Assembly (NCBI RefSeq): GCF_014643835.1
Contig: NZ_BMKD01000005.1
Location: 248,001 to 312,000 of the forward strand
Length of the DNA stretch: 64,000 bases
Direction of reading: 5' to 3'
From: Mucilaginibacter rubeus
Lineage (GTDB): Bacteria; Bacteroidota; Bacteroidia; Sphingobacteriales; Sphingobacteriaceae
A program made the position numbers and the translations under genes. The stretch's first letter is position 1. Each line of letters starts with the position of its first letter. Shown piece by piece: positions 1 to 64,000 of this stretch. The notes below the pieces were generated by a model, which did not search any database, was not told where the DNA came from, and was given only the letters and a program-made list of their open reading frames with translations.

Positions 1-248
1 TTCATTAGCAAGGCTTCATAAAAGTCATTCCCCGGGTTATGCTTCTGGTCATCCCGCAACACAAAAAAACGTTTCCAGCCACGTTGATACGGGTGTTCAA
101 GCGCAACCATAGGCAAAAGCCTTCTTTGCTCCCTTAGTTCATCGCGCCGTTTGTGAAGCTGTATCAGTTGTTTATCCCGACCGGTTTTAACGAGCCGCCT
201 TTTGCGCCGTGCCGATTTGATACAGCGCGGCCATTCATGTGTGTTCAT
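1..248 (-). CDS. Hypothetical protein, N-terminal part (runs off the left edge)
   Basis: An ATG at 248 on the minus strand opens a frame that stays open for 82 codons to the window edge. The visible N-terminus begins MNTHEWPRC and is followed by a very basic stretch rich in Arg and Lys (about residues 11-45), then a YQRGWKRFFVLRDD segment. The fold is not recognised. The strong basic bias suggests a nucleic-acid or ribosome-associated protein, but that is only an inference. The gene is transcribed leftward like the lyase gene to its right but is separated from it by about 450 bases, so it is probably not part of the PUL. Confidence 0.55.
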   Translation of the reverse strand, partial: MNTHEWPRCIKSARRKRRLVKTGRDKQLIQLHKRRDELREQRRLLPMVALEHPYQRGWKRFFVLRDDQKHNPGNDFYEALLM

Positions 249-649
249 CACACTTTCATTTAATTTTCCTGAATTTGATTTTTGATCTCAGTTCGTCCTT
301 GAGTAAGGATATACCCTTGTTAGAGCGCTCAAAAAATCCAGTGAATTTGGGGGCAGGCAAAATAATGCACAGGTTACTGACGCAACCGTTTAATTATTTA
401 ATAAAATACAGGGTTTGCCTGCCTGATCAGGCAATGAGCGAAAGGGGCGATATGTAGATTTGCTCTGTCATGATTCCTTGATATTTAAAGATTAACAAAT
501 CAGGAATTGGATGCAAAGATAGAATTTAATTCGAAATATCAAGAAGCGGCTATTTAGTTTGCAGGTTTGGGCCGCAAAGTAGCTACAATTTCCATCGCCA
601 GCGCTTGTTGTTTATGATTTAAACTGCGCGGATCTATTACCATAGGAAA
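249..649. other. Intergenic, no supported gene
   Basis: This stretch is AT-rich and holds no convincing reading frame. The only symmetric feature seen is a 14-bp palindrome (TGCCTGATCAGGCA) at 420-433. It may contain the promoter of the leftward gene at the window edge, but no clear -33/-7 pair was found. Confidence 0.4.
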
Positions 650-684
650 GCACTGGCTTCGTCGGTATCTGACAAAGCCAGTGC
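650..684 (-). terminator. Hairpin after the alginate-lyase-like gene
   Basis: GCACTGGCTT (650-659) pairs perfectly with AAGCCAGTGC (675-684), and a GTC/GAC pair can extend the loop side. It lies 23 bases past the stop of the leftward gene ending at 707. The minus-strand tail after the stem (TTTCCTATGG) is only weakly T-rich, so it may be an RNA 3'-end stabiliser rather than a strong intrinsic terminator. Confidence 0.5.
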
Positions 685-706
685 AGCCTGTTTAGTTGTT
701 TGTTGT

Positions 707-1981
707 TTAACGGGAGAAGGTCAGTGTGCCAAAACCTAATTGATCATAGCCGCCACTATTACCTCCGTAGTCACCGCCACCTCCTTCGGGGCGTACTTTA
801 GTTGCAAATTGAGTAGTGTAAGTGGCTGTCTTTCCCTTTACTTTAACATAATAGTTATAAACAAGTTCCCAACCCGGGCGAACATTGCCCCGGCCTCCGC
901 TTGAAATAACGGTTTGGTTTGAATTTTCACAGTTATTATAAGTTGTATAAGGGACAGTGTTGGTTGTATTGATGTTGTAAGCCGCGATATATTCGCTTAC
1001 TCCCAAAAGTGGTGGGTTAACGTGGTTCCAGGGATTATAGTCGAAAAAGTTTTGCCCCTGGTTGTATAACATCTGGCAAAAAGTGCCAAAGAGCGGAACT
1101 TCCATGGTGGCGTGCCCCTGGTCTCTTCCGGCTTCCTGCGCCTGGTCCATTCCGTTGGGATAGGTAGCGGTGGTTACACGCCCTATATACGCTGTACCAA
1201 CACCACTGTGCTGGTAATAATTGATAGCGTAATTAACTTTACTGATATCATCACAAAGAATGCCAATGGCCAGCACGGTACAAAGGTTTGACATATCCCA
1301 ATTTAACCAGTAATGTGTTCCGCAGGTATTATTATGCCTCGCCAGGAAATCGCTTGATACGGGATAATACACATTAAGCATAAAGTTTTTGAAAGCGGTA
1401 AAATCGGTTGCCGACCAGCCACTGTAGCTACGCATAATTTCGGCCGCGTTGGCCCATTGGTAACCCTGCAGGCCGGCTGCAAGCTGTTTGTTACTATCGC
1501 CGTCAATCAGTTTGCATTTTGCCGCCCACGCGTTCATAATAGCTACGGCATTATTCCCGCAGGCGGTATCGCCCTTAATTTTCCAGCGTAATGCATTTTG
1601 ATAAGCCGCGGCCGCGTCCTGGCAAGCCAGTATGTAATTCTCGCCCTTTCCGCTTGCCGCCTTCCCGCGCACAATAGTATCTACCGGCCTGGGAACATAC
1701 GTAGCAGATGAATGGCCGTTAGCGACGAGCTTGTTCCAGCCGTCGAGCCAGGGTTGCGCCCCGGCATTTACTTTGGCCGTCATCCGGGCAAAATCCGCTG
1801 CCGAATGCAGCATTCCCGGGTGAACAATGGTTGTTACGCTACCCAACGAATATGACGTTAAATTTTTGCCTGCTACACTGTCTTTACCGCCGGTTGTTAC
1901 GCTCTGAACAGATACCGGTTTGCTGCATCCGCACAGCGAGGCTATGACACAAATAGCCAATTGAATTGATTTACTTTTCAT
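707..1981 (-). CDS. Alginate lyase superfamily lipoprotein (short form)
   Basis: Predicted polysaccharide lyase of the alginate_lyase (PF05426-like, alpha/alpha-toroid) superfamily, 424 residues, acting at the cell surface or in the periplasm. The ATG at 1981 is chosen because it gives a clean lipoprotein signal with lipobox L16-C-G-C19; an in-frame ATG at 2011 would only add ten residues. Family-like features are HPGML near the mature N-terminus, LNWD (about 226-229) and QEAGRDQGH (282-290), whose Asn, Arg and His are candidate active-site residues. The second lyase of the locus (6366-8372) shares QExGRDQxH and the VRPE...GFGTL..SR C-terminus but has extra domains. It is the last gene of the leftward PUL run. 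Whether the substrate is alginate, glucuronan or another uronate polymer cannot be read from the sequence. Confidence 0.8.
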   Translation of the reverse strand: MKSKSIQLAICVIASLCGCSKPVSVQSVTTGGKDSVAGKNLTSYSLGSVTTIVHPGMLHSAADFARMTAKVNAGAQPWLDGWNKLVANGHSSATYVPRPVDTIVRGKAASGKGENYILACQDAAAAYQNALRWKIKGDTACGNNAVAIMNAWAAKCKLIDGDSNKQLAAGLQGYQWANAAEIMRSYSGWSATDFTAFKNFMLNVYYPVSSDFLARHNNTCGTHYWLNWDMSNLCTVLAIGILCDDISKVNYAINYYQHSGVGTAYIGRVTTATYPNGMDQAQEAGRDQGHATMEVPLFGTFCQMLYNQGQNFFDYNPWNHVNPPLLGVSEYIAAYNINTTNTVPYTTYNNCENSNQTVISSGGRGNVRPGWELVYNYYVKVKGKTATYTTQFATKVRPEGGGGDYGGNSGGYDQLGFGTLTFSR

Positions 1982-2282
1982 TTTGTAGATATAATTAAAT
2001 TTAGTGAGCAATATTTTAGCTTATAATCTGAGCAAAACTCCATTATAAGACAATAAAGCAAATTGTTTATACTCTCCAGAATTAATATTAATCAAAAATT
2101 AAATTTTAAATCGAATTGGTGTTAAATCAAAAGGTTCACATTCCTGTGTTTATAGGTAAATAAGGGAGGGCACCGGTTCAAAAACAGCTAAGTTTTTTCA
2201 CAGACAGGCATCGCTGGCCAAATGAAACAGCCGATAATTGCACCGTATAGGCCTGCATCATATAGGTAAACTTGTCGCGGGT
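1982..2282. other. Intergenic between lyase and GH43 genes
   Basis: About 300 AT-rich bases separate two leftward genes. No stem-loop or perfect -7 box was found. The spacing leaves room for a separate promoter for the lyase gene. Confidence 0.3.
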
Positions 2283-4364
2283 TTATGGAGCAATTTCCTG
2301 CCAGCTGAAAACGGTACCATCTTTTTTGCCGGGCAGGGTTCCGGGCCAGTCGGCCCCATACAATTCGCCGGTATGGGGGTTCAGTCCCACAAAACGGTTG
2401 GTATGTAATGAGAGCAGCATGCACTGGCCTCGCAGCATATCCTGCCACAGCAGCAGGCTGGCGGCAGTTTCCTGTTGGCTGAGCCGAACATCGGCCGCCA
2501 TACCCTGGCCGGTAATGGTTACAAAGCCGGCACCGTTCATGGCCTGCAGCACAACGCGGCCATTTCCCCGGTCAATCACCCTGAAATTGCAGCTCGTGTC
2601 TTTTTCGTTGGTCCGGTAACTCCGTCCGGGGACGAGCATGCCGTGGGGATCGGCCCATACCATGCGGCCGTCGGCCAGGTTGGTTAGTGTAATTGTTTTT
2701 CCGATGGGCAGGTTTGTGGATCGGTCAGCCAGGGGCTCCTTCAGTTCAAATTTACTGAATGCGGCATAGCCGCCTTCTTTATTTTGGGTATTATAGGCAA
2801 ACAGCGCAAAACGGGTACCCTGGAATGTTTTTAACTGGTAAGGCAGGCGAATGGTATCGCCAAGGCTTTCAAACCCCGTTCCGTTAATGCTGTAGCTCAA
2901 CCTGGCAATATCGTTATCAAAATCGCCAAAAGCCCGTAAGCTCACCTGCGGCGATTGTAGCGGCTTATCAATAGTTTGATGCTTATACTGGTCAAAAAAA
3001 CGCAGCGTATACCCGTTACCCTCACGCAGTACGGCCACCCAGGCGTAAGGGATGTTCATCAGGCCTAAACCGGCGATATCTCCTTCCTTCAAGTGCGAGG
3101 CATCCAGGATTACTGTAGCTTCGCTCTCGGGGCCCACGCAGCGTTGGGTAAGTGTGTTGTGTGCCCATAAAAAATCTTTGGCGGGCAGGGTGTGCAGCTG
3201 TAGTTCGCCGGCTTTAAGTTTCCAGTGAGTGTTGATGGGGTTATGGTTCCATTGCCAGGCGGAAGCCAATTGGCCTGATTTAAAATCGTCGCTCCGCACG
3301 TAAGGGGCATGCGGTGCTGATGTGTTGTTAGGCTTAAACCAGGTTTTGGGCGAGCGGCCCAGGTTGCCCGCCAGGCCAAAGTAAGGCCAGCCATCCTGCC
3401 AGGTAACAGGCGAGAGGAACGTAGTGCGGCCCACCGACCTGAAGTCCATCATCGAAAAGCCCCACCACTTGCCATTTGGCATATCTACAATACCGCCCTG
3501 GTGCATGGGCACGGAGGCTAACAGCTGGTCATTACGCTTAACCATGGTCAGGTTTTCGGTGGGGGAAGGTGCGGGCGTGCCCTGGCCCATGTTGTTGGTA
3601 AACCAGCCCAGCGAAGTGCCCATGGTCTCTTTGGCGCTTATCACCGTAGTTTCGTAAGGGCCGTAGATATTGGCAGACCGGGCGCACTGCAAGCGGCCGC
3701 CATCGGCATTGGTGATGTAATATTTACCGTTGATTTTATAAAAATGGTTGCCTTCACCCATAGCCTCGGTTCGTGCGATGAGCAGCCTGTCGGTATTGGG
3801 TTCAAAGCCGCTAAAGTCGGGCTTGAGTTCAATCATTCTGATTTCGCTTTGCCCGTAAACGATGTAGATCCTGTTGTTTTCGAACAGAACCGAAAGGTCA
3901 TAAACAGGCTTTTTAAGGTCGTATTGTTTCCAGGGGCCGGCCGCGCTTTTAGCGGTAAATACCTGCAGGCCGTGCCGGTTTATGTTGGAGAAAATATAAA
4001 ATGTACCGTTGTGGTACCTGATACAGGGCGCCCAGATCCCCTGCCCATAAGCTTCTTTACCGTTGCGCAGGTTAAAATCATCGCTGTCGTCAAAACGCGG
4101 AAGTGCGTAACTCACCAGCCGCCAGTTCACCAAATCGGTAGAGTGCAGCACCGGCAGGCCCGGTACGCTATGCATGGTGGTACCTGTGATGTAGAAATCG
4201 TTATTTACCCGGATCAGGTCGGGATCTGAAAATTCGTCGTAGAACAACGGGTTGGTGTAGGTGCCGTTACCATTGTCGGCCGTCCAGGATTGCGCGGCGG
4301 CCGGGGCCGTGGTCAATATACTGTAAACGAGTAATAATTGCAGTGCGGATATTAAGCGTATCAT
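2283..4364 (-). CDS. GH43 glycosidase with C-terminal sandwich and beta-trefoil-like domains
   Basis: Secreted glycoside hydrolase family 43 enzyme, 693 residues, probably a beta-xylosidase or alpha-L-arabinofuranosidase. An Sec-type signal (residues 1-24, ending AAAQ) precedes the five-blade propeller. The three expected acidic residues are visible: base D47 in FSDPDL, pKa-modulating D156 in YDLSVLF, and general acid E204 in GEGNHFYK. Residues of about 355-555 look like the concanavalin-type C-terminal sandwich common in GH43 xylosidases. The last ~125 residues (NRFVGLNPHTGELYGADWPG and similar repeats) resemble a fascin-like beta-trefoil, an extra carbohydrate-binding candidate. It follows the GH43 gene at 4427-6040 after only 62 bases, so the two are probably cotranscribed. 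The linkage specificity is not determinable here. Confidence 0.88.
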   Translation of the reverse strand: MIRLISALQLLLVYSILTTAPAAAQSWTADNGNGTYTNPLFYDEFSDPDLIRVNNDFYITGTTMHSVPGLPVLHSTDLVNWRLVSYALPRFDDSDDFNLRNGKEAYGQGIWAPCIRYHNGTFYIFSNINRHGLQVFTAKSAAGPWKQYDLKKPVYDLSVLFENNRIYIVYGQSEIRMIELKPDFSGFEPNTDRLLIARTEAMGEGNHFYKINGKYYITNADGGRLQCARSANIYGPYETTVISAKETMGTSLGWFTNNMGQGTPAPSPTENLTMVKRNDQLLASVPMHQGGIVDMPNGKWWGFSMMDFRSVGRTTFLSPVTWQDGWPYFGLAGNLGRSPKTWFKPNNTSAPHAPYVRSDDFKSGQLASAWQWNHNPINTHWKLKAGELQLHTLPAKDFLWAHNTLTQRCVGPESEATVILDASHLKEGDIAGLGLMNIPYAWVAVLREGNGYTLRFFDQYKHQTIDKPLQSPQVSLRAFGDFDNDIARLSYSINGTGFESLGDTIRLPYQLKTFQGTRFALFAYNTQNKEGGYAAFSKFELKEPLADRSTNLPIGKTITLTNLADGRMVWADPHGMLVPGRSYRTNEKDTSCNFRVIDRGNGRVVLQAMNGAGFVTITGQGMAADVRLSQQETAASLLLWQDMLRGQCMLLSLHTNRFVGLNPHTGELYGADWPGTLPGKKDGTVFSWQEIAP

Positions 4365-4426
4365 CGGGTTGGTAGGGATTATGCATGTATAGGGTCAGTC
4401 AGTCTGCACCCCTTTTAGAGCTGTTG

Positions 4427-6040
4427 TTAATGAGAATATTGATAGTGCAGGTAATCAACATCAATAAAACCGGCATCTTGCAGATCGTTAAAACTGTAAA
4501 TGGCCAGCCTGTCGCCCCTGTAAGATCCCCATCTTAACTGATAGGTTTCGCCAATGGGTTTAAAATGCCTGCCATCCGTGCTGTACGTAAAATTACTTTT
4601 GCCATCCAGGCCCCACACAGTGCGTAACCAAATGCTATTGCCCTTAATGATAGGGCCGTCGGTTACGGCATTTTCAGTAAAGAACTGCAACTGTTTACCG
4701 CTGTTGGTTTGCACTACACCGGCCGCCGCATAATGGGGTGCTCCAAAGTGCGATAGCCCGGCGCGCTGGCCGTTAGCCATACCGCTCAGCTCAATTTTAA
4801 CGGTGGCCTCGTTGGCGTTGGTGCGGTAGCAGCGCTGGGTTATGGTGTTGCCGGCATATAGCAAATCGTTTTTGAGCGGCTTGAAGGCGTGCAGCCTGAG
4901 CCAGCCTTTTCGTTGGGTTAAGGACCATTTGCCGGCGCGGGGCTGGTAGTTCCATTCCCACTGTGGTCCGGGCGTGTTGCCGGTAAACTCATCAGAGCTT
5001 TGCGGAACAGCCCGGTCGGTGCCGGTTACGGGCATGGGGGCCTGCCACACCATTTCGCCAAGGCCCGCAGCATTAGGCTGGCCAATGATAGGCCAGCCAT
5101 TAGTCCAGGTTACAGGTAACAGGCTCAATATCCGGCCCGACCAATCGCCCGAGCCATGGTGGGTCAAAAAGTACCACTTACCGTCAGCTGCCTGCACTAA
5201 TCCGCCCTGGTTGGGTTCGTTAAATTGCGGCTGACCTTCGCTCAATTGCTGCGGGCCTTCGTAAGGACCCCGGATATCTTTGGCCCGCTCCATCATGAGC
5301 ACCCTTACGTTGTTGCGCACCTCGCTAAACAGGTGGTAATAATAGCCATTAATTTTGTACAGCTTGTTTGCCTCGCTGCCCTGCGACTGGTAAATCACCT
5401 TGTCGCTTTCCCGTTCAATCACCGAGCCATCGGCCGACATTTTAAACAGGTGGATTTTATAGTTGTCGGCAAACCTGGTGCCTATCAGGTAGCCCTGGCC
5501 GTCATCATCCCAAAACGGGCAGCAGTCGTCCCAGCCTTTTTCGCTCAGTACATGTTTTAAAGGTGCCCAGGGGCCTTCGGGCCGTGTAGCCGAACTCATA
5601 AAATAACCCTCGTCCGGATCTCCGAAGTAGATCCAGAAACGGTTGTTATGATAGCGTATGGCCCCCGCCCAGATCCCACGGCCGTAACGGTCCATCCTGG
5701 TGTAATTCATAGCCGGCGAAATCACCGAAATATCGTTGACGGCGTGCCCCAGGATGCGCCAGTTCACCAGGTCCTTAGAGTGCAGGATCACAAAACCAGG
5801 CGAATACTGAAACGTAGAGGATACGGCATAATAGTCAGCACCCACCCGGATGCAATCTACATCGCTGTAATCACCAGGTAAGACAGGGTTACGGTAAGTG
5901 CCGTCGGGTTGGTCGCCCCAGTGAGTCCAGCTGCCCCATAACTGGGCTACTTGTTTAGGCTGGCAACTGGCTTTATTAAAACAAAGCAGGGCTGAAACAA
6001 GGCCAGCAATAATGGGCGCAAAAGAAATATTACCGAACAT
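4427..6040 (-). CDS. GH43 glycosidase with C-terminal concanavalin-like domain
   Basis: Exported GH43 enzyme of 537 residues, probably a beta-xylosidase/arabinofuranosidase. The N-terminal 26 residues are a hydrophobic signal. The propeller carries D60 in GDYSDVD (the usual DP is DV here), D172 in the DDCCPFWDDDG motif, and acid E223 in QGSEANKLYK. From about residue 345 a beta-sandwich with the WEWNYQPRAGKWSL and GNTITQRC motifs follows, as in two-domain GH43 xylosidases. It is a paralogue of the 693-residue enzyme immediately downstream but lacks its trefoil extension. It is transcribed leftward as the first gene of this small run; 325 bases without a gene lie upstream. Confidence 0.88.
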   Translation of the reverse strand: MFGNISFAPIIAGLVSALLCFNKASCQPKQVAQLWGSWTHWGDQPDGTYRNPVLPGDYSDVDCIRVGADYYAVSSTFQYSPGFVILHSKDLVNWRILGHAVNDISVISPAMNYTRMDRYGRGIWAGAIRYHNNRFWIYFGDPDEGYFMSSATRPEGPWAPLKHVLSEKGWDDCCPFWDDDGQGYLIGTRFADNYKIHLFKMSADGSVIERESDKVIYQSQGSEANKLYKINGYYYHLFSEVRNNVRVLMMERAKDIRGPYEGPQQLSEGQPQFNEPNQGGLVQAADGKWYFLTHHGSGDWSGRILSLLPVTWTNGWPIIGQPNAAGLGEMVWQAPMPVTGTDRAVPQSSDEFTGNTPGPQWEWNYQPRAGKWSLTQRKGWLRLHAFKPLKNDLLYAGNTITQRCYRTNANEATVKIELSGMANGQRAGLSHFGAPHYAAAGVVQTNSGKQLQFFTENAVTDGPIIKGNSIWLRTVWGLDGKSNFTYSTDGRHFKPIGETYQLRWGSYRGDRLAIYSFNDLQDAGFIDVDYLHYQYSH

Positions 6041-6365
6041 AGTATTAAAAAATCAGGGAAAGCTTAGTTTTCATTTTTCCGGTTTAAAATTCTGTAACGT
6101 CATAACCAGTTTAAACAAAGTTTATAATTGCACCTCAGTTGCCCCGGCTTATCAAGTCCTGTAAAAATCCGGGCTTTTCGACCGCAGGCACACCAAAATT
6201 GATGGTGCAACCAGCAGATATGATCACGGGTTTGTTTGCTCAAGCTAAATGGTTAACGAATTTATGGGTATCAAAAAGAATATTGTTGTTCCAAATAGAC
6301 TTTTTGTTATATAAACCCGACCTGACGATGTCAGCATTTCCGGCTATACTAATATTTTTAAAAGA
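6041..6365. other. Intergenic upstream of the GH43 pair
   Basis: No gene is supported here. It includes an 8-bp palindrome GTTTAAAC near 6110 and AT-rich sequence compatible with a promoter for the leftward GH43 pair, but no consensus -7 box was found. Confidence 0.3.
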
Positions 6366-8372
6366 TTATTCTAACCTAACCTGATCAAACCTGACCGTTG
6401 TAGATACCGCTTCAAGCCCTGAAAAAACAATTATGCCGGCTTCTGTCAGCGATAGGTTTCGCGCAACAGTCCCGATCAGTTGCCAATCTTTACCATCCGC
6501 GGAATAAAACGCGTTTACCTGGTTTTGCTCCTGAACCAACTTCAACCAGCAACCGCCCGTCATACGGTTAAAAGATATCACGGGTTCTTTTATATCGAGC
6601 GTCGCTCCCACCTGTGTTAAACTATCGCCCGGGTGAAGCCGAGCCGTACAGGTTACTACCCATTTGGGGGCCTCAAGTTGTTGCGAAACTTCTGGATAGA
6701 TCAGCAAATTTACCCCGGTCCCCTTTTCCTTTGCAGACTGCCGGAACGAAATGCCGAAACCGGTGAACTGCGAAGTCAACTGCGGCTGGTAATGAATGGC
6801 GAGCGTTTGATAAGGCACTAATTTGTGATGGATGTAGGTAGCCTGCTCTTCGTTTCCGGTAAATCCCAAGCCGTTACCTTCAACAGTAAAACCAGATTCC
6901 AATGACCGTGCTTGTCCTTTTTTTGATTTGGGGTCGAGATCGGTAACCGACCATCCGGCAGGCAATCCCGCTGTAACAGCAGCAGGATAGGCATCCGTGC
7001 TTCTGCCTTTATTATTCACTGCCGATACCGTATACACATACTTGCGCCCCGGGGCTACGTTTTTATCCTGAAACTGTGCATTAGTAACCCTGGTGGAAAT
7101 TATCTTAAACTTCCCTTTCCTATTGATTGCCCTTTTAACCTGATAAAAAATGGCTCCCCGTACCGGTACCCACGTCAATTGAATGGATCTGTTCTCAGGC
7201 ATGGCCGTCAATCCCGACGGAGTGCACGGCTTAACCTTTGCATAGGGGTCAATAGTTTGCGGGCTGCGTGAGTACAATAAAGTACCAAAGCCAATATGGT
7301 CTGCACCTGGTGTGCCCTGCGGTTCCGGTCGTACTTTTTCAGCAGCTTTCTGCGTAAAAGTGGCTGTTTTATTCGCCCGGTGAACATAGTGATTAAATAC
7401 CTCTTCATAAACCGCACGCAGTTTGCCGCGCCCTTCTGTAGCTATCTGAGCATGCAAATATTTTCCGGTCTGGTCCATTGCGGGCAAATAAGGAACATCC
7501 CCCCCCAAATTATATTTCGCGGTATACTCGAAGCCCCTGAGCAGGCGATCATTGAGTATACCGTAAAGGTTTAGTCCCTGTTGCCACGCGATCTCGGCGC
7601 AATCGGCAAGATGCGCTATACCTAATTGCGTATGCGATTGGTCTCTTCCGCTTTCCTGGCACTGGCCTTCTTCATTAATAATATAATTAGGAAGGCTGCC
7701 GTTGCCTTCGCCGTATTGATAGTAAACAATCGCGCGTTCAAACATTGGCCGGTCATTGCAGAATACTGCTATGGCCATCATTGTTTTTAGTGCAGCTGAA
7801 TCCCAGTTGCCGTTAGCAAAAGGTGCAAAATCCTTAATAACCGGATAAATCACTTCTTTAAAGTGCTTCTCAGCTTGCTTAATTTTGACAGGTGCCCAGT
7901 TTGAATTGGTATAGCGCAAAATTTCCGCGGCATTAACCATTTTGAACGGTCCAAGACCGGCCATTAATACGGCGTCACGGCCTGTTATGGATTTTAATGT
8001 CGATGCCCAGGCATCAACAATTTGTTTTGCTTTTTCCGCATAACGTTGATCGGCTGTTATGGTCCACATGATGGCGTTCTGATAGGCCGCATTGGCGTCA
8101 GCATCATAAACACCCTGGCCGACGGTAGGATTTCGGCCAACCATCTCCATTGGCCCCTGCATTTTATAATCGAACTGCGACTGGCGATTCTCTTTTAATT
8201 CATTATAGCCCGTAAAAATGGGCTCAATGCGCATGGCAACACCGTTTTTTATTCTGGCCAGGTCTTCGCGGTTTTGAAGCAGCCCCGGATGGACAAACTG
8301 TTGTGCTGTTGAAGTTTGAAAGCAAAACAACAGCGCTGAAGCATTAATAAGATACCTGACAACTGTTTTCAT
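6366..8372 (-). CDS. Alginate lyase superfamily protein with FN3 and concanavalin-like domains
   Basis: Predicted secreted polysaccharide lyase of 668 residues. A signal peptide (1-23, ending STAQ) precedes an alginate_lyase-like alpha/alpha domain (about 25-375) that contains NGNWD (187-191) and QESGRDQSH (239-247), matching the shorter paralogue at 707-1981. A fibronectin type III domain follows (about 385-465, with the LTWVPVRGAIFYQVKR and YTVSAVNNKG hallmarks), then a C-terminal jelly-roll/concanavalin-like module (about 475-668). The FN3 and sandwich parts are probably linker and glycan-binding modules. The gene is divergent from the GH43-CBM6 gene at 8886, so the two share the 8373-8885 control region. 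The exact uronate substrate is unknown. Confidence 0.82.
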   Translation of the reverse strand: MKTVVRYLINASALLFCFQTSTAQQFVHPGLLQNREDLARIKNGVAMRIEPIFTGYNELKENRQSQFDYKMQGPMEMVGRNPTVGQGVYDADANAAYQNAIMWTITADQRYAEKAKQIVDAWASTLKSITGRDAVLMAGLGPFKMVNAAEILRYTNSNWAPVKIKQAEKHFKEVIYPVIKDFAPFANGNWDSAALKTMMAIAVFCNDRPMFERAIVYYQYGEGNGSLPNYIINEEGQCQESGRDQSHTQLGIAHLADCAEIAWQQGLNLYGILNDRLLRGFEYTAKYNLGGDVPYLPAMDQTGKYLHAQIATEGRGKLRAVYEEVFNHYVHRANKTATFTQKAAEKVRPEPQGTPGADHIGFGTLLYSRSPQTIDPYAKVKPCTPSGLTAMPENRSIQLTWVPVRGAIFYQVKRAINRKGKFKIISTRVTNAQFQDKNVAPGRKYVYTVSAVNNKGRSTDAYPAAVTAGLPAGWSVTDLDPKSKKGQARSLESGFTVEGNGLGFTGNEEQATYIHHKLVPYQTLAIHYQPQLTSQFTGFGISFRQSAKEKGTGVNLLIYPEVSQQLEAPKWVVTCTARLHPGDSLTQVGATLDIKEPVISFNRMTGGCWLKLVQEQNQVNAFYSADGKDWQLIGTVARNLSLTEAGIIVFSGLEAVSTTVRFDQVRLE

Positions 8373-8885
8373 AAACGTGTCTTAAATAATTAAAATTGAA
8401 TATTTTTTTAATTCGCCGAAAATTTAAATCAACCGGCCTGTCGGATATTACAAAAGGCTTGATAATACGCCAATTGTGCCTAATGTTTATCATTTGTTAT
8501 AGTCATTATAAGTGACAAATCGGACGCCTTGCACATGTTCAGCCCGGACGATACTCACTATATCAGCAGGAAAGCACACAGTACAACTCTTAACAGTTTT
8601 TTATAAAAAGGCACATACAGGAAAGACACTTTTTACCTTTTTTTATACTCATTACTATTGCCGCAATGACTTAAAAATGGAACAATAGCCTTGTTTTGAT
8701 AATTCGGCACCTTTGATCATGTCACCTAAAGTCTAATGACAATATGGATAATCAGCTATTCGATATCTGCAATGAGCGTTATCAATATGGCGGTTTTGCA
8801 CATTCGTTGTACGATTAGTTACATACAGGACATCCGGGCGAATGCTGTAATCATACTTTTAGGTCTTATATTCATTTGTACACTG
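8373..8885. promoter_or_regulatory. Divergent control region between lyase and GH43-CBM6 genes
   Basis: About 510 AT-rich bases between divergently transcribed PUL genes must hold both promoters. An 11-bp palindrome ATTGCCGCAAT lies at 8657-8667; it is built from the half-sites ATTGC and GCAAT that also make up the inverted repeats before susC and before the GH95 gene, but in the everted order. No perfect -33/-7 pair was found. An in-frame ATG at 8736 would extend the GH43 protein by 50 residues into this region, but those residues do not form a sensible signal peptide. Confidence 0.4.
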
Positions 8886-10886
8886 ATGACTTTCAAATCC
8901 ATTATTTCCCGTTGTAGTTTAATAGTTGTTTGTTCTTTTTTCTGGTATCATGGCGCTATGGCCCAGTTCAATAAGGTAGAAGATATCAAGCCGGCCCCTT
9001 ACCCCCAGGATGCAGCAACCCTGGTTAGAACTTATGTCAATCCGGTGCTCGCCGGGGATCATCCGGATCCGACACTCTTAAAGGTTGGCGATGACTTTTA
9101 CATGTGCGGCTCCAGTTTTCATTTCGTCCCTAACTTACCGATTCTCCATTCCAAAGACCTGTTGCATTGGGAGCTCATTTCAAGGGTTGTGCCCGCGGAT
9201 TGGGATGAGTTAAAGTCCGGGGCGCCGGGTGCCGGCATTTGGCAAGGCGCAATAACCTATTTTTATGGCGTTTATCGTATTTATTTTTCAAACAGCGCAG
9301 GAGGCGGGCAATACATGTCAAGCGCCGCGAAACCGTCGGGGCCATGGTCTGCGCCTGAAAAAGTTAAAACAACCCCGGATACAGGCCCTATCGGCTACGA
9401 TAATTCTATTTTCGTAGATGACGACGGCACACCTTACATGATCATTAAAGCCAGTCAGACAGCTAACCGCATACAGCAGATCGATCGTTCCGGCCACCTG
9501 ACAGGCAAATTGATTAACCTGGACTGGATCAATCACGACAAGAAATACAGCTGGGCTGAGGGTCCTGTGATGTGTAAGAGAGACGGCTGGTATTATTACT
9601 TCATGGCTGGTGATGTTACAGGCGGGCAGTATGTACTTCGTTCAAGATCACTTACTGCAGATTCAGCGAAATGGGAGAACCTTGGAAAAATATTCGCATT
9701 TTCAAAAGATCCGGATAACAGGTTCAGATCAGTCAATCATATGTCGTCCCCATTTCGGTTAAGCGACGGTACCTGGTGGTGTATCGCGCAAAGTTATGAT
9801 GCGCCCAAAGGGGATGACTGGAGCGGCCAGGGAAGGCAGGACCTGATTTTGCAGGTTCAGTGGACAGCCGACGGCCGTCCGTTTGTTCCTTATCCCTCAG
9901 ATATGCCCCTTGCACGTCCAAATCTTACAAATAACGGCCTGGCCTGGCGCTTACCGAGGTCGGATGAATTTTCAAGTTCAAATTTGTCGTTGTATTGGCA
10001 TTTTTTCAACAAGAACGCTGCGCAACAGTATTCAGTCACTGACAATAAAGGCTGGCTTAGGCTTAAGCCGAAAATTGGCAGGACCCACATTCTGCAAAAA
10101 GAGGCGGGACATTATTATTCGCTCGTTACGCGGGTAAGGCTGAATGCACTGGCATCGGGGCAAGAGGCGGGGATTTACCTTGCTTCCGGCAATGAATCGG
10201 TAAACGTGCGTCTTTGTACTGGGTTTGAAGAAGGCAGAAAAATATTCAATTTCGCGATGGGCGGCCAGTCGTTCAGCACAGAAAACAAAATTGGGGAAAG
10301 CGTATGGCTAAAGCTGGAGCGAAAAGCGCATGAGCTAACCGGTTACTACAGTTCTGATGGTCTGCAATGGCATCAAATCGGTACGGTCATCAATGCAAGT
10401 GAACTGGACAAAGCCCAGCCTAATTTTAATTCGTGGGTAGGTACCAGCCTGGGCCTTTTTGCTGAAGGCAGGGAAGCGGATTTCGATCTTTTCGTTTATA
10501 AAGACGGTTATTCGGAGCAGCCCTTAGCAGGCGCCAATAATTATTGGGGCGTTACGTTATCTCAGGTTGATGGCGCTATCTTAAACAACGATGCCGGAGG
10601 TTGGGCGATGTTGGGCGGAGTGGATATGGGGAGAGGGGCAAACAAAGCAACCAGTATTTCTTTGACCGCCGCGGCGCTTAGTAACGGCAGCGTTGAAATA
10701 TGGATCGATGACCTAAACAAAGACGGCAGGAGAATCGCGGTTATGCCGGTTAAAAGTACGGGCTCATTGAATAAATGGTCGGCCATATCTGCAAAGATAC
10801 CCGCCATTGCCGGTCAGCATGATCTATATGTCAAGATAAAAGGATCTAAGAATGCTTTGGCAATAAGATCATTATTGTTTAAATAA
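8886..10886 (+). CDS. GH43 glycosidase with CBM6-like C-terminus
   Basis: Exported GH43 enzyme of 666 residues, the only PUL enzyme here read rightward. The ATG at 8886 is chosen because it yields a good signal peptide (MTFKSIIS... ending AMAQ at residue 27). The propeller has base D61 in GDHPDPTL, D172 in GYDNSIFVDDDG and acid E225 in SWAEGPVM. A concanavalin-like sandwich (about 355-530) follows. The last ~120 residues (YWGVTLSQVDGA, SVEIWIDDLNKDG, HDLYVKIKG) look like a CBM6-type carbohydrate-binding module. This is the typical build of xylan-active beta-xylosidases or arabinofuranosidases. It sits opposite the FN3 lyase gene, with which it may be co-regulated. Confidence 0.88.
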   Translation: MTFKSIISRCSLIVVCSFFWYHGAMAQFNKVEDIKPAPYPQDAATLVRTYVNPVLAGDHPDPTLLKVGDDFYMCGSSFHFVPNLPILHSKDLLHWELISRVVPADWDELKSGAPGAGIWQGAITYFYGVYRIYFSNSAGGGQYMSSAAKPSGPWSAPEKVKTTPDTGPIGYDNSIFVDDDGTPYMIIKASQTANRIQQIDRSGHLTGKLINLDWINHDKKYSWAEGPVMCKRDGWYYYFMAGDVTGGQYVLRSRSLTADSAKWENLGKIFAFSKDPDNRFRSVNHMSSPFRLSDGTWWCIAQSYDAPKGDDWSGQGRQDLILQVQWTADGRPFVPYPSDMPLARPNLTNNGLAWRLPRSDEFSSSNLSLYWHFFNKNAAQQYSVTDNKGWLRLKPKIGRTHILQKEAGHYYSLVTRVRLNALASGQEAGIYLASGNESVNVRLCTGFEEGRKIFNFAMGGQSFSTENKIGESVWLKLERKAHELTGYYSSDGLQWHQIGTVINASELDKAQPNFNSWVGTSLGLFAEGREADFDLFVYKDGYSEQPLAGANNYWGVTLSQVDGAILNNDAGGWAMLGGVDMGRGANKATSISLTAAALSNGSVEIWIDDLNKDGRRIAVMPVKSTGSLNKWSAISAKIPAIAGQHDLYVKIKGSKNALAIRSLLFK

Positions 10887-11274
10887 GCTGTCCCTGCCCG
10901 AAACTAATTGATCATAAAGGCAGGCGCTCTCCTTGCTTCCCGATTGCTATCCTTACCTTTTTTATCATTTAAAAACGAAAACCGCAGAAAAAAATGGTAC
11001 AGCAGCAATTGCAAACAAAGGAGTAAACAGAATTTCAAACCGCCCAGGCTTAACAGGAAAGGAAGCCAAAGAAGATGAGAGCACCGGAAGGTATAAGTTT
11101 TTCAGCTATGCTACGTTATTTTTAAAGCCAACTGAAAATCCTCAAATACAAATGCGATTAAAGCATCTCTAATGAGGATTTTCTACTTGGACTATCAGAG
11201 CGTAACCGTAATTATTTCAGATCCGGAAACAAGGAGGTTAAAAATCATTTATGTTATATATCCGACTATCTCAA
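10887..11274. other. Intergenic, convergent region
   Basis: The 388 bases between the rightward GH43-CBM6 gene and the leftward reductase gene hold no supported gene. A 79-codon frame at 10933-11172 has no recognisable product and no control signals. No strong terminator stem was seen. Confidence 0.35.
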
Positions 11275-12288
11275 CTAATATATTTTGTTCCGATTTTTAA
11301 TCAAATAGACCATTGCTTCTTTCACTACCTGCACCGGGTTTCTTGGAATAAATCCCAATTCTGTTCTGGCCTTTGAAGTATCAAAATTTTGTTGAAGTCC
11401 TGAAAACATTTTAATGTCTTTAGTAGTGAGCAATGGTGCTTTTCCCGTGATTCTGCTTCCGGTTTCCATCAGCCAGGCAATGGTCAAAAGTATGGGTTTT
11501 GGAACAGCGGCTGGCAGTTTTATATTCAGTTCAGGGAAGAGTTCCTGGGCGATTTTGGTGGTTTCTTTTATCGACATACATTTTTCGTTTGCCAGAATGT
11601 ACCGCTCACCATCCCTGCCTTTTGTTGCAGCCAGATAACAACCTTCGGCAACGTCTTTTACATCAATCCAATTGAGCGTAATGTTGGTTTCAACAGGAAT
11701 TTGTTTTTTCAAAATCAGTTGGATGATGTTATAGGAAACGTTCAATGGTGCAAATGCTTCGCTGCCAATCATTGCGGAAGGCAGTACGGCAACCAGCTCA
11801 ATGTTACGTTTCTTAGCCAACTCGAACGCCAGTTTTTCACCGTCATTTTTCGAGTTGTAATACATATCCCTGCGGTCGGGATTGTAGCCATAGCTCTCCT
11901 TTGTAGGAAGTCTGGAATAATCTAACGCCGCTATGGAACTTACATATACAATCCGTTTTACACCGGCTTCTGCGGCGGCTTCAATCATGTTTTTCGCCCC
12001 GGAAAGATTGACGTCATAAATTTCTTTTTTCGGGTTATTTGCCCAAAGTTTGAACGATGCACCTACGGCATAAAAAACATCCACATCCTGCAAGGCGTTA
12101 GCCAGGGATTGTTTGTCGGTGATGTCGGCCTGAACCACTTCGCAATTGAGTCCTGCAAAAGATTCCTGGTTTTTAATGTTGCGAACCGAAGCCCGGACAG
12201 GAATGCCTTTTTCGATAAGCAATCTCACAAGGTTATTGCCCAGATGTCCGTTTGCACCTGTAACCAATGCCAAATTTTTCTGTGCCAT
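11275..12288 (-). CDS. NAD(P)-dependent epimerase / dihydroflavonol-reductase-like SDR
   Basis: Extended short-chain dehydrogenase of 337 residues, cytoplasmic, most like the dihydroflavonol-4-reductase / 3-beta-HSD branch. The N-terminus has the Rossmann motif TGANGHLGNNLV (about 8-19), and the catalytic YxxxK is seen in MYYNSKNDGEK with an upstream SS in VYVSSIAALD. The substrate cannot be inferred. It lies 65 bases downstream of a Crp-type regulator on the same strand, so regulator and enzyme probably form one unit. Both sit inside the PUL without an obvious role in glycan use. Confidence 0.85.
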   Translation of the reverse strand: MAQKNLALVTGANGHLGNNLVRLLIEKGIPVRASVRNIKNQESFAGLNCEVVQADITDKQSLANALQDVDVFYAVGASFKLWANNPKKEIYDVNLSGAKNMIEAAAEAGVKRIVYVSSIAALDYSRLPTKESYGYNPDRRDMYYNSKNDGEKLAFELAKKRNIELVAVLPSAMIGSEAFAPLNVSYNIIQLILKKQIPVETNITLNWIDVKDVAEGCYLAATKGRDGERYILANEKCMSIKETTKIAQELFPELNIKLPAAVPKPILLTIAWLMETGSRITGKAPLLTTKDIKMFSGLQQNFDTSKARTELGFIPRNPVQVVKEAMVYLIKNRNKIY

Positions 12289-12353
12289 AGTTTTTGATGT
12301 TTAAATGATGGTACAAAATTCAAGATTGGCTTTTTAAAGGCACTTCACAAATG

Positions 12354-12923
12354 TTACTTAATGATTTCCTTTCGTATTCTGCTTAGGCTTTTAGGGTTCA
12401 TTCCTAAAAAAGATGCGATGTGTTGCAGCGGTACGTTTTGTAAGATCTGCGGATAGTTTTTCATTAATTTGCGATAGCGTTCTTCGGCACTTAGTGTTGC
12501 CAGTTCTGTTGAGCGGTTTTCGTTATAGGCAAGTGATTGCTGGAAAACCGAGATGCTGAAATCCCTGAAGACTGTGCTTTGCTGTGTTAGTTGATCCAGA
12601 TTCGTTTTCGTAATTCTCAATAATTCACATTCCGTTACACATTCCAGATTTTCGTTGGATTTTGTTTGGTTGACAAAGTGGAAGTAGGAAGTAATAAATC
12701 CTGGCGGACAATTGATATGTGTGGTTACCTCATCTCCGTTCTCGTTGTAATAAAACAGCCTTACATAGCCAGATACCACGAAATAAAGATACTTCGGAAT
12801 GCTTCCCTCTTTTTCACAGATGTGGTTTTTGGGGAAAAGTACATACTCAAAAAAGTCTTTGCACAAGGCCCTATCTTCGGGCGTGATTGTTTGGGATAGG
12901 AGTGCAAATAACTTTTCATGCAT
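12354..12923 (-). CDS. Crp/Fnr-family transcriptional regulator
   Basis: A 189-residue protein with an N-terminal cyclic-nucleotide-binding-type beta-roll (about 20-115, with GSIPKYLYFVVSGYVRLFYYNENGDE) and a C-terminal winged-helix region (about 145-189, LQHIASFLGMNPKSLSRIRKEI). This layout is typical of Bacteroidota Crp-like regulators. No CxxC iron-sulfur motif is seen, so it is not an FNR-type oxygen sensor. It is likely to control itself and the adjacent reductase gene. Confidence 0.85.
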   Translation of the reverse strand: MHEKLFALLSQTITPEDRALCKDFFEYVLFPKNHICEKEGSIPKYLYFVVSGYVRLFYYNENGDEVTTHINCPPGFITSYFHFVNQTKSNENLECVTECELLRITKTNLDQLTQQSTVFRDFSISVFQQSLAYNENRSTELATLSAEERYRKLMKNYPQILQNVPLQHIASFLGMNPKSLSRIRKEIIK

Positions 12924-13026
12924 TTTGTAAATTTAGAAATTTTATTAACCGTTATCGGCTTTTGCCTTTCCGTTTTCCAGGATGGTTTTGTCTGTAAGTT
13001 TTGAAATGGCATCGTTTTATCGCGCT

Positions 13027-13410
13027 TTAAATGGTTATACAAAGCGATGCAGATTCGGAATGCCCGAAGATGCAGGCAATGGCATCATTTAGATTTTTGG
13101 GTAGATGGGTAATGATTTTACTGACGATGGTATTTGTCACTACAGTTATAATTATATGATGAGTGAATACAAAATTGCCATCTATGTCCGGGAAAAAATT
13201 GCCATCCTGTCTGGCATAAATAAAGCCGAAAATGGATTTGCTGACTGCAAGATTGCAGTTGATTTCGTATAAATGCGACAATGAAGTAATATCATTAATG
13301 AGCTCGAAATTTTTGGCACTGTTGTCTGCCAGTAATTTGCCTTTGGGTGGTTTGAAAAAAGCAGTGTCGTCTTTCTTTAATTTTTGCATCCATTCCGAAA
13401 TGTTAAGCAA
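13027..13410 (-). CDS. Hypothetical protein with TTG start and strong Shine-Dalgarno
   Basis: Unrecognised 127-residue frame. It begins with TTG at 13410, six bases after a perfect AAAGGAGG on the minus strand, unusual in Bacteroidota where such motifs are rare; an internal ATG at 13389 is the alternative start. The product has a central segment DGNFVFTHHIIITVVTNTIVSKII that could be a beta-rich core or a weak membrane segment. It ends about 100 bases before the Crp-like gene and may be cotranscribed with it. It could also be a degenerate remnant. Function unknown. Confidence 0.45.
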   Translation of the reverse strand: MLNISEWMQKLKKDDTAFFKPPKGKLLADNSAKNFELINDITSLSHLYEINCNLAVSKSIFGFIYARQDGNFFPDIDGNFVFTHHIIITVVTNTIVSKIITHLPKNLNDAIACIFGHSESASLCITI

Positions 13411-13452
13411 ATTGATCCTCCTTTACGCTTCATCATATGGCTTATTCTAAAT

Positions 13453-14523
13453 TTATTTTGATTTAAACGGGTCAATCAGGGCAATACTGCCATCTGAACG
13501 GTGGTAAAGCGGCGTTACCTTAACATTTCTCAGGTGTGTTTTGCCGGAAATTTCCGTGTCGTGGTAAAACAGGTACCATTTTCCTTTAAACTCCACAATA
13601 GAATGGTGCGTGGTCCAGCCCTGCACCGGTTTCAAAAATATTCCTTTATAGCTGAAGGGGCCGAATGGCTTATCACTTGTAGCGTACGCCAGGTAATGCG
13701 TGTCGCCTGTAGAGTAGGTGAAATAGTATTTACCTTCAAATTTATGCATCCAGGGCCCTTCAAAAAAACGCCTGTTATGGTCTTTTCCCAGCAGCGGGCG
13801 CCCGCTCTCGTCCAGGATAATAACATCCTTCACCGGCCCCTCAAATTGCTTCATATCCGAACTTAGCCTGACCACTTTACAGCTGAGCGCCGGGGCATCA
13901 TCGTTCTGAAGGTCGGTTTTGGAACCGTTGGGCTGGTATTTACCCGTGGCCCATTGCTGTAACTGACCTCCCCAGATACCGCCAAAATACATATAACTTT
14001 GGCCATCCGAATCTGTATAAACCGCCGGATCGATACTAAAACTGCCTTCAATTGGCTGTGGTTCGGCTTTAAAAGGCCCGGCGGGATTTTTGGAAGTAGC
14101 GACACCAATATGGAAAACATCTTGTTTATCCTTCACCGGAAAGTAAAGGTAGTACACGCCATTTTTGTAAGCACAATCCGGCGCCCATAGCTGCCTTCCC
14201 GCCCAGGGGATATTTTTTATATCGAGGGCTACCCCGTGATCGGTTACCGGCCCGTTGATATGATCGAGCGAAAGCATATGATAATCCCTCATCGCGAAGT
14301 GATCGCCGCTGCCGTTGTCGGTTACGGCTGTGTCAATGTCATGAGAAGGGTAAATATAAATTTTACCATTGAAAACATGTGCGGAGGGATCTGCGGTATA
14401 AATCGATCTGATGAGGGGAGGAGATAAAAAGGTTTGTTTTTGTTTTGTTTGGGCGGCGGCCTGATTTACGGTGAAAACCGCCGCCATGAGTGTGCAGATA
14501 AGTTTAAATTGGGTTTGTTTCAT
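13453..14523 (-). CDS. Single-domain GH43 glycosidase
   Basis: Exported GH43 enzyme of 356 residues with no accessory domain. A signal peptide (1-24, ending AAAQ) precedes a five-blade propeller with base D45 in YTADPSAHVF, D165 in SIDPAVYTDSDG and general acid E255 in RRFFEGPWMHK. Its sequence type (PSHDID, DYHMLSLDHINGPVTDHG, QLWAPDCAYKNG) is that of small GH43 beta-xylosidase/arabinofuranosidases rather than the two-domain paralogues in this locus. It lies 173 bases downstream of the GH95 gene on the same strand and ends 42 bases before the TTG-start hypothetical gene. Confidence 0.88.
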   Translation of the reverse strand: MKQTQFKLICTLMAAVFTVNQAAAQTKQKQTFLSPPLIRSIYTADPSAHVFNGKIYIYPSHDIDTAVTDNGSGDHFAMRDYHMLSLDHINGPVTDHGVALDIKNIPWAGRQLWAPDCAYKNGVYYLYFPVKDKQDVFHIGVATSKNPAGPFKAEPQPIEGSFSIDPAVYTDSDGQSYMYFGGIWGGQLQQWATGKYQPNGSKTDLQNDDAPALSCKVVRLSSDMKQFEGPVKDVIILDESGRPLLGKDHNRRFFEGPWMHKFEGKYYFTYSTGDTHYLAYATSDKPFGPFSYKGIFLKPVQGWTTHHSIVEFKGKWYLFYHDTEISGKTHLRNVKVTPLYHRSDGSIALIDPFKSK

Positions 14524-14696
14524 CTTTATTAATATTGTTTTCCAAAGGCCAGCAGGCAGGGCATTTATACTTCGATGTTTAATTTGACGGGGCTGGATAG
14601 CCCGGGTTGTCCAGCATTTTTTTCATCATATCGCCGGCCAATTCCCTGTTATATGCTTATAGCGAAATAGCTACTACAAGCCATCTTATTAATTAC

Positions 14697-17198
14697 TCAA
14701 ATAATGCGGTATGTTTTACCTGCCAGGGTTGGAAGATCATATAAATAACTTTTCGGGAGTTTTACGCTTAAATCTTTATCGTTTTTTTTGATAATGGGTT
14801 GCGCGATGTCGGTGATACGATAGAATCGATTGCTGTTAACCCCGTTTGCTTTTTTTAACATCCGGTTGTTCAGCAGTTCGTTAACACGCAGCCGGCAATT
14901 CCCGCCAAGGGCCGAATGTATAACGAGTTTCGTTAGGTGACGGCCTGACCATGCCAGGTCTATCTTGAATCCGCCACGGGCCATCAGCCCGTTTACGCTG
15001 CCTTTATCCCAGTCGTCGGGCATAGCAGGCAGCAGATAGATTGCAGCATCATGGCTTTGCATCAACATTTCGGTGATCCCCGAAGTACAGCCAAAATTGC
15101 CGTCAATCTGAAAGGGAGGATGTGCGTCAAATAAATTGGGATATGTGCCTCCGGATCCGGTCATGACTGGTTTTATCTGGTCTTTGATTAGCTTGTAAGC
15201 GTGATTGCCGTCTAATAACCGGGCCCACAAATTAATCTTCCAGGCCATTGACCAGCCGGTAGATACGTCACCGCGGTATACCAATGAATTTTTGGCCGCG
15301 GCGAATAATTCCGGATGTATAAAAGGAGAAATCTGGTTCCCCGGGAAAAGTCCGTAAAGGTGCGATACGTGGCGGTGATTGTCAGTTGGCCGGTCAAGGT
15401 CGTCCAGCCACTCCTGCAATTGCCCGTACCGGCCAACCTGCATTGGCGGCAATTTTTCGCGCAGCGCTTTCAGCGAATCGGCAAATGTTTTGTCCGTATT
15501 CAGGTCTGCCGCAGCATATATAACATCTGTAAATAAGCCATATACCAATTGGTTATCCATCGTGGTCCCGGCAGCAACCGACACCTCATGGCTCCCGGTT
15601 ATGTATTCGTGCTCGGGCGAAACAGACGGGCTTACGACGAGCCAGCCATGATCCGGTTCTTTTTGCAGCACATCAACGAAATAGGTAGCGGCACTTCTCA
15701 TTACCGGGTAATATTGCTTCAGAAATTTTTTATCTCCCGTGAAAAGATAATGCTCCCACAGATGCTGGCACAGCCAGGCATTTGCGGTTGGCCATAAGCC
15801 CCAGAATGCGCCATCCACTATACCGGTAATCCGCCAGATGTCTGTATTATGATGAAGCATCCAGCCCCTGGCCCCATACATCTGCCTGGCTGTCGCCTTA
15901 CCGGTTACGGAAACATCTTTGATGAGGTTAAATAAAGGCGTGCCCAGCTCAGATAGTTGGGTGGCCTCCGCCGGCCAATAGTTCATTTCAGTATTGATAT
16001 TGACGGTATACTTACTATCCCACGGACCTTTCAGTTCCCCGTTCCATATGCCCTGAAGGTTGGCCGGTTGTGATCCCGGTTGTGACGAACAGATCAGCAG
16101 GTAACGCCCGAATTGAAAATACAGTTCGGCCAGTTGGGCGTCGTTGTTACCTGCAAAGTTTTGTATCCGCACATCTGTGGGCAGATTGATCGCGTTTGTC
16201 ATGCCCAGGTCCAGTTTTATCCGGTTAAAGTACGACTGATAAAACCTGATATTAGATTGGCGCAGGGTATTAAACGATTTGGTACAGGCAGCCTGCATAT
16301 CGTTGCGGGCCCGCCCAGGCGCGTTTCCTGACAGGTTGTGATAGTTGATGAAATTAGTGCCGATGGAGAGATAAATAGTCGCCGTGTCCGCATGGGCGAT
16401 GGTCATCCCGGAAGTATCCGTTTGTATAGTACCCCCATGATTTTTTACACGGGCGATCATGTTAAACCTGACCTGGCCTTTTTGATTTTCGTGATCGCTG
16501 CTTTTACCTGAAAGAACGATTTCCTGGTTAGCTGCGCTAATCTCTTGTACAAGCGGGCTCTGGAGCCTTACCTTGCAATTGATCATTCCCGGTTTATCAG
16601 CACTCAGCCGTACCAGTAACACATGTTCTTTGAAAGAGGTAAAGTATTCCCGCTTATACTGAACGCCTCCCGAGCTGTAACGTACTGTGGCTGTGGCATG
16701 TTCAATATCCAGGTCGCGGTAATAATTGCTAACGTCCGTCTGGCCGGGAAAATTGATATACAAATTGCCAGCGAGCTGATAGGGCATGCCGCTGTTGCCC
16801 TTCGGGCCGAGATATTTATTGGCAGCCGCCTGCGCCTCCAGGTATTTTTTTTGCGCCAAAAGCACGCGTACTTCTTCAATATGAGGCTTAGCGGCCGAAT
16901 CAATGTTGTTGTTGGGGGCGCCTCCCCAGATGGTAGATTCGTTGAGCTGGATGCGTTCCTGCTGTACGCCGCCAAAGATCATTCCACCTATAAAACCATT
17001 CCCTATCGGCAGGGCCTCATTCCAGTTGGTGGCGGGCCTGGTGTACCATAACTTATAACGCAGATCCCGAAGAGCGGATTGACTGTTTTGGCCCCAGGCA
17101 ACGGCACAAAAAAGGCCTGCAATTATTGCTAAAAATGTCTTTTTCAATTTTATCAGTTTAGTTATGACAGGGGTATACAAGCCCGTGCCGGTTTGCAA
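14697..17198 (-). CDS. GH95 alpha-L-fucosidase / alpha-L-galactosidase-like enzyme
   Basis: Glycoside hydrolase family 95 enzyme of up to 833 residues, predicted to remove terminal alpha-1,2-linked L-fucose or L-galactose. The family N-terminus (LWYTRPATNWNEALPIGNG, RIQLNEST), the paired Asn of NINTEMNYWP (about 400), the general-acid Glu of SPSVSPEH (about 528) and the Asp of QIDGNFG (about 698) are all present. In family members these form the inverting machinery. The ATG at 17198 gives a long N-region; a TTG at 17147 would start directly at KKTFLAIIAGLF and give a more typical signal peptide ending AWGQ. It has its own upstream region with an inverted repeat and lies beyond the susD terminator. 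Confidence 0.9.
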   Translation of the reverse strand: MQTGTGLYTPVITKLIKLKKTFLAIIAGLFCAVAWGQNSQSALRDLRYKLWYTRPATNWNEALPIGNGFIGGMIFGGVQQERIQLNESTIWGGAPNNNIDSAAKPHIEEVRVLLAQKKYLEAQAAANKYLGPKGNSGMPYQLAGNLYINFPGQTDVSNYYRDLDIEHATATVRYSSGGVQYKREYFTSFKEHVLLVRLSADKPGMINCKVRLQSPLVQEISAANQEIVLSGKSSDHENQKGQVRFNMIARVKNHGGTIQTDTSGMTIAHADTATIYLSIGTNFINYHNLSGNAPGRARNDMQAACTKSFNTLRQSNIRFYQSYFNRIKLDLGMTNAINLPTDVRIQNFAGNNDAQLAELYFQFGRYLLICSSQPGSQPANLQGIWNGELKGPWDSKYTVNINTEMNYWPAEATQLSELGTPLFNLIKDVSVTGKATARQMYGARGWMLHHNTDIWRITGIVDGAFWGLWPTANAWLCQHLWEHYLFTGDKKFLKQYYPVMRSAATYFVDVLQKEPDHGWLVVSPSVSPEHEYITGSHEVSVAAGTTMDNQLVYGLFTDVIYAAADLNTDKTFADSLKALREKLPPMQVGRYGQLQEWLDDLDRPTDNHRHVSHLYGLFPGNQISPFIHPELFAAAKNSLVYRGDVSTGWSMAWKINLWARLLDGNHAYKLIKDQIKPVMTGSGGTYPNLFDAHPPFQIDGNFGCTSGITEMLMQSHDAAIYLLPAMPDDWDKGSVNGLMARGGFKIDLAWSGRHLTKLVIHSALGGNCRLRVNELLNNRMLKKANGVNSNRFYRITDIAQPIIKKNDKDLSVKLPKSYLYDLPTLAGKTYRII

Positions 17199-17503
17199 GT
17201 CAGTTTATTGGGTTATAGCGGCAAGTCACTTTTTTAAGTATGGTTGCTTTTTTCTTACAATATATTGACTATTAGCCTTATGAACAATATTTTATCCCCG
17301 GATTAATTATCCCGATTGATTTTTGAACAAGCTCCGTTTTAAAGAAAACAGGGTTCGCCGAATAGGCCTGCGCAATACAATTGCGCAAATGTTAAACCGG
17401 AAAGCTGCATTAAGCCGTATAAATTGCCCCTCAAACACGAGAAAGATCATCGTATAATTATGCAAATGCTGTACGCTAAGCATCACCGACCGGAAGAAAT
17501 TAA
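17199..17503. promoter_or_regulatory. Upstream region of the GH95 gene
   Basis: No gene is present. The region lies between the susD terminator and the GH95 start and should carry the GH95 promoter. It contains the inverted repeat described at 17369-17387. No perfect TAnnTTTG box was found on the minus strand. Confidence 0.4.
17369..17387. promoter_or_regulatory. Inverted repeat, candidate PUL operator (GH95 side)
   Basis: TGCGCAAT (17369-17376) and ATTGCGCA (17380-17387) form a perfect inverted repeat around a 3-base spacer ACA. The core half-site CGCAAT/ATTGCG is shared with the palindrome upstream of susC. Position, 180-240 bases before the GH95 start, fits an activator site. The binding protein is unknown. 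Confidence 0.45.
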
Positions 17504-17529
17504 GAGGCTGTTCACAATTGAACAGCCTC
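17504..17529 (-). terminator. Terminator-like hairpin after susD
   Basis: GAGGCTGTTCA (17504-17514) and TGAACAGCCTC (17519-17529) pair perfectly over 11 bp around a 4-base loop. It starts 26 bases past the susD stop. On the minus strand it is preceded by an A/T run and followed by TTAATTTCTTCC, a moderately T-rich tail, so it should end or trim the susCD transcript. Confidence 0.7.
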
Positions 17530-17554
17530 GTTAAAAAATCATTATTTCTCCAGC

Positions 17555-19474
17555 TTAGTAGCCCGGATTCTGGTAGGCAGCCTTATCAGCAGCGCTCATA
17601 ACTAATGCATCTATTTGCCCCTGCGGAATAGGGCGAAGATAGAGATGCGAGTCGATGGAACGTGTAACTTTAACCGGCGTATGGTCTCCAAAGGTGGTTC
17701 CTGCAATTGTAAAGGAAGCAGCAAGTTCCCCCCACTTTTGTGTCCGTACCAGATCGAACCAGCGGCCGCCTTCTGCATAAAATTCCCGGGAACGCTCCGC
17801 TAATACATAGTTCATGTCGATGATTGCGGGAGTAGCCGCCATCATAGCCTGGCTATCGTCTTCAATCTTTACTACATTACCATTATTATTGAAACGCCAC
17901 TTTCCTGCGCGTGCCCGCAGCACGTTAACGAGTTCACGTGCGGATTTTCCTGGTTTAACAGTGGCGCCTTTAACTGCCGCCTCCGCTGCGATCAGGTATA
18001 GCTCCGAGAATTTTGCTATTGGATAAGGACGCGTACTACCGGCATTTGGCTGTCCCAAACCTGTGCCGTTATCTGTACGATAAGGCCCCAGTTTCCAGAG
18101 TCCCGGATAAATTATCCGGCTTATATCGCCAGGGTTGACCACCCAATCTGATCTCCCTGGCAGCAGTCCCGCACCAACATTCCCGTTTGCTTTGGCGTAT
18201 GTGACGTTCGGATCGTCATTATCCAGGAACGAGAGTATCGCGCCCCCCTGTGCTACGGGCAAGCCGTTGGCATTGGCTAAGGTCTGGGCCGTATTTCCGC
18301 CCTTTTGCCAGTTTCCGCGGTATACGGTTGTGAAAGTTCCATCATATCGTGAATCGTTTACTTTATCAGCGAAAGTGTTTTTCAGTACTTCAACAGTCGG
18401 AGCCATGCGAACCCAGGGCCGGCCCAAATGTTGATCTGCCTCACGCAGAACAGAGTTCACCCCGCCACTAATTATGTTGGGATAGTTCCAGGTCATCATC
18501 CAGCCGGCAAAGTTATCCGGAGCGCCGCCGCTTCCGTAGGTCAAACTCGAACCGTTATATTTTTCACTACTTTGGGTATGGTCTGCATAGAGCACCATTT
18601 CGCTGTTACGGTCGTTTGTGCCAACATTCACATCGTAAAATGTTGGCTGTAATTTGAACGAGCCCGGATTATCAATTGCGGTGGTGGCGATATCGTAGGC
18701 GTTTTGAAAATACCACGCGGCATCGTGTCCATTGGGATCTGTCCGGTTACTTGCGGGATAGGTCGGGATACTATTGGGATTTTGCAACCACCATGCATAA
18801 GTTAAATAGGCCTTAGACAGGAAAAGACGAGCTGCCGTTTTGGTCAGTCCGCCGGTTACCCGGCCGGTTTCCGGCAGATCATTGATCGCCTGCAGCAGAT
18901 CCGGGAAAATCGCCTTTGTATAAACTTCGGGCACGGTATTACGCACTGACGTCCTTGAAGGCGTGATATTAAATTTCAACGCTCCCGAACCCAGATCAAG
19001 CGGTACGCCGCCGTAGGATTGCACCAGCAAAAAATAATCAAATGCCCTGAAGAAGCGGGCCTCAGCAATCAGAGCGCTGGAAATCCCCACGGCACTGGCG
19101 TTTTCGATTACGCCGCTGGCAGTATTGATGTCGGTAAAAGACTCGCCCCATATGATACTGGTAGGATAACTGGTTGAAGATATGATACCGACGCCTGAGC
19201 AATCCAGATCTTTGAAGTTTCCGTCGGCGCTCTGGCCCCATGTAGCTTCATCGGTACCGGTAACACCCGAATTATAGTAATAAGCCTGCCCGTAAATATT
19301 ACGCAGGTGCGCGTACATGGCTGTTAATCCACCATTTACACCCTGTACCGTTTTAAAATATTCCGGGGTGAAGGAGGAACGCGGTTGTTCATCAAGCACT
19401 TTTTTACATCCCGTAGATAAGACCGTTAGCAAAAGCGTGGATTTTATGACGCTTTTTATCTTTAAAGTTTTCAT
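17555..19474 (-). CDS. SusD/RagB-family glycan-binding outer-membrane lipoprotein
   Basis: A 639-residue surface lipoprotein that forms the lid of the SusC transporter and captures oligosaccharide. The signal ends in lipobox L-S-T-G-C (Cys about residue 23), then KKVLDEQPRSSFTPEYF, the standard SusD opening. The middle has the TPR-like helices (ALIAEARFFRAFDYFLLVQSYGGVPL) and the C-terminus has the RagB motif AERSREFYAEGGRWFDLVRT. It starts 10 bases after the susC stop, the usual tight pairing. A strong hairpin lies directly downstream. Ligand identity cannot be read from sequence. Confidence 0.96.
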   Translation of the reverse strand: MKTLKIKSVIKSTLLLTVLSTGCKKVLDEQPRSSFTPEYFKTVQGVNGGLTAMYAHLRNIYGQAYYYNSGVTGTDEATWGQSADGNFKDLDCSGVGIISSTSYPTSIIWGESFTDINTASGVIENASAVGISSALIAEARFFRAFDYFLLVQSYGGVPLDLGSGALKFNITPSRTSVRNTVPEVYTKAIFPDLLQAINDLPETGRVTGGLTKTAARLFLSKAYLTYAWWLQNPNSIPTYPASNRTDPNGHDAAWYFQNAYDIATTAIDNPGSFKLQPTFYDVNVGTNDRNSEMVLYADHTQSSEKYNGSSLTYGSGGAPDNFAGWMMTWNYPNIISGGVNSVLREADQHLGRPWVRMAPTVEVLKNTFADKVNDSRYDGTFTTVYRGNWQKGGNTAQTLANANGLPVAQGGAILSFLDNDDPNVTYAKANGNVGAGLLPGRSDWVVNPGDISRIIYPGLWKLGPYRTDNGTGLGQPNAGSTRPYPIAKFSELYLIAAEAAVKGATVKPGKSARELVNVLRARAGKWRFNNNGNVVKIEDDSQAMMAATPAIIDMNYVLAERSREFYAEGGRWFDLVRTQKWGELAASFTIAGTTFGDHTPVKVTRSIDSHLYLRPIPQGQIDALVMSAADKAAYQNPGY

Positions 19475-19484
19475 GTTGATAATG

Positions 19485-22400
19485 TTAAAATGTCAAATTC
19501 AATCCAAGTACATAATTCGTGGTCGAAGGGGCGTTGCTGCCTACTGTCAGGAATCGTCTTAAACTGTTTGACAGGGGCACCGCCGCGTTTTCATTACCAT
19601 AAGAGTTTGGTTCAGGATCCATCCCTGACTCTTTGTGATAAGGCGAGAAAAATACAAATGGATTTTGCACCGTGAAATAAGTGCGCAGGCGCATGTTCGC
19701 GTGCTTTGAGAGCAGCTTGCTGAAATCATAACCAAGCGTCATTGTCCGGATTTTGAGATAGGATGCATCAAAGTAACCGAGCGTACTGCCATATTTCGGA
19801 TTATCGCCACTCAGGATACCGCCTGGTTTCGGATATTTTGCTCCTGTGTTATCAGGCGTCCAGTAATCTTCCTGAACGTTATTACTGCGGCCTGTCATCA
19901 GGTTCAGATAGCCACCTGAGCCGTACAGGCTACTGATGAGCGTGCCCCCTTTCTTAAAGGCACCTACAACACTAAAATCAAAGCCTTTATATGCCACACG
20001 CGTATTAAAGCCGCCTTCGAATTTAGGATCAACATCGATGATCTGACGATCGGCAGCCCCGATGGCCCTTGTTGGCTGACCGTTGGCGTCATAAGTTCCG
20101 GTATACAACACTTTGATCATGCCCACATTTCCGCCCGGTTCAAGGGTGCTCAGGTAAGGGTCGCCAGACTGCCACAATCCTATTTTCTTGTAATCGTATA
20201 TGGCGTTTATATTATGGCCTACGAACCATGCGTTGCCCTCATCACGTGTCTGACCTGAAGCGAGCGCCACAAGTTTATTCCTGTTTCCATAGATATTAAT
20301 ACCCAAATCCCAGGTAAACCCGTTTTTATTGATGAGCGTACCATTCAAACTTAACTCAAGCCCCTTGTTCTGAGTCCGCCCAACGTTTGCTGTATAGCTT
20401 CCAACCCCCGCGGTAGGCGGCAGCCCTACGCCCAGTAAGATATCGTTTGTATTTGTAACATAATATTCAACAGTACCTGATAAGCGATGTTTAAACAAAG
20501 AAAAGTCTATTCCATAGTTCCATGTCTTGGAGTATTCCCAACCTAAAGTTGGACTTGGAAGCTGGGTTACATAATAGCCCGTCGCATAGTTTGTGTCGCC
20601 GAAATTATACTGACGTGTACCCAAAGTACCTAATGTCTGATAAGCATTTACTGCCTGGTTTGAGGTTTGCCCAAAGCCCGCGCGCAGTTTCAGATTATCT
20701 ATAACCGAAATGCCCTTCATGAAAGACTCATTCATGATATTCCAGCCTGCTGAAACCGCGGGATAAGTGTGCCATTTATGACCTGGAGCTAAGCGGGAAG
20801 AGGCATCCGAGCGCACGGTGGCAGACAGCAGGAAGCGGTCATCGTAGGAATACATCACACGACCCATGTAGGACATCAGGCCGCTCTGGCTGTAGTTGCC
20901 GTTGCCGATGGTGATCTCGCCGGTTGCTGCACCCAGGTTATAAAACTGGAAAGCATCAGCTGGAATATCTTTGGCCGACATGCTGGAAGAATTGTACCTG
21001 GTTTGTTCGGTAGAATACAGGGCCACGACATTTATGTTATGCTTTTGGGCGAAAGTATGGTCGTAGGTCAGCAAATTTTCAACTGCCCAGTGATATTGGG
21101 CTGAGTTGCTTACGCCCGCTGTTGACGGCGTTGTGGGCGTGGCACTGCCAATCCCAACTCCGGTGTAGTTGCCGTTGTTGCTTTGCACATAATCGAGACC
21201 AAGGTTTACCCTGTATTTCAGGCCTTCCACCCACGGAATTTTTACTTCGCCATAAACGGAGTTGTATGTGGCGTAATTCCTTGTTTCGTTGAGCCATTGA
21301 TCGTGGAGGTTATTGATGATGCCTTTGGTCAACACGAAACTTTCAGACAGTGGCGTTTTAACCGTTCTTTTCAGGCTTCCGTCCGCATTATAGGGATTGG
21401 CAAGGGGCGAAAGTCCCAAAACACTGCCAACGCCAACCTGGCTGCCTTCGGTAAGGTTATAGTTATTGTTAGTGGTAAAGCCAACTTTAACGTATTTGCC
21501 TACATTCTGGTCCACTGATCCTCTCATGGAGTAGCGGGTATATTGCTGCGTAGGAATAAGGCCCTGATTTTTATAATAGCCGCCGCCGAAATTATATGTA
21601 CCCGTTTGGCTGCCTCCGGAAACACCTACGTCATTACTGAAAACCATGCCGCTTCTGTAAAAAAGCTTCTGCCAGTCGGTATTTACGTCGTCAGCTTCGT
21701 CTACGGCGTTGGTGTACAGGCCTGCCGCTTTACGTAGTTTTAAAAATTCGGGACCGGTCATCATCGGGTACCTGGCGAAAAGTTTTTGCTCCCCATAATA
21801 GGCGTTATAGGTAATTTTAGCGGCTCCTCCCACCTGGCCCCTATTCGTGGTAATAAGTACAACGCCGTTTGCTCCCCTCGAGCCGTAAATAGCTGTGGCG
21901 GAAGCATCCTTAAGAATATCGATACTTTTAACGTCGTTAGGGTTAATATCTCCAAGAGAGCCGGTAAAAGGGATACCGTCAAGTACGATCAAGGGGTCAT
22001 TGCTTGCAGTAAGCGACCGTTGGCCCCTGATCAGGATCTGCATCGTTGCACCTGGTTTTGTAGAAGTTTGAGAAACCTCTACGCCGGGTAATCTGCCTTG
22101 TATGGCCTGGCTGATATTAGGCGCGGGAATATCACGGATCCGTTCGCCGCTGATCGACGCGACTGAACCCGTTACAGCTTCCCGCCTTTGGCTACCATAG
22201 CCGATAACGATCACATCGTTAAGGCTGTTACTGCTTTGGCTAAGACGAATGGATAAATGTGTTTGCCCGTTAATCTGGATTTCCTGGTCGGCATAACCAA
22301 TAAAAGTCACAATAAGCGCCTTCTCGGTTGGAGGGACAGTTATGGTGAAATTGCCGGCAACATCGGTAACAGATGTTGCTTTAGCTGTTTTTGCCCTTAC

Positions 22401-22547
22401 GGTAGCGCCCGGTAAAGGCAGACCCTTCTCATCGACTACGGTACCGTTTATTTTCCTGCCTTGCCCAAATGCTGTAAGGCTGGAAAGCAAAACCGCCAGC
22501 AGCAGCAAGAAAGGTTTCTTTTGAATAGTTTGTAATGATTTTTTCAT
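19485..22547 (-). CDS. SusC/RagA-family TonB-linked outer-membrane transporter
   Basis: TonB-dependent oligosaccharide importer of 1020 residues. After the signal peptide (1-28, ending AFGQ) come a CarboxypepD_reg-like domain (about 32-112, GTVVDEKGLPLPGATVRAK), the plug domain (about 115-235, with VIVIGYGSQRREAVTGSVASI and IYGSRGANGVVLITT) and a 22-strand barrel ending in the aromatic terminus LGLNLTF. It pairs with SusD (10-base gap). The ATG overlaps the stop of a possible 34-codon upstream ORF, and a perfect 18-bp palindrome lies 146 bases upstream. Expression is presumably induced by the neighbouring HTCS regulator. Confidence 0.96.
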   Translation of the reverse strand: MKKSLQTIQKKPFLLLLAVLLSSLTAFGQGRKINGTVVDEKGLPLPGATVRAKTAKATSVTDVAGNFTITVPPTEKALIVTFIGYADQEIQINGQTHLSIRLSQSSNSLNDVIVIGYGSQRREAVTGSVASISGERIRDIPAPNISQAIQGRLPGVEVSQTSTKPGATMQILIRGQRSLTASNDPLIVLDGIPFTGSLGDINPNDVKSIDILKDASATAIYGSRGANGVVLITTNRGQVGGAAKITYNAYYGEQKLFARYPMMTGPEFLKLRKAAGLYTNAVDEADDVNTDWQKLFYRSGMVFSNDVGVSGGSQTGTYNFGGGYYKNQGLIPTQQYTRYSMRGSVDQNVGKYVKVGFTTNNNYNLTEGSQVGVGSVLGLSPLANPYNADGSLKRTVKTPLSESFVLTKGIINNLHDQWLNETRNYATYNSVYGEVKIPWVEGLKYRVNLGLDYVQSNNGNYTGVGIGSATPTTPSTAGVSNSAQYHWAVENLLTYDHTFAQKHNINVVALYSTEQTRYNSSSMSAKDIPADAFQFYNLGAATGEITIGNGNYSQSGLMSYMGRVMYSYDDRFLLSATVRSDASSRLAPGHKWHTYPAVSAGWNIMNESFMKGISVIDNLKLRAGFGQTSNQAVNAYQTLGTLGTRQYNFGDTNYATGYYVTQLPSPTLGWEYSKTWNYGIDFSLFKHRLSGTVEYYVTNTNDILLGVGLPPTAGVGSYTANVGRTQNKGLELSLNGTLINKNGFTWDLGINIYGNRNKLVALASGQTRDEGNAWFVGHNINAIYDYKKIGLWQSGDPYLSTLEPGGNVGMIKVLYTGTYDANGQPTRAIGAADRQIIDVDPKFEGGFNTRVAYKGFDFSVVGAFKKGGTLISSLYGSGGYLNLMTGRSNNVQEDYWTPDNTGAKYPKPGGILSGDNPKYGSTLGYFDASYLKIRTMTLGYDFSKLLSKHANMRLRTYFTVQNPFVFFSPYHKESGMDPEPNSYGNENAAVPLSNSLRRFLTVGSNAPSTTNYVLGLNLTF

Positions 22548-22648
22548 AATTCAGGTTTAAAAAAATTGAAGTTTTTGTGCCATGGAACAATTCGCCCAGG
22601 TTTGAGTTTAATATGCTTCCCGTCCGGGCCCCTAATCAGGTTTTTCAT
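22544..22648 (-). CDS. Possible 34-codon upstream ORF coupled to susC
   Basis: An ATG at 22648 on the minus strand opens a basic 34-residue frame beginning MKNLIRGPDGKHIKLK whose TGA overlaps the susC ATG in an ATGA arrangement. Such a join would allow translational coupling. A frame this short occurs often by chance and no homologue is recognised, so this is a low-confidence call. Confidence 0.25.
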   Translation of the reverse strand: MKNLIRGPDGKHIKLKPGRIVPWHKNFNFFKPEL

Positions 22649-23023
22649 TTTATAGTTTGTTAAATCACAACGATAACTTTATTATGACCAGCTTCGCAAT
22701 CGATTGCGAAATTGATGGTGACATAATGCGGAGCTTAATCCGGACGATATCAAATAAATCAGAATGTTTTTTTTAGTTTATAAATTGTATATGGCGGCAG
22801 GAATGCCCTCATAGCTATGCCGAAGATCATCGCTTTAAAGGGATTAGGGTAGGACAAATCGCAAAATTCGTGATACATTTGTTCAATGATGCCATTATGG
22901 GTGGTTTCTGCAGTGTTGCCGAATTACTTTGCCTTGAGAGTGTGACCACCCGAATATCCGGAATGCTGCTTCCGATACATGTACCATTGTGTAAAAAGAT
23001 GGCTGCGGAGGCTATAGGACGCC
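22649..23023. promoter_or_regulatory. Control region between HTCS and susC
   Basis: About 375 bases without a supported gene between two leftward genes. It contains the 18-bp palindrome at 22693-22710 and a near-consensus -7 box on the minus strand (TATCGTTG, around 22670). A 60-codon frame on the plus strand has no support. Confidence 0.4.
22693..22710. promoter_or_regulatory. Perfect 18-bp palindrome, candidate PUL operator (susC side)
   Basis: TTCGCAATCGATTGCGAA is a perfect palindrome. Its core half-site CGCAAT/ATTGCG recurs in the inverted repeat before the GH95 gene. The AATCGATT centre also fits the LacI-family AAnCGnTT pattern, but no LacI regulator is visible in the window; the HTCS AraC domain is the only local candidate. 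Confidence 0.5.
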
Positions 23024-26000
23024 TTAAATTGCAGGAGTGGCCTTGTTTTTAGACATATTCCTTTTGATGATCATGTACTCCGACGGTAACATGCCGAAGC
23101 GTGTTTTAAAGATCCGCGAAAAATAACTGGGTGTGCCGAAGCCTGTAATATAGGCGATCTGAGCTACATTATAATCACTGATCTCCAGCAACTGGGCTGC
23201 TTTGTCAAGTTTGACGTTGCGGATGTACTCCACCGGGGTTTGCCCGGTAATTTCCAGAAGTTTGTAATAAAGTGACCCCCGGCTCATGCCCACATGCCGG
23301 CTCAGTTCTTCAACTGACAACCCCGGCTCACTTAATTGGTCTTCTATATATTTCATGACCGAATTTAAAAGCTTTACATCGGCCGACTCCATTTCAACCT
23401 GGGGGCTAACCATCTGTATTTGCCTGGAATATGTATCCTTTAGATTTTTGTTCAGATCAAGAAGGTTATCGATCTTGGTTTGCAGGATTTGGAAATTGAA
23501 AGGCTTCGTAAGATAGTCATTAGCGCCTGTTTTGAGGCCTTTTAACTGATGCTCTTCCCCGGTTGTTGCCGTTAATAATATTACAGGGGTATGGCAGGTG
23601 CGCTTATCGGCTTTAATTTTTTTGCTCAACTCAATCCCATCCATGTGGGGCATGTTGATATCACTGACAACCAGGTTAACATGCGCGCCAAGTGTTTTTT
23701 GCCATCCTTCTTTACCGTGGGCCGCCTCAATAATATGATAGTATTTTTTCAGGTGATCCGACAAATAAGAGCGGAATTCGTCATTGTCCTCTACCAATAG
23801 TACGGTTGGCTTTAGTTCAGGGTTTTCGCTTCTGGCCTGCCTTTCTTTAGCGTTTTCTCTATCAGAAACGGGAGGTGTTTCGGAGGTACCGGCTTCCACC
23901 GCAGCGGTGAGCGGAAGCCTTACTAAAAAGCTTGTTCCCTGTCCGGCTATACTTTCCGCCTGAATGGTGCCGCCGTGAAGCTCTATAAATTCTTTGGTTA
24001 TGGAAAGGCCTATGCCGGTACCCTGGTTGACTATTGCACTGCTTTGGCGCGATTGATAAAAGCGTTCAAATATTTTTTCGAGATCATCGGCCTGTATGCC
24101 AATTCCGGTATCAGTAATCTTAAGCAGCAGGCCTGTGCTCAACAACGAACTCTTTTCAGCCCGGGCGCTGACAGAAACTACCCCGCCGGCAGGGGTGAAT
24201 TTAAACGCGTTAGACAACAAGTTGAAAATAACCCGCTCCAGCTTATCCGGGTCAAAGTAAGCCTGCAACTCTTCCTGTTGCACATCAACCTCCAGTGTAA
24301 CCTGTTTTTTTAAAGCAAGATCCTGAAATGCTTCGCACGACTCGGTGATAAAAGACATGATCTCTCCCGCCGAAAGGCTGAGCTTCAACTTTTGTTCTTC
24401 CATTTTACGAAAGTCAAGCAACTGGTTGACCAGGTTGAGTAACCTGCGACCATTTCTATTGATCATTTTCAGATCCTCGATGTCATTCCCCGGAACAGAT
24501 TTTTCAAGCAGTTTTTCGACCGGGGCCAGGATCAGCGACACCGGGGTTCGAAACTCGTGGCTTAGATCTGTTAAAAACTTTATTTTCAGCAAGTCCAGCT
24601 CATGCAAACGTTCAGCTTCCCGCCTTTCCTGTTCAATAAGCTGACTGACTTGAAGTTTCTCCTGGGCCTGCTCAAATTGCCTCCGGATTTTCTGAATACC
24701 ACGTCTCCTTATGAAAAACAAAGCCGATCCTAAAATAACCACGTAAGCAATATAAGCATAAACTGTTCGCCAGAACGGCGGCAATATAGTTATCCTGATC
24801 GTCGTCACCGGGTTATTCCAGTGGTTTTCATCTTTACTGGCCATCACCTCAAAACTGTAGGTCCCGGGATCAATATTGGTATAGCTGGCTGTCCGAATAT
24901 TTTGAACATAATTCCAGGCTTTATCAAAACCTTTTAGCCGATAAGCATATAAATTCTGTTTAGGAGATGTATAATCCAGTGCCACATAACCGATGGAAAA
25001 ATTTTGGCCGTATTTCAAAGTGATTTCTTTTGCGGTACTGATATGCTCATGAATCGGTGACTCATTTCCAGGATTTACTATCGCATTATCAACGGTTAAA
25101 TTGCTTAGAATTACCCGTCCGGGACGAGAGACAACCGGTAATCTCGATGGATTAAAAAAATTAAAGCCGTCCTGACCTCCAAAATAAAGATTGCCGTCCC
25201 TGGTTTTTATTCCTGAGCCTGAAGAAAAAGCTCCTTGCTGTACGCCGTTTTCGTTAGTAAAATTGCGGAAAACCCTTCTTTTGTAATCAAACGAACTGAT
25301 TCCGCGATCCGTGCTTAACCACAGGAAACCTTTATCGTCCTGCAAAATTGATTTTACGAAGGAATTAGCCAGGCCCTGACCTTCACCGTAAGAGACGAAT
25401 TTTTTTTGATTTTCGTCAAAATAGCTAATCCCCTGTTTGGTGCCAGACCAAACACTCCCGTCATTAGTTATAAATAAGTTCAGTACCACGTCGTCGGCCA
25501 GTGCCGAATTTTTTTTATTGTAATGCGTCCACTTTTGATGCTCAGTATCAAGCACTACGATTCCAGTTCCCATCGAAGCAATCCACATGCGCCCGTCCCG
25601 GCCCGGAATAATAGAAGAAATAAAACCGTTAACGGGTAAACTCCGGCTCTGGCGGCCGGCCCCGTTTTGACTTGTCAGATGTGAAAATGACTGGCTATTT
25701 TCATCATATATATCTATTCCCCGACCCAGTGTACCTATCCAAATTCTGCCACTCGCGTCGGCGTTAATGCAAGTAATATCATTGCTACAAATTCCATGAC
25801 CATTGCCGTCAGCTGTATATTGTACATATCTATGAGTAGTGATGTCAATTCGGAAAAGCCCGTTATGGTAAGTTCCCGCCCACAAGTTTCCTTTCCTATC
25901 GATATAAAGTGATGTTACGGCCAGTGAGCTTCCGCGGCGTTTCAACTTACTTTGTATATCATACGAATGCAAAAGGCCTGTCTTTTTGTCGAGCAAAGCA

Positions 26001-27166
26001 ATACCTGCGTCGGTCCCTACAAAAATGTCACCGCTGCTGCATTCCGCGAAAGCGGTTACAAGCGGCGATTTTAAACCGAGAGGATCGAAAGGGTCACTTT
26101 TCTTGTGATTGAAGAGTGCAAGATGAGGGTCGTATTTTCCGATCCCTTCGGTAAAAGTTCCAACCCAATATATACCTGCAGGGTCAATAAATATGCTGCG
26201 TATGGAATTGCTTTTCAGGCTGCCCGCATTCCTGGGATCTGCGGTCAATTGCTGAAAAACCTCCAGTTGAGGATCGAATAAATTGACCCCACCCTCTGTT
26301 CCGATCCAGATCTTGCCGTCTTTAGCCAGGCTCATCGTGAAAATTGCGTTATTGTCCAGGCTCAGGGACGATTGATTGCCAGAACGAAAAATTTCAAAAT
26401 GCCCATCATCTGTCCACTTGTTCAGCCCGTCGTACGTACCAAACCAAATGCTGCCTTTTTTATCTTCAATGATTGCTTTAACCGTGTTATTACTTAATGC
26501 GTACCTGTCCTGCTCATTGTGCGAAAACCTTTTGAAGGAATTTGATGACCATTCATACAGGTACAACCCATAATTGGTACCAACCCACATCCGTTGTCGA
26601 CTATCTTCGAACAAAGAGAGGACGACAAACGCGCCCGCGTCCTTTTTATCAGGTTCCGGAATCTTAACAGGCGTAATTCTGCCGGTTTTCGTATCAATTA
26701 TCCGGAGATCTTCATAGGTGCCTACCCATAATTTGCCCTGGTGGTCCTGGCAAATAGCCCTGACTGATATGTCTGAAATTTCTCGCCAGGAACCATCTCC
26801 CCTGAAAGGTTCGAATCGATCAAACTTGCGGTTGTAATAAGAAAGCCCCCCTCCGCTGGTACCAACCCATATCCGCCCACTTTTATCTTCAAACATTGAC
26901 AAGACTTCGTTGGAAGGAATACTATTACCAGATGCGCCATGCCTGTAAATAACGAAATTACTGCCATCGAATTTATTAAGCCCGTTTCCGGTTCCGAACC
27001 ACATCAATCCAAACCGGTCTTTTATAATGGTATTTACGGTATTCGAAGACAATCCTTCTTTTATCGTAATAGATGTAAAGTTTATAGCAGCCTGTCCATA
27101 AATTTGAGATGGGACATACAAAAAGAGCAGGCATGTCAATATATAACAGCTTTTAAACTTAAGCAT
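23024..27166 (-). CDS. Hybrid two-component system regulator (HTCS) of the PUL
   Basis: One-protein sensor, kinase and DNA-binding regulator of 1380 residues in the inner membrane. The ATG at 27166 is chosen because it gives a signal peptide ending IYGQ; an in-frame ATG at 27202 is less likely. Order: periplasmic two-component propeller repeats (about 30-690), Y_Y_Y domain (about 730-780), one membrane segment (about 798-818), HisKA with the phospho-acceptor His in LSHEFRTP (about 868), HATPase with NLLSNAFKF and GTGIGLSI, receiver with the Asp of VVSDINMPHMDG (about 1170), and AraC helix-turn-helix (about 1280-1370). It is expected to bind a PUL oligosaccharide and switch on susCD and the enzyme genes downstream. 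A perfect -7 box on the minus strand (CAAATATA as read on plus) lies at 27243-27250. Confidence 0.95.
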   Translation of the reverse strand: MLKFKSCYILTCLLFLYVPSQIYGQAAINFTSITIKEGLSSNTVNTIIKDRFGLMWFGTGNGLNKFDGSNFVIYRHGASGNSIPSNEVLSMFEDKSGRIWVGTSGGGLSYYNRKFDRFEPFRGDGSWREISDISVRAICQDHQGKLWVGTYEDLRIIDTKTGRITPVKIPEPDKKDAGAFVVLSLFEDSRQRMWVGTNYGLYLYEWSSNSFKRFSHNEQDRYALSNNTVKAIIEDKKGSIWFGTYDGLNKWTDDGHFEIFRSGNQSSLSLDNNAIFTMSLAKDGKIWIGTEGGVNLFDPQLEVFQQLTADPRNAGSLKSNSIRSIFIDPAGIYWVGTFTEGIGKYDPHLALFNHKKSDPFDPLGLKSPLVTAFAECSSGDIFVGTDAGIALLDKKTGLLHSYDIQSKLKRRGSSLAVTSLYIDRKGNLWAGTYHNGLFRIDITTHRYVQYTADGNGHGICSNDITCINADASGRIWIGTLGRGIDIYDENSQSFSHLTSQNGAGRQSRSLPVNGFISSIIPGRDGRMWIASMGTGIVVLDTEHQKWTHYNKKNSALADDVVLNLFITNDGSVWSGTKQGISYFDENQKKFVSYGEGQGLANSFVKSILQDDKGFLWLSTDRGISSFDYKRRVFRNFTNENGVQQGAFSSGSGIKTRDGNLYFGGQDGFNFFNPSRLPVVSRPGRVILSNLTVDNAIVNPGNESPIHEHISTAKEITLKYGQNFSIGYVALDYTSPKQNLYAYRLKGFDKAWNYVQNIRTASYTNIDPGTYSFEVMASKDENHWNNPVTTIRITILPPFWRTVYAYIAYVVILGSALFFIRRRGIQKIRRQFEQAQEKLQVSQLIEQERREAERLHELDLLKIKFLTDLSHEFRTPVSLILAPVEKLLEKSVPGNDIEDLKMINRNGRRLLNLVNQLLDFRKMEEQKLKLSLSAGEIMSFITESCEAFQDLALKKQVTLEVDVQQEELQAYFDPDKLERVIFNLLSNAFKFTPAGGVVSVSARAEKSSLLSTGLLLKITDTGIGIQADDLEKIFERFYQSRQSSAIVNQGTGIGLSITKEFIELHGGTIQAESIAGQGTSFLVRLPLTAAVEAGTSETPPVSDRENAKERQARSENPELKPTVLLVEDNDEFRSYLSDHLKKYYHIIEAAHGKEGWQKTLGAHVNLVVSDINMPHMDGIELSKKIKADKRTCHTPVILLTATTGEEHQLKGLKTGANDYLTKPFNFQILQTKIDNLLDLNKNLKDTYSRQIQMVSPQVEMESADVKLLNSVMKYIEDQLSEPGLSVEELSRHVGMSRGSLYYKLLEITGQTPVEYIRNVKLDKAAQLLEISDYNVAQIAYITGFGTPSYFSRIFKTRFGMLPSEYMIIKRNMSKNKATPAI

Positions 27167-27404
27167 AATAAAATATGATGAATAGTCACTCGCAGCAACC
27201 AATAAAGGCTTCAGTAATATATTTTAATTGGTGTTGTTTTGACAAATATAACCCAGTTGATGCAAATATCATTGTTAATTTATGACTATAGGGTATTTCC
27301 AGGCTTATTCTCAAAGGTTTCGTCTTTTTATCAGGCGGCAGCGGGTCTTATTCGCCATCATTTTTGGGACATCCCAGACTGTTTAAAAACGTATGTAAAA
27401 AAAG
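27167..27404. other. Upstream region of the HTCS gene
   Basis: Contains a perfect minus-strand -7 box (plus-strand CAAATATA at 27243-27250) that could drive the HTCS gene, with a leader of about 70 bases. The -33 partner is not at standard spacing. No gene is supported. Confidence 0.35.
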
Positions 27405-27441
27405 AAAATCCGCCGATTTCGTGCGAAACTCGGCGGATTTT
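27405..27441. terminator. Strong bidirectional hairpin
   Basis: AAAATCCGCCGA (27405-27416) pairs perfectly with TCGGCGGATTTT (27430-27441), and TTTCG/CGAAA extends the stem inside the loop. The A and T ends suit termination on both strands. No gene ends nearby on either strand, so what it terminates is unclear. Confidence 0.65.
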
Positions 27442-27479
27442 GCGGAAAAGATGTGGAGATCGGATTATTCAGGGCCTCA

Positions 27480-27526
27480 AAAACAACTCCCAAACACGGT
27501 TTTTGGGCTCTGGGAGTAGTTTTTTA
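27480..27526 (+). terminator. Second hairpin with T-run
   Basis: Bases 27480-27492 and 27511-27523 form a 13-bp stem with one mismatch (core ACTCCCA/TGGGAGT), followed by TTTTTT on the plus strand. It looks like an intrinsic rightward terminator but no rightward gene precedes it. Confidence 0.55.
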
Positions 27527-27722
27527 TTCCCTCATTGTGAATTTGACTGACTTTTGATTGTCTTTACTATCAACACAAAACGGTGCCCTCAAGCGCATGG
27601 AACATAATGGCCAAGACCTCCGAAATATCCATATATTTGATCTAATCGAACGCGAAAAACTTTTATTCGATTGCATTTGCATGGATCTGCTTCAACGCTG
27701 ATAATCAAACTCCGCCGCCAAA
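27527..27722. other. Intergenic with a possible 34-codon frame
   Basis: An ATG at 27597 opens a 34-codon frame (MEHNGQDLRNIHIF..., ending 27701) on the plus strand. Nothing recognisable is encoded. Together with the two hairpins upstream this may be the residue of a lost gene. Confidence 0.2.
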
Positions 27723-28409
27723 TTAAGGCAACATGATTTCTGCAACATTGCGTTGGTTATAAAGATTCCAATGCGCTTCTGCCACCTCTGCTGCTGTTAT
27801 CGTTGGCATTCCATCCTGAAAATCCCCTTTGTGTTTACCCTCACTTACAACCAAAGCACCAATTGACACAATACCAGCAAAAATGCTGTCCTCTTTCAGG
27901 TCCATGTTGAGCAACCGCGCATAATTTAATAAAGCGCCTGCGGCAACGCCGAAGCTGGCGGTTCTGTTTACTGGATGCTGGGCGGAGGACGCAGTAGTAA
28001 ACAAGACGCTACCGTCTTTCCTTTCCAGCATTTGTGGGAGTACAACCTGCACGGCAGTTATTGCAGCGAGTACCTGGTAGTCGAGATGATATTGTTCATT
28101 TGCTATATCTATATTCCGGGCAGTCCGCATACTTTCCCAGGTGGGGGTCGGACTGAATTCCAATATATCAATTGCTCCGTAATGGTGGATAACCTCTTGC
28201 AGTGCGCGTGTCAACTGTCCCCGGTCTAATATATCGGCCTGGAAAGTTGCAGCCTCAATGCCTTTTTTTAACAGATCGTCTTTCAGCGCATTTAGTTTTT
28301 CCACATTTCTCGCAAGCAGCGCAACATTGTAGCCTTCAATTCCGAATTTTTCTGCCACGGCAAATCCTACACCCGGACCCGCACCGACAATGGCTATTGT
28401 TTTTTTCAT
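27723..28409 (-). CDS. SDR-family oxidoreductase
   Basis: Classical-like short-chain dehydrogenase of 228 residues. The ATG at 28409 places the cofactor motif GAGPGVGFAVAEKFG right at the N-terminus; an upstream in-frame ATG at 28433 would add a basic KKQKRIK tail. The usual catalytic Tyr-x-x-x-Lys is not obvious (the TASSAQHPVNRTASFGVAAGAL region replaces it), so this may be a non-canonical or inactive member. It is the last gene of a leftward run DoxX-like, DsbA-like, SDR, divergent from an HxlR regulator that probably controls it. Confidence 0.82.
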   Translation of the reverse strand: MKKTIAIVGAGPGVGFAVAEKFGIEGYNVALLARNVEKLNALKDDLLKKGIEAATFQADILDRGQLTRALQEVIHHYGAIDILEFSPTPTWESMRTARNIDIANEQYHLDYQVLAAITAVQVVLPQMLERKDGSVLFTTASSAQHPVNRTASFGVAAGALLNYARLLNMDLKEDSIFAGIVSIGALVVSEGKHKGDFQDGMPTITAAEVAEAHWNLYNQRNVAEIMLP

Positions 28410-28440
28410 CTTTATTCTTTTTTGTTTTTTCATTGATCAG

Positions 28441-29154
28441 TTAATTTGTACAGTCATTACCGGGCGCACAGGTATCACCCCGTCTAACATGGATCAGGCC
28501 GGGGTTGTCCTTCTTCCATTCAGTGTAAGCAGTTTGCAGTACTTTAAGAATTTCAGTACCGGGCTGAGCGCCAGCGATGGCATATTTGCGATCTATTACA
28601 AAGAAAGGAACCCCTTTTGCCCCCAGCCTGGATGCTTCTGCACCGTCTGCTTCCACCTGATGTTGAAAAACAGGATTGGTGAGGGCTTCTTTCACCTCTG
28701 TAGCCGTCAGGCCTATACTAATTCCAAGTTCTGTTAGAACCGCATCATCAGAAAGATTCTTGCCCTCTGTGAAATAGGCATAAAACAGGCGTTCTTCTGC
28801 TTTTTCTCCCAGTCCCTTTGTTTTTGCCATTTGGATAATACGATGCGCTTTCAGCGAGTTAGTGACAAGCATTTTATCGAAATTGTATTGCAGTCCCGCA
28901 TTCTTAGCCATTATTCCTACCTGTCCGTGCATGGCAACCGAGCGCTCATAGCTGATCCCTTTCCTTGCAGCCACAAACTGGCACATGTTTTCCTGATACT
29001 GAGGCACTTCCGACATGACAGGGTCAAGCTGGAAACTCTTCCATTCCACCTCCATATTGTCCCTGTCAGGAAATTTTTCCAGGGCAGCTTCAAAGTTCCT
29101 TTTGCCGATATAGCAAACCGGGCATATCACATCGCTCCAGATCTCTATTTTCAT
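28441..29154 (-). CDS. DsbA-family (FrnE-like) oxidoreductase
   Basis: Cytoplasmic thioredoxin-fold protein of 237 residues with no signal peptide, like FrnE / 2-hydroxychromene-2-carboxylate isomerase relatives. The redox motif C11-P-V-C14 lies in the first strand (IEIWSDVICPVCYIGK), the cis-Pro in GAKGVPFFVID, and a helical insert fills about 60-150. The C-terminal tail carries two more cysteines (GDTCAPGNDC). It likely acts in thiol or oxidative-stress chemistry together with the neighbouring SDR and DoxX-like proteins, 31 and 35 bases away. Confidence 0.88.
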   Translation of the reverse strand: MKIEIWSDVICPVCYIGKRNFEAALEKFPDRDNMEVEWKSFQLDPVMSEVPQYQENMCQFVAARKGISYERSVAMHGQVGIMAKNAGLQYNFDKMLVTNSLKAHRIIQMAKTKGLGEKAEERLFYAYFTEGKNLSDDAVLTELGISIGLTATEVKEALTNPVFQHQVEADGAEASRLGAKGVPFFVIDRKYAIAGAQPGTEILKVLQTAYTEWKKDNPGLIHVRRGDTCAPGNDCTN

Positions 29155-29189
29155 TTTTTTGTGCTTTCTTTTTTAAACGGCATTACTAT

Positions 29190-29564
29190 TTACAGTTTTG
29201 CGGTCACCGGATAGTTTAGTTTTCTGAAATAGTAGTAGGATACACATAGTATGGCAAACGGGATCAGCGGTGCTATACCTTTTGCGGGGCCATCAGCGAG
29301 CCAGTGCCCCAGGCTTGCGGAAAGCAGCAATATTCCGAAAGCGACATAAGCCCATTCTTTGAACATAACGGGCACGGCGGGGATGAGGATAATTATGGCG
29401 CCAACGATCTTACAGATGTCTAATTCCAGACCAAAGTAAGCCGGGAAGCCAAGTCTGTGTATGGACTCTATTAAATACGCTTTCGGGGCAAAATAGGACG
29501 GCAGCACAATCAGCGCCATGGCGATAATGATAACTATCCAATAAATTCTTTTTTCTTTCTGCAT
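29190..29564 (-). CDS. DoxX-like integral membrane protein
   Basis: A 124-residue protein with four predicted membrane helices (about 9-26, 45-65, 68-88, 95-113) and the DoxX-like pattern FPAYFGLELDICKIVGAIIILIP. Members of this family are often found with thiol or oxidative-stress genes; biochemical role uncertain. It is first in the leftward redox cassette, divergent from the HxlR regulator 132 bases away. Confidence 0.8.
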   Translation of the reverse strand: MQKEKRIYWIVIIIAMALIVLPSYFAPKAYLIESIHRLGFPAYFGLELDICKIVGAIIILIPAVPVMFKEWAYVAFGILLLSASLGHWLADGPAKGIAPLIPFAILCVSYYYFRKLNYPVTAKL

Positions 29565-29681
29565 GGTTCAAATATTTACGGCACAAAATTATTTTGAAGT
29601 AACTTTATAAATGTTATCTGTTACCCTTTGGAAACCGGTTTCCTCTATGAAACTAAGCCGCTAACCATAAATCGACCATCG

Positions 29682-29689
29682 TAATTTTG
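29682..29689 (+). promoter_or_regulatory. -7 box before the HxlR gene
   Basis: TAATTTTG matches the Bacteroidota -7 consensus TAnnTTTG exactly and ends 7 bases before the ATG at 29697, so the mRNA would have little or no leader. No good -33 element is seen at standard spacing. Confidence 0.45.
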
Positions 29690-29696
29690 CAGTAAT

Positions 29697-30056
29697 ATGA
29701 ATACAAAAAAGCAAGCCCCGGAAATACCTGATTGTAAAGAGCAATTGATTGCGATAAAGGATACGATGATCTTATTATCGGGGAAATGGAAAATTCAGAT
29801 TATCGGATGGCTTCTGCTATATGGCAAGGTGCGGTTTATGGATCTGCTGCGTGGAATAGATGGTATTGCTGCCAAAATGCTTTCTAAAGAGTTACAGGAA
29901 CTGGAGCAAAATCAAATAGTAGCCCGGACCGTGATGCCTACGAAGCCGATAACGGTGGAATATGAGTTAACAGAACATGGTAAGACTTTAAGCGGAGTAA
30001 TTGAAGCTATTTCGGCCTGGGGAGTTACGCATCGTAAATTCCTGTTTAAAAAATAA
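29697..30056 (+). CDS. HxlR-family winged-helix regulator
   Basis: A 119-residue MarR/HxlR-type DNA-binding protein. The HxlR core is clear: CKEQLIAIKDTMILLSGKWKIQIIGWLL, then the recognition helix region RGIDGIAAKMLSKELQELEQN and the beta wing TVEYELTEHGKTL. The N-terminal Cys (about residue 13) is where many HxlR redox sensors carry their reactive thiol. It is divergent from the DoxX/DsbA/SDR genes and is the likely regulator of that set. Confidence 0.9.
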   Translation: MNTKKQAPEIPDCKEQLIAIKDTMILLSGKWKIQIIGWLLLYGKVRFMDLLRGIDGIAAKMLSKELQELEQNQIVARTVMPTKPITVEYELTEHGKTLSGVIEAISAWGVTHRKFLFKK

Positions 30057-30430
30057 GCTAAACAGGAATTCTATTATGCATACTGACGCCAACTAAGTTG
30101 AAACTCTTAGGATCCTTTCCGCTTCGTCGAGCATAAGCCCATTTTGCGGCAAATACCTAAAATACGCAAGACCTCTTCATCTCTATTAATGGTTACAAAG
30201 ATCAACACCGAAAGTGCTTTGTCGGTTTATCATTTAGACGCATTGATTGATTACCTTGAACAATTGACCTTAAGCGTTCCGGAGCAACCTCTTGCATGCT
30301 TTTTTCATGAAGAACTTTTTAGAAAGCTTTATCTAAGCGATTTTAGCCTGTTTTGGTGGTGAATATGACGTAATTTTTGCAAAAAAATTTCTTGAATAAG
30401 CCCCTAAACAACCTGATAAAGCACAAAAAA
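30057..30430. other. Intergenic, no supported gene
   Basis: A 72-codon plus-strand frame at 30144-30362 contains a plausible helical stretch but nothing recognisable. No stem-loop was seen after the HxlR gene. It may be a gene remnant. Confidence 0.3.
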
Positions 30431-30457
30431 AGCCACTTACTGTTTTCGTAAGTGGCT
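30431..30457 (-). terminator. Intrinsic terminator of tRNA-Ala
   Basis: AGCCACTTAC (30431-30440) and GTAAGTGGCT (30448-30457) pair perfectly over 10 bp; on the minus strand the stem is followed by a run of seven T. It lies 12 bases past the tRNA 3' end. Confidence 0.9.
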
Positions 30458-30468
30458 GATTATCAAGG

Positions 30469-30542
<74 letters not shown>

Positions 30543-30713
30543 GTGGTGGGCTGCAAATATAGAATTTTGTGAATTAAAATGAAATTCTATTGTTATTTAT
30601 TTTATCCAATCCTGTCTCAGCTGCCATTACTATCGGTTTGTTTAATTTAAACTTTAAATATATATGCTGTTGGTTTGCCTTAATTTTCCGGCGGAACGAA
30701 AGCTTAATAAAAA

Positions 30714-30745
30714 AGTAAAGCCCCTGATGGGCAGGGGCCTTTACT
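30714..30745. terminator. GC-rich hairpin ahead of an orphan leader-like sequence
   Basis: AGTAAAG + CCCCTG (30714-30726) pairs with CAGGGG + C + CTTTACT (30732-30745) with one bulged C. Right after it comes ACTAACCAATTATAAACC and a tiny ORF, an arrangement like a regulated leader. No long gene follows within 500 bases. Confidence 0.5.
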
Positions 30746-30766
30746 AACCAATTATAAACCTAAATT

Positions 30767-30802
30767 ATGAGAAGACTACTTTATGTATTGTGTTATTTTT
30801 AA
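30767..30802 (+). CDS. Possible 11-residue leader peptide (MRRLLYVLCYF)
   Basis: An ATG after AAACCTAAATT opens an 11-codon frame MRRLLYVLCYF ended by TAA. It could be a leader peptide or just a chance ORF in an orphan 5' region. The context, hairpin then conserved-looking AT-rich ribosome-binding region, is the only support. Confidence 0.25.
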   Translation: MRRLLYVLCYF

Positions 30803-31311
30803 CACGGTGTAAAAGTAACACTAAGTTTTGATATTCGGAAAATATATTTTGTAATTGTTTTGTAAGTTTTATCAATTACATTGCCATCCGGTATCTTATT
30901 GTCAAAAATAAGAATAAAACATTATTAAATTACCAATTTTTTCAAATTATTTTATAATAATCGCCACATCGTTCATTTTCATCAAAAAAAGATTCGGTTT
31001 TATTTATAAAATTTACAAAAATTTAATTTTAAATGATTTTTAAAGTAAAATTAGGATCCAAACCTATATTAAAATTAAATTTCAAAGCATATTGTATGCT
31101 TAAAGCAAAACAATCGCCAATTTTTCTTTAAAAAACTCCAAAATACCACATTTTTTTTGCCTTAATACTGCTTTTAGCTCTTTAAAGAACGATTGCCTGC
31201 TAAAACAATTTATGTTCTAAACGCAGTTACATAATAAAAATTACTTTACAAAGGCTTTTTTTTAAAGATGCTTTAACACTTTTGCAGCAAAAATATACTG
31301 CCTTTTAAAAT
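30803..31311. other. Very AT-rich gene-free stretch before the MFS gene
   Basis: About 510 bases with long A and T runs and no gene. The near-consensus -7 box CACTTTTG lies at about 31277-31284, some 30 bases before the MFS start. The composition is clearly different from the flanking coding DNA. Confidence 0.4.
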
Positions 31312-32523
31312 ATGTCATCAACACATACCGCAAAACAACACCCGCATCTTACGCCATTAACTTTATGGATCATGACCATAGCTACAGGTTTGGTGGTAGC
31401 CAACATATATTATAACCAACCATTACTGGCCGATATGGCGAATACTTTTGGCGTAAGCGATAAAAAAGCGCAGCAAATATCGCTTTTTACGCAAATTGGC
31501 TACGCTACGGGTTTATTATTTATAGTGCCATTGGCGGATATGCTTAAGCGTAAGCGTCTTATTTTAATTGATTTTGTGCTCATGATCATATCGTTAATAG
31601 CCAGCGCCATGGCGCCTTCCGTAACTATACTTATGATAGCGGGTTTTTTGGTGGGCGTATCATCGATTATTCCGCAATTGCTGATCCCAATGGCGGCCCA
31701 CTTAGCCAGGCCACATGAGCGGGGTAAGAAGATTGGCTTTGTAATGAGCGGCTTATTAATCGGCATTTTGCTGTCACGCACATTAAGCGGCTTTATAGGC
31801 GAGCATTTCGGCTGGCGAAGCATGTTTTATATAGCCGCCGGGTTAATGTTGCTCATCTGGGTTATGATATTTTTGTTTTTGCCCGAAATTGAACCCGATT
31901 ATAAAGGCAATTACGGTAAATTGATGAAATCATTGATCCATTTAGTAAAAACCCAACCTAAATTAAGATTGGCAGCATTCAGAGGGGCTTTATGTTTTGC
32001 CGGTTTCAGCGCATTTTGGACAACGCTGGTATTCCTGTTAAAACAGCCTCAGTTTAATGAGGGCAGCGCCGCTGCGGGTATGTTTGGCCTTGTTGGCGCT
32101 TTCGGTGCGGTAGCCGTTGGCTTTATGGGCCGCCTGAGTGATAAAATGGATGCATACAAATTATCAATTTATACACTTTCGCTCATCCTGATCTCTTTTA
32201 TTGTATTCTATTTTTCGAGCCATAGTATAATAGGGCTCATCATCGGGGTTATTCTGCTTGATATGGGTGTGCAGGCTACTCATATCTCTAACCAGTCTAT
32301 TATTTTTGCATTGATCCCGGAAGCCCGCAATCGTATCAATACAGTGTACATGGTGTCTTATTTTATAGGCGGGGCTTTAGGCACGTTCTTCGCCAGCTTA
32401 GTTTGGAAAAACTATGAGTGGAACGGAGTGTGTGCTATTGGAACTGCCTTATCAGTAATAGTGATCATAGTGCATTTGTTAAACTACAAAAAATCGTCCG
32501 CTACTGCTACTGATGTTCGGTAA
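31312..32523 (+). CDS. MFS transporter
   Basis: Twelve-helix major facilitator superfamily protein of 403 residues in the inner membrane. The N-half carries the family loop motif in LADMLKRKRLILID, and the C-half has GRLSDKMDAYK at the equivalent place. It resembles small-molecule or drug exporters of the YfmO/EmrD-like type (NQPLLADMANTFGVSDKKAQQISLFTQIGYATGLL); substrate unknown. It stands alone, after the AT-rich region and before the microprotein cluster. Confidence 0.9.
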   Translation: MSSTHTAKQHPHLTPLTLWIMTIATGLVVANIYYNQPLLADMANTFGVSDKKAQQISLFTQIGYATGLLFIVPLADMLKRKRLILIDFVLMIISLIASAMAPSVTILMIAGFLVGVSSIIPQLLIPMAAHLARPHERGKKIGFVMSGLLIGILLSRTLSGFIGEHFGWRSMFYIAAGLMLLIWVMIFLFLPEIEPDYKGNYGKLMKSLIHLVKTQPKLRLAAFRGALCFAGFSAFWTTLVFLLKQPQFNEGSAAAGMFGLVGAFGAVAVGFMGRLSDKMDAYKLSIYTLSLILISFIVFYFSSHSIIGLIIGVILLDMGVQATHISNQSIIFALIPEARNRINTVYMVSYFIGGALGTFFASLVWKNYEWNGVCAIGTALSVIVIIVHLLNYKKSSATATDVR

Positions 32524-32723
32524 CGTATGCCTGTTTATCTGCTTTGAATAGTTGTCGGCATTGAATTGATCAAAAAAAGTAAAAATTTCTTCTAAAAAAA
32601 CACCCCTGTATTACAGTCATTTACATCGTATTGTAAAATAAATCTGATTTTTTAATGACTTTTTTTGCTCTCCGATAAAAGTTTGGCATTGATTTAGATC
32701 AGTACTTATCAAACGCAGTTGTT

Positions 32724-32900
32724 ATGAAAGCAAAAGACAAAGCGGTTAAACCTGAAGAAGAGAAAGAGTGGGAAAACCCAGTGGAACCGACAAAAACTTC
32801 AGACCCACGCGATGAGGAGCAAATATTAAGGCAATATAAAGAAGCAAAACGCCGCCATGATAACCTCACCGAAAACGGAAACGAAAAAAAGAAAGACTAA
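32724..32900 (+). CDS. Small charged hypothetical protein (58 residues)
   Basis: Short acidic and basic protein MKAKDKAVKPEEEKEWENP... ending NEKKKD, with no hydrophobic segment, so cytosolic and probably disordered or helical. It is the first of four small genes in a rightward cluster 32.7-33.8 kb. Function unknown. Codon pattern and clean ATG after GTTGTT support it being real. Confidence 0.55.
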   Translation: MKAKDKAVKPEEEKEWENPVEPTKTSDPRDEEQILRQYKEAKRRHDNLTENGNEKKKD

Positions 32901-32941
32901 AACGGAGACATTAAAATATTAAAAACATCAAAACCTACAAC

Positions 32942-33070
32942 ATGAAAACGCAAAAACAAACATCAACCACCAAACTAATAGCAAGCTTTGATAATGCACT
33001 TAAAAACATCATCATGAGCGACTTAAAAGCTATCAAAACTAAAACGCCCTATTTAACGCCGGCAGCTTAA
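32942..33070 (+). CDS. Microprotein A of a tandem paralogous pair (42 residues)
   Basis: Begins MKTQKQTSTTKLIASFDNAL and continues KNIIMSDLKAIKTKT. It shares the pattern TKLxAxFDxxLxxxxxxDLKxxxxKT with the next gene, 33109-33273, so the two are tandem paralogues. Predicted as one amphipathic helix. It follows the 58-residue gene by 41 bases. Function unknown. Confidence 0.55.
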   Translation: MKTQKQTSTTKLIASFDNALKNIIMSDLKAIKTKTPYLTPAA

Positions 33071-33108
33071 ACTAAATATAAAAAACATCACCTACACTAC
33101 ATCTACCT

Positions 33109-33273
33109 ATGAAAGCATATAAACCACCCCCCGCAATAACTAAATTACTTGCACGCTTTGATGCCGAATTATTGGAGCTGTTGAGGGAAGATCTGAAAAA
33201 CTACAGGGCCAAAACCCAATTCATGAGCAACAACAAGCAGGTAGCAGCACAGCAAACGCTGTCTGCCGCTTGA
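33109..33273 (+). CDS. Microprotein B of a tandem paralogous pair (54 residues)
   Basis: Begins MKAYKPPPAITKLLARFDAEL and continues LELLREDLKNYRAKTQ. Conserved Phe-Asp, Asp-Leu-Lys and Lys-Thr positions align with the 42-residue upstream protein. Its leader (AACATCACCTACACTAC... CCTATG) is echoed again before a third, truncated start at 33318. Function unknown; a short helical regulator or stress protein is possible. Confidence 0.6.
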   Translation: MKAYKPPPAITKLLARFDAELLELLREDLKNYRAKTQFMSNNKQVAAQQTLSAA

Positions 33274-33327
33274 TCAACATATATATATATCTACCTATCG
33301 AGTACTAACATCACCTATGAAAACGTG

Positions 33328-33360
33328 GAGCCCTGCAAAAAACAGGGCTCTATTTTTTTT
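33328..33360 (+). terminator. Intrinsic terminator of the microprotein cluster
   Basis: GAGCCCTG (33328-33335) and CAGGGCTC (33343-33350) pair perfectly around a 7-base A-rich loop and are followed by TATTTTTTTT. It sits inside what would be the third repeat unit, whose ATG at 33317-33319 is left without a gene. Confidence 0.92.
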
Positions 33361-33654
33361 AGTAAAGCCGGGCAAGCTTAATGCTATCTTTGTATAATAT
33401 TAAATAACAATATATTAACACTTTGGTCACCTAAAGGAAATGCATGAAACGGTTATTTGGGTAAAGCGGCGGGCGAATGACCTATGCAGTTAAACACCAT
33501 ATTGCACCATCTATTTACGCGTGGTACCGTTAACCAGGTGATGAACAAATCGGTTACGGTCAATTGATCCTGCACGAGCAGGAGCTAAAGACTGATTGTC
33601 TGTATGGTGTATTGCTATCTGTGAAATTACATACTCTACATAAATACAAACATT
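33361..33654. other. Intergenic, no supported gene
   Basis: About 290 bases between the terminator and the small membrane-protein gene. No hairpin or coding frame of note was seen. Confidence 0.3.
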
Positions 33655-33822
33655 ATGGACCAGGTTAATTATCCCATAGTAACAATTGTAGTTATTGCTG
33701 TTATTATTTTGCTGGTTTGGATCATCAGGCGAAACCAGAAAGATGAAAAAAAGCTGGAACAGGATATCATCCAATCCGAACTAAAACCAGAAGAAAATAA
33801 TGATAAGGAAATAGAATCCTGA
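33655..33822 (+). CDS. Single-pass membrane microprotein (55 residues)
   Basis: MDQVNYPIVTIVVIAVIILLVWIIRRNQ: one strongly hydrophobic helix (about 8-24) followed by a charged cytoplasmic tail rich in Lys and Glu. The positive RRNQK after the helix predicts N-out topology. Function unknown. It ends about 95 bases before the convergent lpxB stop. Confidence 0.6.
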   Translation: MDQVNYPIVTIVVIAVIILLVWIIRRNQKDEKKLEQDIIQSELKPEENNDKEIES

Positions 33823-33917
33823 GCTTGTTGTTAAAAGCAACCTGGCGAAATAACATATCCCAGCGTCAGTGCGTACAGCAATAATGGTCTTTTCCTTTAA
33901 GGAAGTCGCTGAATTTA

Positions 33918-35039
33918 CTATGATTTCCTATCTGCTTCAGTATATTTAACAATTAACCCGGCTGTTTTGGCTGATGCCCCCGGCTGCCCCATGCGCACAT
34001 CAAGCTCGTCATAATTATTGAGCATGTTTTGGCGATAGGTTACATCATTGACAATCAGTTTTAACTCTTCACCTATCTTGTGGGCCGTACACTCTTCCTG
34101 GATCAACTCCTTCACTACCGCTTTATCCATGATCAGATTAACCAGCGATATAAATTTGAGTTTAACCAGCATGCGCGCTATGGCGATGGTTAATTTCCCG
34201 CCTTTATACACCACTACCTGCGGCACGTTAAACAGCGCGGTTTCAAGTGTCGCGGTGCCGGAAGCTACAACAGCTGCATGGGCACGATTCAGCAGATCGT
34301 AAGTGCCGTTGAATACAACGGGGATCTCGGCGCCGTTTAAGTACGGCGCATAATAATCAGCCTGAAAAGCCGGTGCACCGGCAATTACAAACTGGTATTC
34401 AGGAAAGTAGGCCGAAGCCCGGATCATATCGGGCAGCAGTCTGCTGATTTCCTGTTTGCGGCTGCCGGGTAACAGTGCTATAATTTTTTTTACGCCAAGT
34501 TTATTTTTTTGCAGGAAAGCAGGGTCAGGATCAAATGCCGAAACCGCATCAAGCAAAGGGTTGCCTACGTAATCAACATCCATTCCCCACTCTTTGTAAA
34601 ACGCCACCTCAAAAGGCAATATGCAAAATAGATGGTCAACAATGCGTTTGATTTTTAACACCCGCTTCTGGTTCCAGGCCCAAACTTTGGGCGAAATATA
34701 GTAGTTAACCGGTATGCCGTTAGCTTTGGCGTATTCGGCTATTTTGAGGTTAAAGCCGGGAAAATCTATCAGGATCAATACGTCGGGGTGGTAAGCAGAG
34801 ATATCCCGCTTGCACGATCGCATGTTTTTAAGAATGGTTTGCAGGTTGGCAACCACTTCAACAAAGCCCATAAAAGCCATATCGGCATAATGCTTTACCA
34901 GTGTGCCGCCCTCGGCCTGCATCAGGTCGCCGCCAAAAAAACGGAAATCAGCACCAGGGTCAAGCGATTTGAGTGCTTTCATCAAATTAGCCCCGTGCAA
35001 ATCGCCCGAAGCTTCGCCGGCTACCAGGTAATATTTCAT
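33918..35039 (-). CDS. lpxB: Lipid-A-disaccharide synthase
   Basis: Glycosyltransferase family 19 enzyme of 373 residues that joins UDP-2,3-diacylglucosamine and lipid X into lipid A disaccharide at the inner face of the inner membrane. The N-terminal GEASGDLHGA motif, the FFGGDLMQAEGG segment and the C-terminal nucleotide-binding region (ALLPGSRKQEI, ASGTATLETALF, VVVYKGG) are all clear, and length is standard. Its start overlaps the stop of the 88-residue membrane protein gene by one base, so it is translated in a surE - membrane protein - lpxB operon. Confidence 0.97.
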   Translation of the reverse strand: MKYYLVAGEASGDLHGANLMKALKSLDPGADFRFFGGDLMQAEGGTLVKHYADMAFMGFVEVVANLQTILKNMRSCKRDISAYHPDVLILIDFPGFNLKIAEYAKANGIPVNYYISPKVWAWNQKRVLKIKRIVDHLFCILPFEVAFYKEWGMDVDYVGNPLLDAVSAFDPDPAFLQKNKLGVKKIIALLPGSRKQEISRLLPDMIRASAYFPEYQFVIAGAPAFQADYYAPYLNGAEIPVVFNGTYDLLNRAHAAVVASGTATLETALFNVPQVVVYKGGKLTIAIARMLVKLKFISLVNLIMDKAVVKELIQEECTAHKIGEELKLIVNDVTYRQNMLNNYDELDVRMGQPGASAKTAGLIVKYTEADRKS

Positions 35040-35305
35040 TATAAGGATTGCAATTTAAAAATGAATATGGCCAGCATAAACAAAAGCGAGATCATAGCGA
35101 TACCGTTTCCCGTTTTATCGGCCCCTTTTCCATAAAAATAACGGATGATAAACAAATTGATAGCAAAAGCTACAAAGTATGGAATGCCCGGCTTATGCAT
35201 GAAAACCAGTTGATTTTTAAGCAGAAATCCAAAAACAAACAGACTAACACCTGGCAGTATGGCGCCAATGAGCAGGCCTAAGGATACGTCGTTTTTGTTT
35301 AGCAT
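35039..35305 (-). CDS. Small integral membrane protein between surE and lpxB
   Basis: An 88-residue protein with three predicted helices (about 8-28, 40-56, 68-84) joined by short loops. The family is not recognised by name but this type of small protein is often seen in Sphingobacteriaceae next to surE and lpxB (recollection, not checked). It overlaps lpxB by one base and follows surE by two bases, so it is cotranscribed; a role near the envelope is an inference. Confidence 0.7.
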   Translation of the reverse strand: MLNKNDVSLGLLIGAILPGVSLFVFGFLLKNQLVFMHKPGIPYFVAFAINLFIIRYFYGKGADKTGNGIAMISLLFMLAIFIFKLQSL

Positions 35306-35307
35306 AA

Positions 35308-36081
35308 TTACAGGTTGAATTTCCAGTTGTTTAAGTAGGGGATAACGTGGTGTGCGGTCATATCAAACTGCACCGGCACAACCGAAGCATAACCCTGTTC
35401 CAAAGCCCACACATCGGTATCCTCGCCGCCATCATTTAATTGAAAAACGCCGGTAAGCCAGTAATAAGGCCTTTTATGCGGATCTATGCGTTCATCAAAT
35501 TCTTCGGCCCATTTGGCAGCCGCCTGCCTGCATATTTTAATGCCTTTAATGTGTTTGGTACCAGGAAAGTTTACATTTAACAAACTGGCTTGTGGTAAAC
35601 CATGGGCTAAAACCTGTAAAGCAAGTTCTTTTACAAACTTGATACAAGGCTCAAAATCGGCTTGCAAAGTATAATCATCTAACGAAAAACCTATCGACGG
35701 GATACCCTCAATGGCTCCCTCAACCGCTGCCGACATCGTGCCCGAATACAGCACATTGATAGAGTTATTAAGGCCATGGTTAATGCCCGAAACACAAAGA
35801 TCAGGCTTTTTACCTTTAAAGATCTTGTTAACAGCCAGCTTTACGCAATCAACCGGAGTGCCCGAGCAGCGGTACATTTCAATGCCCTCGTAAATGTCAA
35901 CCTGGTCAAGCCGTAAAGGTTTGCCGATGGTAATGGCATGCCCCATACCCGATTGCGGGCTATCCGGAGCAACAACTACAACACGGCCAATTTCGGCCAT
36001 AGCATCCATCAGGGCTTTGATACCCGGAGCGGTAATGCCATCGTCATTTACAACAAGTATGGTGGGTTTGGTAACTTTCAT
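35308..36081 (-). CDS. surE: 5'/3'-nucleotidase SurE
   Basis: Metal-dependent nucleoside monophosphate phosphatase of 257 residues. The metal site D13-D14 is in VVNDDGITAPG, with Ser and Asn ligands in DSPQSGMGHAIT and VSGINHGLN; the SGTPVDCVKLAV motif is also typical. It is the first gene of the operon leading to lpxB. A perfect minus-strand -7 box (36086-36093 on plus) lies only four bases from the ATG, so a leaderless mRNA is likely. Confidence 0.97.
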   Translation of the reverse strand: MKVTKPTILVVNDDGITAPGIKALMDAMAEIGRVVVVAPDSPQSGMGHAITIGKPLRLDQVDIYEGIEMYRCSGTPVDCVKLAVNKIFKGKKPDLCVSGINHGLNNSINVLYSGTMSAAVEGAIEGIPSIGFSLDDYTLQADFEPCIKFVKELALQVLAHGLPQASLLNVNFPGTKHIKGIKICRQAAAKWAEEFDERIDPHKRPYYWLTGVFQLNDGGEDTDVWALEQGYASVVPVQFDMTAHHVIPYLNNWKFNL

Positions 36082-36085
36082 TGGG

Positions 36086-36093
36086 CAAAGTTA
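36086..36093 (-). promoter_or_regulatory. -7 box for surE
   Basis: Plus-strand CAAAGTTA is TAACTTTG on the minus strand, a perfect TAnnTTTG, placed four bases before the surE ATG. No consensus -33 was found at 17-23 bases. Confidence 0.4.
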
Positions 36094-36123
36094 ACAATCC
36101 TCAACAATGTAACCCGGTCAGGC

Positions 36124-37476
36124 TTATTCTACTTTTAATTTAACCGAGTTTACCCAAATGGCATCCCTGTCAAAACTGGCTTTGAAATTCCGAAGCATAA
36201 AGTTTTTGTCCGCTTGTATTTTGCCTCTGAAAACCTGTTTGCCGTTTATGTTTACAACAACCGGTTGCTCCAGGTTTACCATTAGTGGGCTAATCATTAT
36301 CTCTGTTTCTTTTACACCCGATGTTTCAAGGTTGAATGTATTATTAAAAAATGTCCCTTTAACGGCGGCGCTTTTGTTCAGGCCCTGATACTGCCGGTAC
36401 CTGGTATCAATTTCTTTTTTGATCTTATCATAATTAGGAAAAGTAAGTGACTGATGCCAGGCAGCACGATTAAGCCCGGTATCGATACCCGTTAGTTTTA
36501 TCCATGCGTACGAATTATAAATTTTATCGCTATAGCATTCCCAATAGATTTTGTTTTTGAATAAGTTACGGCTCACACTATTTATAAATACGGGTGTATA
36601 AGGAAGGTCGGTGTTTAAATGCTTATCGTAATGTTGGTAGCCGATGTATTCTTTGTAAATCAGACGATCATGCCTATCTTTTAACCAATCCATAATAATG
36701 CGGGTTTGTTGGATGGGGCGCAGATCGTCGAGGTCAGAATGTACCACGTATAGCGGACTGTTTATAATGTTTCTGATATAAAAGTCGCGGGCAAAGATAT
36801 TGTCGAACATTGAATTATACCCCATAAAGCCGGCGAATTGATTTGGCGTGTAAAGACCCAAACCAATTGCGCCGTCCGAACCATCTGAATGACCCAAAGC
36901 AAATATTTTACTGTCGTTGATGTTAACTTGCTTTTTTACCGAAATTAATATATTGGCCAGTGTTTGATAGGTAAAATTTGGCACATCGCGATCGCGAAAA
37001 GCTTTTTTATTTAATACCCAATTGAAGAACTTTTTAGGGTCACCAATCGGCCTGATAATGATGTTGTCCTGCTTTTTAAGGATGGCAAAAATGATATCAT
37101 CGTCAAATTTTTGAATGCTGTCTGCATCGGCGAAACTACTTTGGCCAACGGCACCATGAAGTAATAATATACAAGTGGTTTTACGTGTGTTACTATAAGA
37201 AACAGGCACAAACACCCTGAACGGCACTTTACCAAACAGCGAATCAGTATAGTAGAAAAGATAGTCTTTGCCACCTTTTATATCCGGGTAATCATGCCAG
37301 TTGCTAAGCAGTTTAAAGGTTGAATCGGCGTCGATCTTATTGTTAACCCGGATCTGGCTGATCCTTTTCTCGGCGTTGGATGCGGCTTTTTCTAAAGCGT
37401 TTTCCTGTGCAGATAATGTAGATGAGAATGTAAAAAATAAAATAAATAAGATTAGATGGTTGAGGTTTAGTTTCAT
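36124..37476 (-). CDS. Exported alpha/beta-hydrolase-like protein
   Basis: Secreted or periplasmic 450-residue protein with a signal peptide (1-23, ending LSAQ). Residues of about 90-300 show alpha/beta-hydrolase features: CILLLHGAVGQ after a strand, nucleophile elbow GHSDGSDG, and candidate Asp (HSDLDDLRP) and His (YIGYQHYDKH) further on. The C-terminal ~150 residues look like an added beta domain. An esterase or peptidase of the PHB-depolymerase-like type is possible but the substrate is unknown. Its stop lies 42 bases upstream of the surE start. Confidence 0.7.
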   Translation of the reverse strand: MKLNLNHLILFILFFTFSSTLSAQENALEKAASNAEKRISQIRVNNKIDADSTFKLLSNWHDYPDIKGGKDYLFYYTDSLFGKVPFRVFVPVSYSNTRKTTCILLLHGAVGQSSFADADSIQKFDDDIIFAILKKQDNIIIRPIGDPKKFFNWVLNKKAFRDRDVPNFTYQTLANILISVKKQVNINDSKIFALGHSDGSDGAIGLGLYTPNQFAGFMGYNSMFDNIFARDFYIRNIINSPLYVVHSDLDDLRPIQQTRIIMDWLKDRHDRLIYKEYIGYQHYDKHLNTDLPYTPVFINSVSRNLFKNKIYWECYSDKIYNSYAWIKLTGIDTGLNRAAWHQSLTFPNYDKIKKEIDTRYRQYQGLNKSAAVKGTFFNNTFNLETSGVKETEIMISPLMVNLEQPVVVNINGKQVFRGKIQADKNFMLRNFKASFDRDAIWVNSVKLKVE

Positions 37477-37571
37477 GTTTTGTAGTTATAAGTACTTATA
37501 TGACACGCCTGCATCGGAATAGTTGCATATATAATATTTAATAATACTGGGTTTATTTACATGGCGGCTAT

Positions 37572-37603
37572 ATTGGTAACAAAATGAATTTTAGTTATAT
37601 TTG
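37572..37603 (+). promoter_or_regulatory. Promoter of the Uma2-family gene
   Basis: -33-like ATTG (37572-37575), 20-base spacer, then perfect -7 TATATTTG (37596-37603). The ATG follows after four bases, so transcription should begin at or next to the start codon. Confidence 0.55.
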
Positions 37604-37607
37604 ATTT

Positions 37608-38162
37608 ATGCTGACTACAGATAAAAAAAAGAAATACACCGTGGAGGATTATTTGATGCTTGAGGAAGGTGCGCCGTTTCAGCTGATCAACTATGATTTA
37701 ATTATGTCGCCTTCACCTATTCCTGCCCACCAACAGTTATCTGCTAAAATTATACAGCTATTGTCTAACTTTTTAGATAGCATAAATGATAATGGCTTTC
37801 TTGTAAGCGCACCAATGGATGTAAAATTTGATGATGGAAATGTACTTCAGCCCGATATACTTTATATAAAAGAAGGCAGGGTTGCCGACCTTGTAAAAGA
37901 CAGGATAGAAGGAGCCCCAGATTTAATCATCGAAATCCTTTCTCCTTCTACTGCTTACTATGATTTAAGGCAAAAAAAGGATGTTTATGAAAAATACGGC
38001 GTAGCAGAATATATCATTATAGATCCGGTACAGGAAAATGCCGATATGTATAAGCTAACTCATGAAGGTTATAGTTTAGAGCAGAAAGCGCTTAAAACAG
38101 AAAACCTAACTTCAATAGTAATTCCAGGTTTTAAACTGGAGCTTTCAAAGCTATTTAAATAG
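37608..38162 (+). CDS. Uma2-family (DUF820) predicted endonuclease
   Basis: A 184-residue protein of the Uma2/DUF820 family with a PD-(D/E)xK-type nuclease fold. Typical pieces are YTVEDYLMLEEGAPFQLINYDLIMSPSP at the N-terminus, VLQPDILYI (active-site Asp), PDLIIEILSPSTAYYDLRQKK (Glu and downstream Lys) and YGVAEYIIIDP. The function of the family is poorly known; they are abundant in cyanobacteria and scattered in Bacteroidota, often with mobile DNA. Stands alone between divergent and convergent genes. Confidence 0.88.
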   Translation: MLTTDKKKKYTVEDYLMLEEGAPFQLINYDLIMSPSPIPAHQQLSAKIIQLLSNFLDSINDNGFLVSAPMDVKFDDGNVLQPDILYIKEGRVADLVKDRIEGAPDLIIEILSPSTAYYDLRQKKDVYEKYGVAEYIIIDPVQENADMYKLTHEGYSLEQKALKTENLTSIVIPGFKLELSKLFK

Positions 38163-38191
38163 TGAAAGCCCCGTTACTGAGGCTTTCAATT

Positions 38192-38377
38192 TTATAAACT
38201 GTTTATCCATTTCACCAGCTCATCGCGGGTTTTGCCCGTTTTTTTCTGGAGCTTGCCAAGTGTTTCATCATCTTTACCTTCCTGCCAGGCAAGGTCGTCG
38301 TCGGTAAGGTCGCCGTAAGCTTGTTTGATTTTGCCTTTCAGCTCATTCCATCCGCCTTTTATTTCTAACTTGTCCAT
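38192..38377 (-). CDS. CsbD-family stress-response protein
   Basis: A 61-residue CsbD-like protein ([29 protein letters not shown]...). Members are small, abundant, general-stress-induced proteins with unknown biochemical role. Alternating charged helices and the [10 protein letters not shown] signature are clear. It converges with the Uma2 gene, 29 bases away. Confidence 0.92.
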
Positions 38378-38490
38378 AATGTTTTTTATTTAGATGTATC
38401 AGGATAACGGACGAGGCCAAGGATGGTTTGAAAAAAAGCCAAAAGCAGAATGCCGAAAGCTGAAAGCCCTGGCATAGCTATCAAAGCTAC

Positions 38491-39504
38491 TTAACTAAAT
38501 CTCAACCCTAAGCCCGGATCGTGGTTTAGTATGTATTTTCCGTCACTAAACTCCGGCATTACATAAGGGTTATTACTTACTAAAAAGGGGCCGTCAAGGT
38601 CAACCCAATCTGCTTGCGGAGCAATGGCTAAACCTGCTAAAGCGGCACAGCTTGTTTCGGTCATACATCCAATCATGATCTTCAGGTCAAGTTCGCGGGC
38701 TTTGTCGATCATTCTTTTCGCTTCATATAAACCTGCAGATTTCATGAGTTTAATATTGATCCCGGTATAAACACCTCTGGCCTTTTCCACATCTTCAAAA
38801 CGTTGAACGGCTTCATCGCCGATGATGGGGATAGGACTACGTTCGGTGAGCCAGGCATTGCTGTCGGGATCAGTTTTGAGCATGGGTTGTTCTATCAATT
38901 GTACGCCTTGCTCGTGCAGCCAGTGGGTCATATCCAAACTCTGCTGCAAATCTGTCCAGCCCTGGTTAGCATCTACATAAAGCGGCACATCGGTAACGGA
39001 GCGAATGGTGGTAATCAATTCTTTATCTGTATCCCGACCAAGCTTAACCTTGATCACTTTAAACCCTTCTGCCTCTTTTACCTTTTTGATGACCATTTCG
39101 GGCGTATCAATGCCTATCGTAAAACTGGTGACCGGCATCAGCGCAGGGTTGCTGCCGAGCAGTTGCCAGCAGGGCTGGTTTTTCAATTTGCCGTCCAGGT
39201 CATGCAGGGCAATATCAAGAGCCGCTTTAATGGCCGGATTACCGGTGGCAATGCTATCAAGGTAATTGACGATCGCTCCAAAATCAAAAGGGTAGCTAAA
39301 TTGGCTGATATCAATCTTACTCAAAAATTCGGCAGCGCTTTGATGGCTTTCGCCCATATAAGGCACCATTGAGGCTTCGCCGTAGCCGGTTTTACTTTCG
39401 TGGCTGATCTGCACCAAGATAACCGGGGTAGAGGTACGCGAAAATTTAGCTATCGTAAAAGCATGCTTCAGCTGAAGCTCGTAGGGTTGATATGTCAGTT
39501 CCAT
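38491..39504 (-). CDS. Dipeptide epimerase (enolase superfamily)
   Basis: Muconate-lactonizing subgroup enzyme of 337 residues, most like L-Ala-D/L-Glu epimerases that recycle murein peptides. The ATG at 39504 is used because the family N-terminus (MELTYQPYELQLKHAFTIA) starts there. The KxK pair is K152/K154 (IKVKLG), metal ligands D178 (YVDANQG), E205 (LIEQPM) and D230 (IIGDEAV), and the second catalytic lysine K252 (NIKLMKSAG). All expected residues are in place. It is divergent from the gene at 39559 with a 54-base shared promoter region. A minus-strand -7 box (CAAAGCTA on plus, 39514-39521) precedes the ATG by 9 bases. Confidence 0.92.
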   Translation of the reverse strand: MELTYQPYELQLKHAFTIAKFSRTSTPVILVQISHESKTGYGEASMVPYMGESHQSAAEFLSKIDISQFSYPFDFGAIVNYLDSIATGNPAIKAALDIALHDLDGKLKNQPCWQLLGSNPALMPVTSFTIGIDTPEMVIKKVKEAEGFKVIKVKLGRDTDKELITTIRSVTDVPLYVDANQGWTDLQQSLDMTHWLHEQGVQLIEQPMLKTDPDSNAWLTERSPIPIIGDEAVQRFEDVEKARGVYTGINIKLMKSAGLYEAKRMIDKARELDLKIMIGCMTETSCAALAGLAIAPQADWVDLDGPFLVSNNPYVMPEFSDGKYILNHDPGLGLRFS

Positions 39505-39545
39505 GTTAAAAACCAAAGCTAAAATTTTAGTACGAAAATCGTGCT

Positions 39546-39553
39546 TATCTTTG
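39546..39553 (+). promoter_or_regulatory. Leaderless-type promoter for the gene at 39559
   Basis: TATCTTTG fits the -7 consensus exactly, with TTTT (39525-39528) 17 bases upstream as a weak -33. The ATG begins five bases after the box, so the first transcribed base should be at or near the start codon. Confidence 0.5.
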
Positions 39554-39558
39554 CGGCC

Positions 39559-40548
39559 ATGCCGGCACAAATTTATTCACCGTTCACCAATTTCAATTTC
39601 AGCAACAATAAATGTTTCCTTACGGGGCAAAACCTTAATTCGCCCGAGGAACAGATCCAGGTATTTCCGCAATGGCTCATGAGCCGTTACGAACTGGAAG
39701 ATAAGCCCTTTAAGTTGCTCGACGAAAGCATGGCTACTTATAAAGACCTGAAACTGCCCTGCACAGCCGAAGTTAACGAACGCTATCTTGAACCGCTTGA
39801 AAACACAATTGCTGCTGCTTTTGATACCGGTTATGAGGCTGTAAAGGCGCTTGATGAGGATAAACTGTTTCTGTGGGCGGGCAAATTGCTGTACGGAATT
39901 ATTTTTAATGAGATCCAGGCCGGCATTAAATTGCAGCACTCGCAGGGCGAGGAATTTAACATATCGCAATCCATTATCCACAAGTTCAATAACCTGCACA
40001 TGATGCTGCAAAGCCTCAATCTGCCGGTTGAGTTTGATGGTTTTAAGCCGTACAGCCTGGTATTATTTAAGGTTGATAATGCTGAAAACGTTTTTGGCTA
40101 TCGCGATGAGATCAATACGCTTACATTCTCATTAAGGATAAAAGATTTTGGCCTGATCCTTTGCCTGCAGGATAACGGCGCCAACGCCCGCTACCATAAA
40201 GAAGCTTTGGATAAAATTTCAGATCACACTCTGCATCCTATCCAGTTTGAAGAGTTGAACGCCCGCTTCTTTTATTCGGCTTATTTATTTAACCGGCTGC
40301 CCGAGTACGATATTTTCCATATTGGTGACACCATATCCTTAGAAGCCCTGCCCCTGCGCGGCACCAGCAGCAAACCCCTGTTTGATGACTGGATGAACAA
40401 AACCTACGGACAGGTACTGGAAAACTTTTGGAAAAATTGGGGGTTCCTGCTGTTAGAGATCATCAGGAACCCCGAAAAGCCCATGAGCTTTTTATTTAAT
40501 GCCGACGGCGATTTTATTAATGGCCAAGATTTGAAATTGCCATTGTGA
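39559..40548 (+). CDS. Conserved hypothetical protein
   Basis: A 329-residue cytosolic protein with no signal or membrane segment. The start at 39559 (MPAQIYSPFTNFNFSNNKCFLTGQ) is preferred over an in-frame ATG at 39541 because of the -7 box directly before it. N-terminal Cys (about residue 19) next to LTGQNL and PQWLMSRY resembles the opening of HNH- or zinc-like short domains, but no complete metal site is seen. It overlaps the convergent rhomboid gene by 32 bases at its 3' end. Function unknown. Confidence 0.75.
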   Translation: MPAQIYSPFTNFNFSNNKCFLTGQNLNSPEEQIQVFPQWLMSRYELEDKPFKLLDESMATYKDLKLPCTAEVNERYLEPLENTIAAAFDTGYEAVKALDEDKLFLWAGKLLYGIIFNEIQAGIKLQHSQGEEFNISQSIIHKFNNLHMMLQSLNLPVEFDGFKPYSLVLFKVDNAENVFGYRDEINTLTFSLRIKDFGLILCLQDNGANARYHKEALDKISDHTLHPIQFEELNARFFYSAYLFNRLPEYDIFHIGDTISLEALPLRGTSSKPLFDDWMNKTYGQVLENFWKNWGFLLLEIIRNPEKPMSFLFNADGDFINGQDLKLPL

Positions 40549-41146
40549 TCTGCTGCCAAAAATCGGGCAAAATTTCATGATGAAATATAATGGTGATCAT
40601 TAAGCCACTCAGTGCGCCATAAAAGTGCGCGTCATGGTTGATCTGATCGCGCGAATATTTTGATGCGAAGTGGCAATACACAAGATATAATACGCCAAAT
40701 ATTACTGCCGGGATAGGAATTGGTATCGGCAATATCATCATTTGAGCCAGCGGGTTATATAATATAGCACTAAAAATAACCGCACTTACTGCCCCTGAAG
40801 CTCCAAGACTGTAATAACTGTAATGATCTTTGTGTTTGAGCACAGTAGGCATGTCGCTTAAAATTAAGCTTACAGTGTACAATATGGCAAATTGAACGTG
40901 GCCTAATAACGGCTCCAACCCGAACGCGAAAAAGTAAAACGACAGTATATTGAAAAACAAATGCATCCAGTCGCGGTGAATAAGTCCGCTGGTAATGATG
41001 GTATGAATATCCTTTCCCCGCGAAACGGTATAGGGGTGCAGCATCATGCGGCCATAAAGGTTATTGTTTGAAAAAGCTAAAAGCGATGTTATGATAGTGA
41101 TTGCAAAAATGATGCTGGCCACAGGGGCCGTGTGTATAATTTCCAT
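40517..41146 (-). CDS. Rhomboid-family intramembrane serine protease
   Basis: A 209-residue, six-helix membrane protein. The catalytic serine S117 is in SLGASGAVSA and the catalytic histidine H174 in HDAHFYGALSG, both within helices as in GlpG; the HRDWMHLFFNILSF helix (57-70) matches the family. Substrates unknown. It starts directly at the stop of the M14 peptidase gene (41147), so the two are coupled, and its 3' end overlaps the opposite gene by 32 bases. Confidence 0.9.
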   Translation of the reverse strand: MEIIHTAPVASIIFAITIITSLLAFSNNNLYGRMMLHPYTVSRGKDIHTIITSGLIHRDWMHLFFNILSFYFFAFGLEPLLGHVQFAILYTVSLILSDMPTVLKHKDHYSYYSLGASGAVSAVIFSAILYNPLAQMMILPIPIPIPAVIFGVLYLVYCHFASKYSRDQINHDAHFYGALSGLMITIIFHHEILPDFWQQITMAISNLGH

Positions 41147-42892
41147 TTATTTAAGGTCGAGTTTGGTATTAGTTAAAAGCCTGCCCACCGGGTAGCGCAT
41201 AAAAGTTTTTTCAAAGTAGGGCGAATTGCGGTAAACAAAGAACAATTGCGCTCCGGCATTATTGGCCAGCTGCGGGTCTTTTGCTTTGGCATCGTCCAGT
41301 TTTTGTTTAATCGACGGATCCTTTTTTAGCAGATCAGCAGCTATATCTTCAAAAACATAGTCCGAAAAATACTCTTTTTCGCCCAGCACCGAATCAAAAA
41401 AGTTCCACGCAAAAAACGAGTCGACACCTTGCGGTTCCAGCGTTTCCACGATATAACGGTTTATTGGCTGATTAGTATACACCACGTAATCGCCGGTATA
41501 AAATTTAACAGGCATATCCACCGGGTTTAGTTTTACGCCGGTATGCAGGTAATGGCCCTCAAATGGCCGGGCCGGTGTTTTCAGATCGGCTACGTAATAC
41601 ATCTGCAGGTTAAGCGTGGTATCATGCGCCAGTTGCTTCATCTGTACCCCGTTCAGCTTAAACAGGTCAATCACCTTACCCCATGCCTGCGGAATTACAT
41701 AGGCCACCGGCTTATCGGCAGTGGCTGTAACCTTATAGGTGTTAAAATATTTGATGGTTTTGGTATATGGCTTATCACGGTCGTAGTACAACCTTGGCAA
41801 TCCGCTTACACCGCTGGTTTTATGGCCAGCTTCGTAGCCTTTAAAGGTAATGGTATCAACCTTGCTATTATCAACCGCCCAGCTTAATGCAAACGTTTTT
41901 TGATTGCTTACCTGCTCATCGGCTTTGCGTTTCAACTCCCCAATCAGGTTGGCATCCCGCTGGTTAATTTCAATAAGGTGCTGCATAAAATCATAAGTAG
42001 CATACACACGTTTATCAAAAGGCTTCAGCATATGCGTTTCGGTGATATAGCTGATGATATTATGCTGGGCGGTAAATCCAGTGGCAAAGCGTGGGGTTTC
42101 TAAAAAACTAACGATACCCGAATCAGGAAGCCCTTCTTCGCCTGCACCGTAAGGGATCATCTCGTACCCGCTCTTTTTCATTTTGCTGTACAGATATGGG
42201 GTAAGTGTTTTGGTAGTATAGTCGGCCAGGATGGGGTTTTGCTTTTCCTTCTGGGTTTCGATGAGCGTCATCACATATTGATAGTCGGCGCCATCGCTGG
42301 TATGGTTATCTAAAAAGATCTCGGGTTTCCAGGTAGTGAGGATCTGTGTAAAGGCTAAGGCATTGCGGCTATCGGCCTTAATAAAATCCCGGTTTAAATC
42401 AAGATTGCGATAGTTACCTCTGAAACCGTAAGCTGATGGGCCGTTCTGGCTTACACGGCTCAGGCCGCGGTTAAGATTACCGTCGATATTATACAGCGCT
42501 ATAAGGCAAATCACCACATCTTTTGGCAGGGTATTATTTTTAAGCATATCATGCACCAGCATCATACTGGCATCGATACCTTCCGGTTCGCCAGGGTGGA
42601 TGCCGTTGTTGATGAGCAATACCCTTTTATTTTGCTTTTTAATAACCGCGGGATCAAAGATCTTATCTTTTGAAAGCACAACAAGTGTAAGCGGCTTGCC
42701 AACATCGGTTGTGCCATAGTTAATAAGCTTCATTTGCTGCGGGTATAGCTTGTTAAGCTTTTGATAGTAATCGATTACCTGGGCGTGGGTGGCGGTATAA
42801 TTTTTATCCTTACTTAGTTCAAAAGGTGTAAGCTGGGCTTGGGCAGAGAAGGTAATAAAACAGGTGATAAGGGCAGCGAAAACTATCTTCAT
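41147..42892 (-). CDS. M14-family metallocarboxypeptidase
   Basis: Exported zinc peptidase of 581 residues with a signal peptide (1-19, ending AQAQ). Zinc ligands H and E lie in GIHPGEPEG (about 97-105), the third ligand His in LDNHTSDGADY (about 195), and the propeptide-less domain continues to about 330. The remaining C-terminal part is of unknown fold. It probably trims peptides in the periplasm. A minus-strand -7 box (CAAATATA on plus) lies at 42909-42916. Confidence 0.9.
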   Translation of the reverse strand: MKIVFAALITCFITFSAQAQLTPFELSKDKNYTATHAQVIDYYQKLNKLYPQQMKLINYGTTDVGKPLTLVVLSKDKIFDPAVIKKQNKRVLLINNGIHPGEPEGIDASMMLVHDMLKNNTLPKDVVICLIALYNIDGNLNRGLSRVSQNGPSAYGFRGNYRNLDLNRDFIKADSRNALAFTQILTTWKPEIFLDNHTSDGADYQYVMTLIETQKEKQNPILADYTTKTLTPYLYSKMKKSGYEMIPYGAGEEGLPDSGIVSFLETPRFATGFTAQHNIISYITETHMLKPFDKRVYATYDFMQHLIEINQRDANLIGELKRKADEQVSNQKTFALSWAVDNSKVDTITFKGYEAGHKTSGVSGLPRLYYDRDKPYTKTIKYFNTYKVTATADKPVAYVIPQAWGKVIDLFKLNGVQMKQLAHDTTLNLQMYYVADLKTPARPFEGHYLHTGVKLNPVDMPVKFYTGDYVVYTNQPINRYIVETLEPQGVDSFFAWNFFDSVLGEKEYFSDYVFEDIAADLLKKDPSIKQKLDDAKAKDPQLANNAGAQLFFVYRNSPYFEKTFMRYPVGRLLTNTKLDLK

Positions 42893-42908
42893 AAGTAAAT
42901 ACGTTGTT

Positions 42909-42916
42909 CAAATATA
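42909..42916 (-). promoter_or_regulatory. -7 box for the M14 peptidase gene
   Basis: Plus-strand CAAATATA is TATATTTG on the minus strand, a perfect -7 consensus, 16 bases before the ATG. A weak -33 (CGAA) is 24 bases further on. Confidence 0.4.
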
Positions 42917-42955
42917 GCTTAAGAATGCCAATTAGATATGCGAAACACAATAATA

Positions 42956-43357
42956 TTACTGATCGGGAATGGTGCCCCAGCCATCAAACTCACAATCAAA
43001 TTTGTAAGCAAGGCTACACATCTGGTTAATCCATGATGCTACAACTGCCTCTTTCATTTTTACTTTGTCAGACCAGCCGGTAATAATGAATAGTTTTTTA
43101 TCCCCTTCAGAAACACCGAATTTTACCTGGTAGCTTAAATTGGATAATTCCTGCGCAAATATCTGGGCCTTTTGATATGTATTGGTGTAAAAGAAAAACT
43201 CAAGCATCAGCTCCCTGTCTTCGTCAACATTTAGCTCCCTGAGCTTTTCCATAAGTACCGGCAGCATGTTAATCTGTATTGCCGATTTTTCACTGAACGC
43301 TTCGGCCGATACAAATTGTCCGCTGTCCTTTTTACCGAAAAATCCAAATAGACCCAT
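42956..43357 (-). CDS. RraB-like (ribonuclease E inhibitor B fold) protein
   Basis: A 133-residue cytosolic protein whose C-terminus (MCSLAYKFDCEFDGWGTIP) matches the RraB/DUF1260 pattern, with the alpha/beta core ELNVDEDRELMLEFFFYTNTYQKAQIFAQEL before it. RraB proteins can modulate RNase E in enterobacteria; the role in Bacteroidota is unknown. It starts 14 bases before the stop of the MmcQ/YjbR gene, so is probably the last gene of that small operon. Confidence 0.75.
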   Translation of the reverse strand: MGLFGFFGKKDSGQFVSAEAFSEKSAIQINMLPVLMEKLRELNVDEDRELMLEFFFYTNTYQKAQIFAQELSNLSYQVKFGVSEGDKKLFIITGWSDKVKMKEAVVASWINQMCSLAYKFDCEFDGWGTIPDQ

Positions 43358-43370
43358 AAGAATAATTTGC

Positions 43371-43724
43371 TTATAATACAGCTATCTCCGCCTGCACTTT
43401 CTTCGGCAGGCTTTTAACCACTTCATTGTATGAGTGGTCAATCATTTCGCAGAGTTGTTTACGGGTGAGGGAGCCGTTCATTTGCACGGTGTTCCACATT
43501 TTTTTGTTCATGTGATAGCCGGGCTGCACTTCGGGGTAGCGTTCACGGAGTTCAACAGCCCATTCAGGATCGCATTTAACATTGAACCTGTCGCCGGTTT
43601 GCAAACCGGTTAGTAAAAAGATTTTTTCAGCTATCTTAAAAACCAGCGTATCCTCGCCAAAAGGGAAGCCCTCGGTGGCACCAGGTTTCTGCAAACAATA
43701 ATCGCGCAACTCTTCTATATTCAT
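43371..43724 (-). CDS. MmcQ/YjbR-family protein
   Basis: A 117-residue CyaY-like fold protein of the MmcQ/YjbR family (MNIEELRDYCLQKPGATEGFPFGEDTLVFKI, then VKCDPEWAVELRERYPEVQPGYHMNKKMWNTV). Members are thought to bind DNA, but the function is not settled. Its start overlaps the stop of the beta-barrel gene by one base. Confidence 0.92.
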   Translation of the reverse strand: MNIEELRDYCLQKPGATEGFPFGEDTLVFKIAEKIFLLTGLQTGDRFNVKCDPEWAVELRERYPEVQPGYHMNKKMWNTVQMNGSLTRKQLCEMIDHSYNEVVKSLPKKVQAEIAVL

Positions 43725-44473
43725 TACCTGAAATTTCTGACCAATTTGGTGTAGGATACTGTATTGCCAAAATTATATTTAAAACCGATGCTATATTGAA
43801 CAAACTGATCGGGCGCATTGTTCTTAAATTTTTGAGGGTTATCATTGTAGCCGTCAAGCCCTTCCCCAAAAGTATAGCTGTGCTGAACGCCAAGGGTTAT
43901 GGTGTAACCTACCTGGTCGTAATCATCGTAAATTTTAAACTCATAGCCCAATCTTAACGGTATCATAAGGTTGATGCTCTTATCTTTTCCCTGAAAACCC
44001 TCGGTTTCGCCAACCGGCCCATGGTTCTCATATCCGGGAGGGTTCGAACGTTGTACAAACGCCATCTTATTTTTTATTGCACCAATGCCCGAGCCTATAT
44101 AAAAGTTTTTAAGTACGTTTAAAACGCCGCTGTTACTATAATCAATGATTTCGCCCATTTGTAAATCGGCACGAAGGACAAGCGCTAAAAAATTATTTTT
44201 TGATTTACGGCCAAACTCGTCTGTACTGGGTGTAAGGCCGCCGCCTTCAATAGTTCCAAAATGAAAATCAAGCGCTATTGGTACATAAGGACTGTAGTTG
44301 TAAGTTAAATTGAACGTACCCCCGGGATGCCATACTTGTTTTTTAAGGTCATCGAACCCACGAGCGTAATTGACACCTCCGCCAATGCCCCATTCATAAT
44401 AATTAAAACCACTTTGGGCTTTTGCCATAGCCGAAGCACAAACCAAAACAAAAAGTAGAAAATATTTTTTCAA
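43724..44473 (-). CDS. Outer-membrane beta-barrel protein, hypothetical
   Basis: Exported 249-residue protein (signal 1-19, ending AKAQ) with alternating polar/aromatic strands and Gly-rich turns (YYEWGIGGGVNYARGF, YIGSGIGAIKNK, YSIGFKYNFG), typical of 8-10-stranded OmpA-like barrels. The substrate or role is unknown. It is the first gene of a leftward operon with MmcQ and RraB-like proteins, and divergent from pepT. Confidence 0.78.
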   Translation of the reverse strand: MKKYFLLFVLVCASAMAKAQSGFNYYEWGIGGGVNYARGFDDLKKQVWHPGGTFNLTYNYSPYVPIALDFHFGTIEGGGLTPSTDEFGRKSKNNFLALVLRADLQMGEIIDYSNSGVLNVLKNFYIGSGIGAIKNKMAFVQRSNPPGYENHGPVGETEGFQGKDKSINLMIPLRLGYEFKIYDDYDQVGYTITLGVQHSYTFGEGLDGYNDNPQKFKNNAPDQFVQYSIGFKYNFGNTVSYTKLVRNFR

Positions 44474-44551
44474 TGTATAATTTTAATCAATATTTACAAC
44501 TGGAGATGGCATTAACCACCGCCTAAATTTCCCCTAATATAAAAGCTTTAT

Positions 44552-45802
44552 ATGAATTTTAACTCATTCATTAAGTTCACAGTAGCCGAACGCTTCTTGC
44601 GCTACGTTACCATTGATACGCAATCAGACCCTTCTTCGGTTTCATTTCCATCAACAGAAAAGCAAAAAGATCTTGCCCGGCTGCTGGTTGATGAACTGTT
44701 GGCTATGGGTATAGCCGATGCACATTTAGACGAGTACGGTTATGTCTATGCTACTATTCCGTCAAATACTGATAAAAAGGTACCCGTAATTTGCTTTTGC
44801 TCGCATATGGATACCGCGCCCGATTGCAGCGGAAAAGATGTAAAACCAATTGTACATAAAAATTACCAGGGCCAGGATTTAATATTGCCCGATGATAACA
44901 CCCAGGTGATCCGCATGACCGAGCATACCGATCTGAAGAACCAGTTGGGTAACGATGTTATTACAGCCAGCGGTACCACGCTGCTCGGCGCCGATAATAA
45001 AGCCGGTGTGGCCGAAATAATGGATGCCTGCTACCAGCTCATCAGCCATCCCGAAATAAAACATGGCGATATCCGGATCCTGTTTACGCCCGACGAAGAA
45101 GTTGGCCATGGTGTTGACCATGTGGATATTGCCAAATTGGGTGCCTTTGCCGCTTATACTATGGATGGAGAAAGCGCGGGTAATATGGAGAATGAAACCT
45201 TTTCGGCCGATGGCGCCAGGCTTACCATAAATGGTGTAAGCTCACATCCGGGATTTGCCAAAGGCAAAATGGAAAGCGCCATTAAAATTGCCGGACAAAT
45301 TATTGCCGCCCTGCCCGATGAACTTTCGCCGGAGTATACCGAAGACATGCAGGGGTTTGTGCATCCGGTAGGTATAGAAGGCCATGTGGAAACCGCCGCT
45401 ATCGATTTTATAATCCGGGATTTTGATGAAGCCAAACTTGCAGATCATGTTGAGGTTATCCGCCGAACGGCTGCTGATGTATTGAAAAAATTTCCGGGCT
45501 CAACGTTTGATATTGCCGTGAGCCAGCAATACCGTAATATGAAAGGTGTGCTTGACCAGCATCCGCAAATTGTTGATTATGCTATGGAGGCCATTAACCG
45601 TACCGGCTTAACCGCCAAATTGTGCAGTATCCGGGGTGGTACTGATGGTTCACGGCTTTCATTCATGGGCTTGCCTTGTCCTAACATTTTTGCCGGCGAA
45701 CATGCTTTTCACAGCAGGCACGAATGGGTATCAATTCAGGATATGCAAAAAGCGGTTGAAACCATTTTGCACCTGTGCATGATCTGGGAAGAAAGAAGTT
45801 AA
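44552..45802 (+). CDS. pepT: Peptidase T (tripeptide aminopeptidase)
   Basis: Cytosolic M20B zinc aminopeptidase of 416 residues that removes the N-terminal residue of tripeptides. Zinc ligands and catalytic Asp are seen in CFCSHMDTAPDCSGKDV, LLGADNKAGVAEI, FTPDEEVGHG (catalytic Glu) and TMDGESAGN, with the last His in AGEHAFHSRHEW. Length and domain order are standard. The GNAT gene follows 41 bases later with its own promoter. Confidence 0.97.
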   Translation: MNFNSFIKFTVAERFLRYVTIDTQSDPSSVSFPSTEKQKDLARLLVDELLAMGIADAHLDEYGYVYATIPSNTDKKVPVICFCSHMDTAPDCSGKDVKPIVHKNYQGQDLILPDDNTQVIRMTEHTDLKNQLGNDVITASGTTLLGADNKAGVAEIMDACYQLISHPEIKHGDIRILFTPDEEVGHGVDHVDIAKLGAFAAYTMDGESAGNMENETFSADGARLTINGVSSHPGFAKGKMESAIKIAGQIIAALPDELSPEYTEDMQGFVHPVGIEGHVETAAIDFIIRDFDEAKLADHVEVIRRTAADVLKKFPGSTFDIAVSQQYRNMKGVLDQHPQIVDYAMEAINRTGLTAKLCSIRGGTDGSRLSFMGLPCPNIFAGEHAFHSRHEWVSIQDMQKAVETILHLCMIWEERS

Positions 45803-45832
45803 GACATACGACTTTTCTTAATAACACAAAAC

Positions 45833-45840
45833 TAAATTTG
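45833..45840 (+). promoter_or_regulatory. -7 box before the GNAT gene
   Basis: TAAATTTG fits the consensus exactly and the ATG follows after three bases (45844), so a leaderless transcript is expected. TTTT at 45813-45816 is a weak -33 with a 16-base spacer. Confidence 0.45.
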
Positions 45841-45843
45841 AAG

Positions 45844-46338
45844 ATGTATACAATACGTACTGCCACCTTAAACGATGTGGAAACTATCCGTGATATCGCC
45901 GATAAAACATGGTGGGTAACCTACAGCCCCATTCTTGAGCGCGAACAGATATCCTTTATGCTTGGCGAGATTTACTCGACAGAGAAAATAACCAAACAGG
46001 TTAAAGAAAATCAGCAAACTTACCTGTTACTGGAGGAAGAAGGCAATCCGGTGGCATTTGCAGCCTACTCGCCCCGCGAAGAGGATCCGGAGATCTACAA
46101 ATTGCATAAACTTTACTGCCTGCCCGAAACGCAGGGCAAGGGCTACGGAAAAGTATTGATTAACGAGGTGGCCCAAAAAACTAAAGATGCCGGTAAGAAA
46201 ACGCTGGAACTTAACGTCAACAGGTACAATAACGCCAAATCATTCTATGAAAAAATGGGGTTTACCATAGCCTATGAAGAGGATATAGCCATTGGTAAAT
46301 ACTGGATGAACGATTATGTAATGCGAAAGGAACTATAG
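45844..46338 (+). CDS. GNAT-family N-acetyltransferase
   Basis: A 164-residue acetyltransferase. The ATG at 45844 is chosen because the domain starts there (MYTIRTATLNDVETIRDIADKTWW) and a -7 box is directly upstream; an ATG further up at 45775 lies inside the pepT gene. The acetyl-CoA motif QGKGYGKVLINEVA and the C-terminal ELNVNRYNNAKSFYEKMGF are clear. Target unknown. Confidence 0.88.
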   Translation: MYTIRTATLNDVETIRDIADKTWWVTYSPILEREQISFMLGEIYSTEKITKQVKENQQTYLLLEEEGNPVAFAAYSPREEDPEIYKLHKLYCLPETQGKGYGKVLINEVAQKTKDAGKKTLELNVNRYNNAKSFYEKMGFTIAYEEDIAIGKYWMNDYVMRKEL

Positions 46339-46345
46339 CTGATTG

Positions 46346-46537
46346 CTATTTGGCGGGAAGGGTTTTTAAAAGCTCTTTTGCGGGTACAGCTTTGAAACTG
46401 CCGTCTTTATCTCCAATGATAAGGCTTTCGTTGTTGGCAGCGGCAGTTTCAACCAGTTTGCGGTTTGCCCGCTTCATGCCTTCAAGCACTTTCGCCTCTA
46501 ACTCATCCATGCCCATTTTTTGTGCTTTAGTTGTCAT
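46346..46537 (-). CDS. Small protein, possible antitoxin-like partner of the zeta-like kinase
   Basis: A 63-residue charged helical protein (MTTKAQKMGMDELEAKVLEG... KLVETAAANNESLIIGDKDG). It overlaps the 3' end of the zeta-toxin-like gene by 11 bases on the same strand, so the two are translationally coupled. In epsilon/zeta systems the small partner neutralises the kinase; that role is only an inference here because no epsilon homology is visible and the order is kinase first. Confidence 0.6.
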   Translation of the reverse strand: MTTKAQKMGMDELEAKVLEGMKRANRKLVETAAANNESLIIGDKDGSFKAVPAKELLKTLPAK

Positions 46538-47105
46538 TTGCCTGATCTAAAATTACTTTCCAAACGTCGGATTTTATTATTGTTTCTTCTAACGATCCGA
46601 AACCTCTTGCCACCACCAGGGAGCCTGTATTTATATTATTTATTACAAACCATTTATCACAAAGAGGTATATACAAAGATACCAAATTTCTTATTCCTCG
46701 ATAATATCTCCGCTCTATTACATCAGCCGGGATATTATGGCCACCTTTGCTTACGCGTTTAGCTACTCGTTCCTTTGCCATTTCAGGAGAGCTCAACCAA
46801 AAAAACAATAAAGTAACTTCGTATCCTGTTTGCTGGGCTCTTTTAACCAAGGATACATAACTCCGGGTTGAAAGCGTTGTTTCAAAGGCAAAGTCAACTT
46901 CCCGGTTCAGCAACTCATCAATCCGCTGCAGCATGATCCGGCCGGCTTCGAATGCAACACTTTCCGGATCGAAGGGAGATAGTCCCGCCGCGATGTTATC
47001 TGCATTTACAAACTCATTACAGTTAAGCAATTCGGGTAAAACTGTATAACTTGCCGTGGTTTTACCGGCACCATTACAACCTGCTATAATATACAAATTA
47101 GGCAT
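46527..47105 (-). CDS. Zeta-toxin-family P-loop kinase-like protein
   Basis: A 192-residue P-loop protein with Walker A GCNGAGKTTAS (9-19), then FVNADNIAAGLSPFDPE and FETTLSTRSYVSLVKRAQ, which match the zeta-toxin/PezT family (phosphorylation of UDP-GlcNAc in known members). The catalytic Asp and Arg positions (NADNI, RRYYRGIRN) are present. It starts 16 bases after the GNAT gene stop and overlaps the 63-residue gene. It may be a toxin or a housekeeping small-molecule kinase. Confidence 0.8.
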   Translation of the reverse strand: MPNLYIIAGCNGAGKTTASYTVLPELLNCNEFVNADNIAAGLSPFDPESVAFEAGRIMLQRIDELLNREVDFAFETTLSTRSYVSLVKRAQQTGYEVTLLFFWLSSPEMAKERVAKRVSKGGHNIPADVIERRYYRGIRNLVSLYIPLCDKWFVINNINTGSLVVARGFGSLEETIIKSDVWKVILDQANDN

Positions 47106-47121
47106 CCTGTGAATTTAGTTG

Positions 47122-47637
47122 TTAATCCTTAAAAATAGCATACATATATTTATCCATCACCTCGCCATTTTTAATAATTGACCTTCGTAGTACGGCCTCT
47201 TGAATATAGCCTGCTTTTTCGAGCACCCGTATGGATGCCGTGTTTCTATTATACACACCGGCTTCTAAGCGCAATAGCGAAAAATGTTCAAAAGCATAAG
47301 TGGTTACCAGTTTTACAGCCTCGGTTGCTAAGCCCTTTCCCCAATGTTCTTCACCAAGCCAATAGCCTATTTCGGCGGTTATGCGGCTTTCGTCGGTAAA
47401 AAGTTCAACACCAATGCCGCCGCAGGCTTCACCGTTAACTACTATGGCAAAGTTGGTTAAAGGTTGCTGATTTTGGGCCAGGTTTACCCAAAATAGCGCA
47501 TCCTCCATAGTATAAGGATACGGGAACCTGTCGCGCAAAAAAGCCGATACTTTAGGGTTATCCGCATGCTTTTGAAGTGATGCTTCATCGCCCTGTTGCC
47601 ACGCCCTCAATAAAAATCCGTTGCCCTGTAGTTCCAT
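47122..47637 (-). CDS. GNAT-family N-acetyltransferase (RimJ/RimL-type)
   Basis: A 171-residue acetyltransferase of the RimJ/RimL subgroup. The fold is clear from FLLRAWQQGDEASLQKHADN, then GYWLGEEHWGKGLATEAVKLV (acetyl-CoA loop) and LRLEAGVYNRNTASIRVLEKAGY. Probable target is a protein N-terminus or small amine. It is the first gene of a leftward run with the zeta-like kinase and the small overlapping gene. Confidence 0.9.
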   Translation of the reverse strand: MELQGNGFLLRAWQQGDEASLQKHADNPKVSAFLRDRFPYPYTMEDALFWVNLAQNQQPLTNFAIVVNGEACGGIGVELFTDESRITAEIGYWLGEEHWGKGLATEAVKLVTTYAFEHFSLLRLEAGVYNRNTASIRVLEKAGYIQEAVLRRSIIKNGEVMDKYMYAIFKD

Positions 47638-47707
47638 TTTGTAACAATAAAATGCTTAAAAATAACAATCATTAGCCAAACTGTTAAATTGCATGCTTTA
47701 TTGAGAT

Positions 47708-50068
47708 ATGAAAAAACTGTTAGGCTTATTGTTCCTGATCCCGGCAACGGGCGCCTTTGCCCAAAAGCTGGATACCCTTAGCATCGAAAAAATTATGCGC
47801 GACCCTAAATGGATCGGGGTTTCACCCTCCAATATCCGTTGGGCTAACGATAATAAAAAGATCTATTTTAAATGGGATGATGATGCTTCGGGCAATACCC
47901 GGTTATATTCAGTTAGCCCCGGCGACAACAAGGTACAAAAAGTTAGCATTGCCGAGCAGCGCGATCTGGCAGCCGGTTACGGCGAATGGAACAAAAAGCA
48001 TAGCCAAAAGGTATTCAGTAAAAACGGCGATTTATTTTTATACGATGTAAAAGCCAACAAAACCACCCGGCTAACAAATACCGTAGCGCAGGAAGACAGC
48101 CCTGTTTTCAGCGGTGATGAAACAAAGATCATTTACAAAGAAGATAATAATCTCTTTGCCCTGAACCTGAATGGCGGCACCCTGGTACAGCTCACCAATT
48201 TTGTACGGACAGCAAGCGATAAAAAAAGTAAGGATAAACCCGGCGAGCAGGAACAATGGCTCAAAAAACAACAGCTTGAGTTGTTTGAGATCATCAAAAA
48301 GGAAGCAAAAGACGATAAAAAAGATTCAACAGAAACAGCATTGCTTAAGTCCGACAAGCTGAAAGAGATTGCCTATGGCGATAAAAGACTGAGCGCTGTA
48401 CAGATCAGTCCGGATGGCAGGTTTATCACCTATCGCCTTACCAAACGCGCCGATGGCGTTCAAAACGCGATTGTACCTAATTATGTTACCGCATCGGGTT
48501 TCACCGAGGATATTCCGAACCGTTCAAAGGTAGGCCGGCCATCGTCAACATCAGAGACTTTTATTTACGATAAACGCCGGGAAGCAGTTTACCCGGTTAT
48601 TACATCAGAGATCCCCGGCATTAAAGACCTGCCCGACTATTTAAAAGATTATCCCGATGAATTAAAAGCCCGTCAAAAGGAAAACGCCGACAGGCAGGTA
48701 AATATCGATGGCGTTTTATGGAATCAAAGCGGCGGCAATGCCGTGGTCATTATCTCAGCACAGGATAATAAAGACTGCTGGATCATGCGCTTAGACCCGG
48801 TAAGCGGTAAACTAAGCCTGCTTGACCGTCAGCGAGATGAGGCCTGGATTGGCGGCCCCGGCATTGATGATCCCGGAAATGCAGGTTTTATTGATGATAA
48901 CCATTTTTATTACCAGAGCGAAGCAAGCGGTTACTCGCATATTTATGTGGTTGATGTAACCAGCGGCGCCAAAAAACAACTCACCAGCGGCAAATGGGAA
49001 GTGCAGACTTTGCAGCTAAGCCAGGATAAAAAGACGTTTTATTTTACCGCCAATATCGATCACCCGGGCATTATCCATTTTTACAGGATCCCGGTTAGCG
49101 GCGGCATCCCCGTTAAAATTACCGGCATGAAGGGCGGCAACGAGGTAACACTTTCGCCTGATGAAAAGTGGCTGGCTATTCGCTACTCTTATTCAAACAG
49201 GCCCTGGGAATTATATATCCAGGCCAATAAACCCGGTGCAAAGGCGGTAAAAATAACCAACTCCGTTTCGGCCGAATACCTGTCGTACCCCTGGCGCGAC
49301 CCGGAGATCATCACTTTTAAAAACCGTTATGGCGCTGATGTTTACGCACGCCTGTATCAGCCTAAAAAGCAAGATCCTGCAAAACCCGCTGTGGTTTTTG
49401 TCCACGGAGCGGGATACCTGCAAAACGTTACCTATTCATGGAGTTACTATTTCCGCGAATTTATGTTTAACAATATGCTGGCCGATAACGGATACACCGT
49501 TTTAGATATCGACTATACCGCAAGCGCGGGTTATGGCCGGGATTTCCGAACAGGGATCTATCGCCATATGGGCGGCAAGGACCTCACCGACCAGGTTGAT
49601 GGCGTAAAATTGCTGGTTGAAAAATATGGCGTTAACCCGAAGCATGTCGGTTTATACGGCGGCTCATACGGTGGCTTCATTACGCTTATGGGTATGTTTA
49701 CCGAACCGGATGTTTTTGCTGCAGGCGGCGCCATACGCTCCGTTACCGACTGGGCGCATTATAACCATGAATATACTTCAAATATCCTCAATGAACCTTT
49801 CACCGATGAACAGGCTTACCGTAAAAGTTCGCCTATTTATTTTGCCAACGGCTTAAAAGGCAACCTGCTGATGCTCCATGGCATGATAGATCAGAATGTG
49901 AACTACCAGGATATCATTCGCCTAACTCAAAAACTGATAGAGCTGCACAAAGAAAATTGGGAGCTTGCCTCGTACCCCGTAGAAGACCACGGCTTTGAAC
50001 AACCCAGCAGTTGGGCCGACGAGTATAAACGCATTTATAAGTTATTTGAGAGCACGTTGAAAAAGTAG
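47708..50068 (+). CDS. S9-family peptidase (DPP4/prolyl oligopeptidase-like)
   Basis: Exported serine peptidase of 786 residues with a signal peptide (1-18, ending AFAQ). An N-terminal beta-propeller (about 50-530) leads to the C-terminal alpha/beta-hydrolase: nucleophile Ser in GLYGGSYGGFITL (about 650-660), Asp in HGMIDQNVNYQD and His in PVEDHGFEQPSSW. Such enzymes cleave after Pro or Ala in the periplasm and help peptide catabolism. Transcribed alone, divergent from the GNAT gene. Confidence 0.94.
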   Translation: MKKLLGLLFLIPATGAFAQKLDTLSIEKIMRDPKWIGVSPSNIRWANDNKKIYFKWDDDASGNTRLYSVSPGDNKVQKVSIAEQRDLAAGYGEWNKKHSQKVFSKNGDLFLYDVKANKTTRLTNTVAQEDSPVFSGDETKIIYKEDNNLFALNLNGGTLVQLTNFVRTASDKKSKDKPGEQEQWLKKQQLELFEIIKKEAKDDKKDSTETALLKSDKLKEIAYGDKRLSAVQISPDGRFITYRLTKRADGVQNAIVPNYVTASGFTEDIPNRSKVGRPSSTSETFIYDKRREAVYPVITSEIPGIKDLPDYLKDYPDELKARQKENADRQVNIDGVLWNQSGGNAVVIISAQDNKDCWIMRLDPVSGKLSLLDRQRDEAWIGGPGIDDPGNAGFIDDNHFYYQSEASGYSHIYVVDVTSGAKKQLTSGKWEVQTLQLSQDKKTFYFTANIDHPGIIHFYRIPVSGGIPVKITGMKGGNEVTLSPDEKWLAIRYSYSNRPWELYIQANKPGAKAVKITNSVSAEYLSYPWRDPEIITFKNRYGADVYARLYQPKKQDPAKPAVVFVHGAGYLQNVTYSWSYYFREFMFNNMLADNGYTVLDIDYTASAGYGRDFRTGIYRHMGGKDLTDQVDGVKLLVEKYGVNPKHVGLYGGSYGGFITLMGMFTEPDVFAAGGAIRSVTDWAHYNHEYTSNILNEPFTDEQAYRKSSPIYFANGLKGNLLMLHGMIDQNVNYQDIIRLTQKLIELHKENWELASYPVEDHGFEQPSSWADEYKRIYKLFESTLKK

Positions 50069-50197
50069 GGTAATTAAGAAGAGCTGCAAAGGGGGACAAG
50101 CGAGGGAGGTGACGCGCCAATCGGATCCTGTACCGGGCGGTTATATATCCAAACGCCGCAAGTTAAGCCGAGTTATAAGCTAAAAAATCAATCATTT

Positions 50198-50779
50198 ATG
50201 AAAAAGGCATCCATTTTACTCGCACTGTTTCTTTTTTCCTGTTCACAGCCAATACAAAAACAATCAAAATTGGTAAAAACACCAACTTTGTATCCAGCGA
50301 AAAACTATTCAAGCAAACTTTATGATGAGCCTTTTTTTAAAGAAGAACATTTCAACTATGTAATTAGCAGGCAAACGAAAGATACAACAAAACGTAATTA
50401 CACATCAGAAACGACAGTTATTGAAGGTAAAGTCAGGCAATATTTCAGAAATTGCGAAGTGACGCTCGATAAAAATGCTCTTGTTTTTCAATTGACGGAC
50501 ACTCCTTTTTCTGATGGCCGCTATGAATTGAAATTTGTTAAATCACCAGGTGTATTTGAAGCCAAATACAATCAAACTTTTTCAATTACTGATAGCTCAT
50601 ACAAAAAACCTGTTTTTAAAGTGATAGATAAAAACGTTGTTCTTGATAAAGACACCTACGTAAAGGGTGAGCTTTTGAGGGGCAAGTTTTCTTTTCAGAT
50701 CGCCGCGTCGCATTTGTTGGAAAGCAAATACTCCGATACAATATCTATGTACGGATTTGTAAAAACTATTATAAAGTAG
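50198..50779 (+). CDS. Hypothetical lipoprotein in an AT-rich patch
   Basis: A 193-residue lipoprotein: MKKASILLALFLFSCSQP has a lipobox with Cys at 15. The mature part has no recognisable domain; it is beta-rich in appearance with many Lys and Asp. Its DNA is clearly more AT-rich than the flanking peptidase and transpeptidase genes, as is the following SUFU gene, suggesting the pair came in together. Confidence 0.65.
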   Translation: MKKASILLALFLFSCSQPIQKQSKLVKTPTLYPAKNYSSKLYDEPFFKEEHFNYVISRQTKDTTKRNYTSETTVIEGKVRQYFRNCEVTLDKNALVFQLTDTPFSDGRYELKFVKSPGVFEAKYNQTFSITDSSYKKPVFKVIDKNVVLDKDTYVKGELLRGKFSFQIAASHLLESKYSDTISMYGFVKTIIK

Positions 50780-50858
50780 CCTTATTCTGCATTCGTCTGA
50801 AAACAAGTACAATACAATAAATAACCTAAATTCATTATAAGTATAATGGGGTTACAAG

Positions 50859-51419
50859 ATGAGCATTTACAACAAACTGATAAAAGAGCATTATATATCA
50901 AATTGGGGAAGCAATTATGAAGAGAAGATATGGACAACGGGGCCTATCAATGAACTTGATAATCCGCTTACAATTTTAGAATTTAAACCAACTGTCAAGA
51001 GGAAAATGTGGACTTACGCAACATGTGGCATGTCTACATTTTCGCATGAAAAACCTGTCGAACTACATTTATTTTCCGCCATTCAGGATAGTTCTATTTT
51101 AGAATTGTTAACAAGTGTAGTTTATTTCCATAATGTTAATCAAAATCTCAATTTAGGGCATACGGTTAATTTTGGAAGGCCATGGCAGGAAAATTCAGAG
51201 TGCAGCTACGGTTTAATTTCTTTACCTTATTTAGATGGACCTGATCTTGAATTGTTTGATCCTGGCAATAACCATAAAACAATATTTTTTTATTGGCTTA
51301 TCCCTATAACATTACGAGAACGGAACTATAAAATGCAAAATGGGCTGGACGCTTTAGAAGAAAAATTAGAAGAAAGCCAGTTTAATTATATTGACAGTGA
51401 AAGGAGGAGTGTAATTTAA
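50859..51419 (+). CDS. Suppressor-of-fused (SUFU) domain protein
   Basis: A 186-residue cytosolic protein with the bacterial SUFU signature (FKPTVKRKMWTYATCGMSTF, VELHLFSAIQDSSILELLTSVVYFH, SYGLISLPYLDGPDLELF). Bacterial SUFU proteins often act as immunity proteins in polymorphic toxin systems, but no toxin gene is visible nearby. It follows the lipoprotein by 79 bases and is AT-rich like it. Confidence 0.85.
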   Translation: MSIYNKLIKEHYISNWGSNYEEKIWTTGPINELDNPLTILEFKPTVKRKMWTYATCGMSTFSHEKPVELHLFSAIQDSSILELLTSVVYFHNVNQNLNLGHTVNFGRPWQENSECSYGLISLPYLDGPDLELFDPGNNHKTIFFYWLIPITLRERNYKMQNGLDALEEKLEESQFNYIDSERRSVI

Positions 51420-51452
51420 CCCCGCGACCGTGTCCCTCGGTCGCAAATTATG

Positions 51453-52058
51453 TTATTGATATATCCACATCAACACATGCTTCTTTTGTTTCTTCAACAA
51501 AGCATCTACAATTTTCATGGTATTATTTGATATAGCCGGACAGCCCCAGCCTTCTGGTGTCCCTTTAGGGTAAACTTCAGTTTCGGCTACCTGTTCCCAT
51601 GAATGAAAAACGATCTGCCTTGCTAAAGCGTTATTATTGGTTGCTTCCAATCCGGTGAGGTAATACTTTACGTGGATTCCCCAGGCGCTGTAGGCCCGCC
51701 CATCTATTTGATACTTACCGGGAGCAGTACAATGGCTGCCATCTAGGTTACTGAACGCAGGTTTGTCTTTCGACCATTCACCACTCCAGGGGTTACGGCC
51801 GCAGCCATGGCTCACCAGTCCGGAAACCAGCACATCGTTTTTCCTGAAATCCCATACCATAAAACGTTTAACACCCGATGGCAGGGCCATATCAATTAAA
51901 ATACAATAGCGGGTGTTGTAGCCACGTTGCCGGCAAAACGCCAGGCTTTGTTTGGCTTTTTCTTTAACACGGTTAAGGTCTGCCCGAGGTGCATCCGCGT
52001 ATGTTTTAATACAGCAAAAAAATATTGAGAAAAGCGGGAATAAAAATCTCAGTTTCAA
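51453..52058 (-). CDS. Murein L,D-transpeptidase catalytic-domain family protein (YkuD_2)
   Basis: Exported 201-residue protein of the YkuD_2 (PF13645-type) family, with a signal peptide (1-21, ending TYA). The catalytic segment is IVFHSWEQVAE (His) and GTPEGWGCPAISNNT (Cys), near the C-terminus. Members are believed to cross-link or modify peptidoglycan, though the family is not well studied. It ends 33 bases from the SUFU stop in a convergent arrangement and is divergent from the lipoprotein gene at 52125. Confidence 0.9.
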   Translation of the reverse strand: MKLRFLFPLFSIFFCCIKTYADAPRADLNRVKEKAKQSLAFCRQRGYNTRYCILIDMALPSGVKRFMVWDFRKNDVLVSGLVSHGCGRNPWSGEWSKDKPAFSNLDGSHCTAPGKYQIDGRAYSAWGIHVKYYLTGLEATNNNALARQIVFHSWEQVAETEVYPKGTPEGWGCPAISNNTMKIVDALLKKQKKHVLMWIYQ

Positions 52059-52124
52059 TTGTGTCAGGTTTTGTGTTGTAAACAGAAATATCTGCTTTTT
52101 ATTACAATAAACCTATCTTGTGAA

Positions 52125-52550
52125 ATGAAAAAACTTTTGCCTCTGTTACTCCTGCTGTTGTTTTTATTCAGTTGTGCCGAAAAATCAACCAAAATGCCGG
52201 TAACCATTAAGACAGTTAATAACGGAAAAGCATTGCAGATAACCGGTTTCGATCCGGCCATCATTAACGAGATCAGCCGTGACTCATCGGCGACAGCCTG
52301 GGAAACGCTGATGGCTGTTTACCGCATGCCTGCCGATACCTCTATGCGAAACCTGCAGCCCGCACAGCCGGGGCGTTATGCCGTTCATAACAATGTAGTT
52401 GTTTTTACACCCGATACGGCCTTTAGCACACAGCAAACGTATTTTTTTCGTTACTATGATTTCAGTGCCGGCGGTACGCTGACCGATTTGATAAAAAGCC
52501 GCAGCAAACCCGGTACCTTGCACTATACAGATTTGATTTTTAAGCAATAA
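52125..52550 (+). CDS. Hypothetical lipoprotein
   Basis: A 141-residue lipoprotein: MKKLLPLLLLLLFLFSCAEK with Cys about residue 17. The ATG at 52125 is chosen because it starts a perfect SPII signal; an ATG at 52059 would add 22 residues ahead of it. The mature domain has an Ig-like feel (PVTIKTVNNGKALQITGFDP... FFRYYDFSAGGTLTDL) but no name. It ends 127 bases before rimP. Confidence 0.65.
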   Translation: MKKLLPLLLLLLFLFSCAEKSTKMPVTIKTVNNGKALQITGFDPAIINEISRDSSATAWETLMAVYRMPADTSMRNLQPAQPGRYAVHNNVVVFTPDTAFSTQQTYFFRYYDFSAGGTLTDLIKSRSKPGTLHYTDLIFKQ

Positions 52551-52562
52551 ACTACCTATATG

Positions 52563-52593
52563 CTTGAAAATTTAATATTTTTGATTATATTTG
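52563..52593 (+). promoter_or_regulatory. Promoter of the rimP-nusA-infB operon
   Basis: CTTG (52563-52566; one base off TTTG), 19-base spacer, perfect -7 TATATTTG (52586-52593). Start of transcription is expected near 52599, which places the hairpin at 52602-52636 at the very start of the mRNA. Confidence 0.55.
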
Positions 52594-52601
52594 CAACCGT
52601 T

Positions 52602-52636
52602 AATAAAAGAGGGGGCAATTAGTCCCCTCTTTTATT
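52602..52636 (+). terminator. Leader hairpin (attenuator-like) of the rimP operon
   Basis: AATAAAAGAGGGG (52602-52614) pairs perfectly with CCCCTCTTTTATT (52624-52636) and is followed by TTATC. It lies between the predicted promoter and rimP. It could be an attenuator that NusA controls, or the terminator of the upstream lipoprotein gene if transcription actually starts later. Confidence 0.7.
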
Positions 52637-52676
52637 TTATCAATCAAAATTATTCTGTCAAAAACACCGGTGGGTA

Positions 52677-53141
52677 ATGAATATTGAAAAAAGGGTAAAA
52701 GAACTGGTAGAAGAGAAGATAGCAGACAAGCCGAACCTGTTTATAGTGGATATTAAAATGCACCCGAACGGGAAGCTGATCATTCTGCTTGATGGCGATA
52801 ACGGTATCGGTATTGATGAATGTGTACAGGTAAGCAGGCATGTCGGCTTCCATCTGGAAGAGGAAAACGTGATTGAAACCGCTTATAACCTGGAGGTTTC
52901 ATCGCCGGGTATTGATTATCCGCTGTCGTCGCCAAGGCAATACGCCAAAAATGTTGGCCGTAACCTCGGCATTAAAATGAAAGATGGGGCTAAACGCGAA
53001 GGCACATTAACCGGCCTTACAGAGGATGCCATCACCATTGAAGAAAAAGTAAAAGAAAAAGGGAAAAAAGCGCAGGTTATAGAAAGCGTTATCCCAATGG
53101 ACCAAATAACAGAAACAAAGGTTTTAATATCATTTAAGTAA
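52677..53141 (+). CDS. rimP: Ribosome maturation factor RimP
   Basis: A 154-residue cytosolic factor needed for 30S maturation. The N-domain (MNIEKRVKELVEEKI, IDECVQVSRHVGFHLEEE) and the SH3-like C-domain beginning YNLEVSSPGIDYPL are standard for RimP. It precedes nusA by three bases and infB follows, the usual order. Confidence 0.96.
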   Translation: MNIEKRVKELVEEKIADKPNLFIVDIKMHPNGKLIILLDGDNGIGIDECVQVSRHVGFHLEEENVIETAYNLEVSSPGIDYPLSSPRQYAKNVGRNLGIKMKDGAKREGTLTGLTEDAITIEEKVKEKGKKAQVIESVIPMDQITETKVLISFK

Positions 53142-53144
53142 AAA

Positions 53145-54380
53145 ATGAGCAATATTAATTTAATTGATTCTTTTCAGGAATTTAAAGATTTCAAGAACAT
53201 TGACCGCCCTACCATGATGAGCGTACTGGAAGACGTTTTCAGAAGCATGATCAGGAAAAAGTACGGTACGGACGAAAATTGCGACGTAATTGTGAACACC
53301 GACAACGGTGACTTAGAGATCTGGCGTACACGTAAAGTTATGGAAGATGGCTTTAGCGAAGATGATGACCTGGAGATAGAACTTGCCGAAGCACACCTGT
53401 ATGACGCCGACCTTGAAGTTGGTGATGACTATATTGAACAGATCACTTTAGAAAGCTTTGGCCGCCGTGCTATTTTAGCCGCCCGCCAAACGCTGGTATC
53501 AAAAATTCTGGAATTAGAGAAAGACGAGATCTTCAAAAAATATAAAGACCGCGTAGGTGAAATTGTTACAGGCGAGGTTTACCAGGTTTGGAAAAAAGAA
53601 ACTCTGGTACTTGATGACGAAGGTAACGAACTGTTGCTGCCAAAAACAGAGCAGATCCCGGCCGACTACTTTAAAAAGGGCGATAGCGTTAAAGCTGTTG
53701 TATCTAAGGTAGATATGCTGAACAGCAATCCTAAGATCATCATTTCGCGTACAGCGCCTGAATTTTTACAGCGTTTGTTTGAGCTTGAAGTTCCTGAGAT
53801 TTTTGATGGCTTAATTACCATCAAGAAAATTGTACGCGAACCGGGCGAGCGTGCTAAAGTTGCCGTTGAATCATATGACGACCGTATCGATCCGGTTGGT
53901 GCCTGCGTAGGTATGAAAGGGTCACGGATCCACGGTATAGTACGGGAGTTAAAAAATGAAAATATCGACGTTATTAACTTTACCAACAACGTTCAGCTAT
54001 ATATTCAGCGTGCATTGTCGCCTGCCAAAATCACTTCTATTAAATTAGATGATGAGAAAAAAACAGCTGCTGTGTATTTAAAACCCGACCAGGTATCGTT
54101 AGCTATCGGTCGTGGCGGGCACAACATTAAGCTGGCAGGAAAATTGACAGGCTACGAAATTGATGTTTACCGTGAGGCTGATGAGCATGACGAGGATGTG
54201 GACATCGAAGAATTTTCAGACGAGATTGAAGGCTGGATCATTGATGAATTTAAACGTATTGGTTTAGATACAGCAAAATCAGTGCTGGCCTTAACCGTTG
54301 GTGAATTGGTAAAACGTACCGATTTAGAGGAAGAAACAGTAAAAGAAGTGCTATCAATATTGAATGCGGAGTTTGAATAA
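53145..54380 (+). CDS. nusA: Transcription termination/antitermination factor NusA
   Basis: A 411-residue RNA-polymerase-binding protein. The N-domain (about 1-130), S1 domain (about 135-200, GEIVTGEVYQVWKKETLV), two KH domains (about 230-345, DPVGACVGMKGSRIHGIVREL and SLAIGRGGHNIKLA) and a single short C-terminal helix-hairpin (about 375-411) are visible. In E. coli NusA also controls its own operon, which may link to the leader hairpin here. Confidence 0.97.
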   Translation: MSNINLIDSFQEFKDFKNIDRPTMMSVLEDVFRSMIRKKYGTDENCDVIVNTDNGDLEIWRTRKVMEDGFSEDDDLEIELAEAHLYDADLEVGDDYIEQITLESFGRRAILAARQTLVSKILELEKDEIFKKYKDRVGEIVTGEVYQVWKKETLVLDDEGNELLLPKTEQIPADYFKKGDSVKAVVSKVDMLNSNPKIIISRTAPEFLQRLFELEVPEIFDGLITIKKIVREPGERAKVAVESYDDRIDPVGACVGMKGSRIHGIVRELKNENIDVINFTNNVQLYIQRALSPAKITSIKLDDEKKTAAVYLKPDQVSLAIGRGGHNIKLAGKLTGYEIDVYREADEHDEDVDIEEFSDEIEGWIIDEFKRIGLDTAKSVLALTVGELVKRTDLEEETVKEVLSILNAEFE

Positions 54381-54403
54381 GCGGAATAAGCAAATTAAAA
54401 TCG

Positions 54404-54411
54404 TATTTTTG
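54404..54411 (+). promoter_or_regulatory. Possible internal -7 box before infB
   Basis: TATTTTTG matches the -7 consensus and lies 29 bases before the infB ATG in the 60-base gap after nusA. No -33 element is seen at the proper spacing, so it is a weak candidate for an internal promoter. Confidence 0.3.
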
Positions 54412-54440
54412 CACTAAATAAGCAGAGAAAGTAATATTAA

Positions 54441-57400
54441 ATGTCAGAAGACAAATCCATAAAATTAATTAAAGCAGTAAAAGAACTGAACATTGGCATG
54501 GGTACCCTTGTCGATTATTTAGCTACCAAAGGATACAAGGTTGACAAGCATCCTATGGCCAAGCTGGATAATGACATGTACAATGCCCTGTTAAAGGAAT
54601 TTGCTGTTGACAAAAGTATTAAGGAGGAAGCTAAGCAGATCAGTATCGGAAAGATAAGGAAAGAAGAGCCTGCTGCACAGTTTCCTGAAAAGCCGGTTGA
54701 GAACCGCCGTTCGCGCGATTTTGAGAACGAAGAGATACTGATCAAGAATACAGGGCACTTTGCACAGCCGCAGGTTGAAAAACCAAAACCGGCCGAGCCT
54801 GCTCCGGCAGCGCAAGCTCCTGCACGTTCTGATGAGCGCAATGACGTATTACCTGGTGTTAAGGTGGTTGGAAAAATTGACCTTAACAACCTGAATGCTA
54901 AGCCACAGGCGGAGAAGCCTGCGGAAAAACCAGCGGAAGTAGTTGTTAAACAACCCGAGCCAGTTGCACAGGCACCTGCGCCAACACCGGCTCCGGCACC
55001 TGCCGAGCCAAAAGTTGAAGCGCCACAGCCGGTAGCCCCGGTTGTGCCCGAACCACCAAAGGTTGAAACGCCAAAACCGGCAGCTCCGGTTGCCGAAGCA
55101 CCCAAAGCTGAAGAGCCTAAAGCGCCTGTTGCTGAAAAAGCACCGGTTGCAACACCTCCGGCTGCTCCCGAAACTCCGGCTGCACCAGTAGCTGATGACA
55201 GCCAGGAGCCAGACGTGATCCGTGCTAAAGCCGAGCGTTTAACAGGGCCAAACATTATTGGGAAGATCCAGTTGCCGGTTAACGCGCCAAAACGCAACCC
55301 GGTAGCTTCATCATCAAATTCAAATAATAACTCGGCCGATCACAAACGCAAACGTAAGCGTAAAGATAACCAGGGCAACCCGCAGCAAGGCGGCGGTAAC
55401 CATCCGCATGGCCAGCAGGGCGGTGGTGGCAATCACCCGCAACAAGGTCAACAGCCCAGCGGTGGTGGTACCATTAATCCTAACCGCCCGGATTTCAGGA
55501 ACCGTACACATGGAGCACCCGGAAACAGCGGGCCAGGTCAGGGCCAGGGAGGTCATGGCGGTGGTAACCGCCCGGATTTCAGGAACAACCGCAATAATCC
55601 GCCTCAACATACAGGACCGAAGGAAGAACCTTCAGAAAAAGACATACAAGACCAGATCAAGGCTACACTTGCACGCTTAAGTGGAGCAGGTAAGTCGGGC
55701 AAGTTTGCACAGCGCGCTAAATTCCGTCGTCAAAAACGTGATGACGTTGCTGCAAGTGCCGAAGAACTGGCAATGGAACAGGAACTGCAATCAAAAGTAT
55801 TGAAGGTTACGGAGTTCGTAACGGCAAATGAGCTGGCAAGTATGATGGATGTATCTGTAACGCAGATCATATCTACCTGTATGAGCCTGGGTATGTTCGT
55901 TTCCATTAACCAAAGGCTTGATGCCGAAACACTTTCAATTGTGGCCGATGAGTTTGGCTACCAGGTTGAATTTGTGAAGCCGCAGGATGAGGAAGCCAAC
56001 CTTGACCAGCCTGATGATCCGGCCGACCTGGTGACTCGTGCACCAATCGTAACCATCATGGGCCACGTTGACCACGGTAAAACCTCATTGCTCGACTTTA
56101 TACGCAAAACCAACGTAATAGGCGGCGAAGCGGGTGGTATAACCCAGCACATTGGTGCTTACGAAGTAACATTGCCTGATAACAAAGGAAAGATCACCTT
56201 CCTGGATACGCCGGGTCACGAAGCGTTTACCGCGATGCGTGCAAGGGGTGCGCAGGTTACAGATATTGTAATTATAGTGATAGCTGCCGATGACAGCGTG
56301 ATGCCGCAAACCCGCGAGGCCATAAACCACGCGCAGGCTGCAGGTGCACCAATCATCTTCGCCTTTAACAAAATTGACAAGCCGGGTGCCAATGCCGATA
56401 AGGTAAGGGAACAATTATCGGCCATGAATATTTTGGTTGAAGAGTGGGGCGGTAAATACCAGTCGCAGGAAATTTCGGCCAAAACCGGCTTAAATGTTGA
56501 CTTGTTATTGGAAAAAGTATTGCTTGAAGCCGAATTGCTCGAATTGAAAGCTAACCCTAACAAACGTGCCGTAGGTACCGTTATTGAAGCAGCTTTAGAT
56601 AAAGGCCGTGGCATTGTTACCACCATCCTTGTACAGGCAGGCCGCTTAAAAGTAGGTGATCCGATACTGGCAGGCTGCTATAGCGGTCGTGTTAAAGCGT
56701 TAACCAACGAGCGTGGCCAGCGTGTAGATTCAGCAGGACCATCAACACCGGTACAGGTATTAGGTATGCAGGGCGCACCAACCGCGGGCGATAAGTTCAA
56801 CGCGCTTGAAAGCGAAGTTGAGGCACGTGAAATTGCCAACAAACGCCTGCAATTGCAACGTGAACAAGGCTTACGTACCCAGAAACACATCACTCTTGAT
56901 GAGATCGGCCGTCGTTTGGCAGTTGGTAACTTCAAGGAGCTTAACATCATTGTTAAAGGTGACGTGGATGGTTCTATCGAGGCCTTGTCAGATTCATTGC
57001 TGAAACTGTCTACCGAGCAAATCCAGGTGAACATCATCTCGAAAGCGGTAGGTCAGATCTCCGAATCAGACGTATTGCTGGCATCGGCATCCGACGCGAT
57101 CATCATTGGTTTCCAGGTACGCCCTTCAGGTAGTGCCCGTAAACTGGCCGAAGCTGAACAGATTGATATCAGGTTGTACTCTATCATCTACGACGCGATC
57201 AACGAAATCAAAGCGGCAATGGAAGGTATGCTTGCACCAACCTTTGAAGAGAAGATTGTGGCTAACGTCGAAATCCGCGAAACCTTTAAGATCAGCAAAG
57301 TGGGTACCATTGCAGGTTGTATGGTATTGGATGGTAAAATTAACCGTAACAGTAAGATCCGCATCATCCGCGATGGCGTGGTGATCTACACAGGCGAACT

Positions 57401-57545
57401 GGCTTCACTGAAACGCTTTAAAGATGACGTGAAAGAAGTAAGCGCAGGTTATGAGTGCGGTTTGAACATCAACAACTTTAACAACATTGAAGTTGGCGAT
57501 ATCGTTGAAGCTTACGAAAACGTGGAAGTTAAACGCAAGCTGTAA
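54441..57545 (+). CDS. infB: Translation initiation factor IF-2
   Basis: GTPase of 1034 residues that places initiator tRNA on the ribosome. The N-terminal IF2_N-like segment (about 1-55) is followed by a Pro/Ala/Glu-rich linker (about 110-263) and a Gly/Asn/Gln/His-rich basic linker (about 287-400). A second IF2_N-type helix set lies at about 450-490. The G domain starts at about 530 with [12 protein letters not shown] (G1), DTPGHEAF (G3) and NKID (G4), and domains II-IV follow to the end. It is the last gene of the rimP-nusA-infB operon and has a strong terminator. Confidence 0.98.
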
Positions 57546-57568
57546 TCTATAACAGCTTTAAAATATCC

Positions 57569-57601
57569 AAGGGCTTATCTGAACAGATGAGCCCTTTTTT
57601 G
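57569..57601 (+). terminator. Terminator of infB
   Basis: AAGGGCTTATCT (57569-57580) and AGATGAGCCCTT (57585-57596) form a 12-bp stem with one G-U pair around GAAC, followed by TTTT. It starts 24 bases after the infB stop. Confidence 0.9.
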
Positions 57602-57650
57602 TTGGGGCTTTCTCACAAAGCGGTCTGTATTCTCAGAGGAGGACTCCGGG

Positions 57651-57815
57651 ACTGGTCGAAGTTTAGCGATAGCTAACTTCGTCCTAAAATGAGTTAAGCT
57701 TTCAGCTTAACTTGTTCTAACTTGATTCAACTTTAATAGGTCTTTGGTAAAGCTCGCAAGCAGGATGCTTGCTTTATTTCAGGACGAAGTTAGCTATCGC
57801 TAAACTTCGACCAGT
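57651..57815. repeat. 165-bp nested inverted-repeat element (MITE/REP-like)
   Basis: The left arm 57651-57685 is a perfect 35-base reverse complement of the right arm 57781-57815. Each arm is itself an imperfect palindrome (CGAAGTT...AACTTCG). The 95-base centre has two more perfect hairpins: AGTTAAGCT/AGCTTAACT (57692-57712) and GCAAGCA/TGCTTGC (57756-57772). No target-site duplication or gene is seen inside. It could be a MITE, a REP-like palindromic unit or a structured RNA. Confidence 0.8.
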
Positions 57816-58085
57816 GATGGGCAAGTGAGAGAGTCGTATATAAAGCACAGCCAAGCATTACTTTACAACTTCTTCCTTTTATCTTAATTATTTCTTTGGT
57901 GGGGAATCAATTATTCATAATCACTTAAGTTACTAAAACTTTCGTCATAAATTTAACCATTAACTGAAGATTAACTTGGACCAGCTAACTTAATCCCCGT
58001 GTAACAACTTTGTTAACACAATATATTCCCAATTTTAATTTATAATAAATAGGTTTGTTTTAACTGATCTTATAATTTATTATAT
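57816..58085. other. AT-rich upstream region of the M28 peptidase gene
   Basis: About 270 bases, very AT-rich, that should hold the promoter for the M28 gene. GTTAAC (58012-58017) and CAACTTTG just before it are the only near-consensus elements seen. No gene is supported. Confidence 0.35.
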
Positions 58086-59651
58086 ATGAAATTAAAACTA
58101 CTCTTTTCGTGTTTAATTACGGCTGGTATTGCAGTACCGTCGTTTGCGCAGGAACCTGTTGATGCGGCCATGGTTCAAAAAATAAGGGAAGAAGGCCTTA
58201 ACCATTCAAAGGTAATGGAAACGGCTTTTTATCTTACAGATGTTTCGGGCCCAAGGCTTGCCAATTCTCCGGGCTTAAAGCGCGCCCAAAACTGGGCTGT
58301 TAATCAGCTTAAAACCTGGGGCATGGCCAACTCCAAGTTGGAGGCCTGGGGTAAATTTGGCAAAGGCTGGGAAGTTCAAAAAAACTATGCGGCTATCACG
58401 GTTCCTTACTATCATGCTATTATCGCCATACCTAAAGCATGGACACCGGGTACAAATGGTTTGATCAAAGGCGAAGTGATGATAATCAAAGCCGATTCGG
58501 CAGCAGAGCTTGAGCAATACAAAGGTAAGCTGGCCGGCAAAATCGTGATATTTGATACTAAAGCACCAACAGAACGTACCTGGAAAGTGGATGCCGCCCG
58601 TTATACCGATGAGGAACTTACCGAAATGGCCAACGCGAAAGCTGCGCCTGCCGGCCCTCGCAGGAACGCTGTGGACCCCAACGCGGCCCAAATGGCCGCT
58701 TTCCGTAAATTACGTGCATTCAGGACTGCATTAAGCCAATTTTTGGTTGATGAAAAAGCTGGCTTGGTGTTAAGCCAGGCCCGCGGTACTGATGGTACTG
58801 TGTTTACCACCAACGGCGCTTCATACGCCGATACCGCAAAAGCGGTAGCACCCGAGCTTGAAACCAGCAGCGAAGATTACCAGCGCATTTTGCGCCTTAT
58901 AAAAGGTGGCCAGCCGGTACAACTGGAAGCTGATATTAAAACCCAATTCATTACCGACGACCTGCAGGGCTATGATGTAGTCGCTGAAATTCCCGGAACG
59001 GACAAAAAGCTGAAAGACCAGGTAGTAATGCTTGGCGGCCACCTTGATTCATGGCATGCCGCTACCGGTGCTACCGATAATGCAGCGGGCAGCGCGGTAA
59101 TGCTGGAGGCCATGCGTATTTTAAAAGCGATTAACTTTAAACCCAAACGCACCATTCGCATCGCCTTATGGAGTTCGGAAGAGCAGGGCTTATTTGGTTC
59201 GCGCGGATATGTGGCCAATCATTTTGGCGATCCTAAAACGATGGAGCTTAAACCCGAACAAGCAAAGCTTTCGGCCTATTACAACCTTGATAATGGAACC
59301 GGCAAGATCCGTGGAGTGTATTTGCAGGGAGATTCGGCCGCGGCACCTATCTTTAAAGCCTGGCTTGAACCTTTTAAAGATCTTGGCGCCACCACGCTTA
59401 CCATTCGTAATACCGGCGGTACCGATCACCTTTCATTTGATGCCGTTGGCATTCCGGGCTTCCAGTTTATCCAGGATGCTATTGATTACGGTTCACGTAC
59501 CCATCATAGTAATCAGGACACTTACGATCGCCTTATTGAAGACGACCTGAAACAAGCCGCTACCATTGTTGCTTCATTTGTTTACCATACGGCACAACGC
59601 GCCGAAATGATACCGCGCAAAGAGCTGCCAAAGCCTCAACCGGCAAGGTAA
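58086..59651 (+). CDS. M28-family metallopeptidase
   Basis: Exported aminopeptidase-like protein of 521 residues with a signal peptide (1-21, ending SFAQ). A PA-type insert is visible at about 110-270, and the catalytic domain has the zinc site residues in LGGHLDSWHAATGATDNAAG (His, Asp), WSSEEQGLFGSRGY (Glu pair) and NTGGTDHLSFD. M28 proteins of this build cleave N-terminal residues from peptides in the periplasm. A perfect terminator follows. Confidence 0.93.
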   Translation: MKLKLLFSCLITAGIAVPSFAQEPVDAAMVQKIREEGLNHSKVMETAFYLTDVSGPRLANSPGLKRAQNWAVNQLKTWGMANSKLEAWGKFGKGWEVQKNYAAITVPYYHAIIAIPKAWTPGTNGLIKGEVMIIKADSAAELEQYKGKLAGKIVIFDTKAPTERTWKVDAARYTDEELTEMANAKAAPAGPRRNAVDPNAAQMAAFRKLRAFRTALSQFLVDEKAGLVLSQARGTDGTVFTTNGASYADTAKAVAPELETSSEDYQRILRLIKGGQPVQLEADIKTQFITDDLQGYDVVAEIPGTDKKLKDQVVMLGGHLDSWHAATGATDNAAGSAVMLEAMRILKAINFKPKRTIRIALWSSEEQGLFGSRGYVANHFGDPKTMELKPEQAKLSAYYNLDNGTGKIRGVYLQGDSAAAPIFKAWLEPFKDLGATTLTIRNTGGTDHLSFDAVGIPGFQFIQDAIDYGSRTHHSNQDTYDRLIEDDLKQAATIVASFVYHTAQRAEMIPRKELPKPQPAR

Positions 59652-59672
59652 AAATGTTAGGATATTTATAGA

Positions 59673-59705
59673 AAAGCGATGCTCCCGGGCATCGCTTTTT
59701 TTGTT
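59673..59705 (+). terminator. Terminator after the M28 peptidase gene
   Basis: AAAGCGATGC (59673-59682) and GCATCGCTTT (59689-59698) pair perfectly around a 6-base loop, followed by a T run. It is 21 bases past the stop codon. Confidence 0.92.
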
Positions 59706-59839
59706 TAACCTTTATGCTGTTGGCCTTTCAGTGCGGACTTAGTGTATTCAGGGTTTATAATAGAAATAGGCCAATACATATGAAAAGCACCTCGTTATTA
59801 GCTTATTTTCTTTAAATAGAATGGTCGGCAGGCAGTTAA

Positions 59840-59871
59840 TTTCCATAAACCATTTTAATAAATTAATTTTG
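59840..59871 (+). promoter_or_regulatory. Promoter of the ECF sigma factor gene
   Basis: TTTC (59840-59843; one off TTTG), 20-base spacer, perfect -7 TAATTTTG (59864-59871). The ATG at 59880 is eight bases on, so the mRNA has almost no leader. Confidence 0.55.
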
Positions 59872-59879
59872 TATGTTTA

Positions 59880-60449
59880 ATGAGCCTATTTATAAAACCC
59901 CAAAAACCAGGGAAATCAACAGACGAAGAACTACTTAGTGATTATCGCGCAAGCGGTAACCTAACAGTTTTGGGCAGCTTATATGAAAGATATATGCCCC
60001 TTGTTTATGGCGTTTGCCTTAAATATCTGAAAGATGAAGAACTGGCCAAAGACGCGGTAATGGGCATTTTTGAGGAGCTGGTTGATAAGGTTAAAAAGCA
60101 TGAGATTAACCAGTTCAGGAATTGGGTGTATGTACTTGGGCGCAATTATTGCTTGATGCAGTTAAGAAGCGGTAAAAAGATGGAGTTGGTTAATTTAGAT
60201 GAAGTTATGGAATTTACCCCCTTTTTGCATCCTGAGGATAATAACAGGGAAGAGGCTTTGAAAGCTTTGGAGCACTGCATAGCAGGGTTAACCGGCGGGC
60301 AAAAACAAAGTATCGACCTGTTTTATTTAAAAGAGAAGTGTTATAAAGAAATTGCCGGGATAACAGGATATACTTTAAATGAGGTAAAGAGTTATATCCA
60401 GAACGGTAAGAGGAATTTGAAAATTTGCCTCGAACGGAACAGTGCATAG
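59880..60449 (+). CDS. ECF-type RNA polymerase sigma factor
   Basis: A 189-residue sigma-70-family factor. Region 2 (about 15-85, DEELLSDYRASGNLTVLGSLYERYMPLVYGVCLKYLKDEELAKDAVMGIFEEL) and region 4 (about 125-185, GGQKQSIDLFYLKEKCYKEIAGITGYTLNEVKSYIQNGKRNL) are clear. It is followed, with an 8-base overlap, by a membrane protein with an anti-sigma-like N-terminus. No SusC/SusD pair is adjacent, so the target regulon lies elsewhere. Confidence 0.94.
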   Translation: MSLFIKPQKPGKSTDEELLSDYRASGNLTVLGSLYERYMPLVYGVCLKYLKDEELAKDAVMGIFEELVDKVKKHEINQFRNWVYVLGRNYCLMQLRSGKKMELVNLDEVMEFTPFLHPEDNNREEALKALEHCIAGLTGGQKQSIDLFYLKEKCYKEIAGITGYTLNEVKSYIQNGKRNLKICLERNSA

Positions 60450-61833
60450 TAAAAAGGCAAATATATTGCAAATACAGAAGTATCTCAACGGAGAGCTTGA
60501 TGCCCGTGCTATGCATAAACTGGAGATGGAGGCACTAAACGACCCTTTTTTGATGGATGCATTGGAAGGATATGAAAACATGGGGACAAGTCAACAATTA
60601 AACCTTGCTGACCTTAGCTCAAGACTGCGGCAGCGTACCGGAGAAAATAAAGGCCGTGTAATGCCGTGGACCGTTTGGCCCATAGCGGCTTCGGTTTTAA
60701 TAGCATTAAGTTTGGGAGGCCTTTATCTTAACAGATCTCCTAAAGCTGAACTGCAAAGTAATAACATTGCAGGAAATAAAAATTCCATTCCGCCCATGGC
60801 AGCTGCCGCCGATACCGTAAAGACCGGCGATACAGTTAAAAAAGCGAGTGCCAATACGCCCATACAGGCCCCATCAGTTGCAGTAAATAAAAAATCAAGA
60901 CGGGCAAAGCAATCGGCTAATGCGCTTTATCAGCAGGAAATCTCCGCTGGCGACAATAAAACAGCTTCGAATGATGTTCCGCCTCCTGTGGGCAGCAATC
61001 CTTTAGCAGAACCGGCAACTCCGCCCGCTGCTGCTAAAGATAAAGTTGTTTTGAAAGAAGAAGGCAATTTAAGTGAGCGGATAGTAGCAGGATACACAGC
61101 TCCAATTGCAAAAAAAGATACAGTAAGCCAGGATGTGATAGCATTAAGAGCGAATACTACTGTAGCTAAATCAAAAGCCCCGCTGCAATTTAAATTACCC
61201 GGAAAGGTTGACGGCGTTACATCTTCGCCAGCAACTATTTTTGGCAGCAATAAAGCGGCGGCACAATCATTATACATTGCCGGTACTATTATTTCGAGAG
61301 ATGACGGTTCGCCTTTAATTGGTGCGGCTATCAGGATCAAAGGCACCAACCGGAGCACGGTAACTGACGTTAACGGAAAATTCGCACTTAGTTCGCCGGG
61401 AGATAAGGCGACGCTTGATGTGGTTTATATTGGTTATGAGCCGAGGCAGGTTAACGCCACACGCGGCGATAGCATTAAAGTAGCGCTTAAGCCCGATTCC
61501 AGGGCCCTTAGCGAGGTGGTTGTAACTAAAAAAGACGATGACAACGGTGAGGTAAGTGTCACCGCGGCACATCCGCAACTGGGCTGGGGCAGCCTGAAAA
61601 AATATTTACAAACTAATGCCGTACTGCCTGATGGTACTGCCGGCACCGTGACCGTAACATTTACGGTATTCCCGAGCGGCATCACAGATGAGTTTAGCAT
61701 TAAAAAAAGCCTGAGTGAAGCGGCCGATCAAAAGGCCATCGAGCTTATAAAGAATGGCCCCTCATGGGTTGGCAGTACTAACAACAAACCCGAAGTTGTT
61801 ACTGTAAAGGTTAAATTCCAAAAGCAAAAATAA
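60442..61833 (+). CDS. Anti-sigma-like membrane protein with CarboxypepD_reg and TonB-like domains
   Basis: A 463-residue inner-membrane protein starting with GTG inside the sigma gene. Residues 1-55 (ILQIQKYLNGELDARAMHKLE... DPFLMDALEGYE) resemble the cytosolic anti-sigma part; a membrane helix is at about 73-93 (WPIAASVLIALSLGGLYL). A long low-complexity periplasmic linker leads to a CarboxypepD_reg domain (about 275-350) and a TonB-type C-terminus (about 385-463, TVTFTVFPSGITDEFSIKKSLSEAADQKA). It probably senses a periplasmic or TonB signal and holds the partner sigma factor; a role in TonB energising is an alternative. Confidence 0.85.
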   Translation: MHSKKANILQIQKYLNGELDARAMHKLEMEALNDPFLMDALEGYENMGTSQQLNLADLSSRLRQRTGENKGRVMPWTVWPIAASVLIALSLGGLYLNRSPKAELQSNNIAGNKNSIPPMAAAADTVKTGDTVKKASANTPIQAPSVAVNKKSRRAKQSANALYQQEISAGDNKTASNDVPPPVGSNPLAEPATPPAAAKDKVVLKEEGNLSERIVAGYTAPIAKKDTVSQDVIALRANTTVAKSKAPLQFKLPGKVDGVTSSPATIFGSNKAAAQSLYIAGTIISRDDGSPLIGAAIRIKGTNRSTVTDVNGKFALSSPGDKATLDVVYIGYEPRQVNATRGDSIKVALKPDSRALSEVVVTKKDDDNGEVSVTAAHPQLGWGSLKKYLQTNAVLPDGTAGTVTVTFTVFPSGITDEFSIKKSLSEAADQKAIELIKNGPSWVGSTNNKPEVVTVKVKFQKQK

Positions 61834-61849
61834 TATGCCCAATAAAAAA

Positions 61850-61875
61850 GCTGCGTTGAATAACATCGACGCAGC
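61850..61875 (-). terminator. Terminator of the DUF4197 gene
   Basis: GCTGCGTTGA (61850-61859) and TCGACGCAGC (61866-61875) form a 10-bp stem with one G-U pair, followed on the minus strand by TTTTTTATT. It lies between convergent genes and may also help end the rightward transcript. Confidence 0.85.
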
Positions 61876-61903
61876 CCATTTTGTATCTCTTTCTTTTATC
61901 TAT

Positions 61904-62641
61904 TTATTGTCCTGCAGTTTTTTTCCTATCAGCAAAAGCGAATACTTTTTGCAATAAAGGCGTTGTACGAGCCCCAAGATTTTGACGAATATTAAGCTCT
62001 TCTTTGGCTATCTCCACAAATAAGCCATCGATAGCCTTTTGGGTCACATAATCGCTGATATCAGGATTAAGCTTTGATACAAACGGAACCTTATTGTAGG
62101 CCTGGGCGGCATCAGTATAGTATTTGGTAGCATTCACTTTATTTAAGCTTCCCTGGATAACGGGTTTGAATTGCAGGCTTAGCTTCGCGGTAGTGGTACG
62201 TTTAAAATATTGTGTTGCCGCATCCTGGCTGCCCAATAAAATATTGGTAACATCCTGCAGGGTCATTTGTTTAATAGCATCAACAAAAATAGGTTTTGCC
62301 TGTTTTGCGGCGTCTTCGGCTGCGCGGTTAAGCGAAAGGATCACATTATCACAAAGGCTGTTCAGGCCAAGCCCGCGTAAGGTTCTCTCAGCTTTTTGCG
62401 CTTCGGGCGGAAAAAGGATCTTGATAGCGGCATTGCCAAAAAATCCGTTAACTGCCGATAGTTGATCCGAGCTTTTACCTGTGCCTATTTCAAGGGCCTG
62501 TTTTAAACCGTTGCCTATTTCAAGCGACGTTGGTGTTCCCTGGTTTTGAATAGTGGCATTAGCTACCTGGTTTAGCGTATCACAGCTGGTAAATGTAAGT
62601 AAAGCTATTAAGACGGGGATAATGAGTAGTCTTGTTTTCAT
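61904..62641 (-). CDS. DUF4197 lipoprotein
   Basis: A 245-residue lipoprotein of the DUF4197 family (MKTRLLIIPVLIALLTFTSCDTL; Cys about 20). The ATG at 62641 is chosen because of the SPII signal; an upstream in-frame ATG at 62716 lies inside the phosphate-transporter gene. Family hallmarks are QGLKQALEIGTGK-like, VNGFFGNAAIKILFPPE and FVEIAKEELNIRQNLGARTTPLLQKVF. The role is unknown. It has a perfect promoter of its own at 62656-62684. Confidence 0.9.
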   Translation of the reverse strand: MKTRLLIIPVLIALLTFTSCDTLNQVANATIQNQGTPTSLEIGNGLKQALEIGTGKSSDQLSAVNGFFGNAAIKILFPPEAQKAERTLRGLGLNSLCDNVILSLNRAAEDAAKQAKPIFVDAIKQMTLQDVTNILLGSQDAATQYFKRTTTAKLSLQFKPVIQGSLNKVNATKYYTDAAQAYNKVPFVSKLNPDISDYVTQKAIDGLFVEIAKEELNIRQNLGARTTPLLQKVFAFADRKKTAGQ

Positions 62642-62655
62642 AGTAGTAAAACTAA

Positions 62656-62684
62656 CAAAATTACTACCGGTTTGTTTAGGCAAA
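62656..62684 (-). promoter_or_regulatory. Consensus promoter for the DUF4197 gene
   Basis: On the minus strand TTTG (62684-62681), a 17-base spacer, and TAATTTTG (62663-62656) match the Bacteroidota consensus at every position. Transcription should begin near 62650, nine bases before the ATG. The -33 box overlaps the 3' end of the phosphate-transporter gene. Confidence 0.75.
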
Positions 62685-63686
62685 GAAATGTAATAATGCA
62701 AATACACCGGCGGCAATCAGTGCCGAAATAGGTATGGTAATGATCCAGGCCCAAACCAGGTTAATGGTTACGCCCCAGCGCACGGCCGATACTCGTTTAG
62801 TTAAACCCACACCTATAATTGAGCCGGTGATAGTATGTGTTGTTGAAACCGGGATCCCAAAACGCTCGGTAATAAACAGGGTGATAGCACCAGCAGTTTC
62901 GGCACTTACACCTTCAAGCGGGGTAACCTTGGTTATTTTTGAGCCCATGGTTTTAACGATCTTCCAACCACCCGACATGGTGCCTGCAGCAATAGCTGAG
63001 TAACAAGCTAAAGGGATCCACTCCGGCATTACTGAACCTGGCTTTATCACTTTTGAAGCAATAAGGCTTACGTACAGGATCCCCATTACTTTTTGAGCAT
63101 CGTTACCACCGTGAGCAAAACTCAGAGCTGCCGACGATACTAACTGCATGCGTTTAAACCAGCGCTCGGCAGTGGCTGGTCTGGCAGCTTTGCACAGGTG
63201 GAGTATTAAAATGGTTACAACATAAGCTATAATTAAACCAATAAACGGGGCAAGTACGATGTAGGCAACGATTTTAAGCACATATTGCATTTCAACAGCA
63301 TGCAGGGCGTTGGCGCCCATATAAAGTGCATTAGTCATACCTGCACCTGCAAAACCGCCTATAAGGGTGTGCGACGAGCTTGAAGGGATTCCGAACCACC
63401 ATGTAAAAAGGTTCCAGGTGATGGCGGCTACCAGGCCAGCCAGGATCACGTGCAGGGTAACGTAGTGCTCCAATACGATCTTAGATACGGTATTGGCAAC
63501 CTTATGATCTTTAATAAAAAAGTAAGCTGCAAAGTTGAATACCGCGGCCATTAACACAGCCTGAAACGGTGTTAATACTTTGGTAGATACAATGGTAGCT
63601 ATAGAGTTTGCGGCATCATGAAAGCCATTGGTGTAATCAAACAACAGGGCGAGTACAACAATAACTACAAGTAGGGAAGTAACCAT
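62676..63686 (-). CDS. PiT-family inorganic phosphate transporter
   Basis: A 336-residue membrane transporter for metal-phosphate with protons or sodium. The two PiT halves are seen at DYTNGFHDAANSIATIVSTKVL (about 17-38) and SFAHGGNDAQKVMGILYVSL (about 190-209), with GIPVSTTHTITGSIIGVG near the C-terminus. It lies 21 bases downstream of the DUF47/PhoU-like gene on the same strand, the usual partner order. Confidence 0.95.
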   Translation of the reverse strand: MVTSLLVVIVVLALLFDYTNGFHDAANSIATIVSTKVLTPFQAVLMAAVFNFAAYFFIKDHKVANTVSKIVLEHYVTLHVILAGLVAAITWNLFTWWFGIPSSSSHTLIGGFAGAGMTNALYMGANALHAVEMQYVLKIVAYIVLAPFIGLIIAYVVTILILHLCKAARPATAERWFKRMQLVSSAALSFAHGGNDAQKVMGILYVSLIASKVIKPGSVMPEWIPLACYSAIAAGTMSGGWKIVKTMGSKITKVTPLEGVSAETAGAITLFITERFGIPVSTTHTITGSIIGVGLTKRVSAVRWGVTINLVWAWIITIPISALIAAGVFALLHFFA

Positions 63687-63707
63687 TTAGCTGGGGATAA
63701 GATTTAC

Positions 63708-64000
63708 TTAAGCGTTTTTAACTAAGATTGACTCCATAACATTAGCTGCGTCTTCGCACATATCGGTAGCGGTTTCAAGAGCGGCTAATATTTCTTTGTA
63801 TTTGATAAGGCGGATAGCATCTTTTTCATACAGGAACAAGTCGGCTACAGCGCGGTCAAAAACATAATCGGCCTGGTTTTCAACACTGTTTATCCTGATG
63901 CATGAATCGGCGATATTACGCACATTCCTAAGGTCTTTCAGTTCTTTTACAGCTTTTTCCAAATCAACACTGGCCTGCAGTATCAGGTCAGATAGCTTAC
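63708..64000 (-). CDS. DUF47/PhoU-like partner of the phosphate transporter (partial)
   Basis: C-terminal 97 residues of a DUF47-family (PhoU-like helical) protein; the frame is open to the right edge of the window. An internal TTG codon at 63962 is not the start because the helix continues upstream of it (KLSDLILQASVDLEKAVKEL). Members form a regulatory pair with PiT transporters. It sits directly upstream of the transporter gene with a 21-base gap. Confidence 0.9.
   Translation of the reverse strand, partial: KLSDLILQASVDLEKAVKELKDLRNVRNIADSCIRINSVENQADYVFDRAVADLFLYEKDAIRLIKYKEILAALETATDMCEDAANVMESILVKNA

Follow-up and report, generated by a model that had tools for sequence, protein, structure and literature searches.

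The PUL analysed here lies within a 64,000-nucleotide stretch of Mucilaginibacter rubeus DNA (the window) and holds a transporter, a sensor and hydrolases together with two putative lyases, for which we coined the names lyase A and lyase B (the two PF05426 proteins). Our preferred reading, to which we give an even chance of being right, is that this PUL belongs to the glucurono(arabino)xylan lineage, has specialised in the side chains of an acidic, highly branched glycan of xylan type, and uses its lyases to cut 4-linked uronates. The lyases are the interesting part of the locus, and they may represent a new type of enzyme that cuts sugar chains, since their relatives adjoin each other in distant bacteria.

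All PUL genes named by the earlier note (a lyase pair, four GH43, GH95, SusCD and HTCS) are intact ORFs, and their families were confirmed by a Pfam scan of 10 PUL proteins. A SusC/SusD pair, CAZymes and a sensor are all present (Pfam, NCBIfam), which makes the locus a PUL by definition. The minus-strand order is HTCS, SusC, SusD, GH95, GH43d, then the plus-strand GH43c, followed on the minus strand by lyase B, GH43b, GH43a and lyase A. The HTCS (23024..27202; Reg_prop, Y_Y_Y, HisKA, HATPase, receiver and HTH_18 by Pfam) had been ended at 27166, which is an internal ATG. Beside it are the TonB-dependent SusC (19485..22547; TIGR04056, 777 bits), SusD (17555..19474; Pfam) and a GH95 of alpha-L-galactosidase/fucosidase type (14697..17198; Pfam; 851 bits to 4ufc, BACOVA_03438). 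Thr398 and Glu529 of this GH95 align with Thr370 and Glu501 of BACOVA_03438, counted by hand, and Thr is likewise present at that site in 7kmq, which ranks second among the matches; the source paper calls the Thr/His switch in GH95 unproven (PMC4491172).

Four GH43 genes lie within 12 kb, which is more than chance, because seven genomes of the genus (4.6-8.2 Mb) carry 19-36 GH43 each, an average of only about 0.05 per 12 kb. GH43d (13453..14523, minus strand; PF04616) is predicted to be of beta-xylosidase type from its close similarity to solved GH43 beta-xylosidases (5glk, 514 bits; 6xn0, a xylosidase, 419; 4mlg, a beta-xylosidase, 413). GH43c (8736..10886, plus strand; likely start 8886 by eye) has GH43 (PF04616), GH43_C2 and CBM6 domains, with 6ms3 its best PDB match (168 bits). 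GH43b (4427..6040, minus strand) and GH43a (2283..4364, minus strand) each have PF04616 GH43 and GH43_C2, and both match best the bifunctional GH43-CE protein 6mly (194 and 310 bits). The GH43 genes do not form one block; an SDR-type gene (11275..12288, minus strand; best match HpnA, 214 bits, below the cut-off of 368) and a Crp/Fnr-type regulator (12354..12923, minus strand; weak CRP match, 27 bits) share one extra stretch within the PUL bounds (11275-12923). The SDR-type gene is probably outside PUL function.

The GH43 family includes endo-arabinanases. The endo-arabinanase NCBIfam models gave only 21-33 bits against the window GH43s, with cut-offs of 480 and 800, and neither an endo-xylanase nor GH10, GH30, GH5 or any endo-only hydrolase family was found among the 10 PUL proteins scanned. 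The earlier note was right to see no likely non-exo enzyme in the cluster other than the alginate-lyase-superfamily pair, and the GH43 and GH95 families are compatible with the side-chain removal that it proposed.

Lyase A (707..2011, minus strand; likely start ATG 1981) is a probable lipoprotein that scores 32 bits with PF05426, and lyase B (6366..8372, minus strand) scores 61 bits, both over the curated cut-off of 22.2. Lyase B has a catalytic domain at about 24-372, an fn3 domain and a C-terminal domain (473-668) like 3mep. These profile scores and the barrel fold in structure models place both proteins in the alginate-lyase superfamily, which takes in glucuronan and alginate lyases (PL38), according to the available part of PMC9029943. 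Foldseek matches to GH43 beta-xylosidases were read as the shared ConA-like domain only.

The fold fits a lyase and the canonical catalytic pair does not. In the PL5 alginate lyase A1-III we take this pair to be Tyr246 and His192, from the mutants named in PDB titles. In a low-identity alignment with A1-III, the Tyr246 column has no Tyr in either group (T 19, E 14, S 4, A 3 over 40 B rows; T 18, A 3, S 3, C 1 over 25 A rows), and Trp fills the His192 column throughout the 65 rows. This weighs against our preferred reading and favours an alternative in which A and B are hydrolases or binding proteins, or put this barrel to some other use, based on the conserved motif QExGRDQxH; Gln239, Glu240, Arg243 and Gln245 are indeed invariant across the 40 B rows. 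Against that alternative, the Asn191 column is Asn in 40/40 B and 24/25 A rows, and there is an invariant Arg that could pair with a carboxylate. As a candidate replacement catalytic pair we considered His328-Tyr329 of B, judging from conservation: His328 is kept in 40/40 B and 23/25 A rows, and the window lyase A has Tyr at that position (Tyr-Tyr). We also considered, and dropped, a lyase releasing methanol from 4-O-methyl-glucuronate on xylan.

We searched genome contigs for relatives and kept the best 80 of 444, giving 79 loci. A tree of 69 rows separates A from B (97/96), and both groups contain Bacteroidota as well as Actinomycetota; long-branch attraction between A and a third type may affect this tree. 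Among 34 actinobacterial B loci, A lies directly downstream in 27, a GH28-like gene upstream in 31 and a carboxylesterase nearby in 17, and the seven without A directly downstream comprise three contig ends, two loci with A in a different arrangement and two Arthrobacter loci without A. In Streptomyces, Glycomyces and others (L055-L110) the recurrent order is GH28-like gene, lyase B carrying a long extension at its C terminus, and lyase A; in L070, the only one of these loci examined with Pfam, the set is preceded by an ABC transporter permease. In 24 hand-picked Bacteroidota loci, where neighbours were mostly taken within 10 kb, B is near GH97 (16), an unnamed 550-aa family (13), GH28-like (10), GH127 (7), A (7, one doubtful at 30% identity), GH88 (6), GH43 (5) and GH95 (2).

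The GH88 counts bear on the activity of B in both directions. GH88 is near B in 0/34 actinobacterial and only 6/24 Bacteroidota loci at about 10 kb, which weighs against the preferred reading, the actinobacterial count also speaking for a non-lyase activity. Counting against that activity, in five other Mucilaginibacter genomes a GH88-family gene lies within 30 kb in 6/6 near-full-length B loci, with fewer than 0.1 expected per locus from the 3-7 such genes per genome. On balance we regard a non-lyase activity as unlikely, though it is the best placed of the alternatives to 4-linked uronate cleavage in a xylan-type PUL.

Lyase A may be only loosely placed in this PUL. Among seven loci opened around close relatives of A, four have no PUL genes beside it (G013, G172, G119, G018), a divergent SusC-FecR-sigma set adjoins it in G129 and SusC/SusD in G021 (FecR, sigma and SusD by eye), and in G025 it lies within a lyase PUL with GH88 and GH97. 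More distant A proteins lie within lyase PULs of G057 and G027. The four loci outside PULs count against our preferred reading, as does Mucilaginibacter gossypii, which keeps the PUL without lyase A.

Several other proteins were seen in these searches. The family of about 550 aa (L045:13708-15330 and relatives) has no Pfam or NCBIfam match and occurs twice in some loci; a GHSAA motif, seen by eye in one relative, hints at an alpha/beta hydrolase. A PF05426-type domain is also part of giant proteins, about 1,900-3,000 aa long, in G025 (L136:8398-17451), with similar lengths in G001 C43, G018 and G057, and the one scanned, from G025, also has fn3, laminin-G and CBM3 domains and a secretion tail. 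A third-type PF05426-like relative in G001 C13 (L156-L157) keeps the His-Tyr motif; a paralog of GH43d and genes for GH67, UxuA and SASA are found about 4-13 kb away from it. A Sortilin/BNR-repeat protein with a secretion tail adjoins lyase B in L044 (12005-14833), and L046:12040-14943 falls in the same cluster. One scan of viral contigs gave no relative of lyase B, and a viral origin was rejected on this basis.

The remainder of the PUL points to xylan. SusD orthologs (E up to 1e-60) occur in 18/149 genomes of the genus; 17 of the loci lie outside G001, and we opened nine of these, at 35 kb each (L167-L184; SusD identity 76-95%). Orthologous SusC and SusD are present in 9/9 of these sister stretches and the HTCS in 7/9, with orthologs of GH43c, GH43d or GH95 in part of them. 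GH10 is found in 7/9, GH67 or GH115 in 6/9, and at least one of these in 8/9, the exception being G028 with HTCS-SusC-SusD-GH43c only. Pfam on sampled proteins confirmed GH10 (five proteins), GH115, GH8, UxuA and GH95; NCBIfam confirmed UxuA and a mannonate oxidoreductase, and left a xylulokinase-like protein and a cut xylose isomerase below cut-offs. From these enzyme families the sister PULs would act on xylan. The window GH95 is 66-68% identical to those of two sister loci, versus 41% to that of the G047 lyase PUL and 37-38% to Chitinophaga. Eight genomes have GH43a at E up to 1e-100; in the three loci opened among them (G028, G049, G135), GH43a and GH43b adjoin each other, with GH29 and GH97. 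In G028 the same 60 kb also contains GH67, GH31, GH92 and a GH43d ortholog (71%).

Because their orthologs cluster with GH10, GH67, GH115 and UxuA genes, as well as SASA esterases, the hydrolases, transporter and sensor are, on sequence evidence, of xylan-PUL descent, and the substrate reading should shift from the uronate backbone, the first guess of the earlier note, to an acidic, branched xylan-type glycan. In the older reading, the polymer would be glucuronan-like or a gum, with the lyases cutting its backbone and GH43 and GH95 removing neutral side groups. It is favoured by the lack of another likely endo-enzyme in the PUL, by the glucuronan and alginate lyases described for the superfamily in what we could consult of PMC9029943, and by the GH88-family genes near B relatives in Mucilaginibacter. 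We nevertheless consider it improbable, given the xylan-PUL lineage of SusCD, HTCS, GH95 and GH43 and a PUL without GH88 to finish unsaturated products. Alginate was rejected as first-choice substrate: the 10 PUL proteins include no other alginate-lyase family, and the hydrolases are of pentose and L-sugar types. The acidic xylan-type reading has its own difficulties, in that the PUL is without GH10, GH67, GH115 and GH88, the M. gossypii contig has no GH88-family match, and neither lyase was found in any of the nine sister stretches.

The nearest genome compared, G001 (taken to be M. gossypii Gh-67), has 36% of the window's sampled 31-letter words in common, and a 96% match to the window lies on its contig NZ_FNCG01000008.1. 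The two are collinear over the PUL and 95-97% identical in their DNA, apart from two large differences within it. Window 646..4278, with all of lyase A and most of GH43a, corresponds to about 40 bases in M. gossypii, where the GH43a start (signal peptide) remains as a scar that runs into a frame that soon stops; M. gossypii thus lost GH43a and lyase A, and the window did not gain them. Window 10953-13439, with the SDR and Crp-like genes, corresponds to about 60 bases, and M. gossypii has neither gene.

Window 1-645 matches M. gossypii at 97%, and beyond this edge M. gossypii has a conserved unnamed gene and then an RtcB-like gene. The earlier note had advised searching past position 1 for further PUL genes, and viewing 25 kb of M. 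gossypii by eye revealed none. It had also held that an endo-xylanase beyond the left edge would speak against its uronate backbone. Locally, its position stands, no such gene being seen immediately to the left in the collinear M. gossypii; it fares less well more widely, with GH10 in sister PULs and both GH10 and GH67 elsewhere in the M. gossypii genome.

Purifying selection acts on lyase B, whose dN/dS between window and M. gossypii is 0.15, next to 0.14 for GH43d, 0.13 for GH43b, 0.08 for GH95, 0.02 for SusD and 0.01 for SusC. An eroding xylan PUL that has already lost its endo-enzymes and keeps the lyases as passengers or loosely adjacent genes, as the reduced G028 locus and the deletion in M. 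gossypii might suggest, is improbable with the PUL ORFs intact and dN/dS at 0.01-0.15 for the six genes compared.

Under our preferred reading of a side-chain-oriented, xylan-type PUL, SusCD would import oligosaccharides and the HTCS would sense an imported fragment, as their families suggest. GH43d (beta-xylosidase type) and the other GH43s (arabinofuranosidase/xylosidase types) would strip side groups, and GH95 would strip L-galactose or L-fucose. Lyases A and B would be two recruited (alpha/alpha)-barrel proteins cutting 4-linked uronates by beta-elimination, which we infer from their fold and from the GH88-family genes that accompany B in Mucilaginibacter. Lyase A, as a probable lipoprotein, may be on the surface, and lyase B is predicted to have a signal peptide, fn3 and a ConA-like domain. 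The substrate could be, for example, a mucilage or gum polymer in which xylan is linked to uronate chains, chosen because such a hybrid reconciles the xylan lineage with the lyases. More tentatively, and with less confidence than in the preferred reading itself, A and B could each found an uncharacterised family of polysaccharide lyases in which H5 is abstracted without the canonical Tyr/His pair. They would then form a two-enzyme cassette that, together with a GH28-like protein, targets a single uronate-bearing glycan of plants across at least two phyla, and that has here become part of a xylan PUL, where it opens up a hybrid of xylan and uronate.

If true, lyases with an unrecognised active site join plant-glycan breakdown, and they offer a handle on a substrate common to bacteria as distant as Mucilaginibacter and Streptomyces. 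The locus would also be a PUL whose transporter lineage points to xylan and whose putative depolymerase lineage points to uronate lyases, and such a mismatch warns against predicting substrates from enzyme lists alone.

In titles and abstracts of the open-access literature, we found no description of a PUL with this gene set or of these lyase subfamilies, in line with the earlier view of an unfamiliar PUL type. The lyases are 9-14% identical to PL5 A1-III, with the Tyr246 and His192 columns replaced. They have no sequence match to solved PL38 structures, BoPL38 included, at the limits used; the catalytic Tyr298/His243 given for BoPL38 in the accessible part of PMC13169297 is apparently absent from them, as placed by way of A1-III only. 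The Mucilaginibacter xylan-type PULs with orthologous SusD differ in holding GH10, GH67 or GH115 (8/9) and in lacking both lyases. As far as the accessible part of PMC4491172 describes it, PUL-XylL of Bacteroides ovatus, which targets complex xylan, likewise has GH43s, a GH95 (there of L-galactosidase type), SusCD and HTCS; it also has GH31, GH97, GH98 and other xylan enzymes, whereas the window PUL has none of these and two PF05426 proteins instead. With GH10 and GH67 elsewhere in M. gossypii, the PUL described here could, by analogy with PUL-XylL in B. ovatus, be a second, side-chain-oriented xylan PUL.
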